Positions 1-64,000 of a DNA stretch of 64,000 bases are shown one piece after another. The DNA is from Proteus vulgaris. Lineage in GTDB: Bacteria > Pseudomonadota > Gammaproteobacteria > Enterobacterales > Enterobacteriaceae. The stretch covers positions 868,001 through 932,000 of the forward strand of contig NZ_CP090064.1 of the NCBI RefSeq assembly GCF_023100685.1, in the 5' to 3' direction. Numbering within the stretch: the first letter of the stretch is position 1; each line of letters begins with the position of its first letter. A program made the position numbers and the translations under genes. The notes under the pieces are model-generated. The model saw nothing but the letters and a program-made list of their open reading frames with translations, did no database searches and was not told where the DNA came from.

Positions 1-701
1 TTGAATATGAACAAGATTACAGTATTGCTGTAGAAGAAGGTCGTAAACAAGCAGAAAAAGATCCTAACTGTTTCTTTATTGATGATGAAAACTCAAAAAC
101 CTTATTCTTGGGTTATGCCGTTGCCGGATTACGTTTGAAACGTCAATTTGAAGAACAAGGTGTTCGTGTTGATAGTGAACATCCTCTGTTTGTTTATCTG
201 CCTTGTGGTGTTGGTGGTGGTCCTGGTGGTGTTGCGTTTGGGCTAAAGCTGGCATTTGGTGATGCTGTGCACTGTTTATTTGCTGAGCCAACACATTCAC
301 CTTGTATGTTATTGGGGGTTTATACCCAGTTACATGAAGGTATTTCAGTACAAGAAATTGGTATCGACAACGTGACTGCTGCTGATGGTCTGGCTGTTGG
401 TCGCGCATCAGGCTTCGTGGGGCGTGCAATGGAGCGCTTAATTGATGGTTATTACACTATTGATGATCAAGAGCTTTATGACTTGCTAAGTCTGTTAAAT
501 AAAGAAGAAGGAATTAAGTTAGAACCTTCGGCATTAGCTGGAATGGCAGGAGCTGTACATGTCACTCAAGCTAAAGATTATCTGCAAGGTTTATCACTAG
601 ACAGTCAAAAAATGCAAAATGCAACGCATTTAGTATGGGCTACAGGTGGTGGTATGGTTCCTGCAGATGAAATGCAAAAATATCTCGCTCAAGGAAAATA
701 G
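1..701 (+). CDS. dsdA: D-serine dehydratase (3' part; start lies before the window)
   Basis: This is the C-terminal part of DsdA, the cytosolic PLP enzyme that deaminates D-serine to pyruvate and ammonia. The frame is open from base 3 to a stop at 699-701, so about 232 residues are visible. I recognise the glycine-rich segment [17 protein letters not shown], which in this fold-type II PLP family binds the cofactor phosphate, then [13 protein letters not shown], the [17 protein letters not shown] stretch and a C-terminus ending in YLAQGK, close to the E. coli protein. A start could be read at 108, but homologous sequence continues upstream to the window edge. The gene ends before an imperfect hairpin and faces the afuC end of the next operon. 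Confidence 0.93.
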
Positions 702-712
702 AGCGTAGATCC

Positions 713-742
713 GGGACGATAAGGTTTGTTTTTTATCGTTCC
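713..742 (+). terminator. Imperfect stem-loop after dsdA
   Basis: A 10-bp stem (713-722 with 733-742, one G-U pair) lies 12 bases after the dsdA stop. No run of T follows, so it is only a weak candidate for an intrinsic terminator. Confidence 0.35.
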
Positions 743-887
743 ATATAAAATAAAAGGGAGTAGTGCGAGTATCCAATAATTATTATATAAAACAATAATA
801 TAGTAACAATGGATTAAACCAAGTGTTACATCAAACATTCACACCAGGATGTCACACCAGGGGAAAATGTCGTAGTATTATAATCAT

Positions 888-915
888 AAAAAAAGAGGCA
901 CCCATTGGGTGCCTC
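888..915 (-). terminator. Intrinsic terminator of the uhp-afu operon
   Basis: A perfect 9-bp stem GAGGCACCC/GGGTGCCTC (895-903 with 907-915) has a 3-base loop. On the minus strand it is followed by seven T (894-888). It lies 30 bases past the afuC stop, so it ends minus-strand transcription; it may also help to stop dsdA transcripts. Confidence 0.88.
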
Positions 916-944
916 GCTTATTTTTATGCTATTCAATATTATGT

Positions 945-1985
945 TTATTCTAAAATAAACATGCCATAAGGATGAATTTGGAGGTAATAACTATCACCGA
1001 CATTTGGTTGAAGCTGTGTGGCATTGACTTGTAATAGCAAAGTCTGATTTTGCCATTCGACGGTTACCTCATACTGAGGCCCCATATAAGCCACATGCAC
1101 GATTTTACATTGCTGGCAGGCATCGCCTTGTTGAGATAAGGTGATAGCCTCTGGTCTAACTCCAACTCTAACGTCTGTTTTAGTGGTGTTAAATGTATCT
1201 GGCTTTGGTAGACGATATTGGAAGATATCAACATAATCAGGGCCTAATGTTGCTGGGAATAAGTTTGCATCTCCCATAAAGCTGGCCATAAATTCAGAAG
1301 CCGGTTGGCGATAAAGAGTTTGTGGTGAGCCTAATTGCATTATCTTGCCTTTATTCATCACCAATACCATATCAGAAACCGCAAATGCTTCACTTTGATC
1401 ATGGGTTACGTAAAGAGAAGTGATATTAAACTGTTGTTGTAATTCACGAATTTTCTCTCTCATGCTACGACGTAAATTAGCATCAAGGTTACTCAGAGGT
1501 TCATCAAAAAGCAGTACTTTCGGTTTTAAAATTAAGGCGCGAGCTAATGCAACTCGTTGTTGTTGGCCGCCTGAAATTTGGTCAACAAAACGATCTTCAA
1601 AGCCGGCTAAATCCACCAGCTCTAAGGCTTCAGTCACTCGTTGTTTTATTTCTGCTTTAGGGCGCCCAAGCATTTTTAAGCCATAACCAATGTTTTCCCC
1701 TAATGACATATGAGGGAAAAGGGCATAAGACTGAAACACCATACAGATATCACGTTGTTGAATTGAGCGTTCAGTGACATCTTCACCATCAATAAAGATC
1801 TTACCTTCTGTCGGTTTTTCTAACCCAGCAACTAAACGTAAAACGGTTGTTTTACCACAGCCAGAAGGTCCTAATAATGAAACCATTTTTCCTTGTGGAA
1901 TAGACAAGCTGAGATCTTCAATAACTGTGTTAGAGCCAAAACGCTTAATAACATTTTTCAGTTCAACGAAATGTTGTTGTGTCAT
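945..1985 (-). CDS. afuC: ABC transporter ATP-binding subunit, AfuC type (sugar-phosphate importer)
   Basis: This is the ATPase of an importer of the FbpC/AfuC group, 346 aa. I see Walker A GPSGCGKT at 39-46, the Q-loop FQSYALF at 84-90, the signature ISGGQQQ at 137-143, Walker B VLLFDEP at 157-163 and the H-loop THD at 194-196. About 110 C-terminal residues form a TOBE-like regulatory domain. It lies 15 bases after afuB and is the last gene of the uhpABC-afuABC operon. Annotation pipelines usually call this family a ferric iron transporter. AfuABC of Actinobacillus and enteric pathogens has been shown to carry hexose phosphates, as I recall, and the uhp genes upstream favour that substrate here. 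Confidence 0.85.
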
Positions 1986-2000
1986 GATTTATACTCCGTA

Positions 2001-4079
2001 TTACTGTGCATTTTTGGCTTTAGAGCGTGAAACACGGGCTTCGCCAATCAAATAGTCAAATAAGAAAATAATTGCCAACATGACGACGATTAAAATCGAG
2101 CCGTAGGCAATTGCGACACCGTATTCACCATCTTCAACACGGTTTAAAATATAAGCAGTTGCAACACGTGTATCTGGTGTAACAAGGAAAACAATGGCAC
2201 TGACTGTGGTAATTGCACGCACAAAGCTATAAATCAGCGCAGACAAAATAGCTGGGCGCAATAACGGTAATAGCACATAGAAAATCGTTCTCATTGAATT
2301 TGCTCTTAAGCTTAAAGAGGCTTCATCCAGCGATTTATCAATTTGGCCTAATCCCGCAATACCTGCACGTATCCCTACTGGCACATTACGCATTGTCATA
2401 GAGATAATCACAATCGCCGCAGTACCTGTTAAATAGAACGGTGAGTCGTTAAACGCAAGAATATAAGAGACACCCGCAACAGTCCCTGGTACAGCGAAAC
2501 AAAGCATTGTTGTGAACTCAATACTTTTCTTACCTTTAAAGTCTTGGCGCACGACGATATAGGCGATTAACAATCCAAGAATGGCTGTAATAGGCGCAGC
2601 AATACCTGCATATAACAAGGTATCCAACAATGAAGGCCATGCACCGTCACTCATTCCTTGACCAAATAACTTGATAAAGTTATCAAGGGTTAAGGTGTAA
2701 TCAACACCCCAGTTAACGGTAAAGCTACCGTAGAAAATACTGCCATATAAGAAGATATTAAACACAACCCAAATGCCAAGAACAGTTGTTACAAATGCAA
2801 TCAAAGACGATGGCAAAGGTTGAACATCACCACGATAGGATTTTCCTGATACGGTGACGTAAGAGCGTTTACCAATCCACATATACTGTACGCAGAACAC
2901 TAATAGTGAGAAAACTAACAGTGACGCACCTAATGTACTGGCTGATTGATAATCTAATTGAGAACCTGTGATATAGAAATAAATCTGTGTGGCGATAACG
3001 TCAAAGTTACCCCCTAAAACCAATGGGTTACTGAAGTCAGCAAGAGATTGCACAATCACAATTAAAAATGCATTGGCTAACGCGGGCTTAAGTAACGGCA
3101 TAAAGACGTTAAAGAAGGTTTGATAACGGTTGGCTCTTAAGGTGTAAGACGCTTCTTCTAATGAAGGATGAATAGTTTTAATGGCACCGTCTAAAATCAT
3201 AAACGACATTGGGGTAAAGGCGAGAACTTGGGCCAACCAAATCCCTGTAAAGCCGTATAACCAGTTGGTATTTTCAAGCCCTGCATAAGTGGCAAGAAAC
3301 TCTGTCACATAACCAGAGCGCCCCATCATAAGTGTGACCCCTAAACCGACAACAAAAGGAGGTGTTACGATAGGTAAGATAGAAAAGACTCGACCAATAA
3401 TGGCTGATCGCACCGCAATACGAGATGTATAAATTGCTAGAATTAAACCAAAGAAAGTACAACCTATCCCCACAGCAATAGAGAGCATTATGGAGTTGAG
3501 CATCACTTGTACAATATGAGCTTGGCTTAAGATAGCAATAAATTCAAATGGAGCGAAATTGCCTGCGCTATCTTTAAACATCGGAATAAAAATAGCGATA
3601 CTAGGAAAGATAATAAAAGCGCCAATCAGTGCAACAACGGCTATCAAAGAACCAATAACAAAGCTATCACCACCAAGCCATTCCAAGCGTGTTAAGGCGG
3701 TTTTCATGATCATTCCCAGAGAAATAAAGAGGATGATCGCAGAGTAACCTAAACCTCGTCCTTCAAGCGTTGCACTAACTATCGTAATAACAGCACAAAG
3801 TAAGGCAAAACTTGCATCAAAATAGTGGCGAGAACGAACCTCACGCTTAGGTTCGTTTAATGAACGAAAGAGCAGTAAACTTGGTAATACAAACCAGAGC
3901 CAACTGATATTGATACTACTCCAACCGTAAGAGGTGATTAATTCATCTGCTGTAGAATCTAAAAGACCGTAATCAAGGCTCCATGACGGCAGTAACGCAA
4001 AAGCCATCCAAGCAATTAGGATCCATAAAAATATGGGATCCCGCCTCTTTTTTTCAGGTAAAGCGAGTGTGTGAGACAT
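2001..4079 (-). CDS. afuB: ABC transporter permease, two fused permease domains (AfuB type)
   Basis: The membrane subunit is 692 aa and carries two permease halves in one chain. Each half has its own EAA coupling loop (EEASYTLRANRYQTFF about two thirds through the first half, and DEASLSLRANSMRTIF near the end of the second). These loops contact the ATPase. Many hydrophobic helices are evident throughout. The start at 4079 is supported by a G-rich ribosome binding site (GGGGGA) seven bases upstream. It is co-directional with afuA (75 bases upstream) and afuC (15 bases downstream). FbpB-type iron permeases share this fused architecture, so the fold alone does not settle the substrate. Confidence 0.85.
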   Translation of the reverse strand: MSHTLALPEKKRRDPIFLWILIAWMAFALLPSWSLDYGLLDSTADELITSYGWSSINISWLWFVLPSLLLFRSLNEPKREVRSRHYFDASFALLCAVITIVSATLEGRGLGYSAIILFISLGMIMKTALTRLEWLGGDSFVIGSLIAVVALIGAFIIFPSIAIFIPMFKDSAGNFAPFEFIAILSQAHIVQVMLNSIMLSIAVGIGCTFFGLILAIYTSRIAVRSAIIGRVFSILPIVTPPFVVGLGVTLMMGRSGYVTEFLATYAGLENTNWLYGFTGIWLAQVLAFTPMSFMILDGAIKTIHPSLEEASYTLRANRYQTFFNVFMPLLKPALANAFLIVIVQSLADFSNPLVLGGNFDVIATQIYFYITGSQLDYQSASTLGASLLVFSLLVFCVQYMWIGKRSYVTVSGKSYRGDVQPLPSSLIAFVTTVLGIWVVFNIFLYGSIFYGSFTVNWGVDYTLTLDNFIKLFGQGMSDGAWPSLLDTLLYAGIAAPITAILGLLIAYIVVRQDFKGKKSIEFTTMLCFAVPGTVAGVSYILAFNDSPFYLTGTAAIVIISMTMRNVPVGIRAGIAGLGQIDKSLDEASLSLRANSMRTIFYVLLPLLRPAILSALIYSFVRAITTVSAIVFLVTPDTRVATAYILNRVEDGEYGVAIAYGSILIVVMLAIIFLFDYLIGEARVSRSKAKNAQ

Positions 4080-4153
4080 AAATCCCCCGAGAGTAAATGT
4101 ATTTATTATTATGTGAAAAAGAGAGCGAGAGATTATCTCGCTCTGTTAATGAG

Positions 4154-5185
4154 CTATTTACCCATTTTTACTTCGGTTACCCACTTATTAATCAACTCTT
4201 TACGCACTTCACTATCGCCATATTTATCCATGTCGTAGTTGATGAGTTTTAAGTCTGATAATTTCAGTGCCATTGGTGAAGACTCTGCAGAGGTATTGGT
4301 TAGGATTTGGTAAGATTTACCTTCTTTCCAACTAATTTCTTGCGCTTCTTTTGAGAGTGTCCAATCTACGAATAATTTAGCATTATCCATATTACGGGCA
4401 TTTTTGATGATACTGACACCTCCGATTTCATAGCCTGTACCTTCACAAGGTGAAATCAATTCAAGCGGTGCACCATTTTCAACTTCTAATGAGTAATCAT
4501 GTAAGAAACCAATACCAATGGCGGCTTCACCACGAGCTGCATTTCGCGCTGGGGCAATACCTGATTTGGTGTATTGAGAGATATTAGTATTGATTTTCTT
4601 CAGATAATCAAAGGCTTGTTCAGTGCCCCATAACTGGTCAAAGGTTGCCAGTGCGGTATAAGCAGTTCCTGAACTTTGTGGATCGGCGATTTGAATTTCA
4701 CCTTTATACTCAGGTTTGATTAAATCTTTCCAACAAGTTGGAATAGCAATCCCTTTTTCTTTTAAACGATCTTTATTCACGCCGAAGCCTAAGATACCGA
4801 CATAAACTGCAGAAGAGTAGTTACCTTTGCGTTTAGCTGGATCACGAAACTGTGGCATTATCTGATCAAGATTTGGTGAAACATAAGGTTCTAACAGATC
4901 CATTTCACCTGCTTGAGAGTGAGGGTCCATCGTTCCACCATACCAAACATCAGCTTGTGGGTTACGTTTTTCAGCTTCAATTTTAGCTAAAGTACTTCCC
5001 GAACCATTACGAACGAAAGTTGTTTTAACATCATATTTTTCGGCAAAGGCTTTTGTTTCAGCTTCACACATTGCATTTGTCGCACTACAGTAAACCACTA
5101 AGCGACCTGCAGCGTGGGTTGATAAGCTAACAGCAGAAAGTGCCAGACCTGCAGCAACAAGTGTAGAGAGGGTTTTCAATTTCAT
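4154..5185 (-). CDS. afuA: Periplasmic substrate-binding protein, AfuA type (hexose phosphate)
   Basis: This is a periplasmic solute-binding protein of 343 aa with a Sec signal peptide (residues 1-25, cleavage near AHA-A). Iron-binding FbpA proteins coordinate Fe3+ through a pair of adjacent tyrosines; I do not find such a YY pair in the expected C-terminal half. Instead the chain has His229-Asp230 in GFLHDYS and Glu253 in GYEIGG. After removing the signal peptide these fall near the His, Asp and Glu that I recall binding the sugar in the AfuA structure. The gene begins two bases after the uhpC stop, so translation is probably coupled, and AAGG sits eight bases before the ATG. I infer glucose-6-phosphate-like ligands rather than iron. 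Confidence 0.82.
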   Translation of the reverse strand: MKLKTLSTLVAAGLALSAVSLSTHAAGRLVVYCSATNAMCEAETKAFAEKYDVKTTFVRNGSGSTLAKIEAEKRNPQADVWYGGTMDPHSQAGEMDLLEPYVSPNLDQIMPQFRDPAKRKGNYSSAVYVGILGFGVNKDRLKEKGIAIPTCWKDLIKPEYKGEIQIADPQSSGTAYTALATFDQLWGTEQAFDYLKKINTNISQYTKSGIAPARNAARGEAAIGIGFLHDYSLEVENGAPLELISPCEGTGYEIGGVSIIKNARNMDNAKLFVDWTLSKEAQEISWKEGKSYQILTNTSAESSPMALKLSDLKLINYDMDKYGDSEVRKELINKWVTEVKMGK

Positions 5186-5187
5186 GT

Positions 5188-6525
5188 TCAGAACCTTTTA
5201 AATGTGTCGTCATCGGAAAATGAAAGAGGGCCTACTAAATGCTCTTGTTTGCTGACATCAGCAATCAACAATGGCATTAGCAGTAGTCCCATTAAGGCCG
5301 CAGCACTGGTTAATAATGCAAACATCCCAGTCCAACCATAATGCGCCATGACCTGACTTAATGGCCAACCTGCCATTGCAGCCCCTAAGTAAGCATACAA
5401 TCCCAAGTAGCCAGTTACCGTGCCTGCTGCGTTTTTATGGCAATATTCTGTTGCAGCAAGCCCGATTAACATCTGTGGTCCGAACACGAAGAAACCGATA
5501 CTAAAAAAACAGGCTGCGAGTAGTGCATAATGATGAATTGGAATTAACCAAAGCGCTGCCACTGCGGTAAAAAGTCCGAGTGAAAACAGCAATATCATTG
5601 GTGCTCGTTGGCCTCGGAATAAGAGATCCGAGCCCCAACCTGAACATAGCGCCCCTAATAACCCCCCCACTTCAAATAAAGAGAGGATGGCATTAGCACT
5701 CAATAAGTTGGCGCCATGTGTTTCTGATAACCAGATATTTCCCCAATCGTTTATCGCCATACGTATGAGATAAACCAAAATATAGGAAAAACCCAGTAAC
5801 CAAATCATTCGGTTAAATAAAATGCTCTCTTTCAAAATAGTTAGCATGGGTTTAGGGGGAGAAGCCTGCTCTTGACGTAATTCAAAAACATCTCGTCGCC
5901 ACACGCCCACTGTAGGAAGCCCTTCTTCTGCAGGAGTACCTTTTAATCGCACACACAGCCACAATCCGATGATAATGCCGATAATACCGGGAACAAGCAG
6001 TGCGACTTGCCAACTATAATGCGTCGCTAGCCACGCAGTTAAAATAGGAAGACTCATCCCGCCAAGGTTGATTGAGATATTCCATAATCCCCACCAGAAA
6101 CCACGTTCATTGCGTGAATACCAGTGTGTTAATAACCTTGCACAAGGAGGCCAGCCAAATCCTTGAAAGAAACCATTTAGTGCCCAGACCAAAAGCAGTG
6201 CAGGAAACGAAAGGCAATAGGCAAAAATAATATTCATAATGCCTGTCATCACTAATCCCACACCCATAAACCAGCGGTATCCCCATTTATCATGGAAAAT
6301 ACCGGAAACAAATTTAGATAAGCCGTAAGTGAGATAAAAAAGGCTGGCTATCCAACCGATATCTCCTTTATCTAAATTCAATTCAACCTGCATAACGGGC
6401 ATAACAAAGTTGACGCTTTTACGTGTGAGATAGAAAGTGGCATAACCGATAATCATCGACAGCATTAAGTTTTTGCGCCAAAAGTTATAGGTCTTATTTA
6501 TTGATGCCGAATTTTTACCTGACAT
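5188..6525 (-). CDS. uhpC: UhpC-like membrane sensor (MFS, hexose-phosphate receptor)
   Basis: The product is a 12-helix major facilitator protein of 445 aa. It resembles E. coli UhpC closely over its whole length (for example GYATFYLTRKS near residue 28, LTYGLSKFVSGI, CARLLTHWYSR, INDWGNIW and FVFGPQMLIG). UhpC is not mainly a transporter: it senses external glucose-6-phosphate and signals to UhpB. No uhpT follows; the next gene is afuA. The gene follows uhpB after 82 bases in the same operon. A transport role as a UhpT/GlpT relative cannot be excluded, but the match and the context favour the receptor. Confidence 0.88.
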   Translation of the reverse strand: MSGKNSASINKTYNFWRKNLMLSMIIGYATFYLTRKSVNFVMPVMQVELNLDKGDIGWIASLFYLTYGLSKFVSGIFHDKWGYRWFMGVGLVMTGIMNIIFAYCLSFPALLLVWALNGFFQGFGWPPCARLLTHWYSRNERGFWWGLWNISINLGGMSLPILTAWLATHYSWQVALLVPGIIGIIIGLWLCVRLKGTPAEEGLPTVGVWRRDVFELRQEQASPPKPMLTILKESILFNRMIWLLGFSYILVYLIRMAINDWGNIWLSETHGANLLSANAILSLFEVGGLLGALCSGWGSDLLFRGQRAPMILLFSLGLFTAVAALWLIPIHHYALLAACFFSIGFFVFGPQMLIGLAATEYCHKNAAGTVTGYLGLYAYLGAAMAGWPLSQVMAHYGWTGMFALLTSAAALMGLLLMPLLIADVSKQEHLVGPLSFSDDDTFKRF

Positions 6526-6607
6526 AACATCCTCTTTGATGTTGCAAATGTAAAAAAAATGTCGCGAAAAAGAATGAGATAAGGTTGTAGATGACTAAGA
6601 CTTATTC

Positions 6608-8164
6608 TTAGTTTTCACTGTTTTCTTTTGAATTTGTGGGTAAGTTAACAATTATTTTCGTACCATGATGATTTATCACTTCCCATTCTCCGCCTAAAGC
6701 GCGAATGCGTTCTTCAATGCCACGTAATCCAAAACCGCTACTTTGTTGTGTTGATAATGATGTGGGGAGCATACCAATGCCATTATCGCTAATGATCAGT
6801 CGTAGACGGTTTTTGCTTTGGGTTAACGAAACTTCAATATAGGTTGCATTGGCATGTTTACTAATATTATTTAATAACTCTTGTACCAAACGATAAAGGG
6901 TAAAAATTATAGTTTCGTTTTCAGGCTCTTTATCTAATGAATAATTAAAATTACAGGTGATGCCATTGTCATTGAAGGCAAATTCGTTGATTAAATGGTG
7001 CAGGGCTTTTTCAAGAGACATTTCTTCTAAAACAGGGGGGCGCAATTGCCGGAGTAGTTGACGTGTAGATTGATGAATTTGTAATGCCAGACGTTCTATT
7101 TGTTCACCAGTTTGTCGCGTTTTATCGTTATTGGCTGTTTTCTTCATTAGCATTGATTGAATTTGGATTGCGGTAATATTTTGTCCAATTTCATCATGTA
7201 ACTCGCGTGCAATCGCTTTTTTCACATCTTCTTCGGTATGAACCAATTGCTCCATCAATTCACGTCTGGCTTGAAGTTCTTGCTCTAGGCGTAATCGATA
7301 ATGACGTAAATTATGGGCTAATTGCTGTTGGCGACTTATTGCTATCCCTAAACCAATACCAATAATAGCTTGAGTGGTTAAGAACATTTCTAATTCACGT
7401 AAGTCATTAAATGCGCCGTTTACTTGGCGAGCAAAGGTAATAATTAAACTTCCGAGTAATGCCGATAATACGCCACCTTGCCAACCATAACGGTAGGCCA
7501 TAAAGACGTTAGGAATAAAAACGAGAATAACTAATAAGCGCTCTATTTCTGGTGTTAAAAAAAACTGTGCGCTTAATCCAATAAGGCAAAATAGAAATCC
7601 CCACATTAATAATGATGTTCTTAACGGAGGATCAGGTGTTCCATCAGAGATTAACGCTCGACTTTGTAATTCACGAAGATATTCATAAAGTAAAAAAACA
7701 AAAGGTGCGAGTAATATGCCACCGGTGACTGAGGTCAGAAAAATTCCGCTGGTGGTATTAATAAAAAAGCCAAGAATAAAGGCTTGTAACAGACTATTAA
7801 AGCCAACAGCGCCAATTAACAAGGTTAAGCGTTGCCAGTAGAGTGGATACCGCCACCAAATACGTTGAACTTCTAAGGCGATAATTAGGCTTAATAATGG
7901 AGAAAGATAAATAATAGCATGGGTAATTAATTGCTCTTGCGTTAGCCAGTAATAAAGCCCCCATTCGGCGAATAACATCGGTAGCCAAAAGCGCCGCCAA
8001 AGTAAAATAATCAAGGCTAATCGCAGACCTTGAGGTAAGAAAAGGGCAGCTTGTTGCCCATTTTTACTTAAATAGAAACCAATCACCCAAAGTGATAGCC
8101 AAAGTAAAGAGTAGGTGAGTAATAAAAAGAGGGATTGAAGAAGAAAACGCAGTCCTCTTTTCAT
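6608..8164 (-). CDS. uhpB: UhpB-like sensor histidine kinase
   Basis: This is a membrane histidine kinase of 518 aa. The first 280 residues contain eight or so hydrophobic segments, a MASE1-like sensor region. A short coiled stretch (about 278-320) leads to the dimerisation box ARELHDEIGQ with the phosphorylated His323. The ATP-binding domain shows the N box LLNNISKHA at 430-438, DNGIG at 460-464 and GFGLRG at 477-482. This is the HisKA_3 (NarX/UhpB) type. The stop lies one base after the uhpA stop region boundary, with only one base between the two genes, so they are probably translationally coupled. It should phosphorylate UhpA when UhpC reports sugar phosphate. Confidence 0.88.
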   Translation of the reverse strand: MKRGLRFLLQSLFLLLTYSLLWLSLWVIGFYLSKNGQQAALFLPQGLRLALIILLWRRFWLPMLFAEWGLYYWLTQEQLITHAIIYLSPLLSLIIALEVQRIWWRYPLYWQRLTLLIGAVGFNSLLQAFILGFFINTTSGIFLTSVTGGILLAPFVFLLYEYLRELQSRALISDGTPDPPLRTSLLMWGFLFCLIGLSAQFFLTPEIERLLVILVFIPNVFMAYRYGWQGGVLSALLGSLIITFARQVNGAFNDLRELEMFLTTQAIIGIGLGIAISRQQQLAHNLRHYRLRLEQELQARRELMEQLVHTEEDVKKAIARELHDEIGQNITAIQIQSMLMKKTANNDKTRQTGEQIERLALQIHQSTRQLLRQLRPPVLEEMSLEKALHHLINEFAFNDNGITCNFNYSLDKEPENETIIFTLYRLVQELLNNISKHANATYIEVSLTQSKNRLRLIISDNGIGMLPTSLSTQQSSGFGLRGIEERIRALGGEWEVINHHGTKIIVNLPTNSKENSEN

Positions 8165-8165
8165 G

Positions 8166-8798
8166 TTACAGCGATCCTGTGATCAACTGATTTTTTAAGG
8201 CGAAGTGGACTAAATCGATGGTTGTTTCACAGTCTAATTTACCCAGTACATTAGCACGATGAACGTGTACAGTTTTATGGCTAAGATTAAGTTGTACAGC
8301 AATTGTTTTGACATTAACGCCTTGGACTAAAAGGTTGAAAATTTCTCTTTCACGGGGCGTTAATGTATGCAAAGCATCTTCTTTCTCAGGGGTATGTCGT
8401 AATGCTTTCATAGCATCAGAGCAAAGATAACAGCCACCTTGATGTACAGCGCGTACTGCTTGCACTAATTCTTCAGGGCCACAACGCTTTGTTAAATAAC
8501 CACGAGCACCTGAATCAAGTGCGCTTTGAACAAAGGCTGGGGTATCATAAATACTTAAAATGATCGTGCGAAAATCTGGACGTTTTTGTTTTAAACGGCT
8601 CTGTAGTTGTAAACCACTTTCACCCGGCATAGAGAGATCCATGACGGCAACATCAATATCATCATGCGCTAAATAAGGCCATGCTTCTTGCCCATTAGAA
8701 TACTCACCCACAATGTGAATATCGGGTTCTAGCATGAGGAGTTGTGCAAAACCAGAGCGCACAACAATGTGATCATCTACTAAAGCAACTTTTATCAT
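8166..8798 (-). CDS. uhpA: UhpA-like response regulator (LuxR/NarL family)
   Basis: The receiver domain (1-120) has the acidic pair D8-D9, the phosphorylation site D54 in VMDLSMPG and the conserved Lys of LTKRCG. The C-terminal DNA-binding domain (about 146-205) has the LuxR signature LTPREREIFNLL and the recognition helix region LSHKTVHVHRANVLGKL. At 210 aa it is a little longer than E. coli UhpA (196). It is the first gene of the operon, so the promoter and any UhpA target site should lie just upstream. A 19-bp perfect palindrome is found there at 8823-8841. Confidence 0.9.
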   Translation of the reverse strand: MIKVALVDDHIVVRSGFAQLLMLEPDIHIVGEYSNGQEAWPYLAHDDIDVAVMDLSMPGESGLQLQSRLKQKRPDFRTIILSIYDTPAFVQSALDSGARGYLTKRCGPEELVQAVRAVHQGGCYLCSDAMKALRHTPEKEDALHTLTPREREIFNLLVQGVNVKTIAVQLNLSHKTVHVHRANVLGKLDCETTIDLVHFALKNQLITGSL

Positions 8799-8822
8799 AA
8801 TTTTTTATTAGTCAGAGAGTAG

Positions 8823-8841
8823 TCAGATAATACTTATCTGA
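8823..8841. promoter_or_regulatory. Perfect 8+3+8 palindrome upstream of uhpA
   Basis: TCAGATAA-TAC-TTATCTGA is an exact inverted repeat, 25 bases before the uhpA ATG. It could be an operator for a dimeric regulator of the uhp-afu operon or a small hairpin in the 5' leader. I do not recognise the motif as a known consensus. Confidence 0.4.
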
Positions 8842-8971
8842 TTTATAACAAGCTACAGGAAGATAAGCGAGGAAAAACGGAGAAGAAACCCGGTTTTGAA
8901 TCTTATATCTCGTTTTTCACAAGGTGAATCGTGACAAGCAGATAATAACAATAGGTTGTTTATTGTTCTTG

Positions 8972-9006
8972 TTTCCCATAAGCAGGGAACCTCTGCCTAT
9001 GGGAAA
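8972..9006 (-). terminator. Stem-loop after panD
   Basis: A 14-bp stem (8972-8985 with 8993-9006) is complete on the minus strand with one G-U pair and has a 7-base loop. It lies 19 bases after the panD stop. A clear T run is missing, so termination is likely but not certain. Confidence 0.5.
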
Positions 9007-9024
9007 TGGGTAATATTTTATTAA

Positions 9025-9405
9025 TTAAGCAACTTGAACCGGTACAGCTTTGGCTATGCGCTTCATTTCATTGTTGTCTTCAAAATACGCAATATTGGGT
9101 TTATGGCTACGCGCATCACTATCAGGAATTTGCACATAAGAGCAAATAATTAAGCGATCGCCAACGGCGGCTTTACGCGCAGCTGCACCATTGACTGAAA
9201 TAATTCGTGAGCCTCTTTCCGCACAAATTGCGTAAGTTGAAAAGCGTTCACCATTATCTACGTTATAAATATCAATCGCTTCATTTTCCAGAATACCAGC
9301 GGCATCCATAAAATCCTGATCAATCGCGCAAGAGCCTTCATAATGAAGATCGGCTTGTGTCACTTTTACGCGATGAAGTTTGCCTTGTAACATAGTGCGT
9401 AGCAT
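9025..9405 (-). CDS. panD: Aspartate 1-decarboxylase proenzyme
   Basis: PanD makes beta-alanine from L-aspartate for pantothenate synthesis in the cytosol. The protein is made as a proenzyme that cuts itself between Gly24 and Ser25 to create the pyruvoyl cofactor; both residues are present in HYEGSCAID. The length of 126 aa is normal for the family. It lies 32 bases after panC on the same strand, completing the panB/panC/panD group. A stem-loop follows the stop. Confidence 0.97.
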
Positions 9406-9437
9406 TGTTGTGTTTCCTATTTTTCTAATGATGAGTA

Positions 9438-10289
9438 TTAAATAAGATTAACCTGCTGGTTATCAATAAGGCGAGTATTACCTAGCCATACAGCCATTAA
9501 AATAACCGCGTGGCGACTTTCTTCCGTTAATGGCGTGAGTGTATCTGCATCACAAATAAAACACTCATCAGCACGAAAACCTTGTTGCTCTAAGGTATTT
9601 TTTGCATTTTGAAGTAGCTGATTAACATCATGGTTGCCTGACTTTAATTGTTCAGCAATTTCTTGCATTGCTTGATAAAGTGCAGGGGCTTGCTGTTTTT
9701 CTTTGTCAGATAATAGGCGATTACGTGAACTTAGCGCTAACCCATTTTTGTCACGTACAATAGCAACAGGAACGATGCTGATATCCATACATAAATCACT
9801 TACCATCTTCTTGATAATTTGCAGTTGTTGGAAATCTTTTTCACCAAACATCGCAATATCAGGTTGTACAAGATTAAAGAGCTTACTAACAACCGTTGTA
9901 ACACCACGGAAATGACCAGGACGGCTTGCACCCTCCAATACTGTAGAAAGTACAGGCACATCAACCGTTGTTTGGTTTTCCATGCCATGTGGATACATCT
10001 CTTTCGCTGAAGGAGCGAAAATAATATCGACATTTTTATCGCGGAGTAATTCGCAATCTTCTTGTAAGGTGCGAGGATAATTTGCTAAGTCCGCTTCTCT
10101 ATCAAATTGAAGTGGGTTAACAAAAATAGATGTGATAACCACATCTGCATGAAGACGGGCTTCTTCAATTAATTTCAGGTGGCCTTCATGAAGATTACCC
10201 ATTGTTGGAACCAATGCAATGCGTTTACCTTCTTGCTTTAATCGCTTGATTTCTCTGCGTAAGATAAGCGTAGTTTCAATAATTAGCAC
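9438..10289 (-). CDS. panC: Pantothenate synthetase
   Basis: PanC joins pantoate and beta-alanine with ATP to give pantothenate. At 283 aa it has the nucleotidyltransferase HIGH-type motif [10 protein letters not shown] at 28-37 (His34, His37) and the KMSKS-like segment ALSSRN. It lies between panB (43 bases upstream) and panD, so the three steps of the pathway are co-directional and probably cotranscribed. Confidence 0.97.
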
Positions 10290-10332
10290 GGCGTGACTCC
10301 TTTAAACGATGTTTATAAATTGAAATGATAAA

Positions 10333-11124
10333 TCAGTTAAATGAATGTTGTTCTTGTGGAAATAGGCCTTGTTCTACTTGCTGAACATAAAGGCTAACAG
10401 CTCCTTTTAGTGAGCCGGCCTCTTGTAAAAAATCTTTTGAGAACTTAGGTGCTTGAGGTGTCAGGCCTAATAAATCATGCATAACAAGAATTTGTCCATC
10501 AGTAACATTCCCAGCACCGATACCAATAACTGGCATCGTTAGCGCGTCTGTAATCGCTTTTGCGAGAGCCACTGGAACACATTCTAATACAGTCAGTTGC
10601 GCACCAGCCTCTTCAAGGGCGATAGCATCTTGCTTTAATTGCTCTGCCGCATCGCTCTCTCTTCCCTGAACTTTATAGCCACCAAATACGTTAACAGATT
10701 GAGGTGTTAATCCTAAATGAACACAGACGGGAACTGCACGTTCTGTCAGCATTTTAACAGTAGGAATTAGCCAACTTCCTCCTTCGATTTTTATCATATT
10801 CGCACCTGCTTGCATCAAAATACCAGCAGTAAGGCAAGCTTGTTCTGGGGTTGAATAAGACATAAATGGCATATCAGCAATTAAAAAAGCGTTCGGCGCA
10901 CCAGCTCTAACACAACGTGTGTGATAAGCGATTTGTTCAACCGTAACCGGTAATGTACTGCTATGGCCTTGTAGCGTCATTCCCAATGAATCACCAATAA
11001 GCATGGCCTGAATACCCTCTTGTGCGAAAAGGCGAGCAAAACTTGCATCATAAGCGGTGATCGTAGCGAATTTTTTCTTTTCTTGCTTATAGCGATTTAG
11101 TGTTGAAAGCGTTGTGGGTTTCAT
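10333..11124 (-). CDS. panB: 3-methyl-2-oxobutanoate hydroxymethyltransferase
   Basis: PanB transfers a hydroxymethyl group from methylene-THF to ketoisovalerate, the first committed step to pantothenate. The protein starts [16 protein letters not shown], which matches the E. coli N-terminus, so I place the start at 11124 (263 aa) rather than at the open-frame start at 11181. GGAG lies nine bases before this ATG. Recognisable segments are [27 protein letters not shown] and [20 protein letters not shown]. It is the first gene of panBCD. Confidence 0.95.
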
Positions 11125-11486
11125 TATAACAAACTCCATCATTGTTGGTTTTTTGTGTGCAGATAAAATAAAATGCTTCACATAATTATTTGTTTATTAA
11201 GAAGATTTTTAAATCATCAATATAAAGCCGCTTTCGATTGTAGCATTTAAGGGCTAAAAACGAAGAAAAAGTAATTAAGTGAGCAATAAAAAAGAACAAT
11301 TAATAAGATAAAGTTATATATATCAATTGGTTATTGGTAGGGATAAAGCGACAATCACTCAAATAGCGAGGAGGTCATAAAGATGGGGTTATAATACAGT
11401 GAATGTGTAGCCGTGAGATAGAGGCTGATACCGTGTTTATTTTTTACAGTATCAACCTTTAGCTTTAATAGAGGATTTACGTGGTA
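11125..11486. other. Intergenic region panB-folK (362 bp)
   Basis: No gene is supported here. The part next to panB must hold the panBCD promoter, but I cannot fix its -35/-10. Near folK there is a 13-bp stem with two G-U pairs on the minus strand (11422-11434 with 11446-11458), which could end the pcnB-folK transcript although no T run follows. Confidence 0.5.
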
Positions 11487-11981
11487 TCACCACTTTTCCA
11501 TGCCATTTTCAGGCACTAAAGCTAATCTATCTGCTAATAACTCACCATCAGGAAAGCGAAGGTCTGGTGCTAATTCAGCTAATGGGTAGAGCATAAATTC
11601 ACGGACTTTTAGCCCGTAATGAGGCACGGTTAAACGCTCAGTTTGGATCACGTCATCACCAAATAACATGATATCGAGATCTAGCGTTCTAGGGCCCCAG
11701 CGGTTACCTTCTTTTCTAACTCGACCTTGTGCTAATTCAATCGATTGAGTGTTATCAAGCAAGGTTTCTGGCGCCAAAGTTGTATCGACAGCAACGGCAA
11801 CATTAAGAAAATCTGGTTGATCTTGTGGCCCCATAGGGCGAGTACGATACCAGGAAGATTGAGCAATCAGTGTGGTTTGTGGGATCTCACTGATTGCTTT
11901 AATTGCTGAATTTACCTGATCTTCAGGTGAATTCAAATTGCTACCTAAAATGATATAAACACGTTTTGTCTGTTTACTCAT
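11487..11981 (-). CDS. folK: HPPK, 6-hydroxymethyl-7,8-dihydropterin pyrophosphokinase
   Basis: FolK transfers pyrophosphate from ATP to hydroxymethyl-dihydropterin in folate synthesis. I see [15 protein letters not shown] at the N-terminus, the [17 protein letters not shown] loop, and [15 protein letters not shown], the HPPK signature with the Mg-binding Asp pair. I chose the start at 11981 (164 aa, MSKQTKRV) because it fits the family length; an upstream ATG at 12014 would lie deep inside pcnB. The chosen start overlaps the pcnB stop by eight bases, indicating translational coupling. Confidence 0.95.
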
Positions 11982-13530
11982 TATTGTTCTCTTGTCTTGA
12001 TGCTGGCTTTGCACTTGGGTGGCGAGGACGCTTACGTGGACGAGGGCGTCTACGAACCGGTGCTTGACCTAATTCTGAGACCATTGAGCGTTGTTGTGTA
12101 TTGTTAGAGGCTTGGAAATCTGCCCACCAACTCGCTAACGCTTCAAGTTCTGGATTACGTTGTACATTGGCACGTAATTCCAGTAAGTCGAACGCTGCAC
12201 GGAATTTAGGGTGCTCAAGCAGTTTATTGGCACGACGACCTTGGCGTTTAGGTAAACGTTGCTGTAATTGCCAGATATCACGCATCATGGTGGTAATACG
12301 TTTTGGAATTGCAATCGTACGACATTGTTCATCTAAAATATCATTCATCGCCATAGCGAAAGAATCATAGTAAGAAAGACCACTTTCTTGGACTAATTTC
12401 TCTGCATGTTCGATTAATGGATACCACAACATTGCCGCAAATAAGAATGCCGGATTAACACGCATATCTTTATTAATACGATAGTCTGTATTTTTGAGAA
12501 CTTGATCCAGCATTCTCTCCATCGGCGTATCATGTTGTTCTGTCATTTTTGATGCTACTAACGGGAACAACGGCTCAAGCAACTGATGGCGACACATGAG
12601 TTTGTATGTTTTATAGCCTTGCCCTGTTTGTAATAATTTTAGTGACTCTTCAAAAAGGCGAGCCGATGGAATATTACGTAATAAAGGGGCGAGTCTGCTA
12701 ATTGGTTCTGCTGTTTCAGGTGCAATTTGCATATCCAATTTGCTGGCAAAGCGAATGGCTCTTAACATTCTAACGGGATCTTCGCGATAACGCGTTTCAG
12801 GATCGCCAATTAAACGAATAATGCCTGCTTTAAGATCCGCTAAACCGCCAACGTAATCACGTACAGCAAAATCATCAACACCGTAATAAAGGCTGTTTAA
12901 TGTAAAGTCACGACGAATGGCATCTTCTTCAATGGAGCCAAAAATATTGTCGCGCAGTAACATGCCGCTTTGTGCTTGCTGTGATTGGTTGTTGTCTGAA
13001 ATTTCATGATCTTCATGAGAGCCACGGAAAGTAGCCACTTCAATCACTTCAGGGCCAAACATGATATGTGCAAGGCGGAAACGACGACCGACTAAACGAC
13101 TGTTGCGGAATAATCGACGTACATCCTCAGGGGTTGCATTTGTGGCAATATCAAAATCTTTTGGTTTTTTTCCCAGTAATAAGTCACGGACACCACCACC
13201 GACTAAATAAGCTTGAAAACCAGAATTATTTAGGCGATAAAGCACTTTTAATGCATTGTCACTGATGTCTTTACGTGAAATTGGGTGTTGATCTCTTGGG
13301 ATCACTGTCATTGGCAAATCACTCCCGTTCGCCTTTTCTTTATTACTCTTTTTCTTACGGGGACGGTCTGCGGATATAGCAGGACGCCGACGCACAGGTT
13401 TCTGTGTTTCTTGTATTGGTCGGTCAGATGCAGTTGTGACTGGCCTTTCACTTGCTACCGGTTGTGTGTCTGATGACGTTGTTTGTCGCCCTAGCAGATT
13501 ACGGCAGAAATGTGCTACTCGATTAAAAAT
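11974..13530 (-). CDS. pcnB: Poly(A) polymerase I, probably starting at AUU
   Basis: PcnB adds poly(A) tails to RNA 3' ends and promotes their decay. Motifs include [28 protein letters not shown] with the catalytic DxD of the class II nucleotidyltransferase fold, [11 protein letters not shown] and [11 protein letters not shown]. An ATG exists at 13584, but homology with E. coli PcnB begins at [12 protein letters not shown], exactly preceded by an ATT codon at 13530-13528 and a GAGGTG ribosome binding site four bases upstream. E. coli pcnB is known to start at AUU, so I take that start (518 aa). Residues 20-80 form a basic, proline-rich insert longer than in E. coli, and the C-terminus ends in an Arg-rich tail. 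folK follows with an eight-base overlap. Confidence 0.88.
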
Positions 13531-13621
13531 ATGACACCTCGAATAATAAATTCTAATAATTAAAAAAATTAAGCGGCTAATCATAGCCTACTGAACATTT
13601 TTTGAGAATGCTTTGTGTGGT

Positions 13622-14533
13622 TTATTCGTATCCTTGTTGCTGATGATTTTGTTTTAAAATCTCAGAAGGTGACCACTGTGCAGTCGCAATCTCTAACAAT
13701 GATGCTAACGAATAATCCTGCCAGCCAGCAATAATCGGCTGATTAAGAAATTGTAAAGCATCGATAATGACGGGCCTTGGATCCGAATCTGGCAACGCAT
13801 GCGCGTGATTTTGCTTCGATAATTTATTACCGTCATGATTTATTGCTAAAGGCAAATGAGCATAACGCGGAATAGGTAAATTCAGTTGTTTATGTAAACT
13901 GATTTGTCGCAATGTGGGATCAAGTAGATCAGCACCTCTCACCACTTCGGTCACACCTTGATAACTATCATCAATCACCGTCACTAGATTATACGCAAAT
14001 AAGTTATTTTTTCTGTGAATAATCATATCTTCTAGTACGATAGATGTACTTTTAGAATAATAAGTACCTTGGATCATATCTTCAAAATGATAAACAGGGT
14101 GTTGCTGGATCAATCGCCATGCACTGTTTTTATCAAAAGGTGTATCGCTATTCGCTAATGGAGCGTGGTGACGACAATGATTATCATATACACCACCCAA
14201 ATCATGTAAACGATGGCGGCTACACTGGCAGTGGTAGCAGACACCTTCTCGCCAAAGTGCAGACAGTATTTCATGATAAGCATCATGGCGTTGTGATTGA
14301 TAAAGGATATCACCATCCCAAAACAATCCATAACGCTCTAATGTGCGAATAATTAAGGATGCCGTGCCGGGGGGTTCTCTAAGAGGGTCAATATCATCGA
14401 TGCGAAGGAGCCAACGCCCGTGGTGTGCGCGAGCTTGAAGATAACTACCAAGTGCAGTAACCAATGAGCCAAAATGAAGTTGACCCGTTGGTGATGGCGC
14501 AAAACGCCCAATATAGTCTGTAATCTCGTGCAT
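13622..14533 (-). CDS. gluQ: Glutamyl-Q tRNA(Asp) synthetase
   Basis: GluQ-RS charges glutamate onto the queuosine base of tRNA(Asp). It is a shortened glutamyl-tRNA synthetase catalytic domain (303 aa) without an anticodon-binding domain. I see GRFAPSPTGQLHFGS (HIGH motif) near residue 10, the zinc ligands CYHCQCS...CRHH around 97-120, VRGADLLDP and KLSKQNHA (KMSKS motif). It sits between dksA and pcnB, as in E. coli, where dksA read-through drives it. Confidence 0.95.
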   Translation of the reverse strand: MHEITDYIGRFAPSPTGQLHFGSLVTALGSYLQARAHHGRWLLRIDDIDPLREPPGTASLIIRTLERYGLFWDGDILYQSQRHDAYHEILSALWREGVCYHCQCSRHRLHDLGGVYDNHCRHHAPLANSDTPFDKNSAWRLIQQHPVYHFEDMIQGTYYSKSTSIVLEDMIIHRKNNLFAYNLVTVIDDSYQGVTEVVRGADLLDPTLRQISLHKQLNLPIPRYAHLPLAINHDGNKLSKQNHAHALPDSDPRPVIIDALQFLNQPIIAGWQDYSLASLLEIATAQWSPSEILKQNHQQQGYE

Positions 14534-14548
14534 CGAAAGATTCAGATA

Positions 14549-14577
14549 AACGCCTCAACGTATCAGGTTGAGGCGTT
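14549..14577 (-). terminator. Stem-loop between dksA and gluQ
   Basis: A perfect 11-bp stem AACGCCTCAAC/GTTGAGGCGTT (14549-14559 with 14567-14577) with a 7-base loop lies ten bases after the dksA stop and 16 before the gluQ start. It looks like a terminator that partly separates the two genes; the T run is short. Confidence 0.6.
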
Positions 14578-14587
14578 GGCTCATCAA

Positions 14588-15043
14588 TTAGCCAGCCATC
14601 TGCTTTTCACGGATTTCAGCTAATGTTTTACAGTCGATACATAAATCGGCGGTAGGGCGAGCTTCTAAACGGCGGATGCCGATTTCAACGCCACAAGATT
14701 CACAGAAGCCGAAGTCATCATCTTCAACTTTTTTCAGTGTTTTCTCGATTTTCTTAATGAGTTTACGTTCACGATCACGGTTACGCAGCTCAAGACTGAA
14801 TTCTTCTTCTTGTGCAGCACGGTCAACGGGATCGGGGAAGTTTGCCGCCTCATCTTGCATATGAGTAACGGTGCGGTTGACTTCATCCCTGAGCTGATTG
14901 CGCCAAGATTCAAGTATTAGCTTAAAATGCGCTAATTGGGCTTCGTTCATGTACTCTTCGCCCGCTTTTTCCTGATATGGCTCAACGCCAGCAATAGCGA
15001 GAATGCTCATGGACGATGTTTTACGCTTTTGCCCTTCTTGCAT
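14588..15043 (-). CDS. dksA: RNA polymerase-binding transcription factor DksA
   Basis: DksA binds the secondary channel of RNA polymerase and works with ppGpp in the stringent response; relA is also in this window. I set the start at 15043 (151 aa, [11 protein letters not shown]), preceded by AGGAG seven bases upstream; an ATG at 15145 would add 34 unsupported residues. The coiled-coil tip [10 protein letters not shown] holds the acidic residues needed for activity. The zinc finger is [25 protein letters not shown]. It is almost identical to E. coli DksA. Confidence 0.97.
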
Positions 15044-15239
15044 AATGCTTCTCCTACATACGCATTTCTGAATAATCCCCACCTTCAAAACAGGAAGGGG
15101 AAAAAATAGGGCGCTATAAATAGCAGATGCCCGCGAGGATAGCAATTATTCCTTTAATAAGTTTTCTCATGGTGTGAAGGCACGCAAGTAAATGTCCCTT
15201 TTTAGTTAAAAAATGATTAACTAAAGCCATGAAAATCAA

Positions 15240-15950
15240 TTAACCATTTGAAATAAAAGGTAATTGCTGTCCAATTGTTAAATTGTATTCACTAATATTG
15301 ATGCGATAACACAAGATTTCAACCCCTGCGTCATGCGCTTCTTTTAGCAATGAAGCATAGTCAGGGTCAATCTCTTTAGCAACAGTCACTTCCGTAATGC
15401 CAGTATGGGGAACTGCGTAGAATAAGACAGCCCTTAAACCCAATTTTGCGATAGCCGTCAACTCTCGAAGATGTTTCTGGCCGCGTTGAGTTTTTGCATC
15501 AGGAAAATAACCCATTCCGTTATCTAACAATGTGACTGACTTCACTTCAATATAGCAGTCAACTTTATGATTTGATTTAAGTAAAATGTCAATACGGCTA
15601 TTCTCATTCCCATATTTGACTTCTCGTTTTATCTCTTCATATTCAGATAATTCTGGAATATCACCCGCTTCAATGGCATCTGCAACAATACCGTTCGCTC
15701 TTAATGTATTTACACAAATCCAATCATCAGTTTGAGTCTGTGTAAGCTCCCAACTGTGGGGGTATTTTCTTTTTGCATTTGAAGATGTGGAATACCAAAC
15801 CGTATCACCGGGAGTCGCACATCCTGTCATTGCTCCTGTGTTGGCGCAATGAAGCGTGAATTCTTCCCCATTTGGGGTAACAACGTCTGCTAAAAAACGC
15901 TTATACCGTTTTAGTAAAGTGGCAGATTGTAGCGGTTGCTCAAATTTCAT
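15240..15950 (-). CDS. sfsA: SfsA, DNA/RNA nuclease-like sugar fermentation stimulation protein
   Basis: SfsA was found in E. coli as a factor stimulating maltose metabolism; its fold includes a PD-(D/E)XK nuclease-like part and its precise role is unclear. The 236-aa product has [34 protein letters not shown] at the N-terminus (OB-like part), then SRIDILL...[10 protein letters not shown], the D...ExK active site. It lies upstream of dksA in the same direction, as in E. coli. Confidence 0.93.
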
Positions 15951-16017
15951 GACAACTCCGATGAAAATACGATCTTTAATAAAGCGCTAATGCTACAATG
16001 CCAAGCCGAGAAAGTTA

Positions 16018-18468
16018 ATGAGTCATGGAGCCTGTGTGCATTTATTGCCAATCTTTGAGGTAACGGAAAATATCGTTACTGCGTTAAAACAATTCCCACA
16101 AGTCTTACTTCATGCGCCAACAGGTGCAGGTAAATCAACAGCGCTTCCTCTCTATTTACTTGAGCAAAATTTTTTTGACGGCAAAATAATTTTATTAGAG
16201 CCAAGACGAATTGCCGCTAAAAGCATTGCTTATCGTTTAGCAAGTCAGCTTAATGAAGATGTGGGTCATACGATAGGTTATCGTATGAAAGCAGAAAGCA
16301 AGGTGAGCCAGCACACTCGACTTGAAGTGGTAACAGAAGGTGTATTAAACCGCATGTTACAGCAAGATCCAGAACTGACAGGCGTAAGCCTTGTGATATT
16401 AGATGAGTTTCATGAACGCAGTTTACAGGCTGATTTAGCTCTAGCTCTATTACTCGATGTTCAAATGGGATTACGCGATGATTTGCGTGTTTTGATTATG
16501 TCAGCAACCTTAGATAATCAAAAACTCACGACATTATTACCTAAAGCACCAATGATCAGCGCTCAAGGGCGCAGTTACCCAGTCGAAAGAGTTTATTCTC
16601 CTATCAATACGCATCAACCTTTTGAACAAGAAATTGCCACCATGGCTTTGCGGTTATTGGCGCAAGAAACTGGCTCCATGTTGATATTCTTGCCGGGTAG
16701 CGCAGAGATTATGCGTGTTACTGAAATACTAAAAGATAAAGTGGATAAACATGTGCTGCTATTTCCACTGTATGGGGCGTTGTCATTAGCAGAGCAGCAA
16801 AAAGCGATTGAACCTACAGAAAGAGGTTATCGAAAAGTGGTACTTGCGACCAATATCGCAGAAACCAGCTTAACAATTGAAGGTATTCGCCTTGTATTGG
16901 ATAGTACGATTGAGAAACGCGCTCAGTTTGATTTAAAAAGTGGTGTCACCAGCTTGCTACGCCAGCGAATTAGTCAATCATCACAAACACAAAGAGCAGG
17001 GCGTGCGGGTCGCCTTGAAACTGGAATTTGCTGGCATTTAATGAGCCAAGAACAATCACAACGAATTGCCTCTCATCAAGTACCCGAAATTTTAAGTAGC
17101 GATTTATCCTCATTATGGCTTTCCGTATTGCAATGGGGATGTCGCGATATTAACCAGTTGAACTGGCTAGATACACCTTCGTCACAAGCATTGAATGCAG
17201 CTAAAGATTTATTGTATCGTTTAGGCGCCATTGATAAGTATGATGGATTAACACCGCGTGGTTTGCGCATGGCTCAATGGGGCATAGAGCCTCGACTCGC
17301 TGCGATCTTAGATTATGCAAGTGAGCAAAGTGACAATCATCTTGCGACGGCAGCACGCTTATGTGCAATCTTAGAAGAGCCGCCCCGAGGACAAGAAATT
17401 AATCTGGAGTGGATTGCTCAACAAAAAAACACCTTCTGGACACGACGTGAAAAACAGCTTTCTCAACACCGGAAAGGGACGTTTTGCCCTGAATTGTTAG
17501 GTTTATTATTAGCGGTTGGATTTCCTGATAGGATTGCTAAAAATCGTGATAATAAAGGTCGTTTTCGTTTAGCAAATGGGCAAGGTGCCATGATGGAACA
17601 TTCGCACTCAATGAGTGATACACCGTGGATCTTAGCACCATTATTACTACAAAATGCGCATTATGCCGATGTGCGTATTTTATTAGCACTACCGATTGAT
17701 ATCGATGAAATATCAACGACCTTTTCTGAACTTATTGAAGAGAATACCACGGTTGAATGGGATGAAAAACGCGGTACGTTAATCACTTGGCAACAACGTC
17801 AATTAGGGCGACTAACCTTAAGCCAGCGTCAATTAGACAAACCCAATAAACAACAAATGCAACAAGCATTATTGAATTGGCTGAGAGATAACGGTTTAAA
17901 TGCTTTGGCACTTAATGAAGAGACTCAACAGCTTTTTATACGGCTTTCTTTAGCGAAAAAATGGTGTCCAGAAGCCTTATTACCTGATTTAGATGGATCT
18001 GTATTACTTGAAACTTTAGATACATGGCTATTGCCCGAGTTGGGTGAAATTCAGACATTAAAAGCATTACAACAAATTGATATTAATACAATTATTAAAA
18101 ACCAATTAACGTGGCATGAAAATCAGTTGCTACAAAGTTTATTTCCAACGCATTATTTAGCGCCAACTGGTACAAAAGTGGCGATCCAATATGATTTAGA
18201 GTTACCACCGGTGATCGCTATCCGCATTCAAGAAGTTTATGGTGAGAAACAAAGCCCTATTGTAGCGAATGGCCAGTTACCCGTTGTAATGGAGTTATTA
18301 TCGCCAGCTCATCGACCTATTCAAAAAACACAAGACTTAGCAACGTTTTGGGTTGGAAGTTATAAAGAGGTGCAAAAAGAGATGAAAGGGCGTTATCCAA
18401 AACATTTGTGGCCTGATTCACCCGCGAATACTGCACCTACACGGCGAGTAAAAAAATATAGCCAATAA
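16018..18468 (+). CDS. hrpB: ATP-dependent RNA helicase-like protein HrpB
   Basis: This is a DEAH/RHA-type helicase of 816 aa, close in length to E. coli HrpB. Motifs in order: APTGAGKST (Walker A, about residue 35-43), EPRRIAAKS, DEFHERS (DEAH-like box), MSATLDN, ATNIAETSLTIEGI and QRAGRAGR. A HrpB-type C-terminal domain follows. The start is uncertain by a few codons because no strong ribosome binding site is visible before 16018. It is divergent from sfsA and upstream of mrcB, as in E. coli. Its cellular role is not established. Confidence 0.95.
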   Translation: MSHGACVHLLPIFEVTENIVTALKQFPQVLLHAPTGAGKSTALPLYLLEQNFFDGKIILLEPRRIAAKSIAYRLASQLNEDVGHTIGYRMKAESKVSQHTRLEVVTEGVLNRMLQQDPELTGVSLVILDEFHERSLQADLALALLLDVQMGLRDDLRVLIMSATLDNQKLTTLLPKAPMISAQGRSYPVERVYSPINTHQPFEQEIATMALRLLAQETGSMLIFLPGSAEIMRVTEILKDKVDKHVLLFPLYGALSLAEQQKAIEPTERGYRKVVLATNIAETSLTIEGIRLVLDSTIEKRAQFDLKSGVTSLLRQRISQSSQTQRAGRAGRLETGICWHLMSQEQSQRIASHQVPEILSSDLSSLWLSVLQWGCRDINQLNWLDTPSSQALNAAKDLLYRLGAIDKYDGLTPRGLRMAQWGIEPRLAAILDYASEQSDNHLATAARLCAILEEPPRGQEINLEWIAQQKNTFWTRREKQLSQHRKGTFCPELLGLLLAVGFPDRIAKNRDNKGRFRLANGQGAMMEHSHSMSDTPWILAPLLLQNAHYADVRILLALPIDIDEISTTFSELIEENTTVEWDEKRGTLITWQQRQLGRLTLSQRQLDKPNKQQMQQALLNWLRDNGLNALALNEETQQLFIRLSLAKKWCPEALLPDLDGSVLLETLDTWLLPELGEIQTLKALQQIDINTIIKNQLTWHENQLLQSLFPTHYLAPTGTKVAIQYDLELPPVIAIRIQEVYGEKQSPIVANGQLPVVMELLSPAHRPIQKTQDLATFWVGSYKEVQKEMKGRYPKHLWPDSPANTAPTRRVKKYSQ

Positions 18469-18596
18469 ATAAATGTAAGTTTTACCCTAGTGTTATTTAT
18501 ATTTGAGAGCTTTCTTGTGTGATCACACAGAAAAATAGCGACAATGTTAGGCTTCTTTATCCCGTGATAAAGGGGTTTTAATGAGAGATACAGTTC

Positions 18597-20903
18597 ATGA
18601 GTAGAAAGAAAAGACCAGCAAAACAAGCCAAAAGAGGTCGTTTTTGGTTTTGGTTATTTGTCAAAATTGCGGTTGTAGTTGCGGTTTTAATGGGCATTTA
18701 TGGTGTTTATTTACATTCTCAAATCAAAGAGCGCCTTGATGGCAATGTTTGGGAATTGCCAGCGGCTGTTTACGGACGTACCGTTAACTTAGAACCGGGC
18801 ATGAATTATAGCCAAAAAGAGATGGTGAGCTTACTTGAAGGCATGCAATATCGTAATGTCAACAAAATCACACGTCCCGGCGAATTTGTAGTAAGAGGCA
18901 ACACGATTGAGATGTTGCGCCGACCTTTTGATTTCCCTGATGGCCGTGAAGAGCAAATTTTGGCTAAGTTGACTTTTGAGCAAAATTCTCTCGTTAGCAT
19001 TACAAATATGGGAAATCAGCGTCAGTTTGGTTTTTTCCGTCTCGATCCTAAATTAATTACCATGATGCAATCTGCCAATGGTGAACAACGTTTATTCTTA
19101 GCAAGAGATAAATTCCCACAATTATTAGTGGATACATTAATTGCAACAGAAGATCGTCGTTTCTATGAGCATGACGGTATCAGCTTTTATTCTATTGGCC
19201 GTGCGGTATTAGCAAACTTTACGGCAGGTAAAGCGGTTCAAGGCGGTAGTACTTTAACGCAACAGCTAGTGAAAAACCTGTTTTTGACTAACGAAAGAAC
19301 GTTAAAAAGAAAGCTAAATGAAGCCTATATGGCAATTATTATGGATGCGAGTTATAGCAAAGATCGCATTCTTGAGCTGTATCTTAATGAAGTCTTTTTA
19401 GGACAAAGTGGTGATGAACAAATTAGAGGTTTTCCTTTAGCTAGCCTCTACTATTTTGGTCGCCCCGTTGATGAATTAAGCCTTGATCAGCAAGCACTTT
19501 TAGTGGGTATGGTAAAAGGTGCATCTGCTTATAATCCATGGCGTAATCCAAAGGCAGCATTAGAGCGTCGTAATGTGGTATTAAAACTACTGCAAACCCA
19601 AGAAATAATCGACCAAGAGCTTTATAACGTATTAAGTGCACGTCCTTTAGGTGTAAAACCTCGCAGTGAAGCGTTAACACCTCAACCTGCATTTATGCAA
19701 CTGGTTCGCCAAGAGTTACAAACAACTTTAGGCGATAAAGTAAAAGATTTATCAGGTACAAAAATTTTCACCACATTAGATCCAGTCTCACAAGATGCGG
19801 CTGAAAAAGCGGTTGAAGTGGGTGTCGCGGATATCCGTAAAGTTCGTAAAATTGACGATCTTGAAGGGGCGATGGTTGTTGTGGATCGCTTAAGTGGTGA
19901 AGTTCGAGCTTTAGTGGGGGGATCTCAACCACAATATGCAGGCTTTAACCGTGCATTATCAGCTCGTCGTTCAATTGGTTCTTTAGCTAAACCTGCTACC
20001 TACTTAACGGCATTAAGTGAGCCAGAACGTTTTCGCTTAAATACATGGCTTGCGGATGAACCTATTTCTGTGCCTATTCCAGGAGGCAAACCTTGGCAAC
20101 CTCGTAACTACGATCGTGGTTATAAAGGCAAATTAATGCTGGTGGATGCGTTAGCAACCTCACGTAATATACCTACAGTAAATCTTGGTTTAGAAGTGGG
20201 ATTAGACCATGTGATCAAAACATGGATTAACTTGGGAGCACCTGCGGAGAATCTGGAAAAAGTACCAGCGATGCTTCTTGGGGCGTTAAACTTAACACCA
20301 ATGGAAGTCGCTCAAACTTTCCAAACAATTGGTAGTTTAGGTAACAGAGCAAAAATATCGTCATTACGTTCGGTTATTACTCAAGATGGTACTGTGCTTT
20401 ACCAAAGTTATCCTCAAGCTGAAACGACGGTTTCGCCTCAAGCGGCTTATATGACGTTATTTGGTATGCAACAAGTGGTTAATTCAGGGACAGCATGGCG
20501 CGTATTAAAACCAAAATTTGGTAATTACAACCTTGCAGGTAAAACCGGTACCACTAACGATTTGCGTGATAGCTGGTTTGCGGGAATTGATGGCAAAGAA
20601 GTCACCATCGCATGGATGGGGCGTGATAATAATGGCCCAACAAACTTAACGGGTTCAACAGGGGCATTGTTGCTGTATCGTAATTATTTAGAGAATCAAG
20701 CACCGCTGAAATTAAATCCACCAGTGCCAGAAGATATCGCAGAGATGTCTGTTGATGCTCAAGGTAACTTTGCTTGTTATGGTGGTGGTGTTCGTACACT
20801 ACCTGTATGGACAGCAAATCCAGATGGATTGTGCACACCTGTTCAGCAAGATACTGATGAAAGTGGCGCCCCGAAATGGTTACAAGATTTGTTTTCTGAG
20901 TAA
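18597..20903 (+). CDS. mrcB: Penicillin-binding protein 1B (bifunctional peptidoglycan synthase)
   Basis: PBP1b polymerises and cross-links peptidoglycan. The 768-aa chain has a short basic cytosolic tail, one membrane helix (about 15-38), a UB2H-like region, then the glycosyltransferase with Glu185 in ATEDRRFYEHDG and GGSTLTQQLVKN. The transpeptidase has SxxK at Ser462-Lys465 (GSLAKPATY), SRN at 522-524 and KTGTT at 649-653. It is shorter than E. coli PBP1b mainly at both ends. An intrinsic terminator follows the gene. Confidence 0.96.
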   Translation: MSRKKRPAKQAKRGRFWFWLFVKIAVVVAVLMGIYGVYLHSQIKERLDGNVWELPAAVYGRTVNLEPGMNYSQKEMVSLLEGMQYRNVNKITRPGEFVVRGNTIEMLRRPFDFPDGREEQILAKLTFEQNSLVSITNMGNQRQFGFFRLDPKLITMMQSANGEQRLFLARDKFPQLLVDTLIATEDRRFYEHDGISFYSIGRAVLANFTAGKAVQGGSTLTQQLVKNLFLTNERTLKRKLNEAYMAIIMDASYSKDRILELYLNEVFLGQSGDEQIRGFPLASLYYFGRPVDELSLDQQALLVGMVKGASAYNPWRNPKAALERRNVVLKLLQTQEIIDQELYNVLSARPLGVKPRSEALTPQPAFMQLVRQELQTTLGDKVKDLSGTKIFTTLDPVSQDAAEKAVEVGVADIRKVRKIDDLEGAMVVVDRLSGEVRALVGGSQPQYAGFNRALSARRSIGSLAKPATYLTALSEPERFRLNTWLADEPISVPIPGGKPWQPRNYDRGYKGKLMLVDALATSRNIPTVNLGLEVGLDHVIKTWINLGAPAENLEKVPAMLLGALNLTPMEVAQTFQTIGSLGNRAKISSLRSVITQDGTVLYQSYPQAETTVSPQAAYMTLFGMQQVVNSGTAWRVLKPKFGNYNLAGKTGTTNDLRDSWFAGIDGKEVTIAWMGRDNNGPTNLTGSTGALLLYRNYLENQAPLKLNPPVPEDIAEMSVDAQGNFACYGGGVRTLPVWTANPDGLCTPVQQDTDESGAPKWLQDLFSE

Positions 20904-20930
20904 GTAATCACATAGATTAGCTAAAATAAA

Positions 20931-20954
20931 AACGGCACATAAGTGCCGTTTTTT
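20931..20954 (+). terminator. Intrinsic terminator after mrcB (probably bidirectional)
   Basis: AACGGCAC/GTGCCGTT (20931-20938 with 20943-20950) with an ATAA loop is followed by further T. A runs on its left side would also allow termination of hemL transcripts coming from the other strand. Confidence 0.85.
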
Positions 20955-20995
20955 GTTTATTCGCATCTTATTTTTATTAAAAAACGAATCGAATA

Positions 20996-22282
20996 TTAGC
21001 CCTTCATCTGAGCAAAAGCATATTCCGCTGCATCAATAGTGCGTTGAATATCTTCTTTAGTGTGAGCAATAGACATAAAGCCTGCTTCAAATGCAGAAGG
21101 TGCAAGGTAGACACGTTTTTCTAGCATTAAATGGAAGAATTGTTTAAAGCGTTCAACATCGCAGTTCATCACATCTTGATAGCAAGTGACTTCTTTTGCA
21201 TCCGTAAAGAACAGACCAAACATCCCGCCAACATGGTTTATAACCATTGGAATGCCCGCTTGTTGTGCTTTTTCAAGTAAACCATCAGCCAGCATTGTTG
21301 TTAGTTCATTTAATGTTTGATGAACACCGGGTTGTGATACTTCGTGTAAACACGCAAGACCTGCTGCCATTGCAATTGGGTTGCCTGATAAAGTACCTGC
21401 TTGATAAACAGGACCAATTGGTGCGAGTTTAGACATCACTTCCATATGTCCACCAAATGCACCCACTGGCATACCGCCACCAATGATTTTACCTAAGCAT
21501 GTTAAATCAGGATCAACATCGTAATAAGCTTGTGCGCCACCTAATGCCACGCGAAAGCCAGTCATAACTTCATCAATAATCAGCAATGCACCAAACTCAT
21601 CACATAATGCACGTAAGCCCGGTAAGAAGTCTGCTTTTGGTGGTACGCAGTTCATATTGCCCGCAACAGGCTCAACAATGATACAAGCGACTTCTTCAGG
21701 GTAATTTTCAAATGCTTGGCGTACAGAATTTAAATCGTTGTAAGTACAGGTTAAGGTGTGTTTTACAAAATCAGCGGGTACACCTGGTGAATTTGGTTGT
21801 CCCATCGTTAGCGCGCCAGAGCCCGCTTTAACTAATAGGCAATCTGCATGACCGTGGTAGCAACCTTCAAATTTAATGATTTTGTCACGACCCGTGTAAC
21901 CACGAGCAAGGCGAATAGCGCTCATTGTCGCTTCTGTACCTGAGTTCACCATGCGAACCATGTCCATAGAAGGTACCAGTTCAGTGACTAGGTTTGCCAT
22001 TTCAACTTCAGCAGCCGTTGGTGCGCCAAAGCTTAGGCCTTTTTGTACCGCGTCAGTAACAGCATGACGAATGGAAGGGTGGTTGTGACCTAAAACCATC
22101 GGTCCCCATGAGCCGACATAGTCAAGGTAAGCTCGTCCATCAACATCATAAATATACGCACCATTAGCACGTTCAATAAAAAGAGGGGTTCCACCTACAC
22201 CGTTAAATGCTCTAACAGGTGAGTTGACACCGCCGGGGATCACTTGTTGTGCGAGATTATAAAGCGTTTCAGACTTGCTCAT
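20996..22282 (-). CDS. hemL: Glutamate-1-semialdehyde 2,1-aminomutase
   Basis: HemL converts glutamate-1-semialdehyde to 5-aminolevulinate, the entry to heme. It is a class III PLP aminotransferase of 428 aa. The PLP lysine is Lys265 in [17 protein letters not shown], with the cofactor-binding Asp in [27 protein letters not shown] is also typical. The gene is convergent with mrcB and divergent from erpA; the fhu genes that separate mrcB and hemL in E. coli are absent. Confidence 0.97.
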
Positions 22283-22557
22283 GTCAGACTCCTAATGATG
22301 GGTGAGCGTAAGATTAAGGCGTATTCTAAAGCACCACGCAGATGAAGCCAAATACACGACAACAACATTTTGATTTATCACTGTTATTGTGGGTGCGTGA
22401 TTTATCGTAAAAAGCGATAGGTAGCAAAAAGTGTATTTTGTCCACAACAAACTTGAAGGTTATGAGCAGGTATTAGATAATCATCACATTATATCAGCAA
22501 GAAATATAAATTTTTGCTGGCTGTTTTTTTGCTGGAATACCCAGTCTGGAGTGAACA

Positions 22558-22902
22558 ATGAGTGATGATATGGCTCTGCCGTTACAATTTACTGACGCGG
22601 CTGCAAATAAAGTAAAAGATTTGATTGCGGATGAAGAAAATCCAAATCTGCGTTTACGTGTTTATATCACGGGCGGCGGTTGTAGCGGATTCCAGTATGG
22701 TTTTACCTTTGATGATGCAATGAATGAAGGTGATATGACCATAGAAAAACAAGGCGTTGCCTTAGTGGTTGATCCGATGAGTTTGCAGTATTTAGTGGGC
22801 GGCTGTGTGGATTATACTGAGGGATTGGAGGGGTCGCGTTTTATTGTGACGAATCCTAATGCTAAGAGTACGTGTGGTTGCGGTTCCTCTTTCAGTATCT
22901 GA
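22558..22902 (+). CDS. erpA: A-type iron-sulfur carrier protein ErpA
   Basis: ErpA delivers Fe-S clusters to target apoproteins, including isoprenoid enzymes. The 114-aa protein carries the three ligand cysteines Cys42, Cys106 and Cys108 in GGGCSGF and TCGCGSSF at the same numbers as in E. coli. GGAGTG lies before the start. In E. coli the next genes are yadS and btuF; here a 26-kb island begins after the stop and yadS is absent. Confidence 0.97.
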
Positions 22903-23647
22903 TCCTTCTTTGGCGTCGTGGCTGTGCAGTAGTGCCACGGCGTTAGAGCAGTGCTCGTAATGCTCACATACTAATGTATGCTCCGCTTACTGTGCGCTGT
23001 CTGCCTTGTTGCACTGCTTGCTCGCTCACGACTTTTGTTTGTGAGAGTTTATTGGTTACTCTTTTCTTATCTTCTCTTCTCTTCTCTTCTCTTCTCTTCT
23101 CTTCTTTTCGTTATTTATTCTTTCTGAGCTTATTTCATAAAATCACTCTATGGGTGATATTTTTTCCTCTATTTAAATATATCTTCTGCGATACGCTAAA
23201 TTTTAGGTGCGGATTTTTTGTCCTTTGAGAATAAAAATCGTAGTTTGCTTATTATTTTGAAAATAGGGTTATTTTTTCCTTATAAATCAACATTGTTACA
23301 AATTGAAACAAAATACACACTTTGTTACATATTAAAAATCCATGTACATTAGAACTGACTGGCTTTAGCGAGATTTCGGACATTTACGAAAGGTAATTGT
23401 ATAAGTAAATACACTTATTTTAAGAAACGAAAGCAGTAAATAACGTGTGAACAATTATTTTACGCTAAGTCACTTATCCTACGAGGATACAACGTCCTTC
23501 TTTTCCGTCACCCCCTTTACTTCCCCTTAAAATTACTTAAGCTACTCTAATCAAATCGCGGTGCGCACTGGCTGATTTTTTGAAAAGGACATCAACAATA
23601 ATAGTTTTGTTGAGAAACAATAACTGATAGTTAATTAAGGACTTGCC
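22903..23647 (+). promoter_or_regulatory. Long leader region upstream of hcp (745 bp)
   Basis: No gene is supported. The first 150 bases are hairpin-rich (for example CGTGGC...GCCACG and CATAC...GTATG) and look like a dispersed palindromic repeat. A perfect pentamer repeat follows at 23071-23105. From about 23280 the region is AT-rich, with TTTGTTACA-type words twice. At 23569-23584 there is a partial match to a sigma-54 -24/-12 element (TGGC and TTG at the right spacing, but GA instead of GC). The region should hold the promoter of the hcp operon. Confidence 0.45.
23071..23105 (+). repeat. Pentanucleotide microsatellite (CTTCT)7
   Basis: Seven exact tandem copies of CTTCT. It lies outside any gene I can support, about 540 bases before hcp. 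Such tracts can change in number by slippage. Confidence 0.9.
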
Positions 23648-24166
23648 ATGCCAACTCCCTGCTATATCTCCATTGAAGGAAAAACCCAAGGCAATATTAC
23701 TGCGGGTGCATTTACGGCTGAATCAGTAGGAAATATTTATGTTCAAGGCCACGAAGATGAAATGCTGGTGCAAGCATTCTCTCATGTAGTGACTGTGCCC
23801 ACTGACCCACAATCAGGTCAGCCTTCAGGTCAACGTGCGCATAAACCTTTCCGTTTTACGGTGGCGTTAAACAAAGCGGTTCCTCTGCTGTATAACGCAT
23901 TAGCCTCGGGCGAAATGTTGCCAAAAATCACATTAAAATGGTATCGCACCTCGGTTGAAGGGAAGCAAGAGCATTTCTTCACCACCACATTAACTGATGC
24001 CACCATCGTGAATATCGATTGCCAAATGCCACATTGCCAAGATCCGACTAAGTCTGACTTCACTCAACTGATCGAAGTGTCTCTTTCTTATCGCAAAATT
24101 GATTGGGAACACACCGTTGCAGGGACATCAGGCTCTGACGACTGGCGTGCGCCACTCGAAGGTTAA
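23648..24166 (+). CDS. hcp: T6SS tube protein Hcp
   Basis: Hcp forms the hexameric inner tube of the type VI secretion system and is secreted with the spike. The 172-aa product starts MPTPCYISIEGKTQGNITAG and contains FRFTVALNKAVPLLYNALASGE and ITLKWYRTSVEGK, typical of the family. AAGGA lies six bases before the ATG. It is the first gene of an effector operon followed by vgrG 99 bases later. No structural T6SS genes are in the window, so the apparatus must be encoded elsewhere. Confidence 0.96.
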   Translation: MPTPCYISIEGKTQGNITAGAFTAESVGNIYVQGHEDEMLVQAFSHVVTVPTDPQSGQPSGQRAHKPFRFTVALNKAVPLLYNALASGEMLPKITLKWYRTSVEGKQEHFFTTTLTDATIVNIDCQMPHCQDPTKSDFTQLIEVSLSYRKIDWEHTVAGTSGSDDWRAPLEG

Positions 24167-24265
24167 TTCTTCACACTTTATTTATGGGCTCTGTCATGAG
24201 CCCATTGTTCTCTGCATTTTTTGTCTTTTTTATTGCGTGTTTGTCACATTTAAATGGGAGCTTTT

Positions 24266-26392
24266 ATGTCAACGAATGACGCTAACAATACCCCTAAACC
24301 TCGTTTGGTATTAGATGATCCGGCATCATCTCGCCCTTTTGAAATAGGGATGACATTCTCTGAACAGCAAGCTCGCATTAAAAAATACAGCGAATTACTC
24401 GACACCCTAGGAAAGGGATTACTTCATACAGGGTTAGTGTTTACTTGCCAAATTGGCGATTTACCTAAAAGCACTTTTCAAGTCACTCAGTTTGATTTAA
24501 ACGAAGGATTATCAGAGCTTTTCACGCTTTCGATACACGCGGTGAGTGAGCAACGTGATATTGATTTTGCCAACCAATTAGGTGTGGCTTCATCATTAAC
24601 TGTCAGTCGTGACGGTAAAACAATCCGCACGGTTCAAGGCTTACTGGCGAGTGCTGAACAAGGCAACACCGACGGCGTTAAAACGTGGTATCAATTTGTT
24701 ATTCGCCCTGAAATGTGGGTGATGACGCTTAATCAAGATAGCCGTATTTTCCAACATAAAACGGTACCTCAAATTCTTCAGCAATTGCTAGATGAAGCGC
24801 ATATCAAATATGACAACCAATTTTATCAACCTGAACTGCATCAAACTCGCCGCTATATCACGCAAAAGCGCGAATCCGCTTATGCCTTCTGGTGTCGTTT
24901 AGCGTTTGAAGAAGGGATCAATTTTTGGTTTGAAGAAGGGCCAAAACTGTTTTATAGCGACAATCATTTAGGTATGACGGCGGGGATCACGCTGACGTAT
25001 AACCCACAAGCAGAAACCGATATTACGGATACCACTGCCACCACATGGCGCTATACCGAACGTTTATGCAGTGATGTGCGTATTGACAAAGATTATAACC
25101 CAATACGTCCTTCTTACCCGTTATCACAAAACACAACGGGTGACGTCCATCAACAACACCCTGTTTTTGAAAGCTATGGCCGTTTTCAAGAAGAGGCAGA
25201 AGCGCAGCCGCTAAATCAATTGCGCTATGAGCAATCTCAAAATTATCGTCAAACAGGCTCAGCAAGCACTAACTGTTTTGCGTTAATGCCGGGCAAAGTG
25301 TTTACCTTAACCCATCACCCAAGTGCGCGTATGAATTCGCGTTGGCAGGTGATCAGCGTTTCGCATCATGGCGTACAGCCCTCTGCGGATAACGGTGGCG
25401 GTGAGGGAACTCAACTTTCAAATAATGTCACTTTTATTCCCGGTACGCAGGAATGGCGACCGCCTTTTCATTATAAACCGCTGGCGGATGGTGATGAGTT
25501 GGCGACAGTCGTTGGCCCTGAAGGTGAGGAGATTTACACCAATGAACAAGGTGCGGTAAAAGTTTATTTTCATTGGGATAGACGCGGAAAGCCTGATCAT
25601 AGTGGCTCGTGTTGGTTGCGAGTGGCACAGGGTTGGAATGGTGATGGCTTCGGATTTATGGCGATCCCTCGCATTGGACAAGAGGTGATTGTGTCTTATT
25701 TAAATGGCGATATTGATAGACCAATTATCACCGGTTGCACCTATAACGGTCGTAATGCTCCCCCACTTGATTTACCCAAAGAAAAAACCCGAACTACATT
25801 TCGTACCAAGACGCATAAAGGCACAGGATTTAATGAACTGCGATTTGAGGATGCAGGCGGACGCGAAGAAGTGTATTTACATGCGCAGAGGGATTTAAAT
25901 ATTCATGTGCAACATGATAGTCATTGGCATACACAGCATAATTTCAAGCACCGTATCGATAACCAACGTTTTACTGAAATTGCCGGTGACGATCACCTTA
26001 TTATGAAAGGAACACAAAAATCCTTAATTGAAGGTGATGTTTCATTACAAATTAAAGGCGCAAAACATAGCAAAATTGATGATGAATTAATTGTCGAAAG
26101 TGGTATGGAAACCAGTTTTAAAAGTGGTGGAAAAATTATTCTTGAAGCCGGAACAGAAATTACCCTAAAAGTAGGAAGTAGTTTTATTCGTCTTACACCA
26201 AATGCAATTTTTACTTCTGGTAATTTAGATATCGGCTCTAGTGGCCCAGGTACGGGACAATCTCCAATTATTCAGCTTCCAGATGGCGTTATACCTTTTG
26301 AACAACCCCCTTATGCAATTAAGAAGTATTGTGCTTTAACTGCGAACGAAGCAGGTAGTTTATTCATAAAACCACCAAAGGAAGAAGAATAA
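24266..26392 (+). CDS. vgrG: T6SS spike protein VgrG
   Basis: VgrG forms the trimeric spike tip. I start it at 24266 (708 aa, MSTNDANN) because GGGAG is five bases upstream; a start at 24254 would precede that site. The gp27-like base covers about 50-400. The gp5-like OB part includes VYFHWDRRGKPD, CWLRVAQGWNGDGFGFMAIPRIGQEVIV and DRPIITGCTYNG, followed by the beta-helix region. The last 50 residues form a Pro-rich extension that may hold the adaptor or effector. Its TAA overlaps the ATG of the next gene by one base. Confidence 0.95.
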   Translation: MSTNDANNTPKPRLVLDDPASSRPFEIGMTFSEQQARIKKYSELLDTLGKGLLHTGLVFTCQIGDLPKSTFQVTQFDLNEGLSELFTLSIHAVSEQRDIDFANQLGVASSLTVSRDGKTIRTVQGLLASAEQGNTDGVKTWYQFVIRPEMWVMTLNQDSRIFQHKTVPQILQQLLDEAHIKYDNQFYQPELHQTRRYITQKRESAYAFWCRLAFEEGINFWFEEGPKLFYSDNHLGMTAGITLTYNPQAETDITDTTATTWRYTERLCSDVRIDKDYNPIRPSYPLSQNTTGDVHQQHPVFESYGRFQEEAEAQPLNQLRYEQSQNYRQTGSASTNCFALMPGKVFTLTHHPSARMNSRWQVISVSHHGVQPSADNGGGEGTQLSNNVTFIPGTQEWRPPFHYKPLADGDELATVVGPEGEEIYTNEQGAVKVYFHWDRRGKPDHSGSCWLRVAQGWNGDGFGFMAIPRIGQEVIVSYLNGDIDRPIITGCTYNGRNAPPLDLPKEKTRTTFRTKTHKGTGFNELRFEDAGGREEVYLHAQRDLNIHVQHDSHWHTQHNFKHRIDNQRFTEIAGDDHLIMKGTQKSLIEGDVSLQIKGAKHSKIDDELIVESGMETSFKSGGKIILEAGTEITLKVGSSFIRLTPNAIFTSGNLDIGSSGPGTGQSPIIQLPDGVIPFEQPPYAIKKYCALTANEAGSLFIKPPKEEE

Positions 26393-27189
26393 TGACATCC
26401 TTAACATGGACACAGTGGGTGAGTAATATTTCAAAGGGAGATATATATTTCTTTATTAATACATCACCTACATCTGATTCTATTAAACGGTTTTATAGTC
26501 ATAATTGGGTAGATGAAGCTATTCCTTTATATCGAGGTACTGGACTTGATCATTTAACGGAAATAAGTCCTTGGTTAATTAAAATTAAATCAATATCCCT
26601 TTATCATTTAGCAAAAGAGTTAGATGAATGCCCATTAGAAGATAAATACTGGGGATGGGCATATCACAGTCACTTAAATTGGAAAGAACAAATTAAGCAT
26701 TGGCAATATTATCAAATGGTTACAGTAGATAATGAGTTGGTGCATTTAAGGATCTTTGATCCTCGTATTGCTGAAATATTCTTACCTAACCTAAAAAAAG
26801 AAGATTGGCTATCATTAATGTATCCCATTAATGATATCTTTATTCCAGTTAATAAAGAGAGCTTATTTTTTGAATGTCCTAACGATATATTAAAAAGCAA
26901 AAAACACGATTTCCCATTAAAATACATACTTCCTTTCTATTTACTAGAGGCTTGGCGTAATTCACTATATGCAACTAATTTAGTTGTTGAGAACCTTATT
27001 CTTGATTTTTGGGAGGAAAATGGTGATCTCGCTTATTCACTTTTTTCGAGAGAGAATAATATAAGGGACATTATCTACAAATGGGTTTCTAATGAGAAGT
27101 TAAAAAATACAGACATCGCTTATTTGACTGATAAAAATTTATTAAATCATTTATTAAATATAAAATTAATTAACAAGGAAGAACTATAA
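26392..27189 (+). CDS. DUF4123 T6SS effector adaptor (Tap/TEC type)
   Basis: DUF4123 proteins load a specific effector onto VgrG. The 265-aa product has the N-terminal pattern of the family: YFFINTS, PLYRGTGLD, SPWLIKI, then WGWAYHSHLNWKEQIKHWQYYQMV and LRIFDPRI around 75-130. It overlaps vgrG by one base and ends immediately before the lipase ATG, so it is almost certainly the adaptor for that lipase. In Vibrio cholerae the equivalent gene lies between vgrG1 and tseL. Confidence 0.88.
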   Translation: MTSLTWTQWVSNISKGDIYFFINTSPTSDSIKRFYSHNWVDEAIPLYRGTGLDHLTEISPWLIKIKSISLYHLAKELDECPLEDKYWGWAYHSHLNWKEQIKHWQYYQMVTVDNELVHLRIFDPRIAEIFLPNLKKEDWLSLMYPINDIFIPVNKESLFFECPNDILKSKKHDFPLKYILPFYLLEAWRNSLYATNLVVENLILDFWEENGDLAYSLFSRENNIRDIIYKWVSNEKLKNTDIAYLTDKNLLNHLLNIKLINKEEL

Positions 27190-29103
27190 ATGACGGATAA
27201 AACGGATTGTATTGCCTGTGGGGAAAAATGGATTGAAATTCATCTTGTGGATGAGCTTAATAACCCCATATTGAATATCGAATATGAATTATATCAGGCT
27301 TTTGGTCCGATGAAAAAACCAAGAAAAGGAATAGTAAAAGCGAATGGGATCATTAGGGAAGAGGAATTGGCTGGTTTCCCTATTATCTTAAAGTTAGATA
27401 CTCAAGCTTTAATAAAGGAAATGAGCACACGAAAATTAAGGCTACTTAGAGGAGAAAATAATTCCATTATTAAAGCGGAAGCAGAGGCAAAAAAATATAC
27501 TTACCGCTATACAACAATTGGTGCTTTATGCAGAGATCAAATTGATATTGATAATAAAGGGTATCAGGATGAATATCCTTTTTATCATTTTCCTAAAGAT
27601 GAAGCTTTTCAAGGGATCCCGATTTCTAAGTTTAATACCACAACAGTAATTGAAATTTGCCCATTTAGGGCTTGGTCTTTGATTCTTCATCATACTGAAC
27701 AATATTCTATGATTAATGCTTATAATTTAGGAATTTTAAGCCAACTTTCCTATAAAGATAATAATATTGGTAATGCTAACTCAATAAGTTGTTTTTTTGA
27801 ACGACAATGCTTGGATTTAAGTCGTTATCCTGTCGTCAGGGAGAAAGAAATTAATGCTCAATACCCCGCTATTGTTATCGATGTGCCTTTTGAAGAACGT
27901 TATGACAAAGTGGTTTTTTTAGATACTGAAGATAAAATAAAGCATGGTTCTAAAGCCGAAGGAAGTACCCAACTGTTTTATGTTCAAAATAAAGAACAAT
28001 TCATTGTTGCTTGGAGAGGATCTCAGGAGGGAACTGATTGGGTTGATGATTTTACCTATCGAGCGAAAGATATTAAAACCCACGCTCCAGAATTTAATCT
28101 AAATGGCAAAATGCATAAAGGTTTTTTAGACGCTTATCAATTAGGGAAAAATTTCTTTCCTAGTGATTTTGATGAAATGAAGAAAAAATCAAAAGGAAAA
28201 AGATTATTTATCTGTGGTCACAGTTTAGGGGGAGCATTAGCTTTAGCTCATGCCACTGAATTACATAAAAATACACCGTTACTTTATACTTATGGTGCTC
28301 CTAGATTATTTACGATTTCTGCGCTTGAGCAGTTACCTAAGTTTACTCATTATCGCCATATTAATAATAACGATATTGTGCCTAGGGTACCACCAGAGGC
28401 AAGTCTAGATAATTGGTTATTTAATATCTATGGGTATTTGGGCAATATCATAGGTGGTATTACATCAATTATTGATTTATTGGGACAGAAAGCTATCACT
28501 CAATATGGAGAATATTATTTACATCATGGTAATCCCATTCTTTTTTATGAAGCATATAACTTAATTGAAAATTATGAAGAAAAGGTACCTACTGCTACAA
28601 ATACATGGCGATTCAGTTATTCTAAAAATAATAGTACCAAGCTTTATATTGTTCCTGAGATAGATAAATTGGCACTGAATGACTCAATGAATCTACAACA
28701 AGAATTTATGAGTAACTTAAATGAAAATGATAAAAATAATCTTTTCCCTGAACAAAAAAATCCAGAAAGTAATGGTGGAACCAGTGTAACAGATCATTAT
28801 ATGGGAAGAGGTTATTTACCTTTCTTGCATGATCAACTTTTAGAATTAGTAGATAGTGCTAAAACACCACAACGTTTACAATCACGAGAATTATTTAAAA
28901 TTGCTTTAGATAAAAAGGTTGATATTATCAATCCTAACCCTTATAAAAAGCGAACTTTAGAAATAGATAGGCAGCGTAATTTATATTTTTTAGATTTACA
29001 ACAAAGTATGAATAATTCTCTTATTCCAATGCAATCAAATCCTAAAGAAATGGATATGCTAATGCAATTTAAGGAACAAACACATGAAATATTTAATCAA
29101 TAA
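27190..29103 (+). CDS. T6SS phospholipase effector (class 3 lipase, TseL/Tle-like)
   Basis: This is a 637-aa predicted antibacterial lipase. The catalytic Ser345 lies in the motif GHSLGG (343-348). Asp395 in NNNDIVPRVPP and His445 or His446 in YYLHHGN complete a likely triad, the order expected for class 3 lipases. Residues 1-150 form an accessory domain starting CIACGEKWIEIHLVD that may bind the spike or adaptor; 500-637 is of unknown fold. Length and gene order (hcp-vgrG-DUF4123-lipase-immunity) match V. cholerae TseL. There is no signal peptide, as expected for spike delivery. The target should be membrane phospholipids of a recipient. It overlaps the immunity gene by 20 bases. Confidence 0.88.
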   Translation: MTDKTDCIACGEKWIEIHLVDELNNPILNIEYELYQAFGPMKKPRKGIVKANGIIREEELAGFPIILKLDTQALIKEMSTRKLRLLRGENNSIIKAEAEAKKYTYRYTTIGALCRDQIDIDNKGYQDEYPFYHFPKDEAFQGIPISKFNTTTVIEICPFRAWSLILHHTEQYSMINAYNLGILSQLSYKDNNIGNANSISCFFERQCLDLSRYPVVREKEINAQYPAIVIDVPFEERYDKVVFLDTEDKIKHGSKAEGSTQLFYVQNKEQFIVAWRGSQEGTDWVDDFTYRAKDIKTHAPEFNLNGKMHKGFLDAYQLGKNFFPSDFDEMKKKSKGKRLFICGHSLGGALALAHATELHKNTPLLYTYGAPRLFTISALEQLPKFTHYRHINNNDIVPRVPPEASLDNWLFNIYGYLGNIIGGITSIIDLLGQKAITQYGEYYLHHGNPILFYEAYNLIENYEEKVPTATNTWRFSYSKNNSTKLYIVPEIDKLALNDSMNLQQEFMSNLNENDKNNLFPEQKNPESNGGTSVTDHYMGRGYLPFLHDQLLELVDSAKTPQRLQSRELFKIALDKKVDIINPNPYKKRTLEIDRQRNLYFLDLQQSMNNSLIPMQSNPKEMDMLMQFKEQTHEIFNQ

Positions 29104-29872
29104 ATATCCTATTTTTATCTTTGGCGTTGCAGTACTATTTTTAACTAGTTGTAATATATTAACACCCCAAATAGACAGGACATTCTCCCCTCCTGAAAAT
29201 GGTAGAACAGTAAAAATTACCGTCGACGTACCCGATGTTGCGGAACTTTCACCGATGAAGGTTATGTACCGTTCAAATCTTTGCCGAAAAACATATAATA
29301 ATAATGAAGTGCCTACATATACTGTTTCTGGTTTTAATAGTGAGATAGTTTTGTTAGGAAAAGAAGGTAATAGCTCATTATATAGTGCAGAAATCCCTTA
29401 TAGAGGAGGTGGGAAATGTGATTGGCAATTAAGTAATGTCACGTTAAGAATGGCATTAAAACATAATGATAATTTTTATAAAGATATTAACAAGATAGTA
29501 GGAAGTGGTGTTATTATCATTTTTGATAATAATCAACCTCAACGAATAGGAAAGAAACCTGTTAATAAAAAAGGTGATTTTGATATTATATCTGATTATT
29601 TTCCTTGGATTGATACACCTTTTAAAAATGATAAGAACATTAGCTTATGGTTATATGGCGAAGAGCTTTATCTTTATTATAAATCTCGCGATGCTCAGAA
29701 AATCACCTGGAAACCCATCATTCATAGCGATATAGTCGTTTACTCTGAATACCCAGCAGAGCGTAGAACTGAAGGCATAAGTACAATATATTCTTATCCA
29801 GATGGCACAAAAAAATCAAATAGAGATGGAAAGCCAGATTATAAAAAATTACTTTCCTTAATTAAAGAATAA
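29084..29872 (+). CDS. Lipoprotein immunity protein A1 for the lipase
   Basis: The 262-aa product has a lipoprotein signal with lipobox LTSC (Cys23). The residue after the Cys is Asn, so outer-membrane anchoring is likely. It starts inside the lipase gene (20-base overlap), the usual arrangement of effector and immunity. Periplasmic lipoproteins are the known inhibitors of Tle lipases, so I infer that A1 neutralises the lipase at 27190. It is the founder of family A, with three more copies downstream. Its first 110 mature residues are almost the same as in A2 and A3, while the rest diverges. Confidence 0.8.
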   Translation: MKYLINKYPIFIFGVAVLFLTSCNILTPQIDRTFSPPENGRTVKITVDVPDVAELSPMKVMYRSNLCRKTYNNNEVPTYTVSGFNSEIVLLGKEGNSSLYSAEIPYRGGGKCDWQLSNVTLRMALKHNDNFYKDINKIVGSGVIIIFDNNQPQRIGKKPVNKKGDFDIISDYFPWIDTPFKNDKNISLWLYGEELYLYYKSRDAQKITWKPIIHSDIVVYSEYPAERRTEGISTIYSYPDGTKKSNRDGKPDYKKLLSLIKE

Positions 29873-29896
29873 TTTTTAAAATTAAAAATAGAAAAA

Positions 29897-30166
29897 ATAT
29901 GTAGCATAATTCAAGGACGAAAAATTATATTAAAAAATGATACCAACAATACAAAAGGAACCGTATTAAGCGGTTCTTTATTAGCAAAGCAAACACATGA
30001 AATTGCCTGTTTAGGTGATGAAGTCTATTGCCCTGCTTGTCAGCAAAAAGGCAAAATAATAGAAGGGGATACTATGATGAAAATAAACAATATCCCTGTC
30101 GCGTTAGAAGGACATAAAGTGCAATGCGGTTGTTTAAAGGGTTGTGTATTAGTAGCTATTGAGTAA
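29897..30166 (+). pseudogene. PAAR gene copy P1 with start codon ATG changed to ATA
   Basis: The frame encodes the same 89 residues as the intact PAAR copies, ending in CVLVAIE, but the first two codons read ATA TGT instead of ATG CGT. No other start codon lies between the A1 stop, which is in the same frame, and this point. The next in-frame ATG is at residue 60. Initiation at ATA would be very weak, so the copy is probably silent; otherwise the frame is intact, which suggests a recent change. Confidence 0.65.
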
Positions 30167-30189
30167 TTAATCATTTTTATGGAAAGATA

Positions 30190-31116
30190 ATGGCAAGTTT
30201 ATTTAGTGGTACAAATAATCCTCATAAGATAGAAATGAATCTTTTTAAGGAAGATAATGATAATTATAACTCAAGTGTTAAGTTAAAAGACTTTGATTTT
30301 TTAAATGAATTGAATGAAGATGAATGTGAAATTGATTCTCCTAATAGAAATATTATCAAGAATATGGCTATTCCCATTTTTATTGTACTTTTTTTTAGTT
30401 TTATTTACTTATTACATGATAAATGTGAACGAATTTATTATGGAACAATAAGATTTGAAGAAAGTGTGAAAATATATGAGAAAGATTATGATAAAGAATA
30501 TTCAGTAGTTAGCAATAGTTGGAAAGAAATATATGATGCATACAAGCCATATTTTAACCAAAAAGTTACTTATTGGGATTACCTAAAAGCGTATTATTCT
30601 GGTGATTTTTATCAAGGAACAAAAAATGCCATCTATCAAGATCTTGCATTATTTTCTATGCCATTAATTGGAATGATATTAATGGGGCTGATTATTTTCT
30701 ATATGCCTTGGGTGGTATTAAAAGTAGATAGAAAACGGCAAATTCTTTATGTCTGGAATTCCAAACAGTTATTAGTAACGCGTTATTGTGATGCGGAATT
30801 TGGTTATGCGGGTACATTAATGTTCTTAAAACTTTATTGTCTTGATAAAAAAACAGGAAAATTAATAGAAGGCTATTTTAAACCCAATATTTCATACTCA
30901 ACAGGTCTTTTAGTGAGTAGAACGGCTGAAAATAAGCATTTTGTGACTTTTATTAATACGTTCATGAAAGAAGGTCGAGATGCAATTAGCCAGACTAATT
31001 ATAGTCGAAGAAAACCGCTATTTTGGTTTAATAAAAACCCACTCCCTGCTGATTTTGAACAACAAATAAGTCGTATTTTAGCCGAAATCGATAAAAAGAA
31101 AGTAAAAAATGCGTAG
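30190..31116 (+). CDS. Family B membrane protein B1 (putative immunity protein)
   Basis: I do not recognise the family with certainty. The 308-aa product has a cytosolic head (1-57), a membrane helix (58-76), a loop of about 75 residues (77-151), a second helix (152-174) and a soluble tail with LKVDRKRQILYVWN and FGYAGTLMFLKLYCLDKKTGKLIEGYF. If the N-terminus is inside, the loop is periplasmic. Comparing B1, B2 and B4, differences cluster at 77-118. Tail and layout resemble family C, and both may belong to the poorly described proteins labelled DUF6708 beside T6SS genes. GGAAAG precedes the ATG. The PAAR gene P2 starts within its stop region. Confidence 0.7.
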   Translation: MASLFSGTNNPHKIEMNLFKEDNDNYNSSVKLKDFDFLNELNEDECEIDSPNRNIIKNMAIPIFIVLFFSFIYLLHDKCERIYYGTIRFEESVKIYEKDYDKEYSVVSNSWKEIYDAYKPYFNQKVTYWDYLKAYYSGDFYQGTKNAIYQDLALFSMPLIGMILMGLIIFYMPWVVLKVDRKRQILYVWNSKQLLVTRYCDAEFGYAGTLMFLKLYCLDKKTGKLIEGYFKPNISYSTGLLVSRTAENKHFVTFINTFMKEGRDAISQTNYSRRKPLFWFNKNPLPADFEQQISRILAEIDKKKVKNA

Positions 31117-31378
31117 CACAATCCAAGGACGAAAAATCATTTTAAAAAATGATACCACCAATACTAAAGGAACCGTATTAAGCGGTTCTTTATTAGCAAA
31201 GCAAACGCATGAAATTGCCTGTTTAGGCGATGAAGTCTATTGCCCTGCTTGTCAGCAAAAAGGCAAAATTATTGAGGGGGATACCATGATGAAAATAAAC
31301 ACTATTCCCGTCGCGTTAGAGGGGTATAAAGTGCAATGCGGCTGTTTAAAGGGTTGTGTATTAGTGGCAATAGAATAA
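31109..31378 (+). CDS. Stand-alone PAAR protein P2 (T6SS spike tip)
   Basis: PAAR proteins form the cone at the tip of VgrG. This 89-aa protein shows the repeating PAAR pattern: GTVLSGSL, then ACLGDEVYCPACQQKGKIIEGDTMMKIN, then PVALEGYKVQCGC. Cys38, 45, 48, 77, 79 and 83 could bind metal. It has no extension carrying a toxin. The ATG (ATGCGTAG) contains the TAG stop of B1, and its own TAA overlaps the ATG of A2, so three genes are translationally linked. Confidence 0.85.
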   Translation: MRSTIQGRKIILKNDTTNTKGTVLSGSLLAKQTHEIACLGDEVYCPACQQKGKIIEGDTMMKINTIPVALEGYKVQCGCLKGCVLVAIE

Positions 31379-32169
31379 TGAATAAATACGTTATCGATAA
31401 GCTATTTCTTTTATCTATCGCGGTGATGGGGTTACTTTTAACTGGCTGTAATATATTAACACCCCAAATAGACAGGACATTCTCCCCTCCTGAAAATGGT
31501 AGAACAGTAAAAATTACCGTCGACGTACCCGATGTTGCGGAACTTTCACCGATGAAGGTTATGTACCGTTCAAATCTTTGCCGAAAAACATATAATAATA
31601 ATGAAGTGCCTACATATACTGTTTCTGGTTTTAATAGTGAAATGGTTTTGTTAGAAAAAGAAGGTAATAGTTCATTATATAGTGCAGTAATCCCTTATAG
31701 AGGAGGTGGGAAATGTGATTGGCAATTAAGTAACATTACTTTAAATCTAAATTTAAAAAACAATGAATATTTTTCTAATAGTATCATTGATGTAGTAGGT
31801 GCTGGAGTTATTATTATATTTGATAATAATCAGCCTCAAAGAATAGGCGAAAAACCTATTAATAAAGAAGGTGATTTTTATATTTCTTCTCATTATTTTC
31901 CTTGGGTCAATAAACAATATGAAAATGATAAAGGAAATATTTTGTGGCTATATGGAGAAAAACTATATTTTTATTATAAATCACGTGGTGCTAAAGAAAT
32001 TACTTGGAGGCCAATTATACATACTGATGTGACCGTTTATTCTGAATATCCTGCAGAGCGTAAAACAAAAGGTATCCAACGAACATTTTATTACTCTGAT
32101 AGTACAAAAGAAGTTAATAATGAGTCAAAACCAAATTATAAAAAGTTATTATCTCTAATTCAATCATGA
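31378..32169 (+). CDS. Lipoprotein immunity homologue A2
   Basis: The start is the ATG at 31378, overlapping the PAAR stop (TAATG); the longer frame from 31336 would read through the PAAR end. The 263-aa product has lipobox LTGC (Cys24) followed by Asn. Its mature N-terminus is nearly identical to A1 to about residue 125, then differs across the middle and shares YSEYPAERKTKG near the end. It is almost identical to A3. It probably protects against a lipase allele other than the one at 27190. Confidence 0.78.
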   Translation: MNKYVIDKLFLLSIAVMGLLLTGCNILTPQIDRTFSPPENGRTVKITVDVPDVAELSPMKVMYRSNLCRKTYNNNEVPTYTVSGFNSEMVLLEKEGNSSLYSAVIPYRGGGKCDWQLSNITLNLNLKNNEYFSNSIIDVVGAGVIIIFDNNQPQRIGEKPINKEGDFYISSHYFPWVNKQYENDKGNILWLYGEKLYFYYKSRGAKEITWRPIIHTDVTVYSEYPAERKTKGIQRTFYYSDSTKEVNNESKPNYKKLLSLIQS

Positions 32170-32194
32170 TTCTATAAATTAAAATGTTGAAAAC

Positions 32195-32299
32195 ATGCGT
32201 AGCACAATTCAAGGACGAAAAATCATTTTAAAAAATGATACTACCAATACTAAAGGAACCGTATTAAGCGGTTCTTTATTGATAATTAATATAGATTGA
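32195..32299 (+). pseudogene. Truncated PAAR leader (34 codons) before C1
   Basis: The first 29 codons match the intact PAAR start, then the sequence switches to LIINID and a stop. The stop lies seven bases before the ATG of C1, which has no clear ribosome binding site of its own. The remnant may therefore serve as a leader whose translation feeds C1 by reinitiation. Confidence 0.75.
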
Positions 32300-32306
32300 T
32301 ATCCCG

Positions 32307-33260
32307 ATGGAACAAAAACATAAACTCAGTGATCATTGTGAATCACTATTACAAACAGAAACACCAAAAATGACTCAATATCAAGCTGGTGCGCTTGATT
32401 TTGTGGAAAAAATAGATAATTTACGATTAGTCATACGCCATGCTTTTTCTAATGGCAGGACTATGTTAGCGATCCCTTTTGTTATCGGTTTACTTTGGGC
32501 TTTCAGCTATGGCGTTAAAACAATTTATATTGAACCTTGGAAGCAAACTGAAAAAAGATTTCTAAATAGTTTAGAATATAAAAGAAGTTTAATAAGCGAG
32601 CAGTTTTTTATTTCAAAAAAAAGAGAAATAAAAGAGTCTTATGAAGATATTTATATAAAAAATGGCCACCTCTCTTTTTTTGATTTTTGGCATTATAATT
32701 ACTATAACAATGACTTTCTATACAAAAAAAGTATTGCTCTTGAATTATTCTTATCTTTAGCCCCTCTATTATGTTCATTACCAATGATCTATTTTGGATT
32801 TATTGCAAGAAATCGACCTTATCTAATATGTGATCGAGAAAAACAATTATTTTATACTTGGGATATGAAAATGAATGTTTATGTTGCTAAATATTCTCAA
32901 ATTAATTTTTCAGATATGAAACCAACATTAGCATTTATTTTATATCGAGTTGATGAAAATAATAAGTTGATAGAACATAAATATTATCCAAACTTAACGA
33001 TGTTTAGTTTTTTAGGAGAAGGAAGTAGTAATGATAAAGCATGGGGATTAGGATATATTACCAAATATTTATTTTATGGATTAGCTCCTTTGATTGAAGG
33101 CAAGTACACAAGAAAAAAATATTCTATTTTTAGAGAAGCGCCTATTCCCAAAGATCTTGATAAACAAATAGAACAACAAGTTGTTTTGGTTGATAAAGAG
33201 CTGCCACCTTGTAAAGAAATAGAAGATAAATTATCGGAAGCAATTAAGCATTCTATTTAG
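32307..33260 (+). CDS. Family C membrane protein C1 (putative immunity protein)
   Basis: The 317-aa product is of unknown family. It has a cytosolic head (1-50), a helix (52-72), a loop of about 70 residues, a second helix (about 143-166) and a tail with RNRPYLICDREKQLFYTWD, laid out as in family B. The loop is rich in aromatic and charged residues. C1 and C3 share the same loop, while C2 has a different one between about residues 78 and 147. The start is preceded by a truncated PAAR leader instead of a Shine-Dalgarno site. I infer an immunity role against a toxin acting at the inner membrane or in the periplasm. Confidence 0.68.
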   Translation: MEQKHKLSDHCESLLQTETPKMTQYQAGALDFVEKIDNLRLVIRHAFSNGRTMLAIPFVIGLLWAFSYGVKTIYIEPWKQTEKRFLNSLEYKRSLISEQFFISKKREIKESYEDIYIKNGHLSFFDFWHYNYYNNDFLYKKSIALELFLSLAPLLCSLPMIYFGFIARNRPYLICDREKQLFYTWDMKMNVYVAKYSQINFSDMKPTLAFILYRVDENNKLIEHKYYPNLTMFSFLGEGSSNDKAWGLGYITKYLFYGLAPLIEGKYTRKKYSIFREAPIPKDLDKQIEQQVVLVDKELPPCKEIEDKLSEAIKHSI

Positions 33261-33309
33261 ATTTTTTAGCTAAGTTTACTGTTAATAGTTTATAAAAGGA
33301 TATATAAAC

Positions 33310-33579
33310 ATGCGTAGCATAATTCAAGGACGAAAAATTATATTAAAAAATGATACCAACAATACAAAAGGAACCGTATTAAGCGGTTCTTTATTAGTGA
33401 AACAACTTTATGAAATAGCTTGCCTTGGTGATGAAGTCTATTGCCCTGCTTGTCAGCAAAAAGGCAAAATAATAGAAGGGGATACTATGATGAAAATAAA
33501 CACTATTCCCGTCGCATTAGAGGGGCATAAAGTGCAATGTGGTTGTTTAAAGGGTTGTGTATTAGTGGCAATAGAATAA
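33310..33579 (+). CDS. Stand-alone PAAR protein P3
   Basis: An 89-aa PAAR protein like P2, with a few changes (MRSIIQGRK, SLLVKQLYEIACLG). A spacer with AAAGGA about nine bases before the ATG gives it its own ribosome binding site, and the same spacer follows every family C gene. The TAA overlaps the ATG of A3 by one base. Confidence 0.83.
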   Translation: MRSIIQGRKIILKNDTNNTKGTVLSGSLLVKQLYEIACLGDEVYCPACQQKGKIIEGDTMMKINTIPVALEGHKVQCGCLKGCVLVAIE

Positions 33580-34370
33580 TGAATAAATACGTTATCGATA
33601 AGCTATTTCTTTTATCTATCGCGGTGATGGGGTTACTTTTAACTGGCTGTAATATATTAACACCCCGAATAGACAGGACATTCTCCCCTCCTGAAAATGG
33701 TAGAACAGTAAAAATTACCGTCGACGTACCCGATGTCGCTGAGCTTTCACCAATGAAGGTTATGTATCGTTCAAACCTTTGCCGAAAAACATATAATAAT
33801 AATGAAGTACCTACATATACTGTTTCTGGTTTTAATAGTGAAATGGTTTTGTTAGAAAAAGAAGGTAATAGTTCATTATATAGTGCAGTAATCCCTTATA
33901 GAGGAGGTGGGAAATGTGATTGGCAATTAAGTAACATTACTTTAAATCTAAATTTAAAAAACAATGAATATTTTTCTAATAGTATCATTGATGTAGTAGG
34001 TGCTGGAGTTATTATTATATTTGATAATAATCAGCCTCAAAGAATAGGCGAAAAACCTATTAATAAAGAAGGTGATTTTTATATTTCTTCTCATTATTTT
34101 CCTTGGGTCAATAAACAATATGAAAATGATAAAGGAAATATTTTGTGGCTATATGGAGAAAAACTATATTTTTATTATAAATCACGTGGTGCTAAAGAAA
34201 TTACTTGGAGACCAATTATATATACTGATGTGACCGTTTATTCTGAATATCCTGCAGAGCGTAAAACAAAAGGTATCCAACGAACATTTTATTACTCTGA
34301 TAGTACAAAAGAAGTTAATAATGAGTCAAAACCAAATTATAAAAAGTTATTATCTCTAATTCAATCATGA
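33579..34370 (+). CDS. Lipoprotein immunity homologue A3
   Basis: A 263-aa lipoprotein with lipobox LTGC (Cys24). I find only a few differences from A2 (for example Arg instead of Gln after ILTP, and Tyr instead of His in IIYTD), so the two are a recent duplicate or have been homogenised. The start overlaps the stop of P3. A longer frame from 33537 is not used. Role as for A2. Confidence 0.78.
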   Translation: MNKYVIDKLFLLSIAVMGLLLTGCNILTPRIDRTFSPPENGRTVKITVDVPDVAELSPMKVMYRSNLCRKTYNNNEVPTYTVSGFNSEMVLLEKEGNSSLYSAVIPYRGGGKCDWQLSNITLNLNLKNNEYFSNSIIDVVGAGVIIIFDNNQPQRIGEKPINKEGDFYISSHYFPWVNKQYENDKGNILWLYGEKLYFYYKSRGAKEITWRPIIYTDVTVYSEYPAERKTKGIQRTFYYSDSTKEVNNESKPNYKKLLSLIQS

Positions 34371-34395
34371 TTCTATAAATTAAAATGTTGAAAAC

Positions 34396-34665
34396 ATGCG
34401 TAGCACAATTCAAGGACGAAAAATCATTTTAAAAAATGATACTACCAATACTAAAGGAACCGTATTAAGCGGTTCTTTATTAGCAAAACAAACACATGAA
34501 ATTGCCTGTTTAGGCGATGAAGTCTATTGCCCTGCTTGTCAGCAAAAAGGCAAGATAATTGAAGGGGATTCCATGATGAAAATAAGCAATATTCCAGTCG
34601 CGTTAGAAGGGCATAAAGTGCAATGCGGCTGTTTAACGGGTTGTATATTGGTGGCTATTGAATAA
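34396..34665 (+). CDS. Stand-alone PAAR protein P4
   Basis: An 89-aa PAAR protein differing from P2 at a few sites (GDSMMKISNIP, CLTGCILVAIE). It follows A3 by 25 bases and precedes B2 by 23 bases with GGGAATAT before the next ATG. The order lipoprotein-PAAR-family B is the same as at P1-B1. Confidence 0.83.
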   Translation: MRSTIQGRKIILKNDTTNTKGTVLSGSLLAKQTHEIACLGDEVYCPACQQKGKIIEGDSMMKISNIPVALEGHKVQCGCLTGCILVAIE

Positions 34666-34688
34666 CTAATTATTTTTATGGGAATATA

Positions 34689-35615
34689 ATGACAAATTTA
34701 TTTAGTGGTACAAATCATCCTCATAAAATAGAAATGAATCTTTTTAAGGAAGATAATGATAATTATAATTCCAATATTAAATTAAAAGACTTTGAGTTTT
34801 TAAACGAATTGACTGAAGATAAATGTGAAATTGATTCACCTAATAGAAATCTTATCAAGAATATAGCTATTCCTATTTTTATTGTGCTTTTTTTTACTCT
34901 TATTTATTTATTACATGATAAATATGAAAAAATTTATTATGGGAAGAGGGGGTTTATTGATGATGTTATTTTGGTTGAGAATAAATATAATAAGAATAAC
35001 TTAGAATTAAGTGAAGATTGGGTAATTGTATTTAATAAATACAAGCCATATTTTAACCAAAAAATTACTTATTGGGATTACCTAAAAGCGTATTATTCTG
35101 GTGATTTTTATCAAGGAACTAAAAATGCCATCTATCAAGATATCGCATTATTTTCTATGCCATTAATTGGAATGATATTAATGGGGCTGATTATTTTCTA
35201 TATGCCTTGGGTGGTATTAAAAGTAGATAGAAAACGGCAAATTATTTATGTCTGGAATTCCAGACAGTTATTGGTGACACGTTATTGTGATGCTGAATTT
35301 GGTTATGCGGGTACATTAATGTTCTTAAAACTTTATTGTCTTGATAAAAAAACAGGAAAATTAATAGAAGGTTATTTTAAACCCAATATTTCATACTCAA
35401 CAGGTCTTTTAGTGAGTAGAACGGCTGAAAATAAGCATTTTGTGACTTTTATTAATACGTTTATGAAAGAAGGTCGAGATGCAATTAGCCAGACTAATTA
35501 TAGTCGAAGAAAACCGCTTGTTTGGTTTAATAAAAACCCACTCCCTGCTGATTTTGAGCAACAAGTAAGCTGTATTTTAGCCGAGATCGATAAAAAGAAA
35601 GTAAAAAATGCGTAG
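34689..35615 (+). CDS. Family B membrane protein B2
   Basis: A 308-aa two-helix membrane protein like B1. Head, helices and tail are nearly identical to B1, but the predicted periplasmic loop differs strongly between about residues 80 and 118 (GKRGFIDDVILVENKYNK against GTIRFEESVKIYEKDYDK) before returning to YKPYFNQK. The TAG stop lies inside ATGCGTAG, the start of a PAAR stub. Confidence 0.7.
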   Translation: MTNLFSGTNHPHKIEMNLFKEDNDNYNSNIKLKDFEFLNELTEDKCEIDSPNRNLIKNIAIPIFIVLFFTLIYLLHDKYEKIYYGKRGFIDDVILVENKYNKNNLELSEDWVIVFNKYKPYFNQKITYWDYLKAYYSGDFYQGTKNAIYQDIALFSMPLIGMILMGLIIFYMPWVVLKVDRKRQIIYVWNSRQLLVTRYCDAEFGYAGTLMFLKLYCLDKKTGKLIEGYFKPNISYSTGLLVSRTAENKHFVTFINTFMKEGRDAISQTNYSRRKPLVWFNKNPLPADFEQQVSCILAEIDKKKVKNA

Positions 35616-35628
35616 CACATTTGACTAA
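35608..35628 (+). pseudogene. Six-codon PAAR stub (MRSTFD) before D1
   Basis: ATGCGTAGCACA equals the first four PAAR codons, then the sequence switches to TTTGACTAA. The stub overlaps the B2 stop by eight bases. It marks the joint where a PAAR gene was replaced by the D module. Confidence 0.75.
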
Positions 35629-35661
35629 AGAAAAATAATAAATATATAGAAGGGATTGAAA

Positions 35662-36612
35662 ATGGTTAGAGTCAATAAAGTTTTAAAATACATTGAAAAA
35701 GAAGTAGTTAATAAAACAATTAGAGATGTCTCTGATATTGAAGAGTTAATTAATGAAGAGATTATTGATAATGTTTTGAAACTGCAAAATGATAATAGTT
35801 CTCACAAGGATAAATATATAAGGTATATGACAATTTTAAAAATTGAATCCAGTACTATTTCTATTATATATATATATCAAATATATAAAAATACAAATAA
35901 AGTACCATGTTCTTTTGAGCGATTTTTTTATCATAAAAATATATATTTTATTTTGGATTATTTTAATTGTTTTAATAGAAAGAGAAATTTTTTAAATCTT
36001 GCAGAACAAGGTGAAATCTTATTAATGAATTTTGCTTGTAATTATTTTAAGTCTAGCCAACTTTGTTACGATAGAATAATAGAAAATATTCAATCAGGTA
36101 AAATGGCAAACTCACTTCCTATGTATACGCGACCTCAAAAATTAGGCGTATTAGCGATTGAAATGTTAGCCAGTGAAAAAAAGGAAACTATTGATTGGGA
36201 AAGTGCGGGCATTCCGATTGATCCTTTCTATCAACGCTTTTGCCAAGAAGCGCTCTATTGTGAAAATGATGAAATTCTAATCCCGTGGTTAATGGAATTA
36301 TGCGATAAGCATATTCAGTGGTCAGCATTATTTGGTGATGATGTTGATGAGAAAAGTACAACAGGTTATGAAGTTGATATGGAAATATTGATTGCTTGGC
36401 CTTTTGAATATCAAGCCGTGAAAAATTTTCGTGCTCGTCATGGCTTAAGTACCCCTATAATCGATCATCCATTACTAAAAACACCGATGGCTATCGACCA
36501 TCGTCCTGATATGGTGGGTTGGTTAGAGACTATGCCTGAAATTTATCATCAAATTACAGATAATTTAATTAAAATAAACCCAGAGCTAAAAGTCATTCAT
36601 ACATTATTTTAG
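35662..36612 (+). CDS. Family D protein D1 (PoNi/DUF1911-like putative immunity)
   Basis: A 316-aa soluble protein without signal peptide. The N-terminal half is helical and Ile/Asn-rich. The C-terminal half holds GIPIDPFYQRFCQEALYCEND, then YEVDMEILIAWPFEYQAVKNFRARHGL and the end PELKVIHTLF. The segment around WPFEYQAVKN resembles the DUF1911 part of PoNi proteins, the immunity proteins of PoNe DNase effectors; I am moderately sure. The ATG at 35662 follows AAGGGA by six bases; a TTG at 35656 is less likely. D2 overlaps a nuclease-like toxin, supporting this role. Confidence 0.65.
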   Translation: MVRVNKVLKYIEKEVVNKTIRDVSDIEELINEEIIDNVLKLQNDNSSHKDKYIRYMTILKIESSTISIIYIYQIYKNTNKVPCSFERFFYHKNIYFILDYFNCFNRKRNFLNLAEQGEILLMNFACNYFKSSQLCYDRIIENIQSGKMANSLPMYTRPQKLGVLAIEMLASEKKETIDWESAGIPIDPFYQRFCQEALYCENDEILIPWLMELCDKHIQWSALFGDDVDEKSTTGYEVDMEILIAWPFEYQAVKNFRARHGLSTPIIDHPLLKTPMAIDHRPDMVGWLETMPEIYHQITDNLIKINPELKVIHTLF

Positions 36613-36691
36613 TATTAATTTAAAATCACATCATGATCTTAATAAGATATTACAGTCCAATCTTTTTTATGATGGCGTCGCATCATTAAAG

Positions 36692-37282
36692 TTGGCTCAC
36701 TTTGTTGGGTATGTAGGTGAAAGCCACGTTATTAATGAGATTAAAAAGGGAACCTTATTTGATAAGCTATTTTTAAAAACCAGAAGTGGGAAGGCACCAC
36801 TTGCTAACAAAGAATCTAGGATTAAAAATGGCAATACAGATATATCAAACCTTTTATATGGTAAAAGCTTTGATCCTGAAAAAATGATAGCATTACAAAA
36901 TAAAAAAGGACAAGGAATAGATCTGATTTGTAAGATAGAACCGACTCCACCTCCGCCAGATTGGGTGACTTTTGAAATCAAAACAGTGATGAAAGAGAAA
37001 TTTGGTGCTAATTCAACGCCCACAGGAGGAAAAGCTAGTGATTTCCCAAAAGACTATATAGGTAATATAAGTAAACATTCTTTATTAGCTCAAAACTCTT
37101 TTAAACACGGTGATAATGAGTATAATTTAGGAAAAAAAGAAAGAGATATTTTACTTGATATATATAAAGATATTAATAAAGTAAATTTAGTTGGGTTTAA
37201 ATTGACGGTCGGTATTGATAATAAATTTAATGTTTCTAAGTATAATCAATTCTATATAATAGAGAGGCTTAACGGTGAATAG
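36692..37282 (+). CDS. Headless PD-(D/E)XK nuclease-like toxin domain (PoNe-like)
   Basis: The 196-aa frame contains VGYVGESHVINEI (Glu10), GQGIDLI (Asp77) and WVTFEIKTV (Glu95, Lys97), the spacing of a PD-(D/E)XK nuclease. The Pro-rich turn PTPPPPDW lies between them. The layout fits PoNe DNase domains of T6SS effectors. No ATG exists: only a TTG at 36692 without ribosome binding site, and the frame stays open upstream (DLNKILQSN...YDGVASLK), so this looks like the C-terminal part of a longer effector that lost its delivery domain. It overlaps D2 by eight bases, the usual toxin-immunity arrangement. It may not be expressed. Confidence 0.62.
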   Translation: MAHFVGYVGESHVINEIKKGTLFDKLFLKTRSGKAPLANKESRIKNGNTDISNLLYGKSFDPEKMIALQNKKGQGIDLICKIEPTPPPPDWVTFEIKTVMKEKFGANSTPTGGKASDFPKDYIGNISKHSLLAQNSFKHGDNEYNLGKKERDILLDIYKDINKVNLVGFKLTVGIDNKFNVSKYNQFYIIERLNGE

Positions 37283-38219
37283 AGCTAGTAAAGTTATAAA
37301 ATATATTGAAAAGATTGTTAGTAAAACAATTAGAGATGTCTCTGATATTGAAGAGTTAATTAATGAAGATCTTAATGTAAATATTGAAAAATTAAAATCA
37401 AATAAAAATAATGAAGATAAATATATTGATTATATGTCAGCTTTAAACTTCGATTCTGAAACTATATCCAATATATATATATATCAATTGTATAAAAATA
37501 TAAATAAAGTACCATATTCTTTTGAGAGATTTTTTTATCATAAGAATATATGTTTTATTCTGGATTATTTTAATTGTTTTAATAGGAAAAAAAGTTTTTT
37601 AAATCCTGCTTCGCAAGGTGAAATCTTATTAATGAATTTTGCCTGTAATTATTTTAAGCCCAGTGAAATTTGTTACGATAAAATAATAGAAAATATTCAA
37701 TCAGGTAAAATGGCAAACTCACTTCCTATGTATACGCGACCTCAAAAATTAGGCGTATTGGCGATTGAAATGTTAGCCAGTGAAAAAAAGGAAACTATTG
37801 ATTGGGAAAGTGCGGGCATTCCGATTGATCCTTTTTATCAACGCTTTTGCCAAGAGGCTCTCTATTGTGAAAATGATGAAATTCTAATCCCATGGCTGAT
37901 GGAATTATGCGATAAGCATATTCAGTGGTCAGCATTATTTCGAAATAATGAAAATGAACAAAGTGCAACAGGTTATGAAGTTGATATGGAAATACTCATT
38001 GCTTGGCCTTTTGAATATCAAGCCGTGAAAAATTTTCGTGCTCGCCATGGCTTGAGTACCCCTATAATCGATCATCCATTACTAAAAACACCGATGGCTA
38101 TCGACCATCGTCCTGATATGGTGGGTTGGTTAGAGACTATGCCGGAAATTTATCATCACATTACAGATGATTTAATTAAAATAAACCCAGAGCTAAAAGT
38201 CATTCATACATTATTTTAG
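37275..38219 (+). CDS. Family D protein D2 (cognate immunity of the nuclease-like domain)
   Basis: A 314-aa member of family D starting at GTG 37275, inside the end of the toxin frame. The C-terminal 180 residues are almost identical to D1; the first 130 differ at many sites (for example LNVNIEKLKSNKNNEDKY). It is the only D copy that is still next to a toxin, so this pair may be the ancestral unit from which the other D modules were copied. No stub precedes it. E1 follows after 36 bases. Confidence 0.68.
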   Translation: MNRASKVIKYIEKIVSKTIRDVSDIEELINEDLNVNIEKLKSNKNNEDKYIDYMSALNFDSETISNIYIYQLYKNINKVPYSFERFFYHKNICFILDYFNCFNRKKSFLNPASQGEILLMNFACNYFKPSEICYDKIIENIQSGKMANSLPMYTRPQKLGVLAIEMLASEKKETIDWESAGIPIDPFYQRFCQEALYCENDEILIPWLMELCDKHIQWSALFRNNENEQSATGYEVDMEILIAWPFEYQAVKNFRARHGLSTPIIDHPLLKTPMAIDHRPDMVGWLETMPEIYHHITDDLIKINPELKVIHTLF

Positions 38220-38255
38220 TCTTAATTAAAATTAAACGAAGGCTTTTGTTATAAA

Positions 38256-38960
38256 ATGATATTGACAGCAAAAAGCAAACAGATAATTAAGGACAATATT
38301 CTTCAGGAATTCTATATGGAAGCAATAGAATTCCTTGAAGATGAGCATAAATTAGTGTTGGATTATTATAATATTAAACAAAAAGCACTAATAGAAATTT
38401 TGAAAAAAAATTATCACTATTTTGATAAACAACATCGTACAAGCCAATACTTATGTGTTTTTCAAAATATATTAATGATTTATTTTGGTCAGTTTTATAA
38501 AAAAACTTTTTTTCATAAAGAATTAGAAATAAATATGAATAACGTTATTTTTCATAGAAATAAAGAAAGTCAATCTTGGTTACAAGAAAAAATAAACCTT
38601 AAAAAAGATTTCATAGCAAAAGAAAATACTGATTATTTTATTGAGGATGTTAAAAACAGTTACTTTTATATCAGTACCGGACAATCAACATTAGAGAAAG
38701 AGATTGATAAATTTATTTTTAAAGATCCTCTTTGTCGATTTAAAGAACTGCAAAAGGAAAAAAAACTATTTATTAATAATGCTATTAAAAATATTCAACC
38801 TTTATCTATAAATCAAAGTGCTATTACTTATCTATGTATAGTAGCTCAATATATTGATGAGTTAGGTTGTTTTCAAGATATATTACGGCCAAAGTGGTAT
38901 GGAAAATTAGATTTTCCAGAACTAATTCCTTGGCAGTTTGGAATAATCTCAGGGAATTAA
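38256..38960 (+). CDS. Family E protein E1, function unknown
   Basis: A 234-aa soluble, highly charged protein without signal peptide or membrane segment. It starts MILTAKSKQIIKDNILQEFY and ends WYGKLDFPELIPWQFGIISGN. I do not recognise the family. It occurs only after D genes (D2, D4 and, as a stump, D5), so it may be a second immunity component or an immunity protein of its own. E2 is about 90 percent identical. Confidence 0.6.
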   Translation: MILTAKSKQIIKDNILQEFYMEAIEFLEDEHKLVLDYYNIKQKALIEILKKNYHYFDKQHRTSQYLCVFQNILMIYFGQFYKKTFFHKELEINMNNVIFHRNKESQSWLQEKINLKKDFIAKENTDYFIEDVKNSYFYISTGQSTLEKEIDKFIFKDPLCRFKELQKEKKLFINNAIKNIQPLSINQSAITYLCIVAQYIDELGCFQDILRPKWYGKLDFPELIPWQFGIISGN

Positions 38961-38984
38961 TTAATAATAAAGAGAAAGTAAAAA

Positions 38985-39005
38985 ATGCGTAGCACATTTG
39001 ACTAA
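38985..39005 (+). pseudogene. Six-codon PAAR stub before D3
   Basis: Same ATGCGTAGCACATTTGACTAA remnant as before D1, here 24 bases after the E1 stop and without an overlapping B gene. It belongs to the 1018-bp repeat. Confidence 0.75.
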
Positions 39006-39038
39006 AGAAAAATAATAAATATATAGAAGGGATTGAAA

Positions 39039-39989
39039 ATGGTTAGAGTCAATAAAGTTTTAAAATACATTGAAAAAGAAGTAGTTAATAAAACAATTAG
39101 AGATGTCTCTGATATTGAAGAGTTAATTAATGAAGAGATTATTGATAATGTTTTGAAACTGCAAAATGATAATAGTTCTCACAAGGATAAATATATAAGG
39201 TATATGACAATTTTAAAAATTGAATCCAGTACTATTTCTATTATATATATATATCAAATATATAAAAATACAAATAAAGTACCATGTTCTTTTGAGCGAT
39301 TTTTTTATCATAAAAATATATATTTTATTTTGGATTATTTTAATTGTTTTAATAGAAAGAGAAATTTTTTAAATCTTGCAGAACAAGGTGAAATCTTATT
39401 AATGAATTTTGCTTGTAATTATTTTAAGTCTAGCCAACTTTGTTACGATAGAATAATAGAAAATATTCAATCAGGTAAAATGGCAAACTCACTTCCTATG
39501 TATACGCGACCTCAAAAATTAGGCGTATTAGCGATTGAAATGTTAGCCAGTGAAAAAAAGGAAACTATTGATTGGGAAAGTGCGGGCATTCCGATTGATC
39601 CTTTCTATCAACGCTTTTGCCAAGAAGCGCTCTATTGTGAAAATGATGAAATTCTAATCCCGTGGTTAATGGAATTATGCGATAAGCATATTCAGTGGTC
39701 AGCATTATTTGGTGATGATGTTGATGAGAAAAGTACAACAGGTTATGAAGTTGATATGGAAATATTGATTGCTTGGCCTTTTGAATATCAAGCCGTGAAA
39801 AATTTTCGTGCTCGTCATGGCTTAAGTACCCCTATAATCGATCATCCATTACTAAAAACACCGATGGCTATCGACCATCGTCCTGATATGGTGGGTTGGT
39901 TAGAGACTATGCCTGAAATTTATCATCACATTACAGATAATTTAATTAAAATAAACCCAGAGCTAAAAGTCATTCATACATTATTTTAG
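39039..39989 (+). CDS. Family D protein D3
   Basis: A 316-aa protein identical to D1 except for one residue near the end (His for Gln in YHHITDN). It lies in the right copy of the 1018-bp repeat. The truncated B3 begins three bases after its stop. Same inferred role as D1. Confidence 0.65.
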   Translation: MVRVNKVLKYIEKEVVNKTIRDVSDIEELINEEIIDNVLKLQNDNSSHKDKYIRYMTILKIESSTISIIYIYQIYKNTNKVPCSFERFFYHKNIYFILDYFNCFNRKRNFLNLAEQGEILLMNFACNYFKSSQLCYDRIIENIQSGKMANSLPMYTRPQKLGVLAIEMLASEKKETIDWESAGIPIDPFYQRFCQEALYCENDEILIPWLMELCDKHIQWSALFGDDVDEKSTTGYEVDMEILIAWPFEYQAVKNFRARHGLSTPIIDHPLLKTPMAIDHRPDMVGWLETMPEIYHHITDNLIKINPELKVIHTLF

Positions 39990-39991
39990 TC

Positions 39992-40693
39992 TTGATTAAA
40001 ATTGAAAGTATTTACTACGGAAAAGAAGATTTTCAGCAAATGGTAGATGTTTTTAAAAAGGATTACAAAAAAGAATATTCAAATATCAGTGAAGAATGGA
40101 AAAAAGTTTATGATAAAATTTATCCTTATTTTAATCAAGAAGTTACTTATTGGGATTACCTAAAAGCTTATTATTCTGGTGATTTTTATCAAGGAACAAA
40201 AAATGCTATTTATCAAGAGCTCGCATTATTTTCTATGCCATTAATTGGAATGATATTAATGGGGCTAATTATTTTTTATATGCCTTGGGTAGTATTAAAA
40301 GTAGATGGAAAACGGCAAATTATTTATGTCTGGAATTCCAGACAGTTATTAGTGACACGTTATTGTGATGCTGAATTTGGTTATGCGGGTACATTAATGT
40401 TCTTAAAACTTTATTGTCTTGATAAAAAAACAGGAAAATTAATAGAAGGCTATTTTAAACCCAATATTTCATACTCAACAGGTCTTTTAGTGAGTAGAAC
40501 GGCTGAAAATAAGCATTTTGTGACTTTTATTAATACGTTTATGAAAGAAGGTCGAGATGCAATTAGCCAGACTAATTATAGTCGAAGAAAACCGCTTGTT
40601 TGGTTTAATAAAAACCCACTCCCTACTGATTTTGAGCAACAAATAAGTCGTATTTTAGCTGAGATCGATAAAAAGAAAGTAAAAAATGCGTAG
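39992..40693 (+). CDS. Truncated family B protein B3 (first helix missing)
   Basis: The 233-aa frame starts at TTG 39992 with MIKIESIYYG and then follows family B from the predicted periplasmic loop to the end. The head and first membrane helix (about 80 residues) are lost. The first bases (TCTTGATTAAAATT) are the normal 3' flank of D genes, so the frame is a recombination joint between a D flank and the inside of a B gene. With one helix left, its topology would be altered; it is probably non-functional. The loop differs from B1 and B2, so it derives from a third allele. Confidence 0.6.
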   Translation: MIKIESIYYGKEDFQQMVDVFKKDYKKEYSNISEEWKKVYDKIYPYFNQEVTYWDYLKAYYSGDFYQGTKNAIYQELALFSMPLIGMILMGLIIFYMPWVVLKVDGKRQIIYVWNSRQLLVTRYCDAEFGYAGTLMFLKLYCLDKKTGKLIEGYFKPNISYSTGLLVSRTAENKHFVTFINTFMKEGRDAISQTNYSRRKPLVWFNKNPLPTDFEQQISRILAEIDKKKVKNA

Positions 40694-40706
40694 CACATTT
40701 GACTAA
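40686..40706 (+). pseudogene. Six-codon PAAR stub before D4
   Basis: The ATGCGTAGCACATTTGACTAA remnant, overlapping the B3 stop by eight bases. The spacer to D4 differs slightly from the other copies. Confidence 0.72.
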
Positions 40707-40738
40707 AGAAAAATGATAAATATATAGAAGGATTTAAA

Positions 40739-41677
40739 ATGAATAGAGCTAATAAAGCTATAAAATATGTTGAAAAAATAGTCAGTGAAACTATTCGTGA
40801 TGTGATTGGTATTAACAACCTTATTAATGAAGACTTTTATGAAATTATTAGTGAGTTAGATTCAAATAATAAAGATAGGTATATTGATTATATATCTACT
40901 ATTAACTTTAATTCATCGGGTATTGCCCTTATTTACATCATTCAAACTTATAGAAGGAAAAATGAGATTTCTTATTCTCTAGAACGTTTTCTATATCATA
41001 AAAATCTATGCTTTGTATCAGATTATTTTGATCAATTTGAAAGAGATAAGAATTTTTTTGATCTTGCAGAACAAGGTGAAATCTTATTAATTAATTTTGC
41101 CTGTAATTATTTTAAGTCCAGTGAAATTTGTTACGATAAAATAATAGAAAATATTCAATCAGGTAAAATGGCAAACTCACTTCCTATGTATACGCGCCCT
41201 CAAAAATTAGGCGTATTAGCGATTGAAATGTTAGCCAGTGAAAAAAAGGAAACTATTGATTGGGAAAGTGTGGGTATTCCGATTGATCCTTTTTATCAAC
41301 GCTTTTGCCAAGAGGCTCTCTATTGTGAAAATGATGAAATTTTAATCCCATGGTTAATAGAATTATGCGACAAGCATATTCAGTGGTCAGCATTATTTCG
41401 AAATAATGAAAATGAGCAAAGTGCAACAGGTTATGAAGTTGATATGGAAATACTCATTGCTTGGCCTTTTGAATATCAAGCCGTGAAAAATTTTCGTGCT
41501 CGTCATGGCTTAAGTACCCCTATAATCGATCATCCATTATTAAAAACACCGATGGCTATCGATCATCGTCCTGATATGGTGGGTTGGTTAGAGACTATGC
41601 CTGAAATTTATCATCAAATTACAGATGATTTAATTAAAATAAACCCAGAGCTAAAAGTCATTCATACATTATTTTAG
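40739..41677 (+). CDS. Family D protein D4 (most divergent N-terminus)
   Basis: A 312-aa member of family D. Residues 1-125 differ strongly from D1 (for example VIGINNLINEDFYEIISELDSN, and YRRKNEISYSLERFLYHKNLCF), while residues from about 135 to the end are almost the same. This pattern suggests that the N-terminal half carries specificity and that the 3' half is kept alike by gene conversion. AAGGA precedes the start. E2 follows. Confidence 0.65.
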   Translation: MNRANKAIKYVEKIVSETIRDVIGINNLINEDFYEIISELDSNNKDRYIDYISTINFNSSGIALIYIIQTYRRKNEISYSLERFLYHKNLCFVSDYFDQFERDKNFFDLAEQGEILLINFACNYFKSSEICYDKIIENIQSGKMANSLPMYTRPQKLGVLAIEMLASEKKETIDWESVGIPIDPFYQRFCQEALYCENDEILIPWLIELCDKHIQWSALFRNNENEQSATGYEVDMEILIAWPFEYQAVKNFRARHGLSTPIIDHPLLKTPMAIDHRPDMVGWLETMPEIYHQITDDLIKINPELKVIHTLF

Positions 41678-41713
41678 TCTTGATTAAAATTAAACTAAGG
41701 CTTTTGTTATAAA

Positions 41714-42418
41714 ATGATATTGACAGCAAAAAGCAAACAGATAATTAAGGACAATATTCTTCAGGAATTCTATATGGAAGCAATAGAATTCCTTGAAGAT
41801 GAGCATAAATTAGTGTTGGATTATTATAATATTAAACAAAAAGTACTATTAGAAATTTTGAAAAAAAATTATCACTATTTTGATAAACAACATCGTACAA
41901 GCCAATACTTATGTGTTTTTCAAACTGTATTAATGATTTATTTTGGTCAGTTTTATAAAAAGTCTTTTTTTTATAAAGAATTAGAAATAAACATGAACAA
42001 CGTTATCACTTATAAAAATAAAGAAAGTCAATCTTGGTTACAAGAAAAAATCAGACTTAAAAAAGATTTAATAGTAAAAGAAAATACTGATTATTTTATT
42101 GAGGATGTTAAAAACAGTTACTTTTATATCAATACCGGACAATCAACATTAGAAAAAGAGATTGATAAGTTTATTTTTAAAGATCCTCTTTGTCGATTTA
42201 AAGAACTGCAAAAGGAAAAAAAATTATTTATTAATAATGCTATTAAAAATATTCAACCTTTATCTATAAATAAAAGTGCTATTACTTATCTATGTATAGT
42301 AGCTCAATATATTGATGAATTAGGTTGTTTTCAAGATATATTACGGCCAAAGTGGTATGGAAAATTAGATTTTCCAGAACTAATTCCTTGGCAGTTTGGA
42401 ATAATCTCAGGGAATTAA
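41714..42418 (+). CDS. Family E protein E2, function unknown
   Basis: A 234-aa protein aligned without gaps to E1, with scattered changes (for example KVLLEIL, TVLMIYF, KSFFYKE). No recognisable domain, signal peptide or membrane helix. It follows D4 after 36 bases, like E1 after D2. Confidence 0.6.
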   Translation: MILTAKSKQIIKDNILQEFYMEAIEFLEDEHKLVLDYYNIKQKVLLEILKKNYHYFDKQHRTSQYLCVFQTVLMIYFGQFYKKSFFYKELEINMNNVITYKNKESQSWLQEKIRLKKDLIVKENTDYFIEDVKNSYFYINTGQSTLEKEIDKFIFKDPLCRFKELQKEKKLFINNAIKNIQPLSINKSAITYLCIVAQYIDELGCFQDILRPKWYGKLDFPELIPWQFGIISGN

Positions 42419-42442
42419 TTAATAATAAAAAGAAAACTAAAA

Positions 42443-42547
42443 ATGCGTAGCACAATCCAAGGACGAAAAATCATTTTAAAAAATGATACCACCAATACTA
42501 AAGGAACCATATTAAGCGGTTCTTTATTGATAATTAATATAGATTGA
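42443..42547 (+). pseudogene. Truncated PAAR leader (34 codons) before C2
   Basis: As at 32195: intact PAAR start, then LIINID and a stop eight bases before the C2 ATG. The same joint sequence is used at all three family C genes. Confidence 0.75.
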
Positions 42548-42555
42548 TATCCACG

Positions 42556-43503
42556 ATGGAACAAAAACACAAACTCAGTGATCATTGTGAATCACTACTA
42601 CAAACAGAAACACCAAAAATGACTCAATATCAAGCAGGTGCACTTGATTTTGTGGAAAAAATAGACAATTTACGTTTGGTAATACGCCATGCTTTTTCTA
42701 ATGGCAGGACTATGTTAGCGATCCCTTTTGTTATCGGCTTACTTTGGGCTTTTAGCTATGGTGTTAAAACAATTTATATTGATCCTTGGAAAAATACAGA
42801 ATCTCTTTTCCTTAGAATATTAGATAAGAAAGATAATAAGAATAATATATTTATATTACCCCAGCATAGGGATAATGATGAATTAGAAAAAAAATATATT
42901 CAGAATGGAAAACTTTCTTTTATAAATTATTGGGACTATTATTACTATAGCAATTCATTTATAAGAGAGAAAAGCATTATTTTAGATTTGTTTTTACTAT
43001 TAGCTCCATTATTATGTTCTTTACCAATGATCTATTTTGGTTTTATTGCTAGAAATAGACCTTATCTAATATGCGATCGAGAAAAACAATTATTTTATAC
43101 TTGGGACATGAAAATGAATGTTTATGTTGCTAAGTATTCTCAAATTAATTTTGCAGATATGAAACCAACATTAGCACTTATTTTATATCGAGTTGATGAA
43201 AATAATAAGTTGATAGAACATAAATATTATCCAAACTTAACGGTGTTTAGTTTTTTAGGAGGCGGAAGTAGTAATGATAAAGCATGGGGATTAGGATATA
43301 TTACCAAATATTTATTTTATGGATTAGCACCTTTGATTGAAGGCAAGTACACAAGAAAAAAATATTCTATTTTTAGAGAAGCGCCTATTCCCAAAGATCT
43401 TGATAAACAAATAGAACAACAAGTTGTTTTGGTTGATAAAGAGCTGCCACCTTGTAAAGAAATCGAAGATAAATTATCGGAAGCAATTAAGCATTCTATT
43501 TAG
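42556..43503 (+). CDS. Family C membrane protein C2 (alternative loop)
   Basis: A 315-aa two-helix membrane protein starting MEQKHKLSD at 42556; a TTG-type start 12 bases upstream is less likely. The head, both helices and the tail match C1, but the loop between the helices is different (ESLFLRILDKKDNKNNIF and the HRDNDELEKKY stretch). Only the segment predicted to face the periplasm has changed, as expected if it binds a variable toxin. Confidence 0.68.
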   Translation: MEQKHKLSDHCESLLQTETPKMTQYQAGALDFVEKIDNLRLVIRHAFSNGRTMLAIPFVIGLLWAFSYGVKTIYIDPWKNTESLFLRILDKKDNKNNIFILPQHRDNDELEKKYIQNGKLSFINYWDYYYYSNSFIREKSIILDLFLLLAPLLCSLPMIYFGFIARNRPYLICDREKQLFYTWDMKMNVYVAKYSQINFADMKPTLALILYRVDENNKLIEHKYYPNLTVFSFLGGGSSNDKAWGLGYITKYLFYGLAPLIEGKYTRKKYSIFREAPIPKDLDKQIEQQVVLVDKELPPCKEIEDKLSEAIKHSI

Positions 43504-43552
43504 ATTTTTTAGCTAAGTTTACTGTTAATAGTTTATAAAAGGATATATAAAC

Positions 43553-43822
43553 ATGCGTAGCACAATTCAAGGACGAAAAATCATTTTAAAAAATGATACT
43601 ACTAATACTAAAGGAACCGTGTTAAACGGTTCTTTATTAGCAAAGCAAACATATGAAATTGCCTGTTTAGGTGATGAAGTCTATTGCCCTGCTTGTCAGC
43701 AAAAAGGCAAAATAATCGAGGGGGATACTATGATGAAAATAAACAATACTCCCGTCGCGTTAGAGGGGCATAAAGTGCAATGCGGTTGTTTAAATGGCTG
43801 TGTATTAGTGGCAATAGAATAA
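43553..43822 (+). CDS. Stand-alone PAAR protein P5
   Basis: An 89-aa PAAR protein with small changes from P2 (VLNGSLL, NNTPVAL, CLNGCVL). AAAGGA precedes the start and the TAA overlaps the A4 ATG. Confidence 0.83.
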   Translation: MRSTIQGRKIILKNDTTNTKGTVLNGSLLAKQTYEIACLGDEVYCPACQQKGKIIEGDTMMKINNTPVALEGHKVQCGCLNGCVLVAIE

Positions 43823-44610
43823 TGAATAAATACGTTATCGATAAGCTATTTCTTTTATCTATCGCGGTGATGGGTTTACTTTTAACTGGATGCAATATAT
43901 TAACGCCCCAAATAGACAGGACATTCTCCCCTCCTGAAAATGGTAGAACAGTAAAAATTACCATCGATGTACCCGATGTCGCTGAGCTTTCACCAATTGA
44001 AATTATGTATCGTTCAAATCTTTGTTTGTCAACTAAGATAAATGGTAGTAGAGAAAAATACCCTACTTTAGGAGCTAATTATTATACAGATACTTTAAAA
44101 AAAGAAAATGTGGATTCTCTTTATAGTATTGAATTACCTATTAATGGTGGCGGAAAATGTGATTGGAAATTAAGTAATATCACACTAGGTTTAGATTTAA
44201 AAATCAATAACCACTTTGATGAAAATATATCTGAGAGTATAGGCTCTGGAATAATTATTATTTTTGATAATAATAAAGCACAAAGAACAATTGGAAGTGT
44301 TATTAGTAAGAATGGTGATTTTAATATATCTGAACATTATTTTCCTTGGGTTAATCATTTATATAAAGATAATAAAGGGAAAACTTTATGGTTATATGGG
44401 AAGGAACTCTATCTTTTCTATAAATCACGTGATGCTAAAGAGATTACTTGGAATCCAATTATACATACCGATGCGGTCGTTTACTCGGAATATCCTGCAG
44501 AACGTAAAACAAAAGGTATCCAACGAACATTTTACTACTCTGATGGTACACAAGAAATAACTAATGAATCTAATCCTAATTACCAAAAATTACTCTCATT
44601 AATTAAGTAA
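43822..44610 (+). CDS. Lipoprotein immunity homologue A4 (most divergent)
   Basis: A 262-aa lipoprotein with lipobox LTGC (Cys24). The first 60 residues match A2, then the middle changes completely (YRSNLCLSTKINGSREKY, DTLKKENVDSLYSIELPING) before returning to a shared GGGKCDWKLSN and a similar C-terminal part with YSEYPAERKTKG. It is probably an immunity allele of different specificity. Confidence 0.75.
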   Translation: MNKYVIDKLFLLSIAVMGLLLTGCNILTPQIDRTFSPPENGRTVKITIDVPDVAELSPIEIMYRSNLCLSTKINGSREKYPTLGANYYTDTLKKENVDSLYSIELPINGGGKCDWKLSNITLGLDLKINNHFDENISESIGSGIIIIFDNNKAQRTIGSVISKNGDFNISEHYFPWVNHLYKDNKGKTLWLYGKELYLFYKSRDAKEITWNPIIHTDAVVYSEYPAERKTKGIQRTFYYSDGTQEITNESNPNYQKLLSLIK

Positions 44611-44638
44611 TTATTTCTATTTTAAAATATAGGTTAAA

Positions 44639-44743
44639 ATGCGTAGCACAATTCAAGGACGAAAAATCATCTTAAAAAATGACACCACCAATACTAAAGG
44701 AACCGTATTAAGCGGTTCTTTATTGATAATTAATATAGATTGA
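44639..44743 (+). pseudogene. Truncated PAAR leader (34 codons) before C3
   Basis: Third copy of the PAAR start fused to LIINID, eight bases before the C3 ATG. Confidence 0.75.
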
Positions 44744-44751
44744 TATCCACG

Positions 44752-45705
44752 ATGGAACAAAAACACAAACTCAGTGATCACTGTGAATCACTATTACAAA
44801 CAGAAACATCAAAAATGACTCAATATCAAGCTGGTGCGCTTGATTTTGTGGAAAAAATAGATAATTTACGATTAGTCATACGCCATGCTTTTTCTAATGG
44901 CAGGACTATGTTAGCGATCCCTTTTGTTATCGGTTTACTTTGGGCTTTCAGCTATGGCGTTAAAATAATTTATATTGAACCTTGGAAGCAAACTGAAAAA
45001 AGATTTCTAAATAGTTTAGAATATAAAAGAAGTTTAATAAGCGAGCAGTTTTTTATTTCAAAAAAAAGAGAAATAAAAGAGTCTTATGAAGATATTTATA
45101 TAAAAAATGGCCACCTCTCTTTTTTTGATTTTTGGCATTATAATTACTATAACAATGACTTTCTATACAAAAAAAGTATTGCTCTTGAATTATTCTTATC
45201 TTTAGCCCCTCTATTATGTTCATTACCAATGATCTATTTTGGATTTATTGCAAGAAATCGACCTTATCTAATATGTGACCGAGAAAAACAATTATTTTAT
45301 ACTTGGGATATGAAAATGAATGTTTATGTTGCTAAATATTCTCAAATCAATTTTTCAGATATGAAACCAACATTAGCAGTTATTTTATATCGAGTTGATG
45401 AAAATAATAAGTTGATAGAACATAAATATTATCCAAACTTAACGATGTTTAGTTTTTTAGGCGGTGGAAGTAGTAATGATAAAGCATGGGGATTAGGATA
45501 TATTACCAAATATTTATTTTATGGATTAGCACCTTTGATTGAAGGTAAGTACACAAGAAAAAAATATTCTATTTTTAGAGAAGCGCCTATTCCCAAAGAT
45601 CTTGATAAACAAATAGAACAACAAGTTGTTCTGGTTGATAAAGAGCTGCCACCTTGTAAAGAAATCGAAGATAAATTATCGGAAGCAATTAAGCATTCTA
45701 TTTAG
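44752..45705 (+). CDS. Family C membrane protein C3
   Basis: A 317-aa protein nearly identical to C1 including the loop; I see few changes (for example TSKMTQ near the start, KIIYIEP, LAVILYR). Starting at 44752 by comparison with C1. It is followed by the same spacer and a PAAR gene. Same inferred role as C1. Confidence 0.68.
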   Translation: MEQKHKLSDHCESLLQTETSKMTQYQAGALDFVEKIDNLRLVIRHAFSNGRTMLAIPFVIGLLWAFSYGVKIIYIEPWKQTEKRFLNSLEYKRSLISEQFFISKKREIKESYEDIYIKNGHLSFFDFWHYNYYNNDFLYKKSIALELFLSLAPLLCSLPMIYFGFIARNRPYLICDREKQLFYTWDMKMNVYVAKYSQINFSDMKPTLAVILYRVDENNKLIEHKYYPNLTMFSFLGGGSSNDKAWGLGYITKYLFYGLAPLIEGKYTRKKYSIFREAPIPKDLDKQIEQQVVLVDKELPPCKEIEDKLSEAIKHSI

Positions 45706-45754
45706 ATTTTTTAGCTAAGTTTACTGTTAATAGTTTATAAAAGGATATATAAAC

Positions 45755-46024
45755 ATGCGTAGCACAATTCAAGGACGAAAAATCATTTTAAAAAATGATA
45801 CCACCAATACTAAAGGAACCGTATTAAGCGGTTCTTTATTAGCAAAACAAACACATGAAATAGCCTGTTTAGGTGATGAAGTCTATTGCCCTGCTTGTCA
45901 GCAAAAAGGCAAAATTATTGAGGGGGATACCATGATGAAAATAAACAATATCCCTGTCGCGTTAGAGGGGCATAAAGTGCAATGCGGCTGTTTAAAGGGT
46001 TGTGTATTAGTAGCTATTGAGTAA
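45755..46024 (+). CDS. Stand-alone PAAR protein P6
   Basis: An 89-aa PAAR protein (NNIPVALEGHKVQCGCLKGC). B4 starts 23 bases later with GGAAAG before its ATG. The block P6-B4 resembles P1-B1 closely; here the PAAR start codon is intact. Confidence 0.83.
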   Translation: MRSTIQGRKIILKNDTTNTKGTVLSGSLLAKQTHEIACLGDEVYCPACQQKGKIIEGDTMMKINNIPVALEGHKVQCGCLKGCVLVAIE

Positions 46025-46047
46025 TTAATCATTTTTATGGAAAGATA

Positions 46048-46974
46048 ATGGCAAGTTTATTTAGTGGTACAAATCATCCTCATAAAATAGAAATGAATTT
46101 TTTTAAGGAAGATAATGATAACTATAACTCAAGTGTTAAGTTAAAAGACTTTGATTTTTTAAATGAGTTAGCTGAAGATAAATGTGAAATTGATTCTCCT
46201 AATAGAAATATTATCAAGAATATGGCTATTCCCATTTTTATTGTGCTTTTTTTTAGTTTTGTTTATTTATTACATGATAAATGTGAACGAATTTATTATG
46301 GAACAATAAGATTTGAAGAAAGTGTGAAAATATATGAGAAAGATTATGATAAAGAATATTCTGTAGTTAGCAATAGTTGGAAAGAAATATATGATGCATA
46401 CAAGCCATATTTTAACCAAAAAGTCACTTATTGGGATTACTTAAAAGCGTATTATTCTGGTAATTTTTATCAAGGAACAAAAAATGCAATTTATCAAGAG
46501 CTTGCATTATTTTCTATGCCATTAATTGGAATGATACTAATGGGGCTGATTATTTTTTATATGCCTTGGGTGGTATTAAAAGTAGATAGAAAACGGCAAA
46601 TTCTTTATGTCTGGAATTCCAGACAGTTATTAGTGACACGTTATTGTAATGCTGAATTTGGTTATGCAGGTACATTAATGTTCTTAAAACTTTATTGTCT
46701 TGATAAAAAAACAGGAAAATTAATAGAAGGTTATTTTAAACCCAATATTTCATACTCAACAGGTCTTTTAGTGAGTAGAACGGCTGAAAATAAGCATTTT
46801 GTGACTTTTATTAATACGTTTATGAAAGAAGGTCGAGATGCAATTAGCCAGACTAATTATAGTCGAAGAAAACCGCTTGTTTGGTTTAATAAAAACCCAC
46901 TCCCTACTGATTTTGAGCAACAAATAAGTTGTATTTTAGCCGAAATTGATAAAAAGAAAGTAAAAAATGCGTAG
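46048..46974 (+). CDS. Family B membrane protein B4
   Basis: A 308-aa two-helix membrane protein very close to B1, including its periplasmic loop (GTIRFEESVKIYEKDYDKEY). Differences are scattered in head and tail. The stop overlaps a PAAR stub. Confidence 0.7.
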   Translation: MASLFSGTNHPHKIEMNFFKEDNDNYNSSVKLKDFDFLNELAEDKCEIDSPNRNIIKNMAIPIFIVLFFSFVYLLHDKCERIYYGTIRFEESVKIYEKDYDKEYSVVSNSWKEIYDAYKPYFNQKVTYWDYLKAYYSGNFYQGTKNAIYQELALFSMPLIGMILMGLIIFYMPWVVLKVDRKRQILYVWNSRQLLVTRYCNAEFGYAGTLMFLKLYCLDKKTGKLIEGYFKPNISYSTGLLVSRTAENKHFVTFINTFMKEGRDAISQTNYSRRKPLVWFNKNPLPTDFEQQISCILAEIDKKKVKNA

Positions 46975-46987
46975 CACATTTGACTAA
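46967..46987 (+). pseudogene. Six-codon PAAR stub before D5
   Basis: ATGCGTAGCACATTTGACTAA, overlapping the B4 stop by eight bases, followed by the same spacer as before D1. Confidence 0.75.
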
Positions 46988-47020
46988 AGAAAAATAATAA
47001 ATATATAGAAGGGATTGAAA

Positions 47021-47971
47021 ATGGTTAGAGTCAATAAAGTTTTAAAATACATTGAAAAAGAAGTAGTTAATAAAACAATTAGAGATGTCTCTGATATTGA
47101 AGAGTTAATTAATGAAGAGATTATTGATAATGTTTTGAAACTGCAAAATGATAATAGTTCTCACAAGGATAAATATATAAGGTATATGACAATTTTAAAA
47201 ATTGAATCCAGTGCTATTTCTATTATATATATATATCAAATATATAAAAATACAAATAAAGTACCATGTTCTTTTGAGCGATTTTTTTATCATAAAAATA
47301 TATATTTTATTTTGGATTATTTTAATTGTTTTAATAGAAAGAGAAATTTTTTAAATCTTGCAGAACAAGGTGAAATCTTATTAATGAATTTTGCTTGTAA
47401 TTATTTTAAGTCCAGTGAAATTTGTTACGATAAAATAATAGAAAATATTCAATCAGGTAAAATGGCAAACTCACTTCCTATGTATACGCGACCTCAAAAA
47501 TTAGGCGTATTAGCGATTGAAATGTTAGCCAGTGAAAAGAAAGAAACTATTGATTGGGAAAGTGCGGGCATTCCGATTGATCCTTTTTATCAACGCTTTT
47601 GCCAAGAGGCTCTCTATTGTGAAAATGATGAAATTCTAATCCCATGGTTAATAGAATTATGCGACAAGCATATTCAGTGGTCAGCATTATTTCGAAATAA
47701 TGAAAATGAGCAAAGTGCAACAGGTTATGAAGTTGATATGGAAATACTCATTGCTTGGCCTTTTGAATATCAAGCCGTGAAAAATTTTCGTGCTCGTCAT
47801 GGCTTAAATACCCCTATAATCGATCATCCATTATTAAAAACACCGATGGCTATCGATCATCGTCCTGATATGGTGGGTTGGTTAGAGACTATGCCTGAAA
47901 TTTATCATCAAATTACAGATGATTTAATTAAAATAAACCCAGAGCTAAAAGTCATTCATACATTATTTTAA
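47021..47971 (+). CDS. Family D protein D5 (mosaic of D1 and D4 types)
   Basis: A 316-aa protein. Residues 1-130 are those of D1 except for one change (SSAISII). From about codon 130 (FKSSEICYDKII) it follows the D4 type, including WLIELCDKH and FRNNENEQSATG. The joint near 47410 shows direct recombination between family members. One private change is HGLNTP. Same inferred role as D1. Confidence 0.65.
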   Translation: MVRVNKVLKYIEKEVVNKTIRDVSDIEELINEEIIDNVLKLQNDNSSHKDKYIRYMTILKIESSAISIIYIYQIYKNTNKVPCSFERFFYHKNIYFILDYFNCFNRKRNFLNLAEQGEILLMNFACNYFKSSEICYDKIIENIQSGKMANSLPMYTRPQKLGVLAIEMLASEKKETIDWESAGIPIDPFYQRFCQEALYCENDEILIPWLIELCDKHIQWSALFRNNENEQSATGYEVDMEILIAWPFEYQAVKNFRARHGLNTPIIDHPLLKTPMAIDHRPDMVGWLETMPEIYHQITDDLIKINPELKVIHTLF

Positions 47972-48007
47972 TCTTGATTAAAATTAAACTAAGGCTTTTG
48001 TTATAAA

Positions 48008-48142
48008 ATGATACTGACGGCAAAAAGCAAACAGATAATTAAGGACAATATTCTTCAGGAATTCTATATGGAAGCAATAGAGTTCCTTGAAGATGAGCTT
48101 AAATTAGTGTTGGATTATTGTAATATAAATAAACTATATTAA
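48008..48142 (+). pseudogene. Family E stump E3 (44 codons)
   Basis: The start matches E1 and E2 for about 38 residues (MILTAKSKQIIKDN), then the frame runs into unrelated sequence and stops (NINKLY). It marks the right end of the well-ordered array. Confidence 0.75.
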
Positions 48143-48157
48143 TATTTTTATTTAAGT

Positions 48158-48658
48158 ATGTTGTTAAAGGAAAACAAAAATATAAAGGGTGTCAATGATG
48201 GATCAATATTATTAAAATTTATATCTAAACTGGATGAGCTTGAATGGAAGAAATATCAACACAGATATCCATATATATTAATAAGTAATAAACTCGAAAT
48301 AATAGATCATTCATCTTATCCTCCGTTTACAAGTTTTAGATTTAAAAATAAAAATCCAAAAATTATAGAAATGTTAACTCAAGCTATAAGTAGTTATCAA
48401 GGCGATGTCGATTGGGTTTTAATTTCAAAAAAAAGAGAATATTGTAAAGGCATAAACTACTGTATTTTAACTAAGTATGTACAAGATAAAAAAGAGAAAA
48501 TGAAAAAAATAAATAAAACAACTTACTCTGTGGATCAATATATAGCTGAGAATATGCCTCAATTTGGTCCAATCGCTTATAATGATTTAGTTAATTTAAC
48601 TAAACATATCGAGTATTTTTTTAGAAAGAATAATTTATACTTTAAAGTGAAAGGTTAA
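48158..48658 (+). CDS. Hypothetical protein at the array's right end
   Basis: A 166-aa charged, soluble protein of unknown family (DGSILLKFISKLDELEWKKY, SYQGDVDWVLISKKREYCKG). It starts at ATG 48158 just after the E3 stump and has no visible ribosome binding site. It occurs once in the window. From its place among immunity-like genes it may be one more immunity protein, but nothing in the sequence proves this. Very AT-rich like its neighbours. Confidence 0.5.
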   Translation: MLLKENKNIKGVNDGSILLKFISKLDELEWKKYQHRYPYILISNKLEIIDHSSYPPFTSFRFKNKNPKIIEMLTQAISSYQGDVDWVLISKKREYCKGINYCILTKYVQDKKEKMKKINKTTYSVDQYIAENMPQFGPIAYNDLVNLTKHIEYFFRKNNLYFKVKG

Positions 48659-48713
48659 ATTAATTAAAGGTGATAAAATAAAAAATATTATATTAAAGAT
48701 TCTTTATTGCTGA

Positions 48714-48878
48714 AGAAGAAATATAGCATTTTTTAATGGAAATGTTTTCTTTATTTTAATTGATAAAAATAAAGTGATCCAATTTAATGATGATGGATAT
48801 ATTATTCATTATGAAATACCATTAAAATTAATAGAGAAAGGAATGAGTAAATATTTAAAAAGTAAGTTTATTAAATAA
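48714..48878 (+). pseudogene. Gene remnant before the PAAR fragment
   Basis: An open stretch of about 54 codons without a plausible start (NGNVFFILIDKNKVIQFNDDG, ending KYLKSKFIK). I do not recognise it; it is probably the 3' end of another lost module. Confidence 0.35.
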
Positions 48879-48901
48879 ATAAAGATTATTTGAATATTTT
48901 T

Positions 48902-49054
48902 GATGGCGAAGTTTATTGCCCTGCTTGTCAGCAAAAAGGCAAAATTATTGAGGGGGATTCCATGATGAAAATAAACACTACCCCCGTCGCATTAGAAGGG
49001 CATAAAGTGCAATGCGGTTGTTTAAAGGGTTGTGTATTAGTGGCTATTGAGTAA
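48902..49054 (+). pseudogene. C-terminal PAAR fragment at the island's right edge
   Basis: The last 50 codons of the PAAR gene (from DGEVYCPACQQ to CVLVAIE) without its start. It lies 12 bases before the btuF stop on the other strand, so it marks the right border of the island. Confidence 0.8.
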
Positions 49055-49066
49055 TTAATTATTTTG

Positions 49067-49894
49067 CTAATGGTTCGTTGCTATTGCTTCACAAATTTGC
49101 TGTGCCGCATTAATAATACGCGGTGCAGGTCGGCTAAAACTGTCTTCATCAATAGCAATAATCGGTACAGTAAGCTGAGGTTGCCAAAATGCTCGTACTG
49201 TAGGTATTTGATCTGCTTTACCACTGAATATAATTAAATCAGGTTGCTTTGTAAGTACTTGCTCACGACTTACTTGAGGCCATGCCACAGGGCTATTAGC
49301 GAAGATATTTTCACCGCCACAAAGTTCGGTAATATGGCTTTGTAATGTACTGTTTGATGTAGTAAATAACGGCTGCATCCCAAATTGAATAAACACTTTT
49401 TTGTTGGGTTGATTCGATATAGTTGATGCATATTGTTGCTGTAATATTTGATATTGCTGGCGTAATTGTTGTGCATTTCTTATCGCAATATCAGGATGAT
49501 GGCTATAGCTGGAAAGAGTAACGAGATCGTCTGCGATTTCCTCAATACTTTGTGGATCAGAATAAATGATAGGAATACCCAAAGCTTTTAACTGATCTAA
49601 TGGGCGTTGTGGATTACCGCCTTGCCATGCAATCACTAAATCAGGTTTTAATAATAGAATGCGTTCGATATTAATACCCTGCCAATTAGCGACTTGTTCA
49701 ATATTTTTAGCAGCCTCTGGATAATCAGAGTAAGCACTAACTCCGACAATATTATCACCCATACCTGCGGCGTAAGCCATTTCAGTGGCTGATGGCGATA
49801 ACGTAATAACACGATCAGCAGGCGTGGTAGCAATAGCAAAGTTTAGCCAAAATAATGAACAGAGTAATAATCCAAGATTGATAAATAAACGCAT
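49067..49894 (-). CDS. btuF: Vitamin B12-binding periplasmic protein BtuF
   Basis: BtuF hands cobalamin to the BtuCD importer. The 275-aa product has a signal peptide (1-22) and class III binding-protein features: [32 protein letters not shown] at the N-terminus, then [13 protein letters not shown], and SRPAPRI near the end. It follows mtnN on the same strand, 104 bases away, as in E. coli. Confidence 0.94.
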
Positions 49895-49998
49895 TACTTT
49901 TCCGATAATAAAAAATACCCACCTATTTTTTATCTTAGAATAAACAAAAAATAAAGGTGGGGTTTTGATAAAACGATATTAGGATTATCTCGACTTAA

Positions 49999-50694
49999 TT
50001 AGTCTTTTAATTTATCCAACATCGCTGTCACCATTAAGCTTGATTGTTCTGCAGCAACAGATAAAAACTCATCAAAGCTTAAATGCGATTCTTTATCAGC
50101 TACATCAGAAATAGCACGAACCACAACGAATGGTGTGCTGAATTGATGGCAAACATGACCAATCGCAGTGGATTCCATTTCTACGGCAGCAACATCTGGG
50201 AATGTACGACGAATGCGCGCTAAAGGCTCTGCACCATTAATAAATGCATCACCACTACAAATTAAACCACGAACAGCATTTAATTTTAGCGATTCAATAC
50301 ACTCTTCTGCAATGCTAATAAGTTTAGGATCTGCAATAAAAGCAGGAGGGCATTGTGCCATTTGACCTGGTTCATAACCAAACGCAGTCACATCTGCATC
50401 GTGATAGCGAACTTCTGTTGAAACAACGATATCACCGACATTTAATCTTGAGTCTAAACCACCCGCAGAGCCAGTATTGATAACGACATCAGGGCGAAAA
50501 TGCTCAAGCAATAAGGTTGTACCAATCGCAGCCGCAACTTTACCAATACCTGATTTTAATAATGCAACATCAACACCATTGATTGTGCCTGTATAAATTT
50601 CACAACCGCCACGAGATAAGATTTGGCAATCTTCAATTTTCTCACGTAGAAGTGTGACTTCTTGCTCCATTGCACCTATTACGCCAACTCTCAT
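49999..50694 (-). CDS. mtnN: 5'-methylthioadenosine/S-adenosylhomocysteine nucleosidase
   Basis: MtnN cleaves MTA, SAH and 5'-deoxyadenosine, recycling methionine and giving the AI-2 precursor. The 231-aa protein has the catalytic Glu12 in [16 protein letters not shown], the [15 protein letters not shown] segment with the substrate-binding Glu, and the catalytic Asp in RAISDVAD. It is divergent from dgt. Confidence 0.97.
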
Positions 50695-50821
50695 TGTGTC
50701 ATACTCACTTGTAGGTTAATAATAAATAGAAATTTAAATAGAGTTTAGCATCTATCGGAAAAACACGATATAACACAAAGAATAGAGAATTCGTTTCATC
50801 GAAACCAGAAAGAGGACAGAA

Positions 50822-52330
50822 ATGATCGATTTTAAGCTGAAGTTAAATTATCAACGCAAATATAACAGCAGTGATATCGATATTAACGATGAAATACAGG
50901 TTTCTCGTCAATTTGAAAGTGATCGTGGCCGTATTATTAACTCAGCAGCTATTCGGCGTTTACAACAGAAAACACAAGTCTTTCCTTTAGAGCAAAATTC
51001 CGCAGTACGTAGCCGTCTTACTCATTCTCTTGAAGTTCAGCAAATTGGTCGTTATATCGCTAAACAAATTATCGGTGAATTAAAAAAACAAAATAAGCTT
51101 GAAGTGTATGGCTTAATTGATCGCATCGATAGCCTTGAAAGTTTAATTGAGATGGCGTGCTTAATGCACGATATTGGTAATCCCCCTTTTGGTCATTTTG
51201 GTGAGGCTGCGATTAAGCATTGGTTTCAAAAAGTATTATCACCAGAGGCGACAGCCGAATTTGATAGTTGTCCGTTTATCCCTATGCAGTATTCAGCTAA
51301 AGTGCAATTAAATGAATTGCGACAAACTTTACGCCAAGATTTATGTCAATTTGAGGGTAATGCTCAAGCTATTCGAATGGCGCATCATCTTCTTAAATTG
51401 AATTTAACTTATGCTCAAATTGGCTGTGTATTAAAATATACCCGTCCCGCTTATTGGCAAGGTGAAGTCCCTAAAGAATATAGCTATTTAATGAAGAAAC
51501 CGGGGTATTACTGGTCCGAATTAGCATTCGTAAAAGAAGTACAAGAAAAATTAGATATGGGGGAATTTTGTCGCTTTCCTCTCACATATATTATGGAAGC
51601 TGCCGACGATATCTCGTATTGCATTGCGGATTTAGATGATGCGGTAGAAAAGGGGATTTTTGATATCAACCGTCTTGTTCAACTTTTACGAGATGCATGG
51701 CGTGAAAATGGTGATGTGACTGAAGGTGATTTATTCGATATTACTGTGAATCGTGCTTATAAAAAAGTCGATCAAAATGAAGCCAAACGCAGTATGCAAG
51801 ATCAATTCTTTATGTATTTACGAGTTTATATTACAGGGAAATTAGTCCCTTATACGGCATATCGATTTATAAAAAATCTTCCTCAAGTTTATGAAGGAAG
51901 TTTTAACCATGCTTTATTGGAAGGGAATAGTGCTGAGCATCGTTTATTAACAACCTTAAAAAGTGTTGCTAAAAAATGGGTGTTTAGCCATCCTGAAGTT
52001 GAAGAGCTTGAAATGAAAGGATATCGCGTGATCAGTGGATTACTCGATATCTATAAGCCCTTGCTTTTATTATCAACTGAAGATTTTTTAAGATTGCATA
52101 AATATAACGAACATCCTAAATATGTCATTGAGACGCGTTTATATCATAAGCTTTCTGTTAAACATAAACTGGCTTATAACGAAATGTTAGAAAAGCTAAA
52201 TGATATAAATACTGAAAGAGGAAAAATTTTAGAGTTTTATTATCGTACCAGATTAATTCAAGATTATATCAGTGGAATGACTGATCATTATGCTTATGAA
52301 GAATATAGAAAATTAATGGTTTGTGATTAA
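50822..52330 (+). CDS. dgt: Deoxyguanosinetriphosphate triphosphohydrolase
   Basis: Dgt hydrolyses dGTP to deoxyguanosine and triphosphate. The 502-aa HD-domain protein has [15 protein letters not shown] (first His), [17 protein letters not shown] (HD pair) and [20 protein letters not shown] (last Asp). AGAGGACAGA precedes the ATG. Length equals E. coli Dgt. The gene order after it differs from E. coli: rlmD follows rather than degP. Confidence 0.96.
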
Positions 52331-52719
52331 TTTGTAATCATTAAGAAAAATGCTATCTAATTGATTGGTGATAATTTTTAGACTTTTCTTAGAGATAATA
52401 AAGATTTATTAAAATAACAGAAAATTAATGTTATTAATTGTAAATATATTCAATATAAAAGTTATATATAATATTTGTTAGTTATAGAACAATATAAAAT
52501 CCATAAAACGAGTGTCTTAGGTTGTTATCATTAAAAGTTTTCTCAATTTAACAAAAATATTGCTTATATCAGTTAAGTAAATAACTTGTTCGATGTTATA
52601 CTCTTCCCATGTTTTCTTCTGAAATGCATAGTCATTCATGTAACGCTGAAAAACATACAGCGTATTCTAAAACGATGTCATTTCACTGTTAATCCGTCAT
52701 TGATACTTAATTTAATACT
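52331..52719. other. Intergenic region dgt-rlmD (389 bp)
   Basis: Very AT-rich and without a supportable gene; the open frame at 52586 lacks a ribosome binding site and any known feature. It should hold the rlmD promoter. I see no convincing hairpin. It may be the scar of the rearrangement that joined dgt to the rlmD-relA block. Confidence 0.5.
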
Positions 52720-54045
52720 ATGGTGCAGTTTTATTCCCCTAAAAAACGTCCTGCGAAAAAACAGGCGACAACTCTGGAAGTGACCGCCAGTGCATTGGAT
52801 GCAAATGGTCAAGGTATTGCTCATGCTGAGGGCAAAACGATTTTTGTAAAAGGATTACTCCCACAAGAAACTGCTCGTATTCGTTTAACAGAAGAAAAGC
52901 GCCAGTTTGCTAAAGGCGAAGTTATTAAGCGTTTAACTACCAGTGAACAGCGTATAACGCCTCATTGTGAATATTATGAGCGTTGTGGTGGGTGCCAGCA
53001 GCAACATGTACCTATTGCGCTACAACGTACAACAAAAGCAGGTGTGTTATCGCATCTTATTAAACGTGAAACGGGGGTGGTGATTTCAGCAGAGCCTGTT
53101 ATTGCGGGCGCTGAATATGGTTATCGTCGTAGGGCAAGATTGGGTTTGCGTTATCAGCCTGAAAAGGGCTTGGTAATGGGCTTTCGCCAAGAACGCTCTA
53201 ATGATTTGGTTATGATAAAAAAATGCCCAGTATTAAAACCTCAGTTAAATGATTTATTGTCTCCTCTTTGGGCATGTCTTAAACAATTAGCATCAGTACG
53301 TGATTTAGGACATGTTGAAATGGTGCTGGCTGATAATGGGCCGTTGGTGATTTTACGTCATTTATCACCATTGCCAGAGAGTGATAAACAGAGTTTGCGT
53401 GATTTCTCTCAAACTCATCAAGTTACGATGTATCTTGCAGGTGATAATAGCGAGATAGCACGATTAACTTCAATTGAGAAGGAACCCTTCTATCAAATAG
53501 AAGGTCTAAATTTACGTTTTGCACCTACTGATTTTATTCAAGTAAACGATGAAATAAATCCTAAGATGGTTGCTCAAGCTATTGAATGGCTTGATTTATC
53601 ACCAGAAGATCGCGTGTTAGATCTGTTTTGTGGTATGGGAAACTTCACTTTACCTATCGCAAAACGTGTCAGTGAAGTGGTGGGTATTGAAGGTGTACCT
53701 GCGCTGGTTGAAATGGCGAAAAAGAATGCAGAACTAAACCAATTAGGTAATGCTCATTTTTGGCATGCAGATTTATCGGCCGATTTTTCTGCGATGTCGT
53801 GGTCGAAAGAAGGATTTAACAAAGTGTTGTTAGATCCTGCAAGAGCAGGGGCTTTGGAGGTAATGTCACATATTGTGAAGTTATCCGCAGAAAAAATCGT
53901 GTATGTCTCCTGTAATCCGACCACGTTAGCCAGAGATAGTAAGATATTATTAGATTCTGGATATCAGTTAACCGGTTTAAAAATGTTGGATATGTTTCCA
54001 CAAACAGGTCATCTGGAATCAATGGCACTGTTTAGTCGAAAGTAA
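52720..54045 (+). CDS. rlmD: 23S rRNA m5U1939 methyltransferase
   Basis: RlmD methylates U1939 of 23S rRNA using SAM. The 441-aa protein has an N-terminal TRAM domain, an Fe4S4 site with Cys83, Cys89 and Cys92 in [10 protein letters not shown] plus a fourth Cys in IKKCPVL, the SAM motif [14 protein letters not shown] and the catalytic Cys in [12 protein letters not shown]. Start [11 protein letters not shown] matches E. coli. It is followed by relA, as in E. coli. Confidence 0.96.
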
Positions 54046-54116
54046 ATTTATTTGAAAATGAACAGTTAGCCAGTAAATAAGTCGCAAATAAGATTTATAC
54101 CGTGTAGGGAGAGAAT

Positions 54117-56354
54117 ATGGTTGCAGTAAGAAGTGCTCACTTAACACCTGCAGGAGAGTTTGCTGTTGATAAATGGGTCAACAGCTTGAACTTAACCCAT
54201 GTCAATGCAGGTAGTGAAATCATGCAAACCTGGGAATACTGCCATCGTACTGTTCAAGGGCGTGAAGATGCCGAACTGTTATTATGGCGTGGTGTTGAAA
54301 TGGTTGAGCTTCTTTCGACACTAAGCATGGATAAAGACAGCATGAGGGCAGCGCTTCTTTTCCCGCTTGTTGAAGAAAATCTTATTGATCAGGAAATCGT
54401 AACTGAACACTTTGGTGATGCTATTTGGAGCTTAGTGCGTGGTGTTATGGAGATGGACGCCATACGCCAATTAAAAGCGACACATACCAATGAAACAAGC
54501 TCAGTTCAGGTGGATAACGTGCGTCGTATGTTGTTATCCATGGTGGAAGATTTCCGTTGTGTGGTCATCAAACTTTCAGAGCGTATTGCCCATTTACGAG
54601 AAGTGAAAGATGCCACTGAAGATGAGCGCGTACTGGCTGCTAAAGAGTGTTTTAATATTTATGCACCATTAGCCAACCGATTGGGTATTGGTCAATTAAA
54701 ATGGGAATTAGAAGATTTTTGTTTCCGCTATCTTCATCCTGATGAATACAAAAAAATAGCAAGCTTGCTTCATGAGCGTCGTATCGATCGCGAACAGTAT
54801 ATTGATAATTTTGTCAGTACAGTACGCGGTTATATGAAGGAAGAGAATGTCGATGTAGACATCTACGGACGTCCCAAACATATCTACAGTATTTGGCGTA
54901 AAATGAAGAAAAAGAATCTCGCATTCGATGAGTTATTTGATGTGAGAGCGGTACGTATCGTCGTTGAACGGCTTCAAGACTGCTATGCGGCATTAGGGAT
55001 TGTGCATACTCATTTCCGTCATTTACCTGATGAATTCGATGATTATGTCGCAAATCCAAAACCTAATGGCTATCAATCTATTCATACTGTTGTATTAGGG
55101 CCTGAAGGCAAAACGGTTGAGATCCAAATTCGTACTCGCCAAATGCATGAAGATGCAGAATTAGGTGTGGCTGCGCACTGGAAATATAAAGAAGGTGCAA
55201 CTGGTGCTGCGACGAAAGGCGGTACAGGCAGTTATGAAAACCGTATTGCATGGTTACGTAAACTGATTGCATGGCAAGAGGAGATGGCAGATTCTGGCGA
55301 AATGTTGGATGAAGTCCGTAGCCAAGTCTTTGATGATCGGGTTTACGTCTTTACACCAAAAGGTGATGTAGTTGATTTACCAGCAGGCTCAACACCACTT
55401 GATTTTGCTTATCATATTCATAGTGATGTGGGACACCGCTGTATTGGGGCAAAAATTGGCGGACGTATTGTGCCGTTTAGCTATCAATTACAGATGGGTG
55501 ATCAAATTGAAGTTATCACGCAAAAACACCCTAATCCAAGTCGTGATTGGTTAAATCCTAACTTAGGCTATGTCACTACAAGTCGTGGGCGTGCGAAAAT
55601 TCATAACTGGTTCCGTAAGCAAGATCGCGATAAAAATATTCTTGCAGGTCGCCAAATTTTAGATAACGAATTGGCACATATGGATATCAACATGAAAGAA
55701 GCAGAGAAACTGCTGATTGCACGTTATAACGTTCATAGTGTTGATGAAGTATTAGCAGGTATTGGTGTTGGTGATATTCGAATCAACCAGTTGGTGAATT
55801 TTATTCAAAGTAGATTGAATAAAGCTACTGCGGAAGACGAAGATAAAGAAGCGCTGCGAACACTCGAGAACAAAACGCCAGCACCAAGAGCCACAGGATC
55901 TGGTGGAAGTATTGTTGTCGAAGGCGTGGGTAACTTAATGCACCATATAGCACGCTGTTGCCAACCTATTCCAGGTGACAATATTGTTGGTTTTATTACT
56001 AAAGGCCGAGGTATTTCGATTCACCGAGCAGACTGTGAACAACTTGCTGAACTGCTTTCTCATGCACCAGAACGTATCGTTGATGCGGTATGGGGAGAAA
56101 ATTACTCTAGTGGTTATTCATTAGTCGTTCGTGTTGTTGCTAATGATCGTAGTGGATTATTGCGTGATATCACCACTATTTTAGCAAATGAAAAAGTTAA
56201 TGTGCTAGGTGTCAGTAGCCGTAGTGATGTGAAGCAACAAATTGCGACAATTGACATGAATATTGAGATTTATAATCTCCAAGTATTAGGTCGTATTTTG
56301 GCAAAACTTAATCAGTTGCCTGATGTGATAGAAGCGAAACGCTTTTCTCACTAA
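54117..56354 (+). CDS. relA: (p)ppGpp synthetase I RelA
   Basis: RelA makes (p)ppGpp on stalled ribosomes during amino acid starvation. The 745-aa chain has an inactive hydrolase domain (LLFPLVEENL where SpoT has its HD motif), the synthetase domain with YGRPKHIYSIWRKM, DELFDVRAVRI and KPNGYQSIHT, a TGS domain (VYVFTPKGDVVDLPAGSTPLDFAYHIH), the zinc-finger part with HHIARCCQPIPGD, and a C-terminal ACT domain (GLLRDITTILANEKVNVLGV). A terminator follows directly. Confidence 0.97.
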   Translation: MVAVRSAHLTPAGEFAVDKWVNSLNLTHVNAGSEIMQTWEYCHRTVQGREDAELLLWRGVEMVELLSTLSMDKDSMRAALLFPLVEENLIDQEIVTEHFGDAIWSLVRGVMEMDAIRQLKATHTNETSSVQVDNVRRMLLSMVEDFRCVVIKLSERIAHLREVKDATEDERVLAAKECFNIYAPLANRLGIGQLKWELEDFCFRYLHPDEYKKIASLLHERRIDREQYIDNFVSTVRGYMKEENVDVDIYGRPKHIYSIWRKMKKKNLAFDELFDVRAVRIVVERLQDCYAALGIVHTHFRHLPDEFDDYVANPKPNGYQSIHTVVLGPEGKTVEIQIRTRQMHEDAELGVAAHWKYKEGATGAATKGGTGSYENRIAWLRKLIAWQEEMADSGEMLDEVRSQVFDDRVYVFTPKGDVVDLPAGSTPLDFAYHIHSDVGHRCIGAKIGGRIVPFSYQLQMGDQIEVITQKHPNPSRDWLNPNLGYVTTSRGRAKIHNWFRKQDRDKNILAGRQILDNELAHMDINMKEAEKLLIARYNVHSVDEVLAGIGVGDIRINQLVNFIQSRLNKATAEDEDKEALRTLENKTPAPRATGSGGSIVVEGVGNLMHHIARCCQPIPGDNIVGFITKGRGISIHRADCEQLAELLSHAPERIVDAVWGENYSSGYSLVVRVVANDRSGLLRDITTILANEKVNVLGVSSRSDVKQQIATIDMNIEIYNLQVLGRILAKLNQLPDVIEAKRFSH

Positions 56355-56362
56355 AATATGAA

Positions 56363-56413
56363 AATGATAAGATGCCGAGACAACTGTTCTCGGCATTTTT
56401 TTATCTAAAAATC
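56363..56413 (+). repeat. 51-bp direct repeat, left copy (relA terminator)
   Basis: Matches 57398-57448 over 51 bases with one difference (C against T in the hairpin stem). The two copies bracket the colicin-type cassette of 984 bases. Confidence 0.9.
56373..56403 (+). terminator. relA intrinsic terminator (left copy)
   Basis: ATGCCGAGA/TCTCGGCAT (56373-56381 with 56389-56397) followed by a run of T, 18 bases after relA. It lies inside the 51-bp repeat that returns at 57398-57448. Confidence 0.9.
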
Positions 56414-56503
56414 AGAAAAACTGTATATTTAGTTAGTAATTAAATTGTTATGGTTTATTTAAAATAAATATGGTTTTAAATAAAAGGGATCTAGTAGATA
56501 AAT

Positions 56504-56842
56504 ATGAAGATAACTAAACAATATTATATTAAAAATATGTGTTGGGGGTGGTTTATTGGTGCTCTATTTTTATACTCTTGCTTAGAATATGAGTTGAAGT
56601 ATGAAAGTCTGATGTTGTTAATTAGTATTGCTGGTATTGGACTATATCCGTTGGCTAAATGGGGGATTGAATGTTTTTTTCTTCAATTTACTACCAAAGA
56701 ATTTTGGAATCGAGGACTATTTTCAGATACAGCAGGTAAAGCTGGTGGCTTGGCTTTATATAGTTTCATTGTGTTTTTATTATCTATACCAATTACAATA
56801 ATTTTTATATTATTCGTGTTAGTGAAAAGGTTGCTTTTCTAA
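56504..56842 (+). CDS. Colicin Ia-type immunity protein
   Basis: A 112-aa membrane protein with four hydrophobic segments (about 12-27, 34-52, 78-97 and 95-110). It closely resembles the immunity proteins of pore-forming colicins Ia/Ib: YYIKNMCWGW near the start, YPLAKWGIE, FTTKEFWNRGLFSDTAGK and a basic C-terminal end (VLVKRLLF). Such proteins sit in the inner membrane and block the colicin channel. It is convergent with the pore-forming domain gene and 23 bases from its end, the standard layout of colicin Ia and its immunity gene. Confidence 0.85.
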   Translation: MKITKQYYIKNMCWGWFIGALFLYSCLEYELKYESLMLLISIAGIGLYPLAKWGIECFFLQFTTKEFWNRGLFSDTAGKAGGLALYSFIVFLLSIPITIIFILFVLVKRLLF

Positions 56843-56865
56843 ATAAACAACCTTTAAAGTATTAA

Positions 56866-57471
56866 TTAAATACCAATCAAATTATTGGCTTTTTCAATTA
56901 AGTCGTTATCAATCAATGCTCCAATACTTGCTATGAGCAATCCATATCCTAATATCCCTATGGGACCACCTAGAAGCACACTAAATGTAAATCCTGCTAC
57001 AGATGTAGCCGCCATTCCTGCAAATATAGTCTCAGCTTTAACAAAAAATGGACGCCAATTATCTGTCTCTGTTGCTTTTATTAACTCTATCCATAAATCT
57101 TTGACGTCAAGGGCTTTACTTACAAAAAACATACCTTTACTAAATTTTTTTAATTTTTGAGCTATATCATCGAGTTTGATCGATTCCAATGCGGTTGCAA
57201 TAGCTTTACGATCTTTGGCATTAATTCTTCTATTGATATCCGCTTTGTATTTTTCGTAAGCTTTTAGCGCATCATCAACGTTACGGATAGTTTTTCCTCT
57301 GGTTTGTTGTGCTAAAGATTCCGCTAATTTCCTTGCTTTATCACCATAAGCATTAAACACTTCTTTCAAAAAAGTTATTTTTAAGATCTTGAGCTTGAAA
57401 TGATAAGATGCTGAGACAACTGTTCTCGGCATTTTTTTATCTAAAAATGTGTTAAACAGGATAAAGCTCAC
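56866..57471 (-). CDS. Headless colicin Ia-type pore-forming domain
   Basis: The 201-aa frame contains a complete colicin channel domain: FNAYGDKARKLAESLAQQ, then IRNVDDALKAYEKYKADINRRINAKDR, TDNWRPFFVKAETI, the hydrophobic hairpin FSVLLGGPIGILGYGLLIASIGALID and the end EKANNLIGI. Translocation and receptor-binding domains are missing. About 18 residues near the start (around MPRTVVSASYHF) are only the antisense reading of the duplicated relA terminator, so the true colicin sequence begins near 57397. Colicin channels act from the periplasmic side, so this fragment is probably inactive. No export signal or lysis gene is present. Confidence 0.85.
   Translation of the reverse strand: MSFILFNTFLDKKMPRTVVSASYHFKLKILKITFLKEVFNAYGDKARKLAESLAQQTRGKTIRNVDDALKAYEKYKADINRRINAKDRKAIATALESIKLDDIAQKLKKFSKGMFFVSKALDVKDLWIELIKATETDNWRPFFVKAETIFAGMAATSVAGFTFSVLLGGPIGILGYGLLIASIGALIDNDLIEKANNLIGI
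57398..57448 (+). repeat. 51-bp direct repeat, right copy (relA terminator)
   Basis: Second copy of 56363-56413, including the hairpin and T run. It now lies just upstream of mazG and inside the 5' part of the antisense colicin frame. Confidence 0.9.
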
Positions 57472-57489
57472 TCTTATTTAAAAGGCAAT

Positions 57490-58290
57490 ATGATGTCAGA
57501 AAATCGTGAAATCTTTCGTTTATTAGAAATTATGGCGCAGTTACGTGATCCTGATACGGGATGCGAATGGGATAAAGTGCAGACTTTTGACACTATCGCA
57601 CCTTATACCTTAGAAGAAACGTATGAGGTGTTAGATGCTATTACTCGTAAAGATTTTGCTGATTTAAAAGAAGAGTTAGGCGACTTACTTTATCAAGTTG
57701 TTTTTTATTCACGTATGGCGCAAGAGCAAAAGTTATTTGATTTTAATGATGTTTGTGACGCCATTAGTAATAAGTTAGAACGTCGTCATCCTCATATTTT
57801 TGCCTCTGAAAGCGAAAACAATTTATCAACAGAAAAACATCGCTGGGAAAAACTTAAAGCGCAAGAGCGTGAGGCAAAAGCACAATTTTCATTATTAGAT
57901 GATATTCCCACTACATTACCTGCTTTAATGAAAGCAGAAAAAATTCAAAAGCGATGTGCTTCTGTTGGGTTTGATTGGAATGAACTTGAACCTGTTTTAG
58001 GTAAAGTGTTTGAGGAAATCGATGAAGTGATGGCTGAAGTGAAAAAAACGCCCCAAGATGCGTCTAAAATCGAAGATGAATTGGGGGATTTACTATTCTC
58101 AGTTGTAAATTTATCTCGGCACTTAAAACAAAAACCAGAACAAGCCTTAAATCGTGCTTGCCGAAAATTTGAACAACGTTTTCGTTTTGTTGAAAAAACG
58201 CTCTCAGAAAAAGGTGTAGGCATAGAAAATGCTTCATTGGAAGAGATGGAGATCTGTTGGCAGAAAGCAAAGAAACAACAGATTGAGTGA
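57490..58290 (+). CDS. mazG: Nucleoside triphosphate pyrophosphohydrolase MazG
   Basis: MazG hydrolyses NTPs to NMP and pyrophosphate and is linked to survival under starvation. The 266-aa protein has two MazG domains, each with acidic metal-binding motifs: LEETYEVLDAI and EELGDLLYQ in the first, FEEIDEVM and EDELGDLLFS in the second. GCEWDKVQTF is typical. Two adjacent ATG codons (57490, 57493) are possible starts; AAAAGG suits the second slightly better. In E. coli, mazEF separates relA from mazG; here the colicin cassette does. Confidence 0.96.
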   Translation: MMSENREIFRLLEIMAQLRDPDTGCEWDKVQTFDTIAPYTLEETYEVLDAITRKDFADLKEELGDLLYQVVFYSRMAQEQKLFDFNDVCDAISNKLERRHPHIFASESENNLSTEKHRWEKLKAQEREAKAQFSLLDDIPTTLPALMKAEKIQKRCASVGFDWNELEPVLGKVFEEIDEVMAEVKKTPQDASKIEDELGDLLFSVVNLSRHLKQKPEQALNRACRKFEQRFRFVEKTLSEKGVGIENASLEEMEICWQKAKKQQIE

Positions 58291-61803
<3,513 letters not shown>

Positions 61804-62124
61804 TCTTGCTTGTTTGATTAAAAAATCTTATTAATCTGAAAGGGGAGAACCTTAAGTTCTCCCCTTTTTTTTGATTTTTTTTCAGAAAAAACAGAATATT
61901 TATTCTTAACATCTTTAAAAAAGTGTGATGTGTAAGAGGAAATAGTGTTCAATTATTACTCTTTTATTAATAAATTGGTTAATTCTCGTGGATGAGATCC
62001 CAATTATTAGTTTTGCGCATTTTCAATGACGAGAAATGTTTTTATATTTCACATATAACCTATTTCGTTAACAATTATGGCTTAGTGAACCCAATGTTCA
62101 TATCAGCTAATGTGGAGTATTATC
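61804..62124 (+). promoter_or_regulatory. Intergenic region eno-DASS transporter (321 bp)
   Basis: Holds the eno terminator in its first quarter. The rest is AT-rich with no supportable gene and should contain the promoter of the transporter. GTGGAG at the end is the ribosome binding site of that gene. Confidence 0.5.
61839..61872 (+). terminator. Intrinsic terminator of eno
   Basis: A 12-bp stem (61839-61850 with 61856-61867, AAAGGGGAGAAC/GTTCTCCCCTTT) with a 5-base loop and eight T. It is a strong terminator 35 bases after eno. Confidence 0.93.
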
Positions 62125-63507
62125 ATGGACGCGTCCAATTTAGCCCCATCGGCGAAGTCGAGCCCGATAAATAAACGAGGGTTGATCATTCTGGCAATCG
62201 ATGTAGTTTTATTATTACTTTTGCTAGAATTTTTACCTTATGATCCGAAGGCCAATGCAGGTCTAGCATTAATGGTGTTTGTGGGTGTGTTATGGCTAAC
62301 CGAAGCTATTCACGTTACGATCACTGCATTATTTATTCCTATCTTAGCTGTCGTCTTAGGGCTATTGAATACCAATGAGTCATTAAAATCATTTGCGAAT
62401 CCTATTATTTTCTTATTCTTTGGTGGATTTGCTTTAGCAACGGCGCTTCATATTCAAGGGTTAGACCGCTTAATTGCTAACCGTTTGTTGATGATTGCAA
62501 AAGGTAAGCTTTCAATCGCTGTATTGCTGTTATTTGGTGTTACTGCATTGCTTTCTATGTGGATCAGTAACACAGCTACAGCTGCGATGATGTTGCCTTT
62601 AGTATTAGGTATTTTATCTAACTTAGATATTCGTTCAGAACGTAATACTTTCGTATTCGTATTATTAGGTGTTGCTTATAGTGCGAGTATCGGTGGTTTA
62701 GGTACGTTAGTGGGTAGTCCGCCAAATGCGATTGCTGCTGCTCAATTAAACTTAGATTTCATTACGTGGATGAAGTACGGTATTCCAATCATGTTGGTAT
62801 TATTACCTATCATGTTTATCGTTATGTATCTGATGTTACGTCCTAACTTAAAACATAAGTTTGACCTGAAATTAGAAGTATTGGAGTGGAATAACAAACG
62901 TGTTATTACCATGATCATCTTCTTAGTTACTGTCGTATGCTGGATCTTCAGCTCTTTCATCAGTAGTGCTTTTGGTGGCGTAAAAGATCTTGATACTGTG
63001 ATTGCGGTCAGCGCAGCAATTGTTATAGGTGTAACAGGTGTAGCAAGTTGGAGCCAAATTCAAGAGAACACAGAGTGGGGCGTATTAATGCTGTTCGGTG
63101 GTGGTTTAACACTGAGCGCTATTTTACAGTCTTCTGGTGCAAGCCTTGTGATGGCAGATTTCATGAAAGAAACCTTCGGTGCAAGCCACTGGTTCGTGAT
63201 TATCCTTGCAGTAACAACCTTTATCATCGTATTAACTGAATTTACCAGTAATACTGCGAGTGCGGCGTTATTAGTGCCAATCTTTGCAACTGTAGCACAA
63301 GCATTAGGTATGCCAGTAATGGCGTTAACTATGATTATCGGTATCGGCGCATCTTGTGCGTTCATGTTACCTGTTGCAACCCCACCAAATGCGATTGTCT
63401 TTGGCTCTGGTTATATTAAACAGACAGAGATGGTACGAGTAGGTGGTGTGCTAAACTTAGTGTGTATCTTAGTTATCTCTCTGTTTGCTTGGTTCTTCTG
63501 GTTGTAA
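62125..63507 (+). CDS. DASS (SLC13-type) sodium-coupled anion symporter
   Basis: A membrane protein of 460 aa with about eleven hydrophobic segments, of the divalent anion/sodium symporter family. Both SNT substrate motifs are present (ISNTATAAMMLP near residue 150 and TSNTASAALLVP near 380), together with GGLGTLVGSPPNA and VATPPNAIVFGSGYI, the paired sodium-site loops. Substrates are probably C4-dicarboxylates or related acids taken up with Na+. I start it at 62125 because GTGGAG is seven bases upstream; the ATG at 62110 has no such site. It has its own terminator. Confidence 0.87.
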   Translation: MDASNLAPSAKSSPINKRGLIILAIDVVLLLLLLEFLPYDPKANAGLALMVFVGVLWLTEAIHVTITALFIPILAVVLGLLNTNESLKSFANPIIFLFFGGFALATALHIQGLDRLIANRLLMIAKGKLSIAVLLLFGVTALLSMWISNTATAAMMLPLVLGILSNLDIRSERNTFVFVLLGVAYSASIGGLGTLVGSPPNAIAAAQLNLDFITWMKYGIPIMLVLLPIMFIVMYLMLRPNLKHKFDLKLEVLEWNNKRVITMIIFLVTVVCWIFSSFISSAFGGVKDLDTVIAVSAAIVIGVTGVASWSQIQENTEWGVLMLFGGGLTLSAILQSSGASLVMADFMKETFGASHWFVIILAVTTFIIVLTEFTSNTASAALLVPIFATVAQALGMPVMALTMIIGIGASCAFMLPVATPPNAIVFGSGYIKQTEMVRVGGVLNLVCILVISLFAWFFWL

Positions 63508-63545
63508 GTCAATACGCTAAATTAGCCTTGATGAGATAAAAATAG

Positions 63546-63576
63546 AGCGCTTGATAGTTATATCAGGCGCTTTTTT
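63546..63576 (+). terminator. Intrinsic terminator after the DASS gene
   Basis: An 11-bp stem with one G-U pair (63546-63556 with 63561-63571) followed by TTTTTT. Confidence 0.85.
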
Positions 63577-63671
63577 ATTGCCTGTTTCTTATCTGTTATT
63601 TGGGTTGTCATCTTAGTTATCATAGGGATTGCTCTAGAAAAAGGAGAGGTGATATGGCTTTTAGGAGCTAT

Positions 63672-63716
63672 AAAAAACCATCAATATTAAGACTAAAAAT
63701 GTCATAACATTGATGG
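63672..63716 (-). terminator. Intrinsic terminator of mltD
   Basis: A 16-base stem with two mismatches (63678-63693 with 63701-63716) is followed on the minus strand by six T (63677-63672). It lies 25 bases past the mltD stop. Confidence 0.8.
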
Positions 63717-63741
63717 CTATTTAAAATAGAAAATAAGTTAA

Positions 63742-64000
63742 TTATTTTGTATAAAGTGTAAGTTGTGTACCCGGCTTTAACATTTTAATGTCTGAGTTCC
63801 AACTCATTAATAATTTAAGGTTAATACCGTGACGACGAGCGATGCTGTAATAAGAATCTCCCTGTCGAACTTTGTAATAACTCGGAGACGGTTTTGCCGG
63901 TTTTGTTACCGTGGTATTACTGGTACTACCCGCATTATGAATTTTTAATGTTTGTCCTACTAATAGGGTGCTTTTTGCATTTAATCCATTAATACGTTGT
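63742..64000 (-). CDS. mltD: Membrane-bound lytic murein transglycosylase D (3' part)
   Basis: The last 86 codons of a minus-strand gene that continues beyond the window. They encode the end of one LysM repeat (LLVGQTLKIH), a Ser/Thr/Pro linker and a complete final LysM repeat (YYKVRQGDSYYSIARRHGIN and LKPGTQLTLY). The last repeat closely follows E. coli MltD, including RRHG/KRHG and WNSD. LysM repeats bind peptidoglycan glycan chains. AmiB also ends in LysM, but its sequence fits less well. The catalytic domain is not in the window. Confidence 0.8.
   Translation of the reverse strand, partial: QRINGLNAKSTLLVGQTLKIHNAGSTSNTTVTKPAKPSPSYYKVRQGDSYYSIARRHGINLKLLMSWNSDIKMLKPGTQLTLYTK

What the first reader, a model, noticed from the sequence alone, without database searches (positions are those of the whole stretch)
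29084..49054. Modular immunity-like gene array of about 20 kb behind one T6SS lipase effector
Seen: after hcp-vgrG-DUF4123-lipase come five repeated families (A lipoproteins x4; B membrane x4; C membrane x3; D soluble x5; E soluble x2 plus stump), interspersed with 14 PAAR-derived pieces, all on one strand and joined at fixed junctions. Known: a cognate immunity gene follows a T6SS effector, and extra orphan immunity genes occur. Inference: this is an expandable library of immunity alleles (lipases for A, nucleases for D, membrane or periplasmic toxins for B and C) built by recombination, which would widen resistance to rivals. The size, the mixing of five families and the PAAR joints are beyond what I know to be described.
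Basis: partly seen in the sequence, partly recalled or inferred. Interest (0 to 1): 0.92.

Follow-up and report, generated by a model that had tools for sequence, protein, structure and literature searches.

The report
Large library of T6SS immunity alleles
A Proteus bacterium keeps, behind one toxin gene of its molecular syringe, about 19 antidote-type genes whose variable parts often match the antidotes that related Proteus species carry beside their own toxins, so it looks like a stored shield against rivals; such antidote clusters are known, but this one is large and is stitched with pieces of one spike-tip gene.

Summary
The array is real. Between erpA and btuF of a single-contig Proteus genome lie hcp-vgrG-DUF4123-lipase, then 20 kb with A x4, B x4, C x3, D x5, E x2 plus a stump, a sixth gene F, a toxin tail and 14 PAAR pieces. 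Of 20 genus genomes, 10 have an empty site, 8 others hold an operon, array or remnant, one gave no btuF hit. They show the native order, effector-immunity-PAAR, and the cognate effectors: lipase (A), two VasX-like proteins (B, C), a nuclease-like protein (D, with E). The own genome lacks the B and C effectors and has only fragments of the D effector. Most orphan alleles match native immunity genes of other species (A2/A3 99-100%, A4 98.7%, B1/B4 98-100%, C2 98.8%); B2 and C1/C3 do not. Variation sits in one core per family, and the D core co-varies with the toxin's C-terminus (5 pairs). 13 of 15 non-native A-D genes start at a fixed PAAR joint also found in another species. The allele-library reading holds; protection and expression are untested. 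Polyimmunity loci and Vibrio immunity arrays are published; this is a larger variant with PAAR joints and internal duplication.

The parts
22558..22902 (+). erpA, left chromosomal flank of the insertion site
   Evidence: ORF; erpA and btuF lie within 300 bp of each other in 10 of 20 genus genomes
23648..24166 (+). hcp
   Evidence: present at the same place in G009, G014, G018
24254..26392 (+). vgrG
26392..27189 (+). DUF4123 adaptor
   Evidence: PF13503 4.6e-15
27190..29103 (+). class 3 lipase effector, the only complete effector of the locus
   Evidence: PF01764 7.6e-24; GHSLG seen in sequence; variable loop aa 314-340
29084..29872 (+). A1, native lipoprotein immunity of the lipase
   Evidence: overlaps lipase end by 20 nt; native 5' end
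29901..30166 (+). PAAR 1, start codon lost
30190..31116 (+). B1 membrane immunity, orphan
   Evidence: core 100% to native B of G018
31109..31378 (+). PAAR 2
   Evidence: PF05488 6.1e-15
31378..32169 (+). A2 lipoprotein immunity, orphan
   Evidence: mature part 100% to native A of G009
32195..32299 (+). PAAR head joined to C1
32307..33260 (+). C1 membrane immunity, orphan, no native match found
   Evidence: core 100% and 98.8% to orphans of G009 and G015
33310..33579 (+). PAAR 3
33579..34370 (+). A3 lipoprotein immunity, orphan
   Evidence: 99.2% to native A of G009
34396..34665 (+). PAAR 4
34689..35615 (+). B2 membrane immunity, orphan, no native match found
   Evidence: best core identity 54%
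35608..35619 (+). 12-nt PAAR head before D1
35662..36612 (+). D1 soluble immunity, orphan
   Evidence: core 87% to native D of G014b
36613..37282 (+). C-terminal fragment of a nuclease-like effector
   Evidence: 85% over aa 81-307 of the 309-aa effector of G014
37275..38219 (+). D2 soluble immunity, still joined to its toxin tail
38256..38960 (+). E1, companion of D
   Evidence: E follows D in all 5 operons that start with the nuclease-like effector (G004, G014b, G015, G017b, G018b)
38985..38996 (+). 12-nt PAAR head before D3
39039..39989 (+). D3, duplicate of D1 (unit 99.5% over 1035 nt)
39992..40693 (+). B3, truncated at the N-terminus (first TM-like segment missing)
40686..40697 (+). 12-nt PAAR head before D4
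40739..41677 (+). D4 soluble immunity, orphan
   Evidence: core 91% to D behind a broken effector in G015, 81% to D behind an intact one in G018b
41714..42418 (+). E2
42443..42547 (+). PAAR head joined to C2
42556..43503 (+). C2 membrane immunity, orphan
   Evidence: core 98.8% to native C of G017
43553..43822 (+). PAAR 5
43822..44610 (+). A4 lipoprotein immunity, orphan
   Evidence: 98.7% to native A of G014
44639..44743 (+). PAAR head joined to C3
44752..45705 (+). C3 membrane immunity, orphan, no native match found
45755..46024 (+). PAAR 6
46048..46974 (+). B4 membrane immunity, orphan
   Evidence: core 98.4% to native B of G018
46967..46978 (+). 12-nt PAAR head before D5
47021..47971 (+). 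D5 soluble immunity, orphan
   Evidence: core 99.1% to D1, 88% to native D of G014b
48008..48142 (+). stump of E
   Evidence: first 42 codons
48158..48658 (+). F, sixth candidate immunity gene
   Evidence: its relative in G015 lies directly behind an ORF cut by the contig start, read by eye as toxin-like, no Pfam hit
48908..49054 (+). PAAR tail, the terminal PAAR of the operon
49067..49894 (-). btuF, right chromosomal flank

Best explanation
The locus is an auxiliary type VI secretion (T6SS) effector operon, hcp-vgrG-adaptor-effector-immunity-PAAR, that has been re-armed repeatedly. Shown by comparison: each family A-D is the gene directly behind the 3' end of a particular effector in some Proteus genome ('native': A lipase; B and C VasX-like effectors; D, with E, a nuclease-like effector), and PAAR is the last gene of such operons. 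Inferred: when a new effector-immunity module replaced the old effector, the old immunity gene was kept and pushed downstream. The founding joints, between PAAR and the old effector's 3' end, were made rarely, by illegitimate recombination. Since then the units have spread between species, duplicated in tandem and exchanged parts by homologous recombination, for which PAAR and the constant flanks of the immunity genes give homology. Inferred effect: the cell is protected against allelic effectors of congeners; soluble D in the cytoplasm, the loop of B and C between two TM-like segments at the inner membrane, lipoprotein A in the periplasm. About 11 allele types are held (A 3, B 3 with one truncated, C 2, D 3), plus F.
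For: Native operons with the effector's 3' end directly before A, B, C or D and PAAR at the end. Own genome: no VasX-like or C-type effector at the E limits used (1e-20, 1e-8) and only two fragments of the nuclease-like effector. Orphan variable parts match natives of other species: A2/A3-G009 100/99.2%, A4-G014 98.7%, B1/B4-G018 100/98.4%, C2-G017 98.8%, D4-G015 91%, D1/D3/D5-G014b 87-88%. 13 of 15 non-native A-D genes start at the fixed PAAR joint of their family, each joint seen in at least one other species. The lipases of G000, G009 and G014 are 96-97% identical, but 16 of their 34 differing columns fall in aa 314-340, just before GHSLG, while their native A proteins differ by about a quarter or more. 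Distances between toxin C-termini and D cores agree (r 0.94; 2 of 120 permutations as high; 5 pairs), those of the toxin front do not (r 0.07). 16 of 18 non-native A-E copies are full length; 15 of 15 tested have no stop, against about 5 of 15 expected at 2% random substitutions. pN/pS 0.22 over 14 hand-picked orphan pairs. T6SS sheath genes present.
Against: No protection, binding or expression was measured. No Pfam, NCBIfam or PADLOC model names these proteins (one copy per family tested); the assignment rests on gene order and covariation. B2 and C1/C3 have no native match among 20 genomes, B3 only 74%. The C-type effector is seen only in broken or partial form (G017 split, G004 a 330-aa tail), and the effector before the best match of D4 (G015) is broken. 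In relatives 2 of 5 orphan A genes (G009, G015) carry a stop codon. In D, core and flank distances correlate (r 0.64, p 0.0005), which argues against free core exchange there. Selection ratios may partly reflect time spent as native genes. One genome per species, so strain-level dynamics are unseen. E shows no variable core and its role is open.
Confidence: 0.85

Rival explanations
1. The array grew mainly by tandem duplication and divergence inside this lineage; matches to other species reflect common descent of an old array rather than imported alleles.
For: D1/D3 units are 99.5% identical over 1035 nt; A2/A3 98.7%, D5-D1 97.0%; 7 of 16 A-D genes have their nearest relative in the same array (counted from the tables).
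Against: 8 of 16 are nearer to a gene of another genome and one is a tie. Ten of 20 genus genomes have an empty site. Four orphan-native pairs of A bodies from different species agree at 98.6-99.4% over 830-1000 nt, while hemL, btuF and lipase show 94.0-98.8% between the same genomes; the contrast is weak for G014, whose hemL is 98.8%.
Confidence: 0.15
2. Decaying remnants of past effector swaps with no present use.
For: B3, the third E, the toxin fragment, PAAR 1 and the PAAR tail are broken; G001 and G002 hold only remnants at the site; 2 of 5 orphan A genes in relatives have a stop.
Against: In the window 16 of 18 non-native A-E copies are full length and 15 of 15 tested lack stops; pN/pS 0.22 over 14 orphan pairs.
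Confidence: 0.08
3. The many PAAR copies are the point: a spike-tip library that varies cargo loading, with the immunity genes as passengers.
For: Window PAAR copies show pN/pS 0.10 over 15 pairs; 5 of 6 full copies are open 89-codon ORFs.
Against: PAAR copies hardly vary in protein sequence, whereas immunity cores do; 8 of 14 pieces are fragments; there is only one complete effector at the locus to load.
Confidence: 0.04
4. Assembly artefact of a repetitive region.
For: Units are 1-2.5 kb repeats; in G015 the array runs into a contig end.
Against: The own genome is a single contig; most copies differ from each other by 1-30%; G009 (one contig), G014 and G018 hold smaller arrays at the same site.
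Confidence: 0.03

Closest known systems
Immunity gene arrays by sequential effector displacement in Vibrio cholerae and relatives (Kirchberger 2017, PMC5361080; abstract, sections 10 and 13 and search passages seen)
   Same: Orphan immunity genes lie 3' of one T6SS effector-immunity module, resemble the effector-linked immunity genes of other strains, include partial effectors, and vary between relatives.
   Different: There up to seven A- and C-type genes in aux-1 of some V. metoecus genomes are reported, recombination without specific integration sites, and duplication is argued against; the word PAAR was not found in the text. Here there are 16 A-D genes plus E and F, PAAR joints of fixed type that recur in other species, and some clear internal duplication.
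Heterogeneous polyimmunity loci (Zhang 2012, PMC3482391; passages seen)
   Same: Co-directional, closely spaced, functionally equivalent immunity genes of several families; proposed as backup against toxins of non-kin; 19 immunity proteins in one locus.
   Different: Described as never interrupted by toxin cassettes and in several cases next to recombinase genes; here a toxin fragment and PAAR pieces lie between the genes, no recombinase was noticed among the ORFs read nearby, and A to D are each present as several alleles.
Orphan immunity in an environmental V. cholerae population (PMC8189183; passages seen)
   Same: One locus (CC4) holds a full module, three truncated effectors with their immunity genes and seven further orphans; in pairwise competitions orphans predicted the winner with two exceptions.
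   Different: Different families and genus; CC4 itself largely defied prediction, a warning that arrays may not be expressed.
rAID systems of gut Bacteroidales (PMC12247911; abstract and section list seen)
   Same: Arrays of orphan immunity genes; divergent orphans bind and neutralise effectors there.
   Different: Recombinase-associated by name; here the array is the 3' part of an effector operon.
pefE/pefE2 of Proteus mirabilis HI4320 (PMC5714391; passages seen)
   Same: T6SS effector operons starting with hcp-vgrG; a second immunity allele nearby with a different specificity mapped to a short region.
   Different: One extra copy, not an array; different effector.

Membership tests
T6SS orphan immunity array (sequential displacement type) | One complete effector-immunity module followed by immunity genes without effectors | tested here: met
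   lipase-A1 then 15 further A-D genes; no B or C effector and only fragments of the D effector in the own genome
T6SS orphan immunity array (sequential displacement type) | Orphans resemble effector-linked immunity genes of relatives | tested here: met
   variable-part identities 87-100% for A2-A4, B1, B4, C2, D1, D3-D5 (10 of 15 non-native A-D genes); not met for B2, C1, C3; weak for B3; D2 keeps its own toxin tail
T6SS orphan immunity array (sequential displacement type) | Copies within a genome do not cluster (no duplication) | tested here: inconclusive
   8 of 16 nearest in another genome, 7 in the same array, 1 tie; D1/D3 are a clear duplication
T6SS orphan immunity array (sequential displacement type) | Leftover effector fragments | tested here: met
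   toxin tail 36613-37282
Heterogeneous polyimmunity locus | Several unrelated immunity families, same strand, short gaps | tested here: met
   gaps -8 to 78 nt from A1 to F, then 249 nt; B and C are distant relatives of each other (24% identity)
Heterogeneous polyimmunity locus | Not interrupted by toxin cassettes | tested here: not met
   toxin fragment before D2 and PAAR pieces throughout
VasX family (cognate effector of B) | VasX N-terminal region | tested here: met
   PF20249 1.3e-16 on the 1075-aa effector of G018; the C-type effector is linked only by 23.9% identity to it
PoNe/PoNi nuclease-immunity | Match to known models, solved chains or fold | tested here: inconclusive
   no Pfam family for D and none significant for the toxin, no significant PDB sequence hit; structure job not finished. 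The PD-(D/E)xK-like motif is only read by eye
Immunity protein (function) | Neutralises the cognate effector | not testable with these tools
   needs a bench test

The most novel reading that the evidence does not exclude
The array is not only a shield but a writable archive. PAAR and the constant flanks of each immunity gene form slots into which variable cores are copied by homologous recombination, between the live operon behind the effector and the array and between species, so that a lineage can change the effector's recognition loop and its immunity core together without ever losing protection against its kin.
Probability: 0.25. Interest if true: 0.75.

Novelty: new variant of a known kind. 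Interest (0 to 1): 0.58.

Why it matters
It offers a natural series, from empty site through single operon to small and large array, within one genus and at one chromosomal site, with matching effector-linked alleles identified in congeners for 10 of the 15 orphan-type A-D genes. That makes a standing question directly testable: do orphan immunity arrays protect against present-day rivals, and how are they built. It also names short segments of toxin and antidote (lipase aa 314-340 with A, nuclease-like C-terminus with D aa 1-110) that probably set specificity.

Tried and rejected
Looked for curated families naming A-F as immunity proteins in Pfam, NCBIfam and PADLOC, one copy per family: none. 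Searched E. coli genomes with the array: no match. PAAR search over 295 family genomes at E <= 1e-15: 10 match, only two Proteus genomes at over 90% identity and one other genus at 69%; that genus holds vgrG-DUF4123-lipase-A-A-PAAR with distant A proteins. PDB profile searches with D and with the toxin gave nothing significant. Promoter-like sites equal the shuffled expectation (122 against 127.3), so no promoter claim is made; terminator-like sites exceed it (20 against 6.4), but the 6 on the + strand fall inside B and D coding sequence and the other 14 are on the - strand. An inverted repeat in the PAAR head lies just before the C joint; considered as a recombination hot spot, no test supports it. 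Considered and rejected: PAAR as foreign joints, assembly artefact, pure decay.

Limits of the tests: the core regions were chosen from the same divergence profiles that were then tested. Shifted positions that did as well: A 3 of 240, B 15 of 315, C 16 of 316, D 0 of 317, toxin 8 of 201; column permutations 0 of 2000 for A-D and 1 of 2000 for the toxin. Core-flank correlation was not significant for B (r 0.39, p 0.13) and C (r 0.23, p 0.13) but was for D. Rows dropped: G015_2069 (distant B), copies below the length limits, G017b in the toxin tests; B3 from the B Mantel test; G017b and G000b from the toxin-D pairs. In the stop-codon test A1, B3, D2, the E stump and F were left out. The orphan pairs were hand-picked, and one B pair is not of like allele. 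TM segments come from a simple hydropathy scan; the B and C cores lie largely, not wholly, between them.

Full report
What is there. Between erpA (22558-22902) and btuF (49067-49894, minus strand) lie hcp, vgrG, a DUF4123 adaptor (PF13503, 4.6e-15), a class 3 lipase (PF01764, 7.6e-24) and then 20 kb of repeated genes, all on the + strand. One B (39992) lacks its first ~69 codons and one full PAAR (29901) has lost its start codon. Two further parts were missed: the tail of a toxin gene (36613-37282; 85% identical to residues 81-307 of a 309-residue effector of genome G014) directly before D2, and a sixth gene F (48158-48658), whose relative in G015 follows an ORF that is cut by the contig start and that I read as toxin-like by eye (no Pfam hit).

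What the locus looks like in relatives. In 20 genomes of the genus, the own one included, the erpA-btuF site is empty in 10 (gap 134-284 bp by the tblastn ends), holds an operon, an array or a remnant in 9 (the own one, G001, G002, G004, G009, G014, G015, G017, G018), and one genome (G011) gave no btuF hit. The simpler filled forms show the native order. G018: hcp-vgrG-adaptor-1075-residue effector-B-PAAR-A-PAAR. G017: vgrG-broken effector-C-PAAR. G004: vgrG-adaptor-397-residue protein-nuclease-like effector-D-E-PAAR. G014: lipase-A-PAAR-B-D-stump-PAAR. G009: lipase-A-PAAR-A-PAAR-B-PAAR head-C-PAAR. Similar operons lie elsewhere in the genomes of G002, G004, G014, G017 and G018, and a remnant in the own genome; whether these share one site was not tested. 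PAAR is thus the regular last gene of an effector operon, and each of A to D has a place directly behind the 3' end of one kind of effector, which I call native: A behind the lipase; B behind a protein with the VasX N-terminal region (PF20249, 1.3e-16); C behind a second, distantly related effector (23.9% identity over the aligned part) that is seen only broken (G017) or as a 330-residue tail (G004); D, with E after it, behind the 309-residue protein that I read by eye as PD-(D/E)xK-like. Of the 20 genomes the VasX-like effector is in 2, the C-type effector in 2, and the nuclease-like effector in 6, of which 3 are without stops, 2 are broken and 1, the own genome, has two fragments only; the own genome has neither of the first two. 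A lipase over 90% identical is in G000, G009 and G014. So B, C and D in the window are orphans, D2 with a toxin tail still attached.

Allele matches. Variation is concentrated in one core per family: B residues 60-125 and C 68-150, which lie largely between two TM-like segments; D 1-110; toxin residues 115-202 of the fragment alignment. Over these cores (for A over the mature protein) the window's orphans match native immunity genes of other species: A2/A3 100/99.2% to G009, A4 98.7% to G014, B1/B4 100/98.4% to G018, C2 98.8% to G017, D4 91% to G015, D1/D3/D5 87-88% to G014b. B2 and C1/C3 have no native match in the sample and B3 only 74%. The three lipases are 96-97% identical, with 16 of 34 differing columns in residues 314-340 just before the GHSLG motif, while their native A proteins differ by about a quarter or more. 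For the nuclease-like toxin, distances between C-terminal parts and between D cores agree over 5 cognate pairs (r 0.94; 2 of 120 permutations as high), whereas the toxin's front part does not follow D (r 0.07). This is what specific toxin-antidote recognition predicts. The cores were picked from the same data, so these tests are descriptive rather than independent.

Joints. In native operons the immunity gene begins at the end of the effector gene. In the array 13 of 15 non-native A-D genes begin at one fixed PAAR point per family: A after a PAAR stop codon with which its start overlaps, and with a different signal peptide from the native one; B after a full PAAR and a short spacer; C after the first ~86 nt of PAAR; D after the first 12 nt; the exceptions are B3 and D2. 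Each of the four joints recurs in at least one other species. Four orphan-native pairs of A from different species agree at 98.6-99.4% over 830-1000 nt that begin downstream of the signal peptide, and not upstream of it, against 94.0-98.8% in hemL, btuF and lipase. I infer that each joint arose rarely, and that bodies were later exchanged by homologous recombination. Synonymous divergence is about twofold (1.8-2.3) higher in cores than in flanks, which fits homogenised flanks; but in D core and flank distances still correlate (r 0.64, p 0.0005), so free exchange is not shown there; for B and C the correlation is not significant (p 0.13 each, 8 sequences each). Duplication also occurred: the D1 and D3 units are 99.5% identical over 1035 nt. 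By the tables, 8 of 16 A-D genes are nearest to a gene of another genome, 7 to one in the same array, 1 is a tie.

Is it kept by selection. Of 18 non-native A-E copies in the window 16 are full length; 15 of 15 tested have no internal stop, where random substitution would leave about 8.5, 5.3 or 3.3 of 15 open at 1, 2 or 3% per site. Fourteen hand-picked orphan pairs have pN/pS 0.22. Against this, 2 of 5 orphan A genes in relatives carry a stop, and part of the constraint may be inherited from native life. Two sheath (VipB) genes show that T6SS clusters are present. Expression was not tested.

Comparison with the literature. Kirchberger 2017 (PMC5361080; abstract, sections 10 and 13 and search passages seen) describes the same principle in Vibrio, with up to seven A- and C-type genes in aux-1 of some V. 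metoecus genomes, no specific integration sites, and an argument against duplication. Zhang 2012 (PMC3482391; passages) defines homogeneous and heterogeneous polyimmunity loci, one with 19 immunity proteins of 13 superfamilies, and already proposes backup against non-kin toxins. PMC8189183 (passages) reports that, with two exceptions, orphan genes predicted competition outcomes in V. cholerae, while an array-rich strain largely defied prediction. PMC12247911 (abstract and section list) reports neutralisation by divergent orphans in Bacteroidales. PMC5714391 (passages) shows allele-specific immunity in P. mirabilis. Among the papers listed by my eight library searches (several lists were cut) none is recognisable by title or abstract as describing this Proteus array; that library lacks most subscription papers. 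So the kind is known; the size, the several alleles per family, the PAAR joints that recur between species and the matched effector-linked alleles in congeners make it a new variant.

Open points. What E does: it follows D in all 5 nuclease-like operons seen but shows no variable core; a second immunity protein of the kind reported for Tde5 (PMC13392607, abstract) is one possibility. Whether PAAR copies matter beyond stitching: window copies have pN/pS 0.10 over 15 pairs and their ends overlap starts and stops of B and A genes, which would suit translational coupling. Whether the fold of D and its toxin is PoNi/PoNe: the structure job did not return.

Noticed in passing
window 56869-57471 (-) and about 56504-56842 (+): A headless colicin pore-forming domain (PF01024, 2.7e-46) with a small facing membrane-protein-like ORF, possibly its immunity, sits between genes I read as relA and mazG; a terminator-like sequence of about 45 nt occurs on both sides of the insert.
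   Followed up: partly
G000:C1 about 613.9-616.2 kb (L047): A second remnant in the own genome: toxin C-terminal fragment, D, E and a PAAR with an internal stop; no vgrG found in the 32 kb fetched.
   Followed up: partly
G000:C1:3191970, 3281951 and 3208251: Two VipB genes point to two T6SS clusters, and a 40% relative of the lipase lies about 16 kb from one of them.
   Followed up: no
L112 (another genus of the family) 10456-17081: vgrG-DUF4123-lipase-A-A-PAAR with about 31-33% identical A proteins: the native operon order and a doubled A exist outside Proteus.
   Followed up: partly
L054 48-913 (G015): ORF cut by the contig start, read as toxin-like, followed by an F relative and a PAAR tail: a possible further effector-immunity kind.
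   Followed up: partly
window 31170-31188 and other PAAR heads: An inverted repeat GAACCG/CGGTTC in the PAAR head lies just before the point where the C units are joined.
   Followed up: no
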